Shown: positions 1 to 33,640 of the stretch, in pieces
Layout: each line of letters starts with the position of its first letter
Position numbering within the stretch: position 1 is the stretch's first letter
The notes under the pieces: model-generated
Databases searched by the model: none
What the model saw: only the letters and a program-made list of their open reading frames with translations
What the model was told of the DNA's origin: nothing
Made by a program: the position numbers and the translations under genes
Source: Oscillospiraceae bacterium
GTDB lineage: Bacteria; Bacillota; Clostridia; Oscillospirales; Oscillospiraceae
Assembly: GCA_015067665.1 (NCBI GenBank)
Contig: SVLZ01000018.1
Span: 1 to 33,640, forward strand
Reading direction: 5' to 3'
DNA: 33,640 nt

Positions 1-26
1 TTGCTCACTTGCGCAACCGTCATCAT
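1..26 (-). CDS. MerR-family transcriptional regulator, N-terminal end only (cut by left edge)
   Basis: Only the first eight codons and part of a ninth are present; they read MMTVAQVS, the usual opening of the MerR winged-helix domain. I place the start at 24-26 because an AGGAGG (34-39) lies 7 bases upstream; an in-frame ATG at 30-32 is too close to that site. The family call rests on this opening together with the long-spacer promoter at 49-79, which is typical of MerR-controlled or autoregulated promoters. The effector and regulon cannot be seen because the effector-binding half lies outside the window. Confidence 0.6.
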
Positions 27-48
27 ACGCATCCCTCCTCCTGGCACT

Positions 49-79
49 ATCATATACTATGACGTTACGTTAGAGTCAA
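49..79 (-). promoter_or_regulatory. MerR-type promoter with 19-bp spacer
   Basis: On the minus strand TTGACT (74-79) and TATGAT (49-54) are separated by 19 bp. The spacer begins CTAACGTAACGTCA, giving the dyad-rich CTCTAACGTAACG signature common at MerR-family operators. A 19-bp spacer is poor for sigma-70 RNA polymerase unless a MerR protein underwinds it, so this is probably an activator-dependent, autoregulated promoter of the gene at 1-26. Confidence 0.7.
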
Positions 80-86
80 GAGGTTT

Positions 87-281
87 TTATAAATTGATCA
101 CAACTTTCTTTTGACGCCTGGCTTTTTGGGCGTACTGATATGCACCGCCCCAGGAGTGGGTGATGTAGGTGACAACATAGTCGGATTGTTTGAGCATCCA
201 GTTATTGCGCCAGGAGATGGCGTAGTGTGGATGGACAGACGCAATCCCCTCCGGGAGCATGATGTACGGCGGATTCGTCAA
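87..281 (-). pseudogene. SLOG/DUF1273-like protein, C-terminal remnant
   Basis: The 64-codon frame ends with SDYVVTYITHSWGGAYQYAQ and a final VVINL, which I recognise as the end of the SLOG/DUF1273 (YpsA-like) nucleotide-binding family common in Clostridia. The intact family is roughly 150-200 residues, so the N-terminal half with the first Rossmann strand is missing. An in-frame stop (282-284) lies just upstream, and the sequence beyond it reads as a different gene fragment on the other strand. No ribosome binding site precedes the TTG or ATG candidates. It is most likely a decayed fragment left by a rearrangement. The family call is from pattern recognition, not a search. Confidence 0.6.
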
Positions 282-440
282 TTATGCAGAGAACGGGGAT
301 TTGCCATCAATATGCTGGCAAAACGTGCCGGTATCAACCAATCTACTATCGACAACATAGTTCGAGGATTAACAAAGAATCCCTCGTGTTTCCACTATGC
401 ATAAAATTGCCCTTGGGTTCTTTTCTTTCTTGGAAAACTA
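258..440 (+). pseudogene. XRE-family HTH protein fragment with a one-base frameshift
   Basis: From about 264 the frame reads VRRIRQLCRERG, then LAKRAGINQSTIDNIVRG and KNPS, the canonical helix-turn-helix of small Clostridial XRE/Cro-type regulators. At 384-387 one extra T shifts the frame and the original reading stops at 404. In the +1 frame the sequence resumes as VSTMHKIALGFFSFLEN (388-438), which matches how this family continues after KNP. No start codon with a ribosome binding site lies at the 5' end, where it abuts the SLOG remnant, and the 3' end runs into the GH78 stop codon. The gene is therefore broken at both ends and frameshifted. Confidence 0.65.
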
Positions 441-443
441 CTG

Positions 444-2585
444 TTATTGTACTATGGCATATACCTTTTCTATTGATATTTCCATTTTTACTTCCTGCGG
501 TGCCGATACCGACACATTTACCTGCTCCCCTCTTCTCTCCAAGGTGACAGAAATTTCGCCCTTTGCCGTCTGCAGCTTGCCTGCGACATAATAAAGATTT
601 TCCGGTAAATAGGGACGGATCAGCAGATCACAATACCCCGCACTACCCTTTCTTTGCTGAATGCCAAGTATTCCTGAAAACAGATGCCTGGCGGATGCGC
701 CAAACATAGGATGATTCCACGAGCCGTCACCCGACCATTTTTCCCAAAGGGTCGTTGCGCCCCGGTGCTTCATATACAGATAGGAACCCATTTTCCGGCC
801 TTCCAATAAACGCACAGCCGTTTTTCCGTACCCGTATGCAAACAACACCTCAAGCAAAATATCCGTACCCAAAAAGCCGGTATCAAAATATCCCAAGGCA
901 TCATACTTTTCTGCGATTCTCTCAACCAAGGCACCGTCCGCAAGGTTACACCAAACCGCATAAGCATCTGCACCCTGCACGCCGTCTGCAAAGCTTCCGC
1001 TCTCTGCATTATAGTATCCGTCTATAAGCGCCTCTTTGGCGCATTCTCTGAGTCGCTGCCAGTCGGCTACGTGCTCTGTTCTTTCGATCTGCTTTGCAAT
1101 TTCTTCCAAAATATATAGGCATTTAATAAAATAGCAGGTATTTACATATTCCGCAGGAATTGCGGTCTGCTCCAAGGTACACCAATCGCCTAAGCACCAG
1201 CCGCCTTCCTCTTCACGGGTGATCCGTCCGTTTTCAAGTCGCTGCGTAAGATATGTGATCCAGCGCACCATTCCGTCGAAGCACGCTTTTAGCACCTCCA
1301 CGTCTCCGTATTGCCTATAAAAAGCATAGGGCACCAGCACTATAGCGCAGCCCCAACCTCCTGGCCCACCGCCGCCACCCATAAATGGCGCAGTATGCTG
1401 CACGTGCCCTGTATGGATGTCCTGACAGTCCAAAATGTCCTGAATCCATTTTCTGTAGAATTCTCTGCTGTCGAGCAGCATCATAGCTGCTGGCGCACAG
1501 ACCTGTCCGTCTCCTGTGTAGCCAAGCCGTTCTCTGTGGGGACAATCCGACGGGAAGCTGCCGTGCATATTGCTAAGCTGAGATCTCACAAAGGCTTCAT
1601 AGAGAAAGTTAAGTCCCTCAGAATCACTTTCAAATGCAGCCGTTACCGGTGCATCACTGTGAATGACCTTAACGAGCGCAGAATTGATCTCCCCCGCAAC
1701 CGTAAAATAGCGAAAGCCCTGCCATACAAATTTCGGCTGATATGTTCGTATACTGCCGTCACTGACAAAAACATTCTCTTGAATCTGGTTTTTCCCATTG
1801 GCGCCCACGATAAAGCCGCCGGCAGAATCAAAATCCAAACGGTTCTCTCTGTCAAGCTTCTCCGCAAACTGCAGGACTATTTTTTCTCCGGCAGGCGCAG
1901 AGGTCGTAATTTCCACAACACCGCTTACGTTTTCTCCTGCATCATACAGCGCTTTTCCGTCGTAGCGGCCAATCCGCTTTGGACGGATGGTCCGAATCAC
2001 CTTATCCGGTGTGCCCATAGCAGGTGTCAACACCGTTGCGGGTGGCGATAATACGTCAACAGTGTGCATCGTACCGTCAACACAGGTCGGATCAACCGTT
2101 TCTCCGTAAAACAAGTTACTATAGCGAATCTCTGATTCCTTCCACTGCTCACTTCCGTCTGAACATAGTTCTATATCGCCTACGGATAGCTTATATACCG
2201 TTTTCAGTATCTTGCCAAAGGAAACATTTCCCTCTGCAGCTTTTTCGCTCTGGCGATACCAACCATTTCCCAATTGAATCGTAATGGTGTTTTCTCCGTC
2301 CCGAATGTAGGGGGAGACATCAAACCGGTAATAGTAAAGCCGATTTGTCGTCTTGTCCTTTAGCGGGTAGAGAAGCTGCGAAAAATCCCGGGGCTCGTAA
2401 TCGCTTACGACCGGCAAAAACAGCCAGTCCGTAATTGGTTGGTCGTTTATTCTGACTTCAAAATAGCCCAATGCCGTTATCAAAAGTGATCCCTTTTGGC
2501 CAGTCTTTCCATAAAAGCTACGGGAAATAATCGGTGAAACACAGTCCGTCTTTGTACCGATCCATTTGCATTTTTCAAAAGGCAT
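444..2585 (-). CDS. GH78 alpha-L-rhamnosidase (cytoplasmic)
   Basis: The 713-residue protein has an N-terminal beta-sandwich region (about 1-310) and an (alpha/alpha)6 barrel. The GH78 signature is intact: SFPSDCPHRERLGYTGDG at 343-360 gives Asp347, Glu352 and Asp359, spaced exactly as Asp567, Glu572 and Asp579 of Bacillus RhaB, and TLWEKW supplies the likely catalytic base Glu615. The family releases terminal alpha-L-rhamnose from pectin fragments or glycosides. There is no signal peptide, so it should act on imported oligosaccharides. At 713 residues it is shorter than many GH78 enzymes of 900-1000 and lacks extra N-terminal modules. It has its own promoter (2662-2690) and is separated from the main operon by two terminators, but fits the same substrate. 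No clear terminator follows it. Confidence 0.9.
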   Translation of the reverse strand: MPFEKCKWIGTKTDCVSPIISRSFYGKTGQKGSLLITALGYFEVRINDQPITDWLFLPVVSDYEPRDFSQLLYPLKDKTTNRLYYYRFDVSPYIRDGENTITIQLGNGWYRQSEKAAEGNVSFGKILKTVYKLSVGDIELCSDGSEQWKESEIRYSNLFYGETVDPTCVDGTMHTVDVLSPPATVLTPAMGTPDKVIRTIRPKRIGRYDGKALYDAGENVSGVVEITTSAPAGEKIVLQFAEKLDRENRLDFDSAGGFIVGANGKNQIQENVFVSDGSIRTYQPKFVWQGFRYFTVAGEINSALVKVIHSDAPVTAAFESDSEGLNFLYEAFVRSQLSNMHGSFPSDCPHRERLGYTGDGQVCAPAAMMLLDSREFYRKWIQDILDCQDIHTGHVQHTAPFMGGGGGPGGWGCAIVLVPYAFYRQYGDVEVLKACFDGMVRWITYLTQRLENGRITREEEGGWCLGDWCTLEQTAIPAEYVNTCYFIKCLYILEEIAKQIERTEHVADWQRLRECAKEALIDGYYNAESGSFADGVQGADAYAVWCNLADGALVERIAEKYDALGYFDTGFLGTDILLEVLFAYGYGKTAVRLLEGRKMGSYLYMKHRGATTLWEKWSGDGSWNHPMFGASARHLFSGILGIQQRKGSAGYCDLLIRPYLPENLYYVAGKLQTAKGEISVTLERRGEQVNVSVSAPQEVKMEISIEKVYAIVQ

Positions 2586-2661
2586 ACTGCCTACCCCCTG
2601 CCTTTCATCAGGAAATGATTGCGATCATTACGCAAGCATACTTTTTGCGGTTTCTCTCCTT

Positions 2662-2690
2662 ATTTTAGGGCATCTGGCAGCCATAGTCAA
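2662..2690 (-). promoter_or_regulatory. Promoter of the GH78 gene
   Basis: TTGACT (2685-2690), a 17-bp spacer and TAAAAT (2662-2667) form a near-consensus sigma-A promoter. It leaves a leader of about 70 bases. The leader holds two overlapping inverted repeats, AATGAT-TGCG-ATCATT (2614-2629) and TTGCG-N7-CGCAA (2618-2634), which could be an operator downstream of the start point; that role is inferred. Confidence 0.7.
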
Positions 2691-2729
2691 CTGTTACCTC
2701 TGTCTGCACAAAAACCCATATACACAAAG

Positions 2730-2765
2730 AAAAAGTTCCGAAAAGCGCAGTTTTCGGAACTTTTT
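2730..2765. terminator. Bidirectional intrinsic terminator
   Basis: A 15-bp perfect stem (AAAAAGTTCCGAAAA pairing with TTTTCGGAACTTTTT) encloses the six-base loop GCGCAG. The T-run is present on both strands. On the minus strand it ends the HD/PHP unit and shields the GH78 promoter just downstream from read-through. Confidence 0.85.
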
Positions 2766-2794
2766 CTACTTATTGGACACCCGACGCTGCTAAC

Positions 2795-2866
2795 CTACAG
2801 AACCAAAAGAACGATACTCAGCAGAAAAAAACTGCTCTTTTGGGGTCTATACTCTCTCTTTTTCAA
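2795..2866 (-). CDS. Possible 23-residue small membrane peptide (TTG start)
   Basis: On the minus strand GAGGTGG sits 5 bases before a TTG that opens a 24-codon frame. The peptide begins MKKREYRPQKSS and continues with an unbroken hydrophobic run (FFLLSIVLLVL) to a TAG stop. A basic head followed by a hydrophobic tail is typical of single-pass small membrane proteins, or of a signal peptide whose gene has been lost. The strong terminator at 2730-2765 follows 30 bases later. A TATAAT (2917-2922) lies upstream but lacks a good -35. The coding bases also form a nested hairpin (CCAAAAG pairing with CTTTTGG, AGCAG with CTGCT), so a structured RNA is an alternative. Confidence 0.25.
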   Translation of the reverse strand: MKKREYRPQKSSFFLLSIVLLVL

Positions 2867-2955
2867 ATAAACCACCTCATTAAAAATCGTATCTGCCTGC
2901 AGACTCCGGGAGCAGAATTATATCTATGCCGTTTTCCCGTTGTTGCCGGTGGCGC

Positions 2956-3981
2956 TTATGCGTTCAGCTCGTCCACAAAATAGGCATTGGTGTTGGCAGG
3001 CTTACCGCTTTCGTCCGTCACCGTCACCCGCACGTAAATACAGTTATCTGTTACGGGTGCTTCTGCAGAGGTCAAATATTCTCCCTCCGGTGCGTGAATG
3101 GTATGCGCACGACGGGTGCCATAGGAGAATACAATGCTCTTAACCGGACCGCATGTAATATGCAGCTTTCCGTCCTCGTACCAAAGGCTCTTGATCTCCG
3201 GTCCTTGGGAGGCATAGAAATGTCCCTTTTCCAGCGCGGAAGTAATGGCGCGGTAATCCAGCTTCTCCGCCTTGATCATCGTAAAACCGCCAAAGGAGTC
3301 GCAGTTTGGGTCAGTAACATCGCGATAATTATGGTTATCGTCGGTGGCGATGCAATAGATCCGCTTGCCGCTGCGGAGCATCTCATCGTAAATAGCCGGC
3401 ACGTAATCCTCATAGCCACCCTTTACACAGCCGTAATTGCAGATTTCCATCGCGTGCATATTGTGATAGTTTATGTACTGCTCTCGCTCTTCCATAGACC
3501 AAACAGGGTGATTATAGGTAACAAAAAAGCCCTTCTCCCGTCCCTTTTTCATCATATCACTGATGCATTCAGGCGTATATACACGGACATAGTCCGCTTC
3601 TTCCTCATAAAACTGCGCCTGCTCCCGGTATTTGGGCGCATTGCCGAAGAGATAGGTTTCTCTGTGCCAGCAGACCTGCCGTAAATTGTCCGGTTCCAGC
3701 GCAATGAGACACATATGGCAGGTTTTCGTCAGGCTAAAATCACCACCCCAATACTGATTGACCTCCATTTCATAGCCGTGTAGCGGCAGGAAATTCTCAT
3801 CCGCCAGCTCGTCGTGCGGGATCATAATATCGTGGTCGGTGTAGGCAACGACAGCATATCCGTGGTCCAAATAATGCTTTTTGATCTCCTCAGGAGTTAA
3901 TTTGCCGTCGGAAATAGTGCTGTGGCAATGGAGGTTCGCTTTATAAAACTGTCCGTTTTCAGGCAATAAATACTTTTTCAT
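2956..3981 (-). CDS. PHP-domain phosphoesterase
   Basis: The protein carries the metal-binding set of the polymerase-and-histidinol-phosphatase (PHP) fold. Numbered from ATG-AAA, HCH at 18-20 is followed by SDG, YTDHD at 47-51, an acidic GYEME at 69-73, YNHP near 158 and ATDDNH near 212-217. PHP enzymes cleave phosphate esters with two or three metal ions; the substrate is not predictable. I start at 3981 because GAGAGGG lies 8 bases upstream, whereas the in-frame ATG at 3985-3987 is only 2 bases from it. The length is 341 residues with no export signal. The gene follows the HD hydrolase by 14 bases and its ribosome binding site overlaps that gene's end, so they are co-transcribed. The C-terminal 100 residues look like a beta-rich addition. 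Confidence 0.8.
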   Translation of the reverse strand: MKKYLLPENGQFYKANLHCHSTISDGKLTPEEIKKHYLDHGYAVVAYTDHDIMIPHDELADENFLPLHGYEMEVNQYWGGDFSLTKTCHMCLIALEPDNLRQVCWHRETYLFGNAPKYREQAQFYEEEADYVRVYTPECISDMMKKGREKGFFVTYNHPVWSMEEREQYINYHNMHAMEICNYGCVKGGYEDYVPAIYDEMLRSGKRIYCIATDDNHNYRDVTDPNCDSFGGFTMIKAEKLDYRAITSALEKGHFYASQGPEIKSLWYEDGKLHITCGPVKSIVFSYGTRRAHTIHAPEGEYLTSAEAPVTDNCIYVRVTVTDESGKPANTNAYFVDELNA

Positions 3982-3995
3982 ATACATTTCCCTCT

Positions 3996-4544
3996 CTATC
4001 GTGCGGTGATTTGCGCAGTCAATTCATAAAATAATTCTAAAAATGCGTCGGAGCAACAGGCAAAACCGGTAAAGGAAAACTCCGGCACAGAAGAAATCTC
4101 GGGAATTTCATCTGCAATTTTGGCATCCATCAAATGCAAAAACTCGTGAAGCAGGATCGCATCATCGATCTCGAATACCTGCGCTTTTTCCGCTTCTGTC
4201 AAAGGCGTCCCCAAATAGAGGTTCCACAGCAGCTCCTGTAGCGGCTCCTCGATCTCCTTGTATTTGGGCAGCTCTGCCTTTACCGGACGGGTCACATCTG
4301 AAAGATAGGCCTCACTGGCATCGTGGAGCAGGCAGGCAAGCTGCAGCCGTGGACCATACCCCCTTGCTTTTGCTTCCTTTGCGCAGTTGATACAGTGCTG
4401 TCCCACCGAATAGAAGCTTCGAAAATGCCCATTCGCCCGGCAGAGCATAGACAGGGCGTGGGCAATATCCCGAATGTCGATCCGTTCTGTCTTTGGGCGC
4501 AGCGGATCAAACATTTTCTTTGTATAGGTCATAATTTCGCTCAT
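3996..4544 (-). CDS. HD-domain hydrolase, YfdR/YfbR-like (probable nucleotidase)
   Basis: The 182-residue protein matches the YfdR-like branch of HD hydrolases: an N-terminal DIRDIAHALSMLCRANGH, then YSVGQH near 45-50, the HD pair LLHDASEAY near 72-80, DVTRPVKAELP, and a later Asp in EIDDAILLHEF near 127. Members dephosphorylate nucleoside monophosphates or related phosphoesters with a divalent metal. The start is set at 4544 (ATG-AGC), with a GGGGGTG about 6 bases upstream; the ATG at 4557-4559 overlaps that site and has none of its own. It has a dedicated promoter (4575-4603) and leads a two-gene unit with the PHP gene. Pairing two phosphohydrolases suggests housecleaning of phosphorylated metabolites, which is inference. 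Confidence 0.8.
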   Translation of the reverse strand: MSEIMTYTKKMFDPLRPKTERIDIRDIAHALSMLCRANGHFRSFYSVGQHCINCAKEAKARGYGPRLQLACLLHDASEAYLSDVTRPVKAELPKYKEIEEPLQELLWNLYLGTPLTEAEKAQVFEIDDAILLHEFLHLMDAKIADEIPEISSVPEFSFTGFACCSDAFLELFYELTAQITAR

Positions 4545-4574
4545 AAAGCACACCCCCATTTTCTCTATAGGTAT

Positions 4575-4603
4575 ATATTACTCCCAAAAAAACCATAGGT
4601 CAA
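4575..4603 (-). promoter_or_regulatory. Promoter of the HD/PHP unit
   Basis: TTGACC (4598-4603), a 17-bp spacer and TAATAT (4575-4580) lie directly downstream of the operon terminator. The -35 box begins immediately after the terminator T-run, so the two elements are packed end to end. Confidence 0.75.
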
Positions 4604-4634
4604 GAAAAAACGTCCTGCCAAATGGCAGGACGTT
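4604..4634 (-). terminator. Intrinsic terminator of the glycan operon
   Basis: An 11-bp perfect stem (AACGTCCTGCC pairing with GGCAGGACGTT) with a four-base loop is followed on the minus strand by a T-run. It lies 10 bases past the stop of the last operon gene and marks the 3' end of the long transcript. Confidence 0.9.
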
Positions 4635-4643
4635 CAGGCTTAT

Positions 4644-6677
4644 TTACTGTTTCTTGCCGTAGAGCAAATAGTACTGGAAACCACCGAATTTCAGCTCTGC
4701 CTTGCCGTTATCGCAGACAGTCTCTCCGGTCATTTTGTTCTCCAAGCTCCCTACCCCAAGGGCGGTAAAATCAAGGGTCACATCCCCGGCAAAATCCATC
4801 GACACGCTGGAACAAACTGCCAGCACTTCCCGATCTGTTTCGTAGTAGCTGACTTTAATGCCACTATCGGAAATCTTCACATCGTGGTCGTGGAAATAAG
4901 GCCGCCACTGGGCTTCCTCCAAGGGGAAAGCATCGAAAATATCCCAAAGCTTAGAGGTTTCCTCCAAGGGCTCACTGATGTCCACAGGCTTGGGCATCGA
5001 ATTATGCAGCAGTGCCATAGAAATCGCATTGCTGTATGTCCATACAGGCGGTTCAGAATAGCAGAGAGAATATACGGGAATACCCAAATTTACGCCGGTA
5101 TACAGTGCCCGCAGATGACCCTCCGGCATCTCGCGGATCGTACCGTGCATCAGCAGATTTTGGAAATTCTCGCCCTCCCAAAAAGCGGTGCAGTAGTTGA
5201 TGCCCGGAAGAGTCATACTACCATAGCCGTGGCAATTCAGCACACCGCCACGGGCTTTCACAAAGTGATACAGTTCCTTGACCGTCTTACGTACACCGGG
5301 ACTGGAGAAGGTGGGGACAATTTTGCCGTTGTGGACGTAGCCACAGCCGTGCTCCAAATTACCGCATGGGAATGCGCCCAGCATACTGTCGATATAGATA
5401 CCGTCCAAATCGTATTCTTCTACGATTTTCTTAACACCCTCACGGAAGATCTCTCCCCAAGGGCCGTTTTGACAGATACGCAGGGCCCTTTGTGCCGGCC
5501 AGCGGTTCCAGCTGCCGGTCACCTCTTCATCCGGTTTGGGATAAGCCAGCAGCTTTCTGCCGTACTGGGCAAAGTAAGGTGACAGTGAAGAGACCTCAAA
5601 GCCGAAATAAGGCACTACCTTTATGCCACGCTTATGGCACTCGGAGACAATGTAACGCAGCCGTTTTGCGGTGCGGTCAGTGAGAATAGGCGAATTTTGC
5701 ATATCGTTCCATTTCTCGTGGATATATAGCGTCTTGACACCCAGCCGCTGCAATCTGTCAAAGCCGATCTCCTCGCTTCCCTCCACTACGGGGCCTGCAA
5801 AAAATTCCTCGTAGTTGGTGGCAATTTTCTTGAAGCAGTCCACATGGAAGCTGCGCTCGGTAAAGGGACGCTTGGGCAGCTCTCGGACAGGTGTTGCCAT
5901 AAAGCCAAACTTGAAGGTCACTGGCACAAGGCGGTCAGCGATCTCCACATCCTTACAGGATTCGCCCCAAGACTCCGGTGTGCCGTCCAGGAAATGAATA
6001 CGAATCACATAGGCATTTTCGGTTTCTATCACCTCAATGACCCGTTTTTCGTCCGCGATATTCCAACCCTCATTGGTTGTAAAGAAGGCGCCAAGGCCAA
6101 CCTTTTCACCGCACAGCAGTACCTGCGCGGCAAATTCCGATTGGAAGCCGCCCTTGGGGATAAAATCACAGAAGGAAAGCTCTCTGGGCATATTTGCCGG
6201 GAAATCGCCGGTCAGCTTGGTATCCGGGGGAACATGATAAAATTGCACCGCATCCTTACGGACGGGAATGTCCAGATAGAAATGCTCCACTGTGCGCTCC
6301 CGGTATTCCTTGGGCTCTAAGCCGAAAATCTGACGTACCGTAAAGCCTCTGGGCATCAAAGACACATTGGCAAAGGTACAGCCGTCCTCCTCGGTGGTAA
6401 TGCAGGTGTTGATATAAAAGAGGCTGCTTTCGGTGGTAGCTACCAAGGTGCAGCTATCCTCCTGATAGGTGGTCGGCAGCACAGTCGCGGGGGTAAAGAC
6501 CATTTCTTCTCCGTTGGATTTCAGAGAGAAGGTCATAGGACCTGCCAGCAGTTCTTGCCCTTGAGAAAGGACAGAGGAAGGCAGCACCGTGCCATCATAG
6601 GTATAGGTACGGCCATAAGAATATACCCGCACAACGTTTTCTTTTTCTTCTAAGTAGGGAAATTTCATTTCTTCCAT
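4644..6677 (-). CDS. Putative TIM-barrel glycoside hydrolase, DUF6067-like
   Basis: The 677-residue protein has an N-terminal beta-sandwich-like region (about 1-250), the linker ATPVRELPKRPF (261-272), and a barrel with LYIHEKWNDMQ (317-327), CHKRGIKVVPYFGFE (347-361), DLDGIYIDSM (423-432) and FWEGENF (499-505). This order resembles DUF6067-type hydrolases, distant relatives of GH-D/GH123-like barrels. Asp430 and Glu501 are candidate catalytic acids by position. There is no signal peptide, so it acts in the cytoplasm. It is the last operon gene, 18 bases after the DUF5107 gene, with GGGGAGG before the ATG and a terminator 10 bases after the stop. The bond cleaved is unknown, and the family placement is from memory of motifs. 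Confidence 0.65.
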   Translation of the reverse strand: MEEMKFPYLEEKENVVRVYSYGRTYTYDGTVLPSSVLSQGQELLAGPMTFSLKSNGEEMVFTPATVLPTTYQEDSCTLVATTESSLFYINTCITTEEDGCTFANVSLMPRGFTVRQIFGLEPKEYRERTVEHFYLDIPVRKDAVQFYHVPPDTKLTGDFPANMPRELSFCDFIPKGGFQSEFAAQVLLCGEKVGLGAFFTTNEGWNIADEKRVIEVIETENAYVIRIHFLDGTPESWGESCKDVEIADRLVPVTFKFGFMATPVRELPKRPFTERSFHVDCFKKIATNYEEFFAGPVVEGSEEIGFDRLQRLGVKTLYIHEKWNDMQNSPILTDRTAKRLRYIVSECHKRGIKVVPYFGFEVSSLSPYFAQYGRKLLAYPKPDEEVTGSWNRWPAQRALRICQNGPWGEIFREGVKKIVEEYDLDGIYIDSMLGAFPCGNLEHGCGYVHNGKIVPTFSSPGVRKTVKELYHFVKARGGVLNCHGYGSMTLPGINYCTAFWEGENFQNLLMHGTIREMPEGHLRALYTGVNLGIPVYSLCYSEPPVWTYSNAISMALLHNSMPKPVDISEPLEETSKLWDIFDAFPLEEAQWRPYFHDHDVKISDSGIKVSYYETDREVLAVCSSVSMDFAGDVTLDFTALGVGSLENKMTGETVCDNGKAELKFGGFQYYLLYGKKQ

Positions 6678-6695
6678 ATTTCTCTTCCTCCCCGA

Positions 6696-8705
6696 TCAAT
6701 GTGTACGGAAATCCAACGCGCCCAAGGGATATTTTTCTTCTACCAGCCGGTTGATTTCCGCTTCCTCTGTAAGCCCCGTTTCTTCGGCAATAATATGGCT
6801 ATAGAGTACCCGCCACACATCGGAAATTGCGGTATCACCCTCTTTAATATCGGGCATCACAAGTCGCTCATTGAGATAAGCCGTTGCTTCTTTGTATTTT
6901 CCCTGCTTCATATAGGCAATGGCTGTGTTAAATTGCAGCCGTCCATCCTTTTGGAATTTTTCCGGCAGGCTATTGTAAAGGGCGATCCATTGCTCGCTCT
7001 CCCCTGCCGCCAGCAGCACCATCGCTGTCTCCAGCAAAATGCCGCGGCAGGTCGGGTTCAGGCGCACCGCAATGCGGATGTATTCTGCTGCCTTTTCCAT
7101 ATTGCCGTACTCATTTTTCCAGAGCATCGCCAAGTTTCTTGCTGCCCAAGGGTTTTCCTTACAAGCAAAGGACTTTTCCATAAGGGTACGGGCCGATTCC
7201 ACGTTGCCGGCCGCATACTCCATAAGACCTAAATGCATATACGCATACCAATGGCGGTTTTCTTTCCGCTCCATAGCCTTATGAAGCCGCAGGCGCCACT
7301 TTTCGTCCACAAGATAACCCTTAGGCTCCTGCGAAACAGGTGCTTCCGGGAAGATTCCTTGCCGCAGCAGCGAAACCCATTCCTGCTGGGCTTCTGTCAG
7401 CGCATCTTCCGGGAATTGGCAGAAATTCGACAGTGTCAGATCCCCATCCTGCTGACGGATCAGCGCTTCCAGCGTTCCCCAGCCGGAACCGTATAGCAGC
7501 ATCTCTTCCGGGGCGGCCTCCATTTTTTGCAGCGCTCCCAGCTCTTTTTCCATGCCGGCGGGGAAATGGGCATCCAGCCCGTTTTCCACAGACTGTCTTG
7601 CCGCCTGCCACGTACCGTGGGCTTGCGGTGCATTGACTGCACCGTAACCCTCCACCCAGCTCCAGACCTCGTCCTTAGGCATTGGAATGTGCTCCAACTG
7701 GGTATAAGCAAGACCTGCCTGAATCTCCACATAGCCCTCGTTGGTGCCATCGGAGAGATAGCGGTTCCAGTTCTTACCGCCGGCACCATCGCCCCAAACA
7801 AAGAGCTTGCGGCCCTTAAGCTGGGCAGTGGAGCATTGCAGCAGACCGTAGCCCTTTGCATCCACAGCGGCGATCCACTTGCGCTGCTCTTTGGGCACCT
7901 TGAAGAAGAAATCCAAGGAGCGAGGCACCTGCACAGGATAGCTGATGTCTCCGCCAAAGGCCTGCGGTACGTTCTTTACGGAATCGAGAATATAGTGGTC
8001 GTTTCCAAAGTAATTGATAAACATCTCGTCAGCAGGGACGATGACACGGGTCTGCCGTGTTTGGGGCACGGCGATATTGGACCACCAGTACATCCAAATG
8101 TCCTTTCCCGTCCGATTTTCAATACAGGGACGGATATAGAGCATTTTGGAATCTGTAGGAAGCCAAATATCCATACTGTATGCAACGCCCCGGATCCGCT
8201 CGTATTCATAAAGGCGCACACCTTCGCTGCCGTCTGCCATTCGCAGCTTTTGGGCAAAGAGGGGCGAGCAGGTCAAGGGATTATGTCCCTTAATGGACAC
8301 GTTAAATTCCACGCCGCCGCTGAACCAAGCGTTTCGCAGAGCCAAATTGCCCGGCTGGAAAACGGGATTGCGGTAAAGCAGCTCTCTGTCTGTTTCCTTA
8401 TCGATGAGCGACCACAGTCTGCCGCCCAATTGGGGAAGAAAAACCGCCTTTAAGTACTTATTTTCCACGATAACCGCCTGATAAGCTTTCTCCTTGCGGT
8501 TACGGTCATAGCTGTCCTGCACAGTATAGGGCAGCAAGGTGTTGATCATACCCGTACCGATTCGCTGTTTTTCCTCCGGTGTCACCGCGTCTGTGGTCTC
8601 GATCTGGGCATGGATATAGGTATTGTTTTTAATATCCGGCAAGGGATTGTCTCTTCCCAATTCCACAGAGGGAATGACGTAATCTTGCAAATAGACTTTT
8701 GACAT
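6696..8705 (-). CDS. DUF5107 protein with C-terminal TPRs
   Basis: The N-terminal half (about 40-350) fits DUF5107, a galactose-mutarotase-like beta-sandwich: LPQLGGRLWSLID at 90-102 and WFSGGVEFN at 127-135, then MYWWSNIAVPQ. The C-terminal part (about 470-640) is a string of TPR-like helices (YMHLGLMEYAAGNVESA, NMEKAAEYIRIAVRLNP, FNTAIAYMKQGKYKEA). DUF5107-TPR proteins are recurrent in carbohydrate loci of Firmicutes and Actinobacteria, but I know no firmly established reaction. The GGxEFN and mutarotase-like motifs suggest sugar binding or hydrolysis. There is no export signal. An AGGAG lies 6 bases before the ATG. It is 21 bases downstream of the GH127 gene and 18 bases upstream of the DUF6067-like gene. 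Confidence 0.75.
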   Translation of the reverse strand: MSKVYLQDYVIPSVELGRDNPLPDIKNNTYIHAQIETTDAVTPEEKQRIGTGMINTLLPYTVQDSYDRNRKEKAYQAVIVENKYLKAVFLPQLGGRLWSLIDKETDRELLYRNPVFQPGNLALRNAWFSGGVEFNVSIKGHNPLTCSPLFAQKLRMADGSEGVRLYEYERIRGVAYSMDIWLPTDSKMLYIRPCIENRTGKDIWMYWWSNIAVPQTRQTRVIVPADEMFINYFGNDHYILDSVKNVPQAFGGDISYPVQVPRSLDFFFKVPKEQRKWIAAVDAKGYGLLQCSTAQLKGRKLFVWGDGAGGKNWNRYLSDGTNEGYVEIQAGLAYTQLEHIPMPKDEVWSWVEGYGAVNAPQAHGTWQAARQSVENGLDAHFPAGMEKELGALQKMEAAPEEMLLYGSGWGTLEALIRQQDGDLTLSNFCQFPEDALTEAQQEWVSLLRQGIFPEAPVSQEPKGYLVDEKWRLRLHKAMERKENRHWYAYMHLGLMEYAAGNVESARTLMEKSFACKENPWAARNLAMLWKNEYGNMEKAAEYIRIAVRLNPTCRGILLETAMVLLAAGESEQWIALYNSLPEKFQKDGRLQFNTAIAYMKQGKYKEATAYLNERLVMPDIKEGDTAISDVWRVLYSHIIAEETGLTEEAEINRLVEEKYPLGALDFRTH

Positions 8706-8726
8706 AATGAACTCCTGTATTCCTCG

Positions 8727-10562
8727 TTATGCGTAGGTGTCGTAGAGCTTATGACCGATCCGGGCTTCCAGCTCTTGCAGCGGGCGCATATTCTCCTGCC
8801 GCAGCCATACTGCCATTGTCGCATCGCCTTCCCGGTTACACCAAGTATAGTAAGGAATCAGGCAGAAGGTACTGCCGTCGGATGCCTTACCGTAGACCTT
8901 GTTGTCTAAAAGATGTAAACCCGGGTTTTCTGCGATCTCAATGTCTACATTGCCACCATTGTCGATGCCCTCTGCACACATCACATAAGGTCCGTACATA
9001 ACAGCGGTCCTGCCCCGGTCCTCCTCCACCTTGGGATTTGCATAGACCCGGCGCAAAACATAGTCATAAGAAACCGTAATGGGCGCATCCTCACTCCAAA
9101 CGCCGTCCATGACCGCATAGCCCTTTTCCACACGGTAGGAGAGCTTTTCGCCGCACTGCAGCAGGGAGAAATTCTCCACATATTCGGGAATCCGGATTTT
9201 GACGGTGAGTCTTTCACCCTTGGAATCTACAACGATCTCTCTTCCCTTTTGGCAGACGGTGAAGCGGTCATTTTCATATCGGCTGCCGATATGCAGATTT
9301 ATATTGACTGCACCATCGTCATAGGAATAAATAAAGCTATTAAGCGCAGAGAACAGCTTCAGCAGCATAGGTGGGCAACAAGGACAGCCATGCCACTCCC
9401 AACGGCGCAGCGTACCGTCGCTCTGCAAGGGATTTTGATAGAAGAAATGGCGGAAATCCTCGCCGACGGCGGAAAGGATATTATTATAGAGAGAGCGTTC
9501 AAAGTAATCAAAGTACTTACTGTCCTGATAAACGAGATTCATCTCTGTATTCCAAAACGCAAGGCCGATGCCTGCACAGGTCTCCAAGTATGCCTTATTG
9601 GGCAGGTAGTAGTCCACATCAAAGCCCTCAATGTCATACCGGGCGCCGATACCGCCGCTGAGATGGAGCTTTCTGTTTACCATATTGTCCCAGAGCTTAT
9701 CCAGCGCTTGGAAATAATCCTGTCTGCCTGTCTCTTGGGCAACCACCGTTGCGCCAAGGTAGCACAGCATTGCGCGGACAGAGTGTCCCATAACCTCGTC
9801 CTGTTCCGCAAAGGTAATATGGTCCTGATTGTATTCGGGCTTGAATCTTTTTGCCATAAAGCGACCCCGGTGGTCACCTCGTGCCTCATACCAGAACTCT
9901 GCCATCCGGAGATATTCTTCGTGACGGACATTGTTTTCTGCCGCAAAGGATGCCAACGATTTGTCATCCCGGAACAGGCGGTACAGCTTTACAAAGGCCT
10001 CCTCGGGCAGAGAGTGGCCGGGGATAATATTTTTCTTGGGTGCCGGACCGATCATATCGCAGATGAGGTTGGCACTCCGCACGGCAGTACCCAGAAGCGT
10101 TGTTTTGCCGGTAGCCAAATAGTGGCTGACGGCAGCCTCGATCAGGGTGCCGTGGTCATAAAGATCGTGCTGCTCCACAATGTCACCGTCATTATCGCCC
10201 CAAATCTTATCCGGGTAGTTTTGGGTGGTCATTGTGCAAAGGAAACCGTCGTTTTTATCGGCTGCTGCATTCAAAATTTCGATAGACTTGTCAATGTAAG
10301 CCTCCAGCAAAGGATCACGGTCTGCCGCCAAAAAGTCACAAGCGCCTCGCAGGGACTCCATAAAAAGACCGTCGGAGAAAGGAGGGCCGATATGCTTCTG
10401 ACCGTCCTCGTTGATGACCGACAGGAAATTCTGTACGTAGCCGATCTCTTCAAATTTCTTAAAAACATAGGGCAGCATCTTATGGCGCACGTTATCAAGA
10501 TAAGGCGTCCAAAAACTGTCCTGGACAACAACCGTTCCCACTTTCGGATATTTTTGATACAT
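8727..10562 (-). CDS. GH127-family glycosidase (beta-L-arabinofuranosidase type)
   Basis: The 611-residue protein shows the GH127 zinc-thiolate site. LETC gives Glu327 and Cys329, HGCPCCPP (391-398) gives Cys395 and Cys396, and Glu312 aligns with the acid/base Glu322 of Bifidobacterium HypBA1, with one residue fewer between it and the ETC motif. The fold is an (alpha/alpha)6 barrel followed by beta domains. Characterised members remove beta-L-arabinofuranose; one Bacteroides RG-II member removes aceric acid, so the sugar cannot be fixed here. There is no signal peptide, so it should act in the cytoplasm. An excellent TTAGGAGG lies before the ATG, and the gene starts 15 bases after the GH106-like stop. 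Confidence 0.88.
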   Translation of the reverse strand: MYQKYPKVGTVVVQDSFWTPYLDNVRHKMLPYVFKKFEEIGYVQNFLSVINEDGQKHIGPPFSDGLFMESLRGACDFLAADRDPLLEAYIDKSIEILNAAADKNDGFLCTMTTQNYPDKIWGDNDGDIVEQHDLYDHGTLIEAAVSHYLATGKTTLLGTAVRSANLICDMIGPAPKKNIIPGHSLPEEAFVKLYRLFRDDKSLASFAAENNVRHEEYLRMAEFWYEARGDHRGRFMAKRFKPEYNQDHITFAEQDEVMGHSVRAMLCYLGATVVAQETGRQDYFQALDKLWDNMVNRKLHLSGGIGARYDIEGFDVDYYLPNKAYLETCAGIGLAFWNTEMNLVYQDSKYFDYFERSLYNNILSAVGEDFRHFFYQNPLQSDGTLRRWEWHGCPCCPPMLLKLFSALNSFIYSYDDGAVNINLHIGSRYENDRFTVCQKGREIVVDSKGERLTVKIRIPEYVENFSLLQCGEKLSYRVEKGYAVMDGVWSEDAPITVSYDYVLRRVYANPKVEEDRGRTAVMYGPYVMCAEGIDNGGNVDIEIAENPGLHLLDNKVYGKASDGSTFCLIPYYTWCNREGDATMAVWLRQENMRPLQELEARIGHKLYDTYA

Positions 10563-10577
10563 AAAATGACCTCCTAA

Positions 10578-13430
10578 TTAAAGACTGTAAAATGGCTTCA
10601 GATCATAACCCGTGTGATATTCCGGGCTTTCCTTCCCCTGCCAGGTTCCAAAGAACTGGAAGCTGTGGGGTGTGACGGTTTTTGTTTTGCTGCCTACAAA
10701 GTGGTGAGGGCCAAGGAGATTGCGGTTGCTGTTCCAAAAACGCACCTGCACCTCGTTCTCTCCTGCCTTGGCAGCGCCGGAAACATCTATTTCCTTTTCA
10801 AACAGCAGCTTTCCAAGATTTACGCCGTTGACGGTCACCTCTGCCATCAGGTATTCTCCGGGCAGCTGCAGGTTTATATTCTCTCCCGGGAAAGACACCC
10901 TCTGTGTCAGCACCACTTCGCCTGCAAGGAAGGGGAAGCCCTCCAAGCTAAAATTAGACACCTGCCGTGGCACCGCGCCAATGTAAAAGGCATCTGCTTC
11001 TACAAAGCCCGGCTCTGTAGCCCGATAGCCCGTCTCTGTATACACACCGAACTGCCCGGTAAGGATGATCGGCTGTAATTCCGAATCGTAGACGATGCTG
11101 TTTCGCAGCGTTTCTGTTACGTTTTCTCCAAACAGGGCGAAATAGACATTTTCTCCTTCGAACCAATCCCGCTGTACGGTATATTCGTTTCGTCCTTTTT
11201 GCACCAAAGCAGTTATGTCATAAACACTGACGCAGCCATCCTCTATGCAGATCGGTTCCTTTAGTGGCTTGCCGTTGAGCATAACACAATTTTCGTGCTC
11301 CGCCTCTGTTTTCAGCAAAATTTGCGTCGGCAGTTCCTGTATTTCAAATGCATATTTTAGATAAAGCTTTCCCTCATAGCGATCCTGCAGCAGCTTTTGA
11401 AACAGCGCCGGGATAGGCCAAGGCTGAGAGAACGATTCTCCATCTGTGGAGAACTGAACCGTATCCACGGGCAATGCATTTTCTTTGAAGGAAATTTCCG
11501 CGTTTTGGAAGCGCATCTCAAAATTCTGTAACACCTGCTTTGGCTCTACCGCCTCTTCGTCCGGGAATAGGAGCGCATCCTCCCCCGGTGCCAAATGGAC
11601 AGTAAGAGGCACCCGGGCAGCAGACAGATCCCGCAGATCCACCTTAATAAAGGATCGGATAGCCGGACCGAAATCAAAGGTTTGGCTGTAGCCCGCTTTA
11701 TCGGATGCGTTGATGGCATACAGATACTGCTGTCCGTCCATTTTGCGGCAAGTAGAATAAATGCCCTCGCTGGGCGTTACCCGATACGCCTGAGAAGACA
11801 CCATATCCTCCAAGGTGCAGTTACTGTGCAGGTAGGAATAATCGAAAGGCTGACCCTCTAAGAGGGTAGGCTTTTCGTCCAGCAGCAGAAGCTTGCCGCC
11901 CTGCGCAACGAACCGGCGCACCAGCTTCTCGGTGGAGGCATCCATATTGCATATTTTCGGAATGACCAAATACGTGTAGCTGCATTTGCCGCAGCCGATG
12001 GTATTACCATCCACAAAGCCGTGCTCTCCAAGTAGGGTCTCATCCAAATGATGGAAGGCAATTCCGTGGCTTTTCAGCCATTTATTGGCATCAAAAAAGG
12101 CTTTTTCCAGCGTCTGCATCTCTTCTCCGCCCTGCTGCTGGGGTTCGTAGCAAAGATAAGCGCTGCGGATGGGGTGCAAAAGGGCAACCTTTACCTGCTC
12201 CTCACCCTCGCCCAACAGATAGCCCAGTCGGGCAAAGTAAGTATTAAAATCCCGGAATCCCTCTTTGATCCAAGGATTCATATCCAAATAGTGGGCAGGA
12301 TATTCGTATTTTCGGCTTCCCCGTTCGGAATAGGGAATCATATGGTAACACAGTAGATTCACACCGTTTACATACTGGAAGCCGGCGATCCTTCTCAGCT
12401 GCGCGGGAGTCACATCCCAGCCACAGCAGGCAAAGCTCTCGGAAATCAGCTGTTTTCTGCCCATTTGGGCAACCACGCTGGCGCATTGGGTGATAGACAT
12501 AGAGTCCTCGGTCCCCTTCCCCAGCCAGTCGATGCCGGGAATATGCGCAAATTCGTACATCGGCATCACACCGGCATTGCTTCGCATCTGCAGGGACAGA
12601 CCGTTTTCCCCCATAAAATGCCCGGTGAAAAACATTCCGTTTTCCTCGCACCAGTGATACAGCCTTTTGGCAAAGTGGGTTTGCATCAGCTTTTGCATAC
12701 CCTTCCAGTAGCGGTAACGGAAGACCCGATAGCCCTCCTGCCGGGTAAAGAGCAGACCCAAAGAGTCCAAAATATCCTCCCCGTATTCTTCCCGGAAATA
12801 GGCTGCCATTTGGTCTGTATAGGCAGTTTTTGGGAAGTAATACTGGGGTTCGTCTGTAAAGAAGCCGCGAATTTGGGAAGAAAAAGCCTCGCCAAAGCGT
12901 CGCTTATAAGCCTTATGTGTGTGGTGAAGGAAGGAATCCACCGCATCAGGGTTTAATATATCCGCTGTAGATACTGCCCGATGAATATAGAGATTCAGAT
13001 ACCGGTCGTGTGTATCCTCCTCGGTCCGCACCAGCTTTCCGTCCTGCACAATGTAGTGGACGCTGGCATTTGGGTCAAATGCGCCCCAAACGGCAGTAAG
13101 AAAACGGTCACGGTGCGCTTCGTTTGCAAGAACCTTACCGCCGGCAAAGCCGCTGGGCCAGCCGTTTTCGTCGTAGATCCAAGCCTGCATTCCCCTTTTT
13201 TGGGCTTCTTCTGCGCAAAATTCTACGCAGTCCATCCATTCTTCGGACAGATACTCTGTTAAGAGTCCTGCTCTGGCATGGACAAAGAAGCCGCCGATAG
13301 CATCTCTGTCCATAAGCCCGATTTGCTTCGCCAGTTCCTCTTTCTCAAGCCGATCGTTCCAAACCCAAAAAGGAACAGGCCGGTAAGATAAATAAGTTTC
13401 GCCTTCAAAATACTTGTTTAGCTTTTGCAT
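10578..13430 (-). CDS. GH106-like alpha-L-rhamnosidase
   Basis: The 950-residue protein opens with the typical pattern of Glyco_hydro_106 proteins: PVPFWVWND (18-26), IGGFFVHARAGLLTEYL (45-61) and WIYDENGWPSGFAGG (84-98). Later come FFTDEPQYY (190-198, candidate Glu194) and LISESFACCGWD (328-339, candidate Glu331). The C-terminal third contains jelly-roll stretches, including LPGEYLMAEVTVNGVNLG. The family is a TIM-barrel group including alpha-L-rhamnosidases acting on pectic side chains; many members are uncharacterised, so the exact sugar is inferred. There is no export signal. It starts 9 bases after the stop of the 501-aa gene, with AGGTG as ribosome binding site. Confidence 0.8.
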   Translation of the reverse strand: MQKLNKYFEGETYLSYRPVPFWVWNDRLEKEELAKQIGLMDRDAIGGFFVHARAGLLTEYLSEEWMDCVEFCAEEAQKRGMQAWIYDENGWPSGFAGGKVLANEAHRDRFLTAVWGAFDPNASVHYIVQDGKLVRTEEDTHDRYLNLYIHRAVSTADILNPDAVDSFLHHTHKAYKRRFGEAFSSQIRGFFTDEPQYYFPKTAYTDQMAAYFREEYGEDILDSLGLLFTRQEGYRVFRYRYWKGMQKLMQTHFAKRLYHWCEENGMFFTGHFMGENGLSLQMRSNAGVMPMYEFAHIPGIDWLGKGTEDSMSITQCASVVAQMGRKQLISESFACCGWDVTPAQLRRIAGFQYVNGVNLLCYHMIPYSERGSRKYEYPAHYLDMNPWIKEGFRDFNTYFARLGYLLGEGEEQVKVALLHPIRSAYLCYEPQQQGGEEMQTLEKAFFDANKWLKSHGIAFHHLDETLLGEHGFVDGNTIGCGKCSYTYLVIPKICNMDASTEKLVRRFVAQGGKLLLLDEKPTLLEGQPFDYSYLHSNCTLEDMVSSQAYRVTPSEGIYSTCRKMDGQQYLYAINASDKAGYSQTFDFGPAIRSFIKVDLRDLSAARVPLTVHLAPGEDALLFPDEEAVEPKQVLQNFEMRFQNAEISFKENALPVDTVQFSTDGESFSQPWPIPALFQKLLQDRYEGKLYLKYAFEIQELPTQILLKTEAEHENCVMLNGKPLKEPICIEDGCVSVYDITALVQKGRNEYTVQRDWFEGENVYFALFGENVTETLRNSIVYDSELQPIILTGQFGVYTETGYRATEPGFVEADAFYIGAVPRQVSNFSLEGFPFLAGEVVLTQRVSFPGENINLQLPGEYLMAEVTVNGVNLGKLLFEKEIDVSGAAKAGENEVQVRFWNSNRNLLGPHHFVGSKTKTVTPHSFQFFGTWQGKESPEYHTGYDLKPFYSL

Positions 13431-13439
13431 ACGAACACC

Positions 13440-14945
13440 TTACTCTGTTTCAATAATAAAGGTCATTTTTTCTGCTGTGGGGCAGATTCTTATATGAGAA
13501 TCTATCTTCTGCACGTTGCCACCGCGCACACGCAGATAGTAGTGTCTTCCCCGGTACTTATAATCGATGGCATCGGTGGAAACGGTAATTTCCGCCTTTG
13601 CTTCTCCGGGATAAAATTCTGCGGTGCAGCCGTAGATCTCCATACGATTCTCAGAAAATACCACCTGCTTGTGGCCCCAAAAAGCCTTTAGCTGGGTATC
13701 CGATACCTTTTCTACCGAGAAAGGCTCTCCGTCGGTATCCAAATACATTCCGCATTTTTCCGCTTCCTTGCCCCAGATCACCGTATCCACCACCGGCTGG
13801 TTTTCATAGGCCGCATCAAAAGTCGTGCATTTTTCCCGGATGTACCGATCCTCTGCCATTTCGTCAAAGGCATAGATAGCGCGGAAGAAAATCCTTTCAT
13901 TGTGGCGGAACAAGTTTGCGGTATAAAAGCGGCTGTCATAGTACACAGACTGGATATCCTCTGTGTCCCAGTTGTCCAATGCCGTCACTGCAGTGGCGGG
14001 GGTATACTCCGGATATTGCTTTTTGAACCAATCACCGGTATCGCCCATTTTCATAAAGGTAACACCGGACAGCTTTTTCGCCTTTTCGATTTGTTCTTCG
14101 ATATAGGCAACCAAATTGCGCTCTTGGGCACCAAAAGTATTTTCCTGACCGATCTGGGAATAAGAAAAGCCCAGATCTTCATTTTCGTAGTAGGTCTTAT
14201 ACAGCCAGTCCATCACATTGGGGTGCGGGCCGACCCAAACCGCTTCCATGGTATAGCAGGCCATTTTATGCTCGCAATTTTGGGAAATGTACTTATCCTG
14301 ATCGTAATTATGGATGGGATCCGGGCCTAAAAGCCGGAAAACCGGCACATTCACCTGCATTTCATCTGTTTTTGCAGGGGTAAACATATTCTTCTTGGAG
14401 GGGTAATAAGCCTGATTAAAGTAGCCACCGATCATGGTATAGGCATCGGTGCTGACCTGATCCCGACAAACAGCGATGGCGCTGATATTATACTTTTCGG
14501 TCAAGTAATTGACGGTGTGGGTATCGATGGTCCAGCTTGCCACAGTTCGGGGATAGAAGCCATAGACCTCCCTAAACTTACGCATCGCCTCATCGACGAG
14601 CATTTCCCGCTCCTCTACGGAATAACCCATAGAAAAACCGGGGATGATGTGCCAGTCCCATTTCCAGCCTTTTTCACTTTTGTATGGCAGACCCACCGCA
14701 TCGGTCATCTCCCGGACGATCTCAAACCAAAGGCCAAGCTCTGTTTTATCCGTAGCACCATTCTTAAAAAGATCCACATATTTTTGATCGCACAGCGTAT
14801 CGTACTGGAGCAAAAAGGTATGGTCGACATCCATACGCTTCACCATTTCCAGCTGTGCCTTTGCCGTGGGGTACAGCATTTCGTCAATGACGGGGTTTCG
14901 GGGGTCACACTGGCGGATAAAATTCATTACATTGATTACTTTCAT
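13440..14945 (-). CDS. Uncharacterised carbohydrate-active protein (possible deacetylase/GH57-like barrel)
   Basis: I do not firmly recognise this 501-residue protein. Its N-terminal 220 residues read like a metal-dependent or (beta/alpha)7-type barrel: DHTFLLQYDTLCD (41-53), LGLWFEIVREM (70-80), GWKWDWHIIPGFSMGY (93-108), FREVYGFYPRTVASWTIDTH (124-143), and NISAIAVCRDQ (153-163). The sequence FGFYP..ASW.ID....YL...Y resembles polysaccharide-deacetylase or GH57-like barrels, but the standard NodB TFDDG is absent. The last 130 residues look like a beta-sandwich ending TFIIETE. There is no signal peptide. It lies 17 bases after the SASA esterase and 9 bases before the GH106-like gene, so it should process the same imported oligosaccharide. 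Confidence 0.55.
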   Translation of the reverse strand: MKVINVMNFIRQCDPRNPVIDEMLYPTAKAQLEMVKRMDVDHTFLLQYDTLCDQKYVDLFKNGATDKTELGLWFEIVREMTDAVGLPYKSEKGWKWDWHIIPGFSMGYSVEEREMLVDEAMRKFREVYGFYPRTVASWTIDTHTVNYLTEKYNISAIAVCRDQVSTDAYTMIGGYFNQAYYPSKKNMFTPAKTDEMQVNVPVFRLLGPDPIHNYDQDKYISQNCEHKMACYTMEAVWVGPHPNVMDWLYKTYYENEDLGFSYSQIGQENTFGAQERNLVAYIEEQIEKAKKLSGVTFMKMGDTGDWFKKQYPEYTPATAVTALDNWDTEDIQSVYYDSRFYTANLFRHNERIFFRAIYAFDEMAEDRYIREKCTTFDAAYENQPVVDTVIWGKEAEKCGMYLDTDGEPFSVEKVSDTQLKAFWGHKQVVFSENRMEIYGCTAEFYPGEAKAEITVSTDAIDYKYRGRHYYLRVRGGNVQKIDSHIRICPTAEKMTFIIETE

Positions 14946-14962
14946 AACGTTACCTCCGTCGG

Positions 14963-15841
14963 TTACAGAAAAGAAGCGCGCACTTCCTCAAAAAAGCGTT
15001 CCGCAAACCACTGCTGGGTCTTGCCGAGATAATGGCCATTGTCCCGGAAGAAAATGCCGTAGTTGGGATGCGCTATATCAAAGTAGGGACACTCCTCTGC
15101 TTTGACAAAGGTGCTCTTCGGGAATCGGCGGCACTGCCGTTCCAGCACAGCGTTGATCACAGGGATGCCCTCATCGGTGATGTTCTGCACCTTGCAGAAG
15201 CGGTCCATATATATTTTGTACAGATACAGAGGACTGTCTTTTCCGATAACCTCCATCATCGTATCAAAAAAGCGGTCGTAGATCTCCAAAAGCCCGGGGT
15301 TATCATAGCCGCCCTCGCGGGTATCCTGCTCCGAGCCAAGCCAGTGCCAGCCGAGAACGATTGGGTCTTTGCCCATTTTTCGCAGGTTTTCCAGCGCAAG
15401 GCGATTGACCTGCAGTGCCCAAGGATGCAGCGAAATATCCGCCTCTCCCAGCTTGCCGGGAATCATAACCTTTTCCTTTTGGGGATTCCACATACCGTCA
15501 CCAATGCCACGGCCATTGATAATGCCCTCACCGCCTATGGAGATCTGCACGATGTATAAGTCGGGCAGCTCAACACCGCTGTCAATGGCATTTTGCCAAA
15601 GCCTTGCAAAAAAGTAAGCAAAGGAGGCGGTATGATCCTGCATTTCACCTAAGTTCTTCCCTGCTCCGGTAAAGCCACTCCAAACTACATCCGTAATATC
15701 AAAGGATTGGTTGGGATCACGGTCTAAGGAAAACACATTTTGCAGGGGCTCCGTAATTCTCTCTTCTTCCTCTAAAAATTGAATGTGGGCGTGGGCGTTG
15801 GACTGCCCGCTGATAAACAGCACTGCCGCCTTATTTTTCAT
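14963..15841 (-). CDS. SASA-type carbohydrate esterase
   Basis: The 292-residue protein has the block I motif FISGQSNA (9-16, nucleophile Ser14) of SASA/CE6-like acetylesterases, VQISIGGEG as the oxyanion segment, the internal HWLGSEQDT that stands where the family has its W.QGESD block, and DNGHYLG near the C-terminus with the likely catalytic His270. These enzymes remove O-acetyl groups from sugars. It has no export signal and should de-esterify imported oligosaccharides. It follows the SGNH esterase gene by 12 bases. Together with that enzyme and the surface SGNH domain it makes three esterases in one operon. Confidence 0.8.
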   Translation of the reverse strand: MKNKAAVLFISGQSNAHAHIQFLEEEERITEPLQNVFSLDRDPNQSFDITDVVWSGFTGAGKNLGEMQDHTASFAYFFARLWQNAIDSGVELPDLYIVQISIGGEGIINGRGIGDGMWNPQKEKVMIPGKLGEADISLHPWALQVNRLALENLRKMGKDPIVLGWHWLGSEQDTREGGYDNPGLLEIYDRFFDTMMEVIGKDSPLYLYKIYMDRFCKVQNITDEGIPVINAVLERQCRRFPKSTFVKAEECPYFDIAHPNYGIFFRDNGHYLGKTQQWFAERFFEEVRASFL

Positions 15842-15853
15842 ATTTTTCCCTCT

Positions 15854-16579
15854 TTAATCCTGCATCATAGTTTCTGCCAAGGATACCGCAAAAAGCCAGT
15901 TCATTTCCCTTGCAGGGTGGTTAATTTTGTTGGCCAGCAGCTCCGTCACATCTGCACCGTTTTTGTAAAGCAGCTTCCACTTGGCATAGCAATCGCAGAC
16001 ACGAACACCGTTTTCCGCGCACACACGCTTTGCACCCTCCACAAAAGCATCCATCACACCGTCTAACTGCTGGTGCATCTTCGCTTCTGCAAAACGGCGA
16101 AGCTTTTCTTCTTTCAAATGGTCGCTGACGCTGATGTTCATCATATTAGGGGTCATAAAGATCGTTTCTATATTTGCCTCTCTCAGCCGCTTAAAAATGG
16201 CATCCAAGGTCGAGGTATAATTTTCCAAGTTATCAAGTCCCAAGCCCACATCATTGAGTCCCAGGCAAACCACCGCCAAATCAGGCTGGTGGGAGATCAC
16301 ATCCCGATCAATGCGTCTGAGCGCACCGGGGGCTTGGTCACCGCTGATGCCCGCATTGATCATATTGATGGGCACAGAGGGATATAGCACAGCAAACAGC
16401 TTGCTCAGCAGCACAGGATAGCTGTGTTCTTTATCAAAAATCGTTTCAAAATTGCCGTCTGCTTTGATATACACCTCAAAGCAGCCTTGGGTCACGCTAT
16501 CACCCAAAAAAGCGATCGTCACGTGGCCTGCATTCATATTATCCTTTGCCTTTGCGGCGATTTTTGTCATAATTTCCAT
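15854..16579 (-). CDS. Cytoplasmic SGNH/GDSL esterase
   Basis: The 241-residue protein has all SGNH blocks: AFLGDSVTQG with Ser28, NAGISGDQ with the oxyanion Gly, CLGLNDVG with Asn109, and INHPAREMNW with His221. The residue three before His is Lys, and Asn217 sits where related sequences often carry Asp, so the usual third catalytic acid is not obvious. The family deacylates sugars or lipids; the operon favours sugar acetyl groups. No signal peptide is visible. AAAGGAG precedes the ATG. The gene is separated from the upstream lipoprotein gene by 88 bases that hold a strong hairpin (16615-16648), the largest gap inside the operon. Confidence 0.8.
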   Translation of the reverse strand: MEIMTKIAAKAKDNMNAGHVTIAFLGDSVTQGCFEVYIKADGNFETIFDKEHSYPVLLSKLFAVLYPSVPINMINAGISGDQAPGALRRIDRDVISHQPDLAVVCLGLNDVGLGLDNLENYTSTLDAIFKRLREANIETIFMTPNMMNISVSDHLKEEKLRRFAEAKMHQQLDGVMDAFVEGAKRVCAENGVRVCDCYAKWKLLYKNGADVTELLANKINHPAREMNWLFAVSLAETMMQD

Positions 16580-16614
16580 ATTGTTTCTCCTTTACAGGCA
16601 GCACAAAACAGATA

Positions 16615-16648
16615 ATTGCGGGGCGGGTCAAAGCACCCACCCCGCAAT
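16615..16648 (-). promoter_or_regulatory. GC-rich intercistronic hairpin
   Basis: ATTGCGGGG-C-GGGT, a six-base loop, then ACCC-A-CCCCGCAAT form 13 base pairs with one C/A mismatch. On the minus strand no T-run follows, so it is a poor terminator. It lies exactly between the surface/transport genes and the cytoplasmic enzyme genes and may protect the 3' end of the upstream message or reduce read-through. Confidence 0.6.
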
Positions 16649-16667
16649 CGCTTATAGGATATACATT

Positions 16668-19600
16668 TTACTTGCTTGCAATAACGCAACCGGCATCCTG
16701 TAATGCCTTTACATACAGGTCATAGGTTGCTTCCTTCGGATGCAAGCCATCCTGGAGCATATCCACAGTAACCTTCGTGGACATACCCAAATAGGTCACA
16801 TTGGACTGCTGTCCACACCACTGGGACATAGCATTGTTAAAGCTGTCAACGGTGGCATTGGTAACAGTCGCTTGGCGATAAATAACACCGCAGTAGTAGA
16901 TGTTGGTTTGCGGATACTTCTGCTTCAGTGTGGTGATCAGCTTTTGCAGATTTGCAGAAGCCTCTGCAACAGTCTTTCCGCTGGCAAGATCATTGGTACC
17001 AAGGTTGATAACAATGTTCTTGGGTGCTTTATCCTTGAAGGACGCGAACACCATATCCACCATCAGATTCCACTGATCTGCTCTGGATCCGCCGATACCT
17101 GCCAGGAATACATCCTTGCCGGCATAATCGGTGGTGTAGAAATCAGACCACCAAGCTTCACGGCTATCGAAAAAGGAGTCACCGATAAACATTGTGGTGT
17201 TGGAGGTAAGCGCAGCTGTTCCCAAATCTGTGCTCAGTTTTCCGATCTTCTTACCCTGTCCCAGCATATTGGCATAGTTTGCATATTGGGCAATCAAGGG
17301 ATCGTAAATCACAGCATCGTTATCCTTAATAAAAGTGCTGACGGTGGTAGCATTTGTGGTGTAGCTGATACTGTTGCAACGAATGTCGGCTGTAGCATCG
17401 GCTGCCATTGCAAGACCGAAGGACACATCACCGGAAGTATATCCGGTAAGAACTGTGGTGAGAGGGGTCTTATATACATACTTACCGTCGATGTAGACAT
17501 ACAGCTCCCCATCCTTCAGGGCTACTGACAGCTGCACAGCGGCAGGATCCGTAAAGCCCCAATCCGGGTAGTAGTACAAAACACGATACTCAAGGAGCGT
17601 CTGTACAAAATTCCATGCACCCTTGTCAGTAATAACGACAACGCCCTTGTCTACTGCCAACACATATCCGGTGTTTGTGCCATCGGTAATGGCGAAACCG
17701 CCCATCAGGTTGCGCTGATAGGTTTTGCCGGCCTCAAAAGTTGTCGTGTAATCAAAGGTTGCCTTTGCCAGTGCAGTTTTGCCTACACCGGTAAAGTACA
17801 AATTCCTTTGCTTGCTGCCCATGGCATAGGAGCCATTGACAACACCGCTTGCAACATTGCTCAGATCCCAGTTGCTTACTTTGGAATCCACCTGCTTACC
17901 GTTAACAACCTGTGAAACGGAAAACATGGGATTTGCTGCCAATGTTTCATTCTTCGGTACGTTTCCGGCGCCGGAATGCGCGCTTATGTATGCCTGCGCT
18001 GCGGCTGTGCCGGTCTTCAGGCTGTAATTGGAGATTTCCAGATCGGCTGTCTTGTCGGCGATCATAACCATACCGATTGCAACATCCTTACTGGGATCCA
18101 TACCTGCACAGATCGTAGACCACTTGATTGCGTAGGCAAACTGACCGTTGATGTAAACGGAAACATCGTCGCCCACCTTGGCAATACCAAAAGTGACATC
18201 GTTGGCCTTGGAGTAGCCCCAATCAGGCCAGTAGTAAAGTACACGCTCTGTATCCGGCAGAACATCCTGCTTATATACGTAATTGCTGTTATTTCTCAGA
18301 TCCGTATAGACGGTGCCTCTGTCTACTACGCAGAACAAGCTGCTTCTTCTGCCGTCGTTAAAGCGGAAGCCTGCCATCAGGTTACGCTGATAGTCACCAC
18401 CGGCAATGAATTTGGTCGTATACTTGGCAGAGATCTCCACTGCAAAGTCAGCGGCAGTCTGCTTGAAGTACAGAGGCTTATCCTTACCGCCACCGCCATA
18501 AGAAGTGCTGATCTTACCGTCTGCCAGATTGGTCATATCCCACTTATCCACATTGGAGGTGATGACAGAACCGTTGATCTCCACTTTGGGCAGGAATTCA
18601 GATTCCTCCAGCGCATAGGTACCGTCAATATTCTTATCAACGGTAATGGTCTTAACCAGCGGCTTATAGCCAAGAGACGTAATAACAAGCTGATAGGTGC
18701 CGGCAGGAACATTTACATCAAAGCCCTTGGCGCCATTGGCGATAAAGGTATAGCTCAGGGACTGATCGGTGGTGCTGTTGAGCTTTACATCGGCGGTGAG
18801 GGTGTTGGTGCCATCGGTAACCGTGCCGGTAAGCTTGAAGCCCTCCACCTTTTCGTAACCCACTCGGATTTTCAGGTGAGAGACGACGTTGGAAATGGTG
18901 TAAACACCATGCTTTGCGTTCTTCTGTACGTCTGCCAGCTTCTCCTCGTCATTGATCATAACGGTGGATACACGCCAGCCGGGCTTGGTGGTAATGGTAA
19001 TATCTACACTTTCGCCCTTGTTCACAGTAGAAGCAGAAGCGGTAACTGTGCCCTGAACGCCCTTTGCCATTGCATCGATCAGGTAGATCTCACGGCTGCC
19101 TAAATAATCCTTAAGGTCTTTTTCGGTAATAGGCTTGCAGGAGTAATCCTTAAAGATGGCGTCCATTCCCAGCGTATAGAAGCCGGGCAGAACATCCTGA
19201 TCCATAAAATCTACTTCTTCCATACCCATAAACTTCCCATCGCAGAAGTACAGAAGCATTCCGCCGTACTTAACAGCCGTCAGCTTAACGCCTTCTTGGG
19301 TCGCTGCATTGGTATTTGTAATGGCATTGGTGCCGGGAATGGTGGTCATCGTCCAGCCGCCGTTCGAATGCAGGCTTGCCAGCCAGTAGGTCTTAAAATT
19401 CTTTGTTCCGTTGGGACCTTCCACCAAGTTGTTGTCTGCACAGTTCAGCAGAACGCCATAGTGGTTTGCCTTGTTGGAATTGTAGCTGTCAGTACCCTGG
19501 AACCAAATACCCGCCTTGGGATAGGGTTCTCCCAAAGACTTTACAGGGATCACTGTGGTTTCGACAATAAAATCAGAACCGAGGTGCTCCTTGAAGAAGA

Positions 19601-20456
19601 TAATGTGCTTATCGGTGCCGCCAGAGGACTGCACGATCCCCTCTGCTTCCTTGGAAATATCCCAGTTAGCGGTCTTGTTGTTACCAAGATAGGAGTCACC
19701 AACCGTGGCACCCTCTCTATCCGCAGTCACATAGCCATTCTCGCCGAAACGGAAGAAGTCTCTGGTAAGAATACTGGTATAGGAAGTGGAGACCATATCG
19801 AAGTTCAGGCCATCCTTACCGGGAAGGCAGGCTAAGTAAGTACACTGCATACGGAATTCCTCAGGAATACCCTTGGAAATATCCACATTCATATCTTCCC
19901 AAGCAATGAAGAACTCCAGCGTAGCGCCTTGGGTATTGCCGCTGTTCACTTCTCCGTTGACCACGACTTCGCGGTCAACATTGGGGTTACGGGTGTAGAC
20001 GTCGCCACGCATATCAAAGTTATACTTTGTCTTATACAGGCCGTCATCCACACGGTACTCACCAACGGGGTCAGCAGTAATCTCAAACTGGAAAACAGAC
20101 TGGACAGATGTGGCACGCTGACCGTTGCAGATAATATTGGTATCATCTGTAACAGCAGCAACATAGATACCGTACTCCGTGGGGAAGCCGGTAACCCTGA
20201 ACTTGGGGTACACGCCGTTTACGTCGTGCAAAAAGGCATTCTGAAACCAGTCTTTTCCTTCCCACAGCTCCTCATCCAGTACACCGTCAATGGTCATACG
20301 GGGATCCTGAGGACGGGTGGAGAAGCCACCAAAGTCCTTGCTGTACCATTTTTCAGCAGGTGCTATATTATCACCTGTGGTACAGCCAAGAAGCAATGTC
20401 ACGCAAGTGAGGACAGCCATAATGCCTGCCAAAACCATTTTACGAGTCAGTTTCAT
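16668..20456 (-). CDS. Multidomain surface lipoprotein: CBM9-like, triple repeat module, SGNH esterase
   Basis: This 1262-residue lipoprotein has the lipobox LLGC at Cys25. A CBM9/DOMON-like domain starts at MTIDGVLDEELWEG (54-67) and runs to about 245. Three copies of one ~175-residue beta-sandwich-like module follow (about 263-440, 637-812 and 860-1032), each opening with a W-D-x-S/T-x-x-A-x-G pattern. Between copies 1 and 2 are a Big-like stretch (470-540) and a carboxypeptidase-regulatory-like stretch (542-606). The C-terminus is an SGNH hydrolase: FIGDSFFD (Ser1094), GGSRA (1122-1126), NLGTND (Asn1155) and DGLHP (Asp1236, His1239). It would bind a polysaccharide at the cell surface and remove acyl groups before import. 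The ATG overlaps the GH43 stop by 4 bases. I know no described protein with this architecture. Confidence 0.8.
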   Translation of the reverse strand: MKLTRKMVLAGIMAVLTCVTLLLGCTTGDNIAPAEKWYSKDFGGFSTRPQDPRMTIDGVLDEELWEGKDWFQNAFLHDVNGVYPKFRVTGFPTEYGIYVAAVTDDTNIICNGQRATSVQSVFQFEITADPVGEYRVDDGLYKTKYNFDMRGDVYTRNPNVDREVVVNGEVNSGNTQGATLEFFIAWEDMNVDISKGIPEEFRMQCTYLACLPGKDGLNFDMVSTSYTSILTRDFFRFGENGYVTADREGATVGDSYLGNNKTANWDISKEAEGIVQSSGGTDKHIIFFKEHLGSDFIVETTVIPVKSLGEPYPKAGIWFQGTDSYNSNKANHYGVLLNCADNNLVEGPNGTKNFKTYWLASLHSNGGWTMTTIPGTNAITNTNAATQEGVKLTAVKYGGMLLYFCDGKFMGMEEVDFMDQDVLPGFYTLGMDAIFKDYSCKPITEKDLKDYLGSREIYLIDAMAKGVQGTVTASASTVNKGESVDITITTKPGWRVSTVMINDEEKLADVQKNAKHGVYTISNVVSHLKIRVGYEKVEGFKLTGTVTDGTNTLTADVKLNSTTDQSLSYTFIANGAKGFDVNVPAGTYQLVITSLGYKPLVKTITVDKNIDGTYALEESEFLPKVEINGSVITSNVDKWDMTNLADGKISTSYGGGGKDKPLYFKQTAADFAVEISAKYTTKFIAGGDYQRNLMAGFRFNDGRRSSLFCVVDRGTVYTDLRNNSNYVYKQDVLPDTERVLYYWPDWGYSKANDVTFGIAKVGDDVSVYINGQFAYAIKWSTICAGMDPSKDVAIGMVMIADKTADLEISNYSLKTGTAAAQAYISAHSGAGNVPKNETLAANPMFSVSQVVNGKQVDSKVSNWDLSNVASGVVNGSYAMGSKQRNLYFTGVGKTALAKATFDYTTTFEAGKTYQRNLMGGFAITDGTNTGYVLAVDKGVVVITDKGAWNFVQTLLEYRVLYYYPDWGFTDPAAVQLSVALKDGELYVYIDGKYVYKTPLTTVLTGYTSGDVSFGLAMAADATADIRCNSISYTTNATTVSTFIKDNDAVIYDPLIAQYANYANMLGQGKKIGKLSTDLGTAALTSNTTMFIGDSFFDSREAWWSDFYTTDYAGKDVFLAGIGGSRADQWNLMVDMVFASFKDKAPKNIVINLGTNDLASGKTVAEASANLQKLITTLKQKYPQTNIYYCGVIYRQATVTNATVDSFNNAMSQWCGQQSNVTYLGMSTKVTVDMLQDGLHPKEATYDLYVKALQDAGCVIASK
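17361..17879 (-). repeat. Lipoprotein module copy 3 of 3 (residues 860-1032)
   Basis: The copy opens NWDLSNVASGVV and shares TYQRNLMGGF and VLYYYPDWGF with copy 2. It directly precedes the linker to the SGNH domain. Confidence 0.8.
18021..18548 (-). repeat. Lipoprotein module copy 2 of 3 (residues 637-812)
   Basis: The copy opens KWDMTNLADGKI and shares DYQRNLMAGF, RVLYYWPDWGY and VSVYINGQFAYAIKWST with copy 3 (KTYQRNLMGGF, RVLYYYPDWGF, LYVYIDGKYVYKTPLTT). Amino-acid identity between the two is obvious by eye. Confidence 0.8.
19137..19670 (-). repeat. Lipoprotein module copy 1 of 3 (residues 263-440)
   Basis: The copy opens NWDISKEAEG, continues with HIIFFKEH, and has YGGMLLYFCDGKFMG near its end. 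It is the most divergent of the three. It was identified by reading, not by alignment software. Confidence 0.5.
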
Positions 20457-22288
20457 TTGGTTGCACCTCCCAATACAGCGATTTCAGAAATTGCAATAGA
20501 CAGATCCTTTTCACCGAACTTATTGGTGGTCAAATACTTGTCCGCACCCTTCAGGGTGATTTGGATCTCAGTAACCATAACAGAATCAAACTCAGCAACT
20601 GCCGGTGCGCAAGGGGTATATTCCTCTGCCTCGACATCGTAGTAACGCTCCGGGAACAGCAGATCCTTGATTACTGCATAGTCGTATTCCGCAGAGAGCC
20701 ATTCCGGCTTCTGCGCCAGCTTAAAGCGAATATCTGCCACCTTGGAGAACGCGGTAAAGGTATCCCGTGAGTTAAAGATCATAACGGAATTTACGCTTAC
20801 TGCCTCATCCCAAGAAAGCGTAATGGTCACTTCCTCTTCGCTGGCTGTAAATGCCAGATCCTTCGTGACAACATAGTACGGCATAATACCGTCACGGAGG
20901 TACTCTACGCCACTGCCGGAGCTAACGTTGACCTTTGCAGTCTCCATCAGGTTTTTGTAGCCGCTGATGTCCTCTTCCAGCCATACAAGGTTTTTGGAAG
21001 GACCGTTTGCCTGCGGGATTTCCAAGCCAGCTTCGTTTTCTGTAAATATCAGCTTGTCAGCGCCTATGCAGCGACCTGCGCCGTCGGTCCAGCTATACTT
21101 GCTGGCGTGGCGGTGATAAATGATGTAGTGCTGATCCCCCTTCTTTGCTACGGCACAGTGACCGGTGCCCAAAACGTGGTTGTGCACAGCACCGTCCATA
21201 ACGGTATAGCCGTCGGCGGGATCCAGCTTCTCAAAGCCGGTCAGGGGATTGTCGCTCACTGCCGCATACACACCGTAAGCGGGAGAGGTGTAGCCAAAGT
21301 TAGAGAACAGCATAAAATACTTACCGTTGTGCTTAACCATCGTCGGGCCTTCGTTCAGACCTTCAAAGGCAGTCGCAGGGCCTTTTTCTACTGTCTCAAT
21401 TTGACCGGGGGTCATAGTGACCGACTGTGCGCCTGCCAAAGTCACACAGGAAACAGTGGAGTAATCGGGCTTGGTCATACTCTTCATCTTTACGCCCCAA
21501 ATACCGTTGAGATTGCCGTAGCTGTCATCGGTATGCTTGTTGAAGTAGAGATAAAGGGTGCCATCTTCGTCAAAGAAGGGATTTGCATCGATGGTAGACC
21601 AGTTGTCTTCCGTTTTACAGCCGGTGTGGAAATTGATGGTAGGAATCCGTACACCGGTAGCGGGATCAATATCATAAAGAATATCGAAGGGACCCACAGG
21701 GGTATCAGATACGGCAACACCAAGGAACATTCTTGCCCAGTTGTAGCCGGTATCTACCACAGCGCTGGTGTTGTAACCCTGCGGCATCATAGCGTTGAAG
21801 TACATATAGTACTTGCCGTCTTTGGGGTTACGGATAACTTCCGGTGCCCACCAGTAGTTCTGACACCAGTCCTCCTGATCAACGACACAGCTGTAGCCGC
21901 CTTCCAGCGCACCGCACAGCTCCCAGTTATACAGGTCCTTGGAGCGGTAGCAGCTGGCAACCAAGTTGGTAATACCCTGCTCTTTGTACTTATACAGCTG
22001 TGCCCAGTCATTTGTGGCAAAGCTGGTGGGGTACATATAGAAATAGCCGCCCCACTCAGGGTCTTCTTCCTCGGATACATAGAAGCAGCCGGGGTCAGGA
22101 CCGTCTACAGCATTGCCGTTAAAGCCATACAGCTCGGTATTGTACTTATCGGTATAGGGATCAATGCCGGTGCCGTAATCAAGGTATACAAGGGAGTCCT
22201 GTTCCTGCTGGCTGCCCATACAGGCAGCCAGACTCAGGCACATCATAACAGCGAGAACAAGTGACAGGAGTCTATGCATTTTTTTCAT
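20453..22288 (-). CDS. GH43-type surface lipoprotein glycosidase
   Basis: The 611-residue protein has a lipobox LAAC (Cys23), then a five-bladed propeller of the GH43 type. The catalytic triad is visible: Asp65 in DGPDPGCFY (base), Asp234 in STIDANPFFDEDG (pKa modulator), and Glu313 in LNEGPTMVKHNGKYFM (acid); WWAPEVI (146-152) is the usual structural motif. A C-terminal region from about 455 resembles a discoidin-like beta-sandwich (WDEAVSVNSVMIFNSRD). GH43 enzymes cleave alpha-L-arabinofuranosyl or beta-xylosyl bonds, endo or exo. It is the only clearly secreted glycosidase in the operon. The stop overlaps the start of the 1262-aa gene, implying translational coupling. Confidence 0.85.
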   Translation of the reverse strand: MKKMHRLLSLVLAVMMCLSLAACMGSQQEQDSLVYLDYGTGIDPYTDKYNTELYGFNGNAVDGPDPGCFYVSEEEDPEWGGYFYMYPTSFATNDWAQLYKYKEQGITNLVASCYRSKDLYNWELCGALEGGYSCVVDQEDWCQNYWWAPEVIRNPKDGKYYMYFNAMMPQGYNTSAVVDTGYNWARMFLGVAVSDTPVGPFDILYDIDPATGVRIPTINFHTGCKTEDNWSTIDANPFFDEDGTLYLYFNKHTDDSYGNLNGIWGVKMKSMTKPDYSTVSCVTLAGAQSVTMTPGQIETVEKGPATAFEGLNEGPTMVKHNGKYFMLFSNFGYTSPAYGVYAAVSDNPLTGFEKLDPADGYTVMDGAVHNHVLGTGHCAVAKKGDQHYIIYHRHASKYSWTDGAGRCIGADKLIFTENEAGLEIPQANGPSKNLVWLEEDISGYKNLMETAKVNVSSGSGVEYLRDGIMPYYVVTKDLAFTASEEEVTITLSWDEAVSVNSVMIFNSRDTFTAFSKVADIRFKLAQKPEWLSAEYDYAVIKDLLFPERYYDVEAEEYTPCAPAVAEFDSVMVTEIQITLKGADKYLTTNKFGEKDLSIAISEIAVLGGATK

Positions 22289-22310
22289 AGCAATTCTCCT
22301 TTAATCAGAA

Positions 22311-24107
22311 TTATTTCTTGTACTGACCCAGTGCGGTGTTCGTTGCCTCAATGTAGGCATACAGGAAGTCTTCCAGGGTCTTCTTGCCGTAACGAACCTC
22401 ATTGTTGAGGGGGTTGGACCAAGTGGTGATCCAGTTGTTATCGGTCATATACCACCAGTCACCTGCGCTGGCGTTCTGTACGGAGGTCAGAATAACTTCA
22501 GGGTTATTATACTTTGCAGCCAGACCTTCGAGAGAAGTCTCTGCATCGGATTTGCGGGAAGAAACGTAGCCGTTCTTTGCCAGGAATGTCTGACCGTCGG
22601 TAGCAAACCACTTTACAAATTCCTTAGCAGCATCCTGAATCCGGGAATCAGCCTTGTTGTTGATCGCCAGAGAGTAGCCCAGAGAGTGCGCAGCGGTCTT
22701 GCCGGCTACCTTAACATCGTCGCAAGAGGGATCGGAGGGGCTGGTGTACTCCTTGTACTGAGGCATAGGCGCAACAGACCAAGTATCCTTCATAATCTTG
22801 CCGATATTGCCGAAGTTGGAGATCTTCTCAACCAGCAGAGCCATATCGCCGCCTGCGAAGTACTGAGAAGCGGTGGTGCCGTTAAACTGGTTGGGGTAAG
22901 GACATACGTTCAGGCCGCCGATAGCGGACAGGTAAACAAAACGGGAGAAAGCGTCCTTAATGGAGGGCAGCTTTGCCAGAGTGCCGTTTGCGATCTCAGC
23001 ACTGAAATCCCGGAAAGCGGCAGTCTTGCCGTTTACAGTGTAGTTGAAGTAAGACTTATTATCGGTTTCAAAGGAAATAGTTGCGCCCTTGTCAGCTGCC
23101 AGAACATCCTTAAAGTCCAGGGTGTCGCCTGCCTTGTAGACAGTGCCGGTGTAGATGCCGGTGTAGGTCTTGCCGTCGAGAACGATATAGTTGGGATTGT
23201 TTGCAGGCAGAGAGTAAGCCCAGTCACCGTTGCCGGTCAGGTCTTCCATACAGTCGCCGCCTACGGACCAGCCGTAGTTGAACCACCACTCGGAGTAGTA
23301 GCCGTACTTGGACTCAGAGCTCTCATTGATGGACTTGGTGCAAAGCATTGCCAAATCTTCGATCTCGTCCCAGTTCATAGCGATGCGGTCGTTGAAGATC
23401 AGAACTTCGCCGTCAGGATTCTGCCAGGAAGCACCGTCAGTTTCGCCTGCGCCGGGAACAAAGGGAGTGCCGCTGCGGTAGTAGCCCTTATTGGGAACAT
23501 TGACGGTAATACCGTAGTCGCCCTTAGTCTTGCCGTTGCCGTCCTTGAAAGTACCGGCATTGAAGGCTTCCAGATCCTTAGCCTCTACGCTGATGCAGAT
23601 CACGCCATTGGCTTCCAGAACAGTCTTGTTGTAGTAGAGAACCGTTGCGTCGTTGAAAACGGGAACTGCATACAGAGGATCCGTGCTGTTGGAGGTAGTG
23701 GTATCCCGGTTGTAGTGATAACGGCTGATAATGGTCTCATAGAAATCATCGTGCTCAGCCTGACTCAGAACACCGGACAGATCTGCAAAATACTGGGTGT
23801 AACGTTTGAAATAGTCATCGGCCAGAGCCATAACGTCAGGGCCGGTGCCGGCAGGCAGCTGCTGGGCCAGAACCGTGTTGATGGAGCTGGACTTGGGAAT
23901 ACCCTTAATTTTGATGCCCTTGGTAGCGCCAACAGTCTTGTTAAATTCCTGAATTGCCAGGCCGTACATTTCGGTAACGGCTGCGTCACCGCCGTACATA
24001 AAGTCGACTTGAACGGTGCCGGAACCGCCGTTATCACCACAGGCTACCAAGCCCAAGGTCATAAGCAGCGCCATACCGAACGTGAGTATGCGTTTCATAA
24101 GTTTCAT
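22311..24107 (-). CDS. CUT1 ABC transporter solute-binding lipoprotein
   Basis: The 598-residue protein has a basic head, hydrophobic stretch and lipobox LVAC (Cys23), then a family 1 extracellular solute-binding fold: FNKTVGATKGIKIKGI, VLAQQLPAGTGPDVMALAD, VPVFNDATVLYYNKTVLEANG, GGDMALLVEKISNFGNIG, SLGYSLAINNKADSRIQDAAKEFVKWFAT. It is long for the family (usually about 400-450, or about 550 in the LplA-like group), which fits large oligosaccharide ligands. AGGAGG precedes the ATG. It sits 18 bases downstream of the second permease. Confidence 0.9.
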   Translation of the reverse strand: MKLMKRILTFGMALLMTLGLVACGDNGGSGTVQVDFMYGGDAAVTEMYGLAIQEFNKTVGATKGIKIKGIPKSSSINTVLAQQLPAGTGPDVMALADDYFKRYTQYFADLSGVLSQAEHDDFYETIISRYHYNRDTTTSNSTDPLYAVPVFNDATVLYYNKTVLEANGVICISVEAKDLEAFNAGTFKDGNGKTKGDYGITVNVPNKGYYRSGTPFVPGAGETDGASWQNPDGEVLIFNDRIAMNWDEIEDLAMLCTKSINESSESKYGYYSEWWFNYGWSVGGDCMEDLTGNGDWAYSLPANNPNYIVLDGKTYTGIYTGTVYKAGDTLDFKDVLAADKGATISFETDNKSYFNYTVNGKTAAFRDFSAEIANGTLAKLPSIKDAFSRFVYLSAIGGLNVCPYPNQFNGTTASQYFAGGDMALLVEKISNFGNIGKIMKDTWSVAPMPQYKEYTSPSDPSCDDVKVAGKTAAHSLGYSLAINNKADSRIQDAAKEFVKWFATDGQTFLAKNGYVSSRKSDAETSLEGLAAKYNNPEVILTSVQNASAGDWWYMTDNNWITTWSNPLNNEVRYGKKTLEDFLYAYIEATNTALGQYKK

Positions 24108-24125
24108 AATGGTTTCCTCCTAAAA

Positions 24126-25223
24126 TTATCCTTTTAATCCAGACGACATTGCAATGCCGCTGAGAATTTTCTTTTGGAAAAATACGTATACAAGTAACAT
24201 CGGTACCAGCGCAAATACACAAGCGGAGGCGATCAGTGACTTGTCTAACGAGGACCAGCTAATAAAGTCCAACGCTACCTGAAGCGTATACTTTTCAGGG
24301 TCGTTTAAGTAAATCAAGGGTCCTAAGAAATCATTGTACTTGGAAATGAAGTTCAAAATGAACTGTGCCAAAATAGCGGGCTTACCCAAGGGAATCACGA
24401 TCAGCAGGAACGAAGTCCATTTGCCTGCGCCATCGATACGGGCAGCCTCCAGCATTCCGTCGGGGATACCCATAAAATACTCGCGCATAAACATAACCGT
24501 AGCCGCACCGCCGAAAAACCCGGGGATGATCAGCGGCATAGCGGAATCTGTCCAGCCGTACCAAGCATACATCAAATAAGAGGTTGTCATCGTCACACAG
24601 CCAGGCATCATCATAGTCATAATGAGCAAATGATACAGCGTATTTCTGCCCTTAAATTTCAGCTTGGAAAAAGCATAAGCGGAAAGGGCAGAAACCATTA
24701 CACCGATCAATGTGGGAATAATGGCATAGATAAAAGAGTTCCACGCTGCCCGCAGCATGGAAACACCCAACACCACGGAGTAGGAGAAAATTTCTTTATA
24801 GGATTCAAAATCGAAACCTTCCTTGGGCCACCAGGTAAATTCAATGCTGTTAGCTTCCAGGGGTGTCTTAACGGAGGTAAGCAGCAGCATATAGAACGGG
24901 ATACCGATCACTACGGTCATCAGAAGCAGCGGAAGTGAATTGGACCAGTCCATTTTCCGCGAAACAAAAGACTGATAGATCTTGTAGTCACGGTTCGTTT
25001 CCCGCAGGCGGTTATTTACGATTTTCAGTGCTGCAATACCCAGCAGCGCAATCACCAGCACGATGAGATTTACCACATCGTTATTGGTGCCCTCCGCCGG
25101 CTCAAAGCAGCACAGGATCAGGCAGATCACCACCACGACACTCAGCACGGGGATCATAAAATCGTGCAGATACTTCGTAAACTTCAGGATAGGAGATAAC
25201 GCGTTTTTCTGATTAGAAATCAT
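24126..25223 (-). CDS. CUT1 ABC transporter permease, MalG/UgpE type, with N-terminal extension
   Basis: The 365-residue membrane protein carries the permease EAA loop MLEAARIDGAGKW (257-269), which docks to the ATPase. The canonical first helix begins near 98 (LPLLLMTVVIGIPFYMLLLTS). Before it lie about 85 extra residues with two more predicted membrane segments (22-40 and 50-69), so it is longer than the usual 270-300 residues. GGAGAGGTGGG precedes the start, and the gene overlaps the upstream permease by 11 bases. It forms the membrane channel with that permease. No ATPase gene is present in the window. Confidence 0.92.
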   Translation of the reverse strand: MISNQKNALSPILKFTKYLHDFMIPVLSVVVVICLILCCFEPAEGTNNDVVNLIVLVIALLGIAALKIVNNRLRETNRDYKIYQSFVSRKMDWSNSLPLLLMTVVIGIPFYMLLLTSVKTPLEANSIEFTWWPKEGFDFESYKEIFSYSVVLGVSMLRAAWNSFIYAIIPTLIGVMVSALSAYAFSKLKFKGRNTLYHLLIMTMMMPGCVTMTTSYLMYAWYGWTDSAMPLIIPGFFGGAATVMFMREYFMGIPDGMLEAARIDGAGKWTSFLLIVIPLGKPAILAQFILNFISKYNDFLGPLIYLNDPEKYTLQVALDFISWSSLDKSLIASACVFALVPMLLVYVFFQKKILSGIAMSSGLKG

Positions 25224-26163
25224 AGCTTACCCACCTCTCCTGCAGCTTCATATTGATCTTGGTGATAATAAATACGATGATGGCAAGAACCCAGCCTGCA
25301 GCGGCAGCCATACCGTAGCCGTCCTGTGCGGGGCGTACCCAAACCATGTTGTAAATATGTTTAACCACCAAGTCACTGACCCAAGCCTGACTGTCACCCC
25401 AAGCAGGAACAGTGGTATTGTAGCCTGTAGTCAAAATGTAGGTCTCTGTCATTGCCTGCAGTGCCCAAATGATCTTCATTGTTACGAGATAAGAGGTAGT
25501 AGGCGAAATCGCAGGCCAAGTAATTCTCCAGAAGATCTGGGTGTCGGAGGCGCCGTCCAGCTTTGCCGCCTCATAGAGCTTTGTATCTACGTTTGCAAGC
25601 GCTGCCTGGAACAGCAAAATACAGAAGCCCAGACCCTGCCATACTGTCATGATGATGGTAGCGGCCATAAAGGTCCACGGAGAGTCCGTCAGCCAGCCCA
25701 CCGGGGAAAAGCCCATAAAGGAAAGCAATGCGTTGAGCATACCCGATTCATTATGATAGATGGACTTAAAGGCCAAAGCGATAACCACCGCAGAACAGAC
25801 ATAGGGAATAAAAAATACAGAGCGGAAGAAACGCTGGCCGAACTTTGCTTTATTCAGCAGATTTGCGATATACAGTGCCAATCCGATACAGATAGGCACG
25901 TTCAGGGAGTAGACAATGGTGGACAAATAGGACGCGTAGGTTCTTTTGTCACCGTCAGTCAAAACCTTAAGAAAGTTTTCAAATCCCACAAATACCATTT
26001 CGGACAGATCTGTGGTGTGAAGCTCGGTGAAGCTGACCACAGTGGCCAAAATCAGCGGGATCACACCAAAGAGCAGAAAGCCGATCAGGGGACCTGAGGC
26101 AGCGATGGCGCTGCCCAGGTTATCCCGTCTTTGTAGTCTCTGTTTTGGTGTTAAAGTTTTCAT
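25213..26163 (-). CDS. CUT1 ABC transporter permease, MalF/UgpA type
   Basis: The 316-residue protein has six membrane segments and the EAA loop LYEAAKLDGASDTQIFWRITWP (196-217, shown in the usual position). The N-terminal helix GPLIGFLLFGVIPLILATVVSF (24-45) is typical. It pairs with the next permease and the solute-binding lipoprotein. The GAGG upstream of the ATG is a weak ribosome binding site. The gene follows the 794-aa lipoprotein gene by 25 bases. Confidence 0.92.
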   Translation of the reverse strand: MKTLTPKQRLQRRDNLGSAIAASGPLIGFLLFGVIPLILATVVSFTELHTTDLSEMVFVGFENFLKVLTDGDKRTYASYLSTIVYSLNVPICIGLALYIANLLNKAKFGQRFFRSVFFIPYVCSAVVIALAFKSIYHNESGMLNALLSFMGFSPVGWLTDSPWTFMAATIIMTVWQGLGFCILLFQAALANVDTKLYEAAKLDGASDTQIFWRITWPAISPTTSYLVTMKIIWALQAMTETYILTTGYNTTVPAWGDSQAWVSDLVVKHIYNMVWVRPAQDGYGMAAAAGWVLAIIVFIITKINMKLQERWVSYDF

Positions 26164-26188
26164 AAAAGAGCCTCGAAATGTGCTTTAA

Positions 26189-28573
26189 TTATGCTTCGGG
26201 AGTATCGGGTGTAATAATGGAAGTGTCAACATCAGCGCCGGTCTTGACGGTGATGCCGGAGAACTTACCGGTGGAAGCGGAGTTGTTGTTGAACAGCTCG
26301 AGGGTGTAGGTACTGCCTGCTGCAAAACCGGTGAAGGGGTTGTCAGTCCAAGCGGGACCGCCGGAAGTGCCGGTCAGGGTCTCGGTTAGAGGAATCTCCC
26401 AAGCCAGAACAGGCTCTTCGCCCTCGAACCAGAACCATACGTAAAGCATATCGTTAGCGATGACTGCCTTATAGTACATCTTGCTTTCTGACTTTGCAGC
26501 AGCAAACTTGTCCAGATTAATGGTGCTCTTGACATACTGGGTAGTAGTACCGTTACCAATAATGGCATGGTAAGCATAACGGCCGTGGCCGGAGTGTGCT
26601 TCAAATACGGGGCCGCGGGTAGTTGCGGAGATACGCAGGCTCTTGCCGCCGGCGCGGAGGTTAAAGCCCATGCACAGGGCATCCGTGCCATTACGCTCAA
26701 CCGCGCCACTTACTTCCCAAGTTGCAGAGTTACCGGCGAACTTAATGCTGGTTCCCTTATTGGCAAGGATGCTGATATCGCCGTTTGCATCCTTAGTACC
26801 AACACCGATCAGTGCAGCATATTTAGGTGCCTGTGTCTTATCGACACTGTCGCCATTCTTCACAACCAGATTGGTGAACTGACCAGGTGTAGCGGTGGTA
26901 TTGTTAAAGAGATGGAGCTTGTACTCACTGTCGGGAGCAAAGCCGGTAAAGGGATTATCAGTCCATGCAGCACCACCGTCAACGCCGGTCAGCGTCTCGG
27001 TCAGAGGTACATACCAGCACAGTGTGGGCTCTTCGCCGTCGAACCAGTAGTATGCATAGAATACGTCGTCAATGATCTGTACCTTGAAGTGCATCTTGCT
27101 CTGGGTGCGCTTCTCACCGAAGGCAAACGCGCCGGTCTTGGTGTTCAGGTTGTAATGAGAAATACCGAATGCGTGGTAAGCGTAACGGCCATGACCGTCG
27201 TGCGCCTCGAATACAAGGCCCTCTCTGGTAGCGCTCATACGCAGGGTCTTTCCATTGGACTCGATCATAAAGCCGATGCAGAAGTCCTCTGCCTTCAGGT
27301 CGTCCGTCAGGCGCTCTGCAGTGCCGCTGACTTCCCAAGTCTTGGAAGCGCCATTCATAGTAACTCTGTTCAGCTTGCCGGGGATGCTTGCGAAAGAAGC
27401 GTTAACAAAGTCCAGCTTAACGCCCAGTGCCAGCTCGGGAACGAAGGTGATCTTCTCTTCCCAACGGCTGGTTTCGGGAGCAGTGATCTCGCCCTCGGTA
27501 GTATGTACGACCTCGGAGAAGGATACAAGATCGCTTGCAGCATTCTTGCCATACAGACCGATCTTTACAGCGCTTTCAGCGGTGTAGCCGGGCAGTGCAT
27601 TCTCAAGTGCAACTGCGCCACAAGCTACGTCGTTGATAACTACGTACAGCATACCGTCCTTAATGATCACATTGATCTTGCAGGCGCCATCGACAAAGGT
27701 GGTTGCTTCTTCGGACAGAAGTCCGGTGACAGAGCCGTCAAGGCCGCCGAGGATCAGGTTCAGGTTCTTACCGGCGCCGGTCATATAGAGAATGGTCGTC
27801 GTATCGCCGGAAGAGATCGCGATACCGGTATCGGAGATCGCATTTTCCATAGTAGAGAGGCGGATGGTAGTAGTGAAGGACTGGTTGCCTGCAAATGCAG
27901 GAGCGTAGAGAGGTGCAACTTCCGCGCTGCCGGGAACATAGCCTTCTTCATAGGACCAATCGCCGGACTGTACTTCAAAGGTTACAGAAGCATCTGCAGT
28001 CAGTGCCTTGAAGCTGTCAGCCGTGAGATCGCCCTTGGTGCCATTGAGGTAGCAATCCACACCCAGCAGGGACAGGCCGTCATACCATACAGCCTCCTGT
28101 GTTTCAACGATGCCTACGCCGTAAGCGGCAGTATAGGTGGCATCTTCCTTTGTAATGTAGTCGAACTTGACCTGTACACGGATACGGTCATAGTAGACCT
28201 TCAGTTCTGCGCCCTCTGCGACGGACTCAATTGCCACAACAGAGGTCTCTTCATTAAGCGCAAAGCCATCACGGGCGCCGTCGGGAGCAGTGACCTTTGT
28301 GCCTTCCTTGGCCTGCAGCTGCTGCACCTCCGGTTCGCCATAGGTGCCCAGTTCAGTAGCCTCGTAGTAGAATTTTACTGTGTAGTTCACATCAGGAAGA
28401 GAAGGATCCACAGGATCTGTAGGATCTACAGGAGCCTCGGTGGGATCCGTGGGACCCTCAGTGGGATTCGGTGTGATCCCGGGGATCTCAAAGGGGAGGT
28501 CGCAGGCTGATAAACCAATCAGCATCAGCACTGCCAATACCAAAGCGGTAAGTCTGATCTTGCTGTTTTTCAT
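26189..28573 (-). CDS. Repeat-containing surface lipoprotein, putative glycan binder
   Basis: The 794-residue protein has a lipobox LSAC (Cys24), a PT-rich linker (34-58), an InlB/MucBP-like beta domain (63-130) and three beta-sandwich-like regions. The first (about 204-356) is divergent. The second (411-575) and third (617-782) are clear copies sharing TWEVSG, FEAH.GHGRYAYHA, WF.GEEP and PLTETLTG...AWTDNPFTGFA. No catalytic motif is recognisable. The position directly before the permeases suggests capture of the polysaccharide at the cell surface. AGGAGG lies before the ATG. The domain family is not one I can name; a LamG/concanavalin-like fold is a guess from the strand pattern. Confidence 0.75.
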   Translation of the reverse strand: MKNSKIRLTALVLAVLMLIGLSACDLPFEIPGITPNPTEGPTDPTEAPVDPTDPVDPSLPDVNYTVKFYYEATELGTYGEPEVQQLQAKEGTKVTAPDGARDGFALNEETSVVAIESVAEGAELKVYYDRIRVQVKFDYITKEDATYTAAYGVGIVETQEAVWYDGLSLLGVDCYLNGTKGDLTADSFKALTADASVTFEVQSGDWSYEEGYVPGSAEVAPLYAPAFAGNQSFTTTIRLSTMENAISDTGIAISSGDTTTILYMTGAGKNLNLILGGLDGSVTGLLSEEATTFVDGACKINVIIKDGMLYVVINDVACGAVALENALPGYTAESAVKIGLYGKNAASDLVSFSEVVHTTEGEITAPETSRWEEKITFVPELALGVKLDFVNASFASIPGKLNRVTMNGASKTWEVSGTAERLTDDLKAEDFCIGFMIESNGKTLRMSATREGLVFEAHDGHGRYAYHAFGISHYNLNTKTGAFAFGEKRTQSKMHFKVQIIDDVFYAYYWFDGEEPTLCWYVPLTETLTGVDGGAAWTDNPFTGFAPDSEYKLHLFNNTTATPGQFTNLVVKNGDSVDKTQAPKYAALIGVGTKDANGDISILANKGTSIKFAGNSATWEVSGAVERNGTDALCMGFNLRAGGKSLRISATTRGPVFEAHSGHGRYAYHAIIGNGTTTQYVKSTINLDKFAAAKSESKMYYKAVIANDMLYVWFWFEGEEPVLAWEIPLTETLTGTSGGPAWTDNPFTGFAAGSTYTLELFNNNSASTGKFSGITVKTGADVDTSIITPDTPEA
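26228..26725 (-). repeat. Tandem module copy 2 of the 794-aa lipoprotein (residues 617-782)
   Basis: It is the C-terminal copy of the same module, with the same conserved aromatic and acidic positions (GHGRYAYHA, WFEGEEP). The protein ends about 12 residues later. Confidence 0.85.
26849..27343 (-). repeat. Tandem module copy 1 of the 794-aa lipoprotein (residues 411-575)
   Basis: This copy shares FEAH-x-GHGRYAYHA and the PLTETLTG/AWTDNPFTGFA segments with the copy at 26228-26725. The near-identity of the terminal segments suggests a recent duplication or selection on a binding face. Confidence 0.85.
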
Positions 28574-28585
28574 GTTTTTTTCCTC

Positions 28586-30454
28586 CTATTTTTTAGAATA
28601 AATATAATACAGTGCCATATCGCACTTGTATACACGTTCTGTCTCTCCGCGGATGGGCTCTAAGGTCCAGCCCTCCTGTACGCGGAAATCCGTACTTTGG
28701 GTCTTATCCGAGTAGTTGATGGCGCAGGCAATATAGGTTTTTTCATCTACCTTATGGAGTGTGACACCGATCTGGGGGTTGTCCGAGCGAATAATCTTTC
28801 CGTCCAGCACCTGCTGACCTGCTCGCTTGTAGATCTTGTACCAATCGGTATCGGTAAATGCCCCTGCCTTGGAAGAAAGGGACATCTCCAGCGGCATATT
28901 CAGGAAGAACACCTTGCCTTTGCCGTAGGAATGCTCTGTAAATACAGGATTGCCCGTTTCATTGACCGCCAGCACATTCGCACCGACGCTTTCCAGCAAC
29001 AGCTCGTAGGTCACATTGTAGGTCATCTCACCGAAGTCAAACTTGGCGGTATGGGTGCCTTGGGTCTTGATATTGCCATGGGGCAGGAGACCAAAGACCT
29101 CCTCCATTTCAATGAGGCTGCCACCGTCGTAGGTCACCAGCATCACTGCGCCTTCATCGTGGACCTTTTTCTTCAGAATATCCCAGCTGTGCTTGTACAT
29201 AATCGCCCACTTCCATACACCGGGCACGATGTACATCGGTGCGTCGGGAAGGTAGACATTACGCACATTGCCGGGGCAATACTGCATACTGAGACCTGCC
29301 TGCTTCGCAAGAACGAAAGAAGAAGAAGCGTTATTCCACTGCTCATTCTCTGTCAGGACGCAGACCGCATCAATTTGACGGGGCGGCAGTTCCTTGAAGG
29401 GCAGCGCGCCGAGCACCTTGCCGGCTTCTGCGATGGCTTTTCCGACAGGCTTGGGCTTTCGGTTTTCGTCCATAAGCCCCAAGGAACGTTCCATCATCGA
29501 CCATATGTAAGGCGGTGTCTCCAAGTGGATGTGCTCACAGCCGCACCACCAGAAGTAACCGTGGACATTGTGGGCAAAAGAGGAATAGATATTCACTCTT
29601 GCAAAATCCGCTGCCATCTCATCATTTGCCGTTGTTACCGTAAAGCCGCCCTGCTCCTGCATAATGACAGGCTTTCCGCCCAGATCCTGATAGAACATAC
29701 TCTGGGCCGTGGGGAAAATCGTGGCGCGCATCTGATTGGCCGGGTCAAGGTCATTATTGATGGTGGGAGATACATAGGGGTGGGTGGTCATATAGTCAGT
29801 CAGCTCACCCTGATCGCTGATCGTCCAAACCCCTGCCTCGTCCGACTCCAAGCCGTGCATGCCGGAGGAGATGGGACGGGTGGGATCCACTGCCCGGATG
29901 GCATTTCTGACAAAAGCCGTCCAGACATACGCCTCTGCGCGGGAAGTGGTCTGTCCCAAACAGTTGCACTCATTGCCCAAGTCCCACATCACAATATTGG
30001 GCAGGTCCTTAACGCGGGATACAAAACCGCGGATAAACCGATCCGTCCACATAAGTGCCTCAGGATCGCTGATCATATTTCTTCCGTCTAAAATGGGAGG
30101 CACAAAAAGCCGTCCGCTCATCCAGCCGGTCACCACAGAAACCACCAAACGAATGCCGTGCTTATGACAGGTCATTGCAAAGTGGCGAAAGTTTTCTATC
30201 TGTTGCTCATCGATACCGGTAGCATCCTGCAGCGGTGCTTCCTCCACCGTTACCACGTCACTTGGCTTTCCTCGCCAAGCGTATAAACGCTTCACCGGTT
30301 GAAAATCTCTCCAATTGGGAAATACCCGCATACATTCTATTCCGGTACCAGATAGCGCCTCGATGTCCTGCTCGATCACGTCGGCATCGTAGTACTTCCA
30401 CATATCCGTACCGTGCGCGCTATCCCAGTAATTACAGCCTAACAAAAACTCCAT
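28586..30454 (-). CDS. Clan GH-A glycoside hydrolase (GH5/GH42-like), first gene of the operon
   Basis: The protein is 622 residues from ATG-GAG at 30454, chosen because AGGAGGTG lies 5 bases upstream; the in-frame start at 30481 has no such site. The barrel carries VMWDLGNECN (acid/base Glu162) and PVIMQEQGG (nucleophile Glu267), the beta-4 and beta-7 glutamates of clan GH-A. From about 370 it has a GH42-like trimerisation or amidotransferase-fold domain (QIDAVCVLTENEQW, APMYIVPGV, EGAVMLVTYDGGSL) and a beta-sandwich end. No signal peptide is visible, so it should act in the cytoplasm. The specificity (mannosidase, galactosidase or other) is not determinable by eye. It is divergent from the araC-type gene. 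Confidence 0.8.
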   Translation of the reverse strand: MEFLLGCNYWDSAHGTDMWKYYDADVIEQDIEALSGTGIECMRVFPNWRDFQPVKRLYAWRGKPSDVVTVEEAPLQDATGIDEQQIENFRHFAMTCHKHGIRLVVSVVTGWMSGRLFVPPILDGRNMISDPEALMWTDRFIRGFVSRVKDLPNIVMWDLGNECNCLGQTTSRAEAYVWTAFVRNAIRAVDPTRPISSGMHGLESDEAGVWTISDQGELTDYMTTHPYVSPTINNDLDPANQMRATIFPTAQSMFYQDLGGKPVIMQEQGGFTVTTANDEMAADFARVNIYSSFAHNVHGYFWWCGCEHIHLETPPYIWSMMERSLGLMDENRKPKPVGKAIAEAGKVLGALPFKELPPRQIDAVCVLTENEQWNNASSSFVLAKQAGLSMQYCPGNVRNVYLPDAPMYIVPGVWKWAIMYKHSWDILKKKVHDEGAVMLVTYDGGSLIEMEEVFGLLPHGNIKTQGTHTAKFDFGEMTYNVTYELLLESVGANVLAVNETGNPVFTEHSYGKGKVFFLNMPLEMSLSSKAGAFTDTDWYKIYKRAGQQVLDGKIIRSDNPQIGVTLHKVDEKTYIACAINYSDKTQSTDFRVQEGWTLEPIRGETERVYKCDMALYYIYSKK

Positions 30455-30493
30455 TGGCCACACCTCCTTATATTTCGCCAATGTTACACTTTA

Positions 30494-30499
30494 ATTATA
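30494..30499 (-). promoter_or_regulatory. Probable -10 box of the operon promoter (weak -35)
   Basis: A perfect TATAAT lies about 40 bases before the first start codon on the minus strand. The hexamer 17 bp upstream (TAGTAA) is a poor -35, as expected if the neighbouring AraC-type protein must activate the promoter. Confidence 0.5.
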
Positions 30500-30564
30500 A
30501 TTCCGATGCCCTTTATTTACTATTGAAACAATTCTTGATTAAACTAAGATAATCAACGTTTTTT

Positions 30565-30584
30565 CAAATTTTTCCAAAAATTTG
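30565..30584. promoter_or_regulatory. 20-bp perfect inverted repeat, candidate operator
   Basis: CAAATTTTT-CC-AAAAATTTG is a perfect 9-2-9 inverted repeat in the region between the divergent operon and araC-type gene. Its centre lies about 80-90 bases upstream of the predicted operon start point, a usual place for an activator site. A chance AT-rich palindrome remains possible. Nothing else in 30482-30794 looks coding. Confidence 0.4.
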
Positions 30585-30733
30585 ACGGTGATATTTAATT
30601 TGGTTGGTTTTATTTTTTACAACTTTTCTCAAAAAAATGCCCGTATACATTATTGTAAAAGGCAAAAAATCCCAGTTTCCCTTCCCTGCCTTTTGTATAA
30701 TTTATCCAATGCCACAAAAGAAAAAATCAGGAC

Positions 30734-30762
30734 TTGCAACATTGGACAGAATATGCTATTAT
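30734..30762 (+). promoter_or_regulatory. Promoter of the AraC-type regulator
   Basis: TTGCAA (30734-30739), a 17-bp spacer and TATTAT (30757-30762) lie about 30 bases before the start codon; AGGTGG serves as the ribosome binding site. Confidence 0.6.
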
Positions 30763-30794
30763 TAAGAAAATCAATAAAAAAGGTGGTGTGACGT

Positions 30795-31610
30795 ATGTAT
30801 TTCCTTGACGTGAATATTCCCCTTGAAAATGGCTTTATCATCAAAAACAAGTACTTTAGCGAGGAATATATTTCCCGTATGCACTGGCACGGTTTCGTGG
30901 AAATCGAATTTGTGGTATCCGGTACCGCTATTTATCGCTTTGGCAGCAAGGAATACACCCTGAGCCGGGGTGACCTATGGCTTCTATCCATTTACGACAG
31001 CCACCAGGTCGTTTGTAAAAAGGGTCTGCAGATCATCAATATCGCCATTAAGCCGGATCTGCTCAATTCCAAGCTTCTGTCCCATACCACCACCTTCCAT
31101 CCCCTGCACTGTCATCTGGACGAGCCTGCCACTGCGGCTTTTCTAAGTAAGGCGCAGGAACTATTTCGCGAACAGTCTACAGATAATGCCTTCTCCCGGC
31201 TCAAAGCCGCCTCCATTCTTAACGAGGTCGTCATCGACATTGCCCGAAACGCTGTGGCAGACAACGCGCCCACGGATTTGGGCATCATTCAGGACGTTTC
31301 CGTATGGATCCAGCTCCATATTCAGGAGGACATCTCCTTGGCGCAGGTAGCAGAGAAGTTTTCCCTGACTCCCAACTACCTGGGCACTTTGTTCAAAAAG
31401 ACAATGGGTGCCTCTTATAATGATTACCTCAATAATCTGCGGATCAACCACGCCTGTCACCTGCTGCAAACCTCAGACCTTTCTATGAAAAACATCGCTT
31501 TGGAATCCGGTTATCACTCCGTGGAGTATTTTAACTACATCTTCAAAAAGTTTTGCGGCATTACCCCCTCCCAATACCGGGCAGTAGTGGCTGACAAAAA
31601 CAATACATAA
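30795..31610 (+). CDS. AraC-family transcriptional regulator
   Basis: The 271-residue protein has an N-terminal cupin-like sensor (MHWHGFVEIEFVVSGTAIYRFG near 29-50, SRGDLWLLSIYDSHQV) and a C-terminal double helix-turn-helix (SLAQVAEKFSLTPNYLGTLF at 181-200; MKNIALESGYHSVEYFNYIF at 231-250, with the terminal KFCGITPSQYR). It is transcribed away from the operon across a 313-base region, the standard layout for a local activator responding to an imported sugar. AAAGGTGG precedes the ATG. The inducer is unknown. A bidirectional terminator follows 4 bases after the stop. Confidence 0.92.
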   Translation: MYFLDVNIPLENGFIIKNKYFSEEYISRMHWHGFVEIEFVVSGTAIYRFGSKEYTLSRGDLWLLSIYDSHQVVCKKGLQIINIAIKPDLLNSKLLSHTTTFHPLHCHLDEPATAAFLSKAQELFREQSTDNAFSRLKAASILNEVVIDIARNAVADNAPTDLGIIQDVSVWIQLHIQEDISLAQVAEKFSLTPNYLGTLFKKTMGASYNDYLNNLRINHACHLLQTSDLSMKNIALESGYHSVEYFNYIFKKFCGITPSQYRAVVADKNNT

Positions 31611-31613
31611 AAC

Positions 31614-31651
31614 AAAAACCACCAACTGCACGCACGCAGTTGGTGGTTTTT
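31614..31651. terminator. Bidirectional terminator between convergent genes
   Basis: A 16-bp perfect stem (AAAAACCACCAACTGC pairing with GCAGTTGGTGGTTTTT) with a six-base loop has T-runs on both strands. It ends both the araC-type gene and the convergent lipoprotein gene. Confidence 0.92.
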
Positions 31652-31654
31652 GCT

Positions 31655-32683
31655 TTATGCTGCTGTAAGGTCTTTGTATACGACAGGCACGTAGGGTGTG
31701 GGGTTACTGCCGGCATTGTACGCGCCACCGCTGGTGACATTGCCGAACATCTCGCCCCAACCGCCATAGTAGTTCAGATATTCTCGGAAATCATTATAGT
31801 GGTTGTGGGTGTAAAATACGTGAACTTCACCCTTTTCCGCCTCGAAAACGCCGTTTCCGTCCTTATCCTGCCGGGCATAAACGATTCGGGCTGCACCGCG
31901 GGTGATTTTGGTGCCGGTATTATACGGTGACGGACTATAGCCTGGTGTGGTAGTGCCGGTCGTACCGATGTCCATTTCGTAATAGCGCAGCGTACCGCCA
32001 CAGCCGGAAATGTCCGGAAGCTCCGGCTCATAGGGATACCGGCTGGTATCCCCGGTGAAATAGCTGTGATTTACTCGCAGGTACTGCCCCCAAATGCTGG
32101 AAGAAGGCTTGGTACTCTTGGAGGTGGTGTGGTTGGCAGGGATGCCGGTGGAGGAGCCACCGAAGGCATACATATAGGCAGCCACCTCTTCCAAAGTGAT
32201 ATAGCCCCCGCCCTTGTAGATGCGCAGCACCTCATTGCCGTAGCCATCTACAACGATGTATGTATTGCCGTTATCTGCATAACGTGAAGCAGTATTGCAG
32301 ACAAACTGATCTCCCTCCGTAGGACGGTACTGGGCCTCCTCCGCATATTGGCCGGGCACCTCCAAAATACCGGAGAGCAGACCGTGCCGGGATCGGTACT
32401 CCGCATTGGTAAGACAGCAGGCAGGAGAATAATCCGCATAAAAAGCCGTCTTATCCACATCCTGATAGGGGTCCTCGTCCGGGCACTGATGCGCAGGCTC
32501 CGTAGGCGGCTCAGTAGGTGCATCCGTAGGGCCTTCCGGCTCGGTAGGAGCATCTGTCGGTGCCTCTGTCGGGTCTGTTGCAATTGTGGGATTTGTGGGC
32601 TCTGTCGGCAAAGCCGGCGTATTTACACAGGCGCTCAGCAATAGCAAAAGCGCCAAAACAAGCGCAAGCAAACGAAGCTTCAT
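31655..32683 (-). CDS. Uncharacterised lipoprotein with PTE-rich linker and EF-hand-like motif
   Basis: From ATG-AAG at 32683 (GGGGAGG 8-9 bases upstream; the TTG at 32701 overlaps that site) the protein is 342 residues. It has a lipobox LSAC (Cys19), a repeated PTE/PTD linker (about 25-64) and a globular domain with several Cys and Tyr residues. DKDGNGVFE (273-281) resembles a calcium loop, followed by FYTHNHYNDFREYLNYYGGWG. The last motif recalls secreted nuclease-like domains, but I cannot name the family. I have the impression of similar proteins in Oscillospirales genomes. It is a single-gene unit between two terminators and is not part of the glycan operon. Confidence 0.65.
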   Translation of the reverse strand: MKLRLLALVLALLLLLSACVNTPALPTEPTNPTIATDPTEAPTDAPTEPEGPTDAPTEPPTEPAHQCPDEDPYQDVDKTAFYADYSPACCLTNAEYRSRHGLLSGILEVPGQYAEEAQYRPTEGDQFVCNTASRYADNGNTYIVVDGYGNEVLRIYKGGGYITLEEVAAYMYAFGGSSTGIPANHTTSKSTKPSSSIWGQYLRVNHSYFTGDTSRYPYEPELPDISGCGGTLRYYEMDIGTTGTTTPGYSPSPYNTGTKITRGAARIVYARQDKDGNGVFEAEKGEVHVFYTHNHYNDFREYLNYYGGWGEMFGNVTSGGAYNAGSNPTPYVPVVYKDLTAA

Positions 32684-32712
32684 ATCTTTTTTCCTCCCCA
32701 AAGACTTTGATC

Positions 32713-32741
32713 ATTATATCACAAATATTTGTGTTTATCAA
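32713..32741 (-). promoter_or_regulatory. Near-consensus promoter with palindromic spacer
   Basis: TTGATA (32736-32741), 17 bp, TATAAT (32713-32718). The spacer contains the perfect 14-bp palindrome CACAAATATTTGTG (32720-32733), ideally placed for a repressor to block RNA polymerase. Confidence 0.8.
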
Positions 32742-32745
32742 CCTT

Positions 32746-32775
32746 AAAAGGCACTGTCCGCAGACAGTGCCTTTT
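32746..32775. terminator. Terminator after pnp
   Basis: A 13-bp perfect stem (AAAAGGCACTGTC pairing with GACAGTGCCTTTT) closes a CGCA tetraloop, with T-runs on both strands. It lies about 50 bases past the pnp stop and just upstream of the lipoprotein promoter. Confidence 0.88.
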
Positions 32776-32826
32776 TTATGGTTTATTAGGGGGTTATTGG
32801 GCAATATCGGGGGGTTATTTTCCCGA

Positions 32827-33640
32827 TCAGGCGTTGCCTTCCATTTCCTTCAGGGCATCCTTGCGGCTGAAGTTTGCACGGCCCTTCTCGTCGAAGCCCA
32901 TAAACTTGACCCAAGTCATATCGCCTAAGTTCAGGACATCCTCCACCTTCTCAACTCGGCGGTTCTCCAGCTTGGAGATGTGGACCATACCGTCGTGACC
33001 GGGGGCGATCTCCACGAATGCGCCGATGGGCAGGATGCGAACGACCTTGCCGTAGTACAGCTTGCCAACCTCGGGAACGAAGCAGATGTCGTCAACCATC
33101 TTCTTGGCAGCGTAAGCAGCAGCGGAATCCACGGCAGAGATGAATACGGAGCCATCGTCCTCGATGTCCACCTTGGCGCCGGTGTCAGCGCAGATCTTCT
33201 GAATGGTCTTGCCGCCGGAGCCGATGACCTCGCGGATCTTGTCCACGGGAATCTGCATTGCGATCATCTTGGGTGCGTACTCGGAAACCTCAGCGCGAGG
33301 TGCGGGAATTGCAGGCAGCATACACTCGTCGAGGATCACAAGACGAGCCTTGCGGCAGCGCTCCAGCGCATCTGCAATAATCTCCATAGTCAGGCCCTTG
33401 TTCTTCAGGTCCATCTGGATAGCGGTGATACCCTCGGTAGTACCGGCAACCTTGAAGTCCATTTCGCCGTGGAAGTCCTCAACGCCCTGAATGTCGGTAA
33501 AGGTTCTCCACTCGCCGGTCTCCTGATCGGAGATCAGACCGCAGGAAATACCTGCAACAGGCCGCTTAATGGGAACACCGGCATCCATCAGTGCCAAAGT
33601 AGAGCCACAGATAGAGCCCTGGGAGGTAGAGCCGTTGGAG
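32827..33640 (-). CDS. pnp: Polynucleotide phosphorylase, C-terminal part (cut by right edge)
   Basis: The frame is open to the right edge, and the first visible residues read SNGSTSQGSICGSTLALMDAG, the second RNase PH domain of PNPase. GVEDFHGEMDFKVAGT keeps the two aspartates equivalent to Asp486 and Asp492 of the E. coli enzyme. A KH domain (IREVIGSGGKTIQKICADTGAKVDIEDDG) and an S1 domain (GKLYYGKVVRILPIGAFVEIAPGHDGMVHISKL) follow, ending at a TGA at 32827. The enzyme degrades RNA 3' to 5' by phosphorolysis. About 270 of the usual 700 residues are visible. It is a housekeeping gene that anchors the locus on the chromosome. Confidence 0.97.
   Translation of the reverse strand, partial: SNGSTSQGSICGSTLALMDAGVPIKRPVAGISCGLISDQETGEWRTFTDIQGVEDFHGEMDFKVAGTTEGITAIQMDLKNKGLTMEIIADALERCRKARLVILDECMLPAIPAPRAEVSEYAPKMIAMQIPVDKIREVIGSGGKTIQKICADTGAKVDIEDDGSVFISAVDSAAAYAAKKMVDDICFVPEVGKLYYGKVVRILPIGAFVEIAPGHDGMVHISKLENRRVEKVEDVLNLGDMTWVKFMGFDEKGRANFSRKDALKEMEGNA

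Follow-up and report, generated by a model that had tools for sequence, protein, structure and literature searches.

Gram-positive bacteria of the gut degrade much fibre, and the loci concerned have been mapped less fully than their Bacteroides counterparts. A Gram-positive polysaccharide utilisation locus (gpPUL) is defined by the presence of at least one polysaccharide-degrading enzyme, a carbohydrate transport system and a transcriptional regulator (PMC5320581). The same source describes gpPULs of Roseburia and Eubacterium rectale that, like the locus studied here, combine degrading enzymes with an ABC transporter and an AraC-type regulator and have no SusCD, as well as Ros-2, a pectin/xylan gpPUL with GH28, CE12, two GH43 predicted xylosidases and a xylose isomerase (PMC5320581). 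The window, i.e., the whole stretch of 33,640 nucleotides that was analysed, comes from a Clostridia-like bacterium and holds an operon whose putative GH43, GH127 and GH106 enzymes exceed their Pfam cut-offs, as does a DUF5107 member; all four families had been named in the original prediction. Transport is represented by two permeases of the sugar type together with a lipoprotein that probably binds solute, with no transporter ATPase recognised among 20 open reading frames of the window scanned with Pfam, and regulation by a divergent AraC protein. The locus thus fits the definition. We read it, with a probability of roughly 0.6, as a gpPUL acting on an acylated, rhamnose- and arabinose-rich glycan. 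Its features are as follows:

30795 to 31610, plus strand: AraC-family regulator with a sensor domain, divergent (HTH_18 79.3 bits, AraC_binding 39 bits)
28586 to 30454, minus strand: gN, 622 aa, clan GH-A (GH5-like) enzyme without a lipobox (by Pfam, PDB chains and motifs)
26189 to 28573, minus strand: gM, 794-aa lipoprotein (lipobox LSAC at 21-24)
25213 to 26163, minus strand: gL, carbohydrate-type ABC permease (BPD_transp_1 66 bits)
24126 to 25223, minus strand: gK, carbohydrate-type ABC permease (BPD_transp_1 57.9 bits)
22311 to 24107, minus strand: gJ, 598 aa, putative solute-binding lipoprotein (lipobox LVAC)
20453 to 22288, minus strand: gI, 611-aa GH43 lipoprotein (GH43 91.2 bits, cut-off 32.2; lipobox LAAC)
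16668 to 20456, minus strand: gH, 1262-aa lipoprotein carrying an SGNH esterase domain at the C-terminus (Lipase_GDSL_2 63.8 bits)
16614 to 16649, minus strand: internal hairpin in the gap between gH and gG (15 pairs, weak T tail)
15854 to 16579, minus strand: gG, 241-aa GDSL/SGNH esterase without a lipobox (Lipase_GDSL_2 72.7 bits)
14963 to 15841, minus strand: gF, 292 aa, SGNH/SASA-like (invariant GQSN and D-x-x-H)
13440 to 14945, minus strand: gE, 501 aa, predicted NodB/GH57-type barrel with a beta-rich C-terminal part
10578 to 13430, minus strand: gD, 950 aa, GH106-type (PF17132 65 bits, cut-off 29)
8727 to 10562, minus strand: gC, 611 aa, GH127 (PF07944 270 bits)
6696 to 8705, minus strand: gB, 669-aa DUF5107 and TPR protein (PF17128 123 bits)
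4644 to 6677, minus strand: gA, 677-aa (beta/alpha)8 enzyme of predicted GH36/GH31-like architecture
4608 to 4635, minus strand: terminator-like hairpin at the operon end, after gA (12 pairs and a T run)

The 14 genes run in one direction on the minus strand across 4644-30454, with intergenic gaps of -11 to 25 bp and a single exception of 88 bp between gH and gG, which bears out the tight spacing of the original prediction. The start of gN is placed, as in the original prediction, at the ATG at 30454 rather than at the mechanical TTG at 30481, because AAGGAGGT lies immediately 5' of that ATG. The AraC regulator expected at the operon head is present, but it is divergent, on the plus strand, and not co-directional with the operon. 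The expected terminator was likewise found in the hairpin after gA (folding energy of the stretch 4590-4643, -24.1 kcal/mol), whereas the GH78 gene (444-2585) that had been counted as a member falls outside the run, past HD and PHP genes and two terminator-like hairpins. The internal hairpin (folding energy of the stretch 16600-16667, -32.6 kcal/mol) is possibly a partial terminator or an RNA-stability element. It separates the import and surface part from the last seven genes, gG to gA: the lipoprotein and transporter genes all precede it, and the seven that follow encode no lipobox. The window gave no tRNA, and no Rfam match in it reached the gathering score.

Among the first genes, gN is probably cytoplasmic. 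It lies barely over the Pfam cut-offs for Cellulase (26.2 bits) and GH2_C (22.9 bits) and under that for GH42M, it matches 7bob and GH5_18 chains by sequence, and it contains GNE and QEQG motifs that we take, from clan GH-A, to hold the candidate acid/base and nucleophile. gM has no Pfam family above cut-off and probably binds glycan. The top NCBIfam models are MalF and UgpA for gL and UgpE and MalG for gK, all under their cut-offs. gJ, which matches TIGR03850 weakly (27.6 bits against a cut-off of 299), is a probable solute-binding lipoprotein. gI contains the motifs GPDPG, TIDANPF and EGP. In gH, the SGNH domain occupies residues 1090-1247 (GDSF, GTND, DGLH), and the N-terminal LLGC, missed by the regular expression, is a lipobox by eye.

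The proposal of three esterases is supported, in that two SGNH domains, those of gH and gG, exceed Pfam cut-offs and the third, gF, is recognised by invariant SGNH/SASA motifs. Although gF has no Pfam match even at E 10, its serine block (G12-Q13-S14-N15) and its D-x-x-H block (D267, H270) are invariant across 25 aligned sequences, and its family, counting the gF of the window, comprises 175 proteins. gF-type and gG-type genes adjoin in L063, L065 and L066, and their domains are fused in one protein (P0357); of the 4 closest loci, 3 have a SASA-like and a GDSL esterase side by side, against 0 of 11 remoter ones. A gG-type gene also adjoins a gE-type gene in L004 and L040, and this combination of GDSL esterase and 501-aa protein type stands beside GH78 in 2 of 7 close loci.

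The last two genes form a second recurring pair. The nearest solved chain to gB is 5cd6_A (55.5 bits), its remaining matches falling in the TPR part. gA had been called DUF6067-like; instead, its C-terminal part scores above cut-off for GH123_N, and the protein matches GHL6 and DUF6259 below theirs. It resembles GH36/GH31 alpha-glycosidases such as the Flavonifractor plautii galactosaminidase 9ayu in predicted fold alone (12% identity, rmsd 7.2), and the sequence test for GH36, against Melibiase PF02065, gave no match at E 0.1. By our own strand count, the invariant D430 closes barrel strand 4 and the invariant E503 follows strand 6; both are candidate catalytic residues. gA has 218 relatives. 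Relatives of gB and gA adjoin in 4 of 12 loci and are linked in 5, in 3 of which an AraC gene adjoins the pair; once among the linked loci (L087), a gN relative lies beside AraC and gB-gA. Relatives of the pair are also met in other contexts, within a few kb of GH36 and GH39 genes in L090 and of a GH29 gene in L084. When gC, gD and the GH78 protein were compared by tblastn with the stretches fetched for the five linked loci, none of them found a match.

gE had been described as an orphan, a description that its 567 relatives and predicted NodB/GH57-type fold contradict. For the proteins labelled orphan-type, relatives number in the hundreds, and the fold of two is predicted with confidence. 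The nearest fold to gE is 3lm3, the putative glycoside hydrolase/deacetylase BDI_3119, but at 12% identity; searching with a profile built from 60 gE-type sequences brought up no PDB sequence, and in Pfam gE has a weak AstA match alone, its likeness to CE4/GH57 being one of predicted fold. Some relatives (e.g., P0005) bear a precomputed PF12979 label, which was set aside because gE, P0005 and P0050, when scanned directly with Pfam, gave no PF12979 match even at E 10. Of 26 other genomes, 4 have a gE-type gene within 10 kb of a rhamnosidase-type gene (G200, G402, G016 and G146, the last with a GH106 match below cut-off) against 2.1 expected, which is not significant (Poisson P 0.16).

A search of gene neighbourhoods for the same order saw the whole operon in none of the loci fetched, but gene pairs recur. 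Within its genus the locus is rare: none of 60 others has a gE relative of at least 50%, although 10 of them have weaker relatives that reach 39% at most, and of 135 others 1 has a gA relative at E 1e-60 (36%). Closer relatives are found on metagenome contigs (gA 93%, gE 85%, gF 84%). The comparative loci point to a mosaic of uncharacterised genes that recur elsewhere. We tentatively entertain, at somewhat under even odds, that the locus is a junction of portable modules (gB-gA, the cytoplasmic esterases gF-gG acting as a pair, and gE) in which at least gA and gE would found new carbohydrate-active families for an acylated rhamnose/arabinose glycan. An RpiB/LacAB-type isomerase gene accompanies the relatives in L063, L065, L066 and L004, and the host copy, on contig C41, stands at 87% to the L066 protein.

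Alignment of gC to 3wkw and 4qjy, the latter a GH127 arabinofuranosidase, places E312, E327, C329, C395 and C396 on E322, E338, C340, C417 and C418 of 3wkw, which we take to be zinc/catalytic residues, and gC thus has both the catalytic domain and the Zn/Cys set of GH127. A matching set is described for a GH146 relative (PMC10850190). GH127 is polyspecific, acting on arabinofuranose, aceric acid and carrageenan-derived 3,6-anhydrogalactose (PMC5698469). By its sequence, gD is placed in the alpha-L-rhamnosidase family GH106, above the PF17132 cut-off and distant from characterised members: it reaches 52.8 of 1300 bits for the BT4145 model, and 6q2f, tried for the catalytic glutamates, aligns weakly (28.7 bits). 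The substrate assignment is uncertain because it is built on such family labels; against it also stand the lack of a significant link between gE relatives and rhamnosidase-type genes and the lack of gC, gD or GH78 matches in the loci where gB and gA relatives are linked. Our best guess is a glycan with rhamnose, arabinose and acyl groups, likely of plant origin, for which pectin is one option. Of the pectin-type operon originally proposed, the glycan operon with rhamnose/arabinose-type hydrolases stands; pectin is plausible, yet no GH28 was matched in the host genome (85% complete) and Pfam scans of the 14 genes recognised no uronate-processing family.

The operon probably serves to deacylate a complex glycan and to trim its side sugars, after which the pieces would be imported and dismantled intracellularly. 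The AraC protein would sense a released sugar and switch the operon on. At the cell surface, gM and gJ would bind the glycan, gH would take off acyl groups and gI would cleave arabinose-type linkages; gJ, gK and gL would import oligosaccharides, powered by an ATPase encoded elsewhere. Inside the cell, gG and gF would complete deacylation, gC would remove beta-L-arabinofuranose-type units and gD alpha-L-rhamnose, gN, gA and gE would act as further enzymes, and gB would accompany gA. Rhamnose could then enter the RhaA/rhamnulokinase route of contig C70 of the same genome, where L-rhamnose isomerase, a rhamnulokinase-like gene and a RhaS-like regulator lie in one run. The analysis establishes the gene order, the families, the lipoboxes, the conserved GH127 catalytic residues and the recurrence of gB-gA, gF-gG and gG-gE; the substrate, the linkages, every enzymatic activity and the roles of gM, gE, gA and gB are our inference.

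Other substrates are less likely. An arabinogalactan or gum, from which GH127 and GH43 would remove arabinofuranose and the rhamnosidase terminal side-chain rhamnose, is an unlikely alternative: GH43 also contains exo-galactanases, and the nearest chain to gC is 6ex6 (312 bits, against 261 for 4qjy), presumably the Bacteroides GH127 BT3674. BT3674 is reported to act on larch arabinogalactan together with exo-galactanases (PMC10850190). Pfam scans of the run, however, show no GH16, GH30, GH35 or GH53 domain. Less likely still is a substrate outside the plant cell wall, such as a bacterial or algal exopolysaccharide that contains rhamnose, or a glycoside decoration; the carrageenan-derived sugar among GH127 substrates and the differing contexts of gB-gA in L090 and L084 would fit it, but three SGNH domains with GH43 and GH127 suit acetylated plant glycans, and both named gE loci were sampled from the guts of herbivores (roe deer cecum, goat rumen).

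The original prediction also offered an RG-II side chain; on this reading gC would remove the aceric acid of chain B and gD and GH78 its rhamnoses, as in Bacteroides. GH106, GH127 and a nearby GH78 do occur together, and the genome, searched for the RG-II-type family PF13204, encodes one such apiosidase-type protein elsewhere; PF13204 is a broad family, however, and that protein matched no NCBIfam model at E 0.001. This reading is unsupported, and we consider it very improbable, because gC scores 256 bits against the 950 required by the aceric acid hydrolase model NF049879. Moreover, 5mqo, presumably BT1003, is sixth of seven PDB matches to gC (151 bits), and Pfam scans of the run show no other hydrolase family of the RG-II type.

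The acylated rhamnose/arabinose glycan remains our preferred substrate, and the interest of the locus lies in its uncharacterised enzyme families. The literature covered, mostly non-subscription papers, yielded nothing on DUF3863; by title, nothing related was found for DUF5107, PF12979, BDI_3119, 3LM3, PF17128, DUF6259 or PF19773, and among the matches listed for DUF6067, GHL6, PF14871, PF19543, PF17132 and DUF4038 no title concerned such loci. By their titles, one of these papers covers a DUF4038 protein of Bacteroides (PMC4032388) and another glycoside hydrolase annotation (PMC13355591). The operon offers testable partners in the gF-gG esterases, in gB-gA (DUF5107 with a predicted glycosidase-like protein) and in the unassigned family of gE, and an activity found for gE, gA or gF would bear on hundreds of relatives (567, 218 and 175, respectively).

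The locus is of a kind already known, several of whose enzymes here come from families without function found. Unlike Ros-2, it combines GH106 and GH127 with three SGNH domains and a number of families that are uncharacterised. With the RG-II loci of Bacteroides it has GH106 and GH127 in common, but its GH127 falls under the aceric acid hydrolase cut-off and its import is of the ABC type, not SusCD.

The window sits on contig C39 of a draft host genome (80 contigs, 1.83 Mb, 85% complete), and those relatives of its proteins that carry names belong to Clostridia, Lachnospiraceae, Ruminococcaceae/Oscillospiraceae and Tyzzerella, which makes a host of Clostridia type likely. The run of 14 tightly spaced genes in the original prediction is confirmed, as is a terminator-like element at its tail, a long hairpin after gA, the last gene. 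The AraC-type regulator placed at the operon head is indeed next to the run but is transcribed divergently from it.

30795-31610, divergent from the operon: AraC gene
30454-4644, minus strand: operon gN-gA, 14 genes in one direction, spacing -11 to 25 bp with a single gap of 88 bp
16649-16614, intergenic, inside the operon: internal hairpin (enclosing stretch folds at -32.6 kcal/mol)
4635-4608, after gA: end hairpin (enclosing stretch, -24.1 kcal/mol)
2767-2728, intergenic, past the PHP gene: hairpin (enclosing stretch, -22.2 kcal/mol)
444-2585, past the end hairpin: GH78 gene

Hairpin-type sites are frequent by chance (27 in the left part vs. 19.2, sd 3.7, in shuffles; 23 in the right part vs. 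13.1, sd 3.7), and weight was therefore given only to long intergenic hairpins, three of which lie between the operon middle and the left window end. On the right side, further hairpins follow the AraC gene (31655-31610) and the next gene. A 348-aa probable lipoprotein is encoded at 31655-32701 (minus strand); one stretch of it is rich in T, P and E, it weakly matches the ribonuclease family PF00545 (15.8 bits, cut-off 24), and it resembles a barnase-type secreted nuclease. Ahead of the internal hairpin, which may mark a step in expression, lie gN-gH: the transporter, the four lipoproteins and gN, itself devoid of a lipobox. Behind it, none of the seven proteins gG-gA shows a lipobox in its first 45 residues; the gH lipobox, LLGC, was called by eye. 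Because the GH78 gene lies past the end hairpin, along with the PHP and HD genes, it is not to be counted in the operon as had been proposed, and it could act in the same pathway. The PHP-domain (2956-3987) and HD-type (3996-4559) genes, both on the minus strand, 8 bp apart and below Pfam cut-offs, occupy the interval between the end hairpin and GH78.

Arabinose-side families are represented in the operon by gC, a GH127 protein (270 bits, Pfam) whose acid/base and zinc/cysteine positions are conserved when it is aligned to 3wkw and 4qjy, and by gI, a GH43 protein (91.2 bits vs. a cut-off of 32.2, Pfam) with no subfamily call. On the rhamnose side, GH106 (gD, 65 bits vs. a cut-off of 29, Pfam) lies in the operon and GH78 nearby. 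As gD is remote from both the BT4145 model (52.8 of 1300 bits) and 6q2f (28.7 bits), its sugar specificity is not secure. The first gene, gN, encodes a clan GH-A enzyme nearest in sequence to 7bob and GH5_18 chains. Acyl groups would be addressed by SGNH domains in three proteins (gH, gG and gF); gF matched no Pfam family at E 10, and its GQSN and D-x-x-H motifs are invariant across 25 aligned members. Elsewhere in the host genome, an L-rhamnose isomerase gene (594 bits, above a 572-bit cut-off in one model; 557 of 585 bits in another) shares a run with genes resembling those for rhamnulokinase (408 of 528 bits) and the regulator RhaS (88 of 288 bits).

Side chains of RG-I or arabinogalactan would supply rhamnose, arabinose and acyl groups alike. 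The alternative of RG-II, in which the GH127 enzyme would remove aceric acid, is unlikely: gC scores 256 bits against the aceric acid hydrolase model (cut-off 950), and among solved chains it comes nearest to 6ex6 (312 bits), 4qjy (261) and 3wkw (168, plus near-identical entries), with 5mqo at 151. No GH28 gene was found in the 85% complete host genome, and the association of relatives of gE, the 501-aa protein with a predicted NodB/GH57-type fold, with neighboring rhamnosidases was not significant. Elsewhere in the host genome, a second locus (C3, 14000-33999) carries GH106-type (20% identical to gD), GH78-type and AraC-type genes, and a 601-aa PF13204 (apiosidase/DUF4038) protein (142.5 bits; no NCBIfam match at E 0.001) is encoded on C13 (L083, 2422-4227).

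The interest of the locus lies in recurring uncharacterised gene pairs, not in RG-II. A search of 394 genomes of the order for gA, a predicted GH36/GH31-like enzyme, recovered relatives in 11 others at E 1e-80, to which a genus search added G478 (E 1e-60). Across all 12 loci examined, a relative of gB (DUF5107 plus TPR) stands immediately upstream in four (L078, L084, L087 and L089) and one ORF away, in opposite order, in L090; L086 and L088 end at contig ends upstream of the gA relative. An AraC-type gene adjoins the pair in L084, L089 and L087, the last with a gN relative as well (39% over 630 residues). Other genomes place GH29, GH36 and GH39 genes within a few kb of gB-gA relatives, in stretches where no relatives of gC, gD or GH78 were detected; the gB-gA pair alone is thus no pointer to pectin.

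For gF, the same 394 genomes yielded relatives in 15 others at E 1e-30. A gG relative directly follows in three of the four closest of these 15 examined loci (54-57%; L063, L065 and L066, absent at L064) but in none of the other 11, which are more distant and several of which end at contig ends. The two types are naturally fused in P0357, where the second domain shares 45.8% identity with the GDSL esterase gG over 214 residues. Of seven loci with close gE relatives (48-56%), two (L004 and L040) have GH78 and a relative of gG beside the gE-type gene. Next to gF-gG or gE relatives, the stretches L063 10178-12230, L066 7647-9695, L065 8920-9492 and L004 11528-12112 each hold a gene for an isomerase of RpiB/LacAB type (190-195 aa, scoring under the NCBIfam cut-offs shown), joined in L063 and L066 by one of family GH43. 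A copy in the host, on C41 (L081, 9996-10571), is 87% identical to the L066 protein, and that contig has no gE or gF match.

From such co-occurrence, in small numbers, the operon looks like a mosaic of gene sets travelling separately. The locus is accessory within the genus: gE relatives of at least 50% occur in 0 of 60 other genus genomes searched (10 of them carry weaker ones, at up to 39%), and a search with gA at E 1e-60 gave a relative in one of 135 others. It was perhaps gained by horizontal transfer; composition gives no sign of foreign origin, since operon G+C (50.4%) falls within the spread of four other host-genome stretches (47.5-51.4%).

No description of this gene combination was found in the literature, among the matches listed, by titles and abstract openings. 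GH127 enzymes vary in specificity, according to PMC5698469, and the GH127 enzyme BT3674 works with exo-galactanases on larch arabinogalactan (cited in PMC10850190). Set against the definition of a Gram-positive polysaccharide utilisation locus, as worded in PMC5320581, the locus contains all three elements (enzyme, transport and regulator); it is real and its kind is known, but the set of enzymes it carries is unusual.
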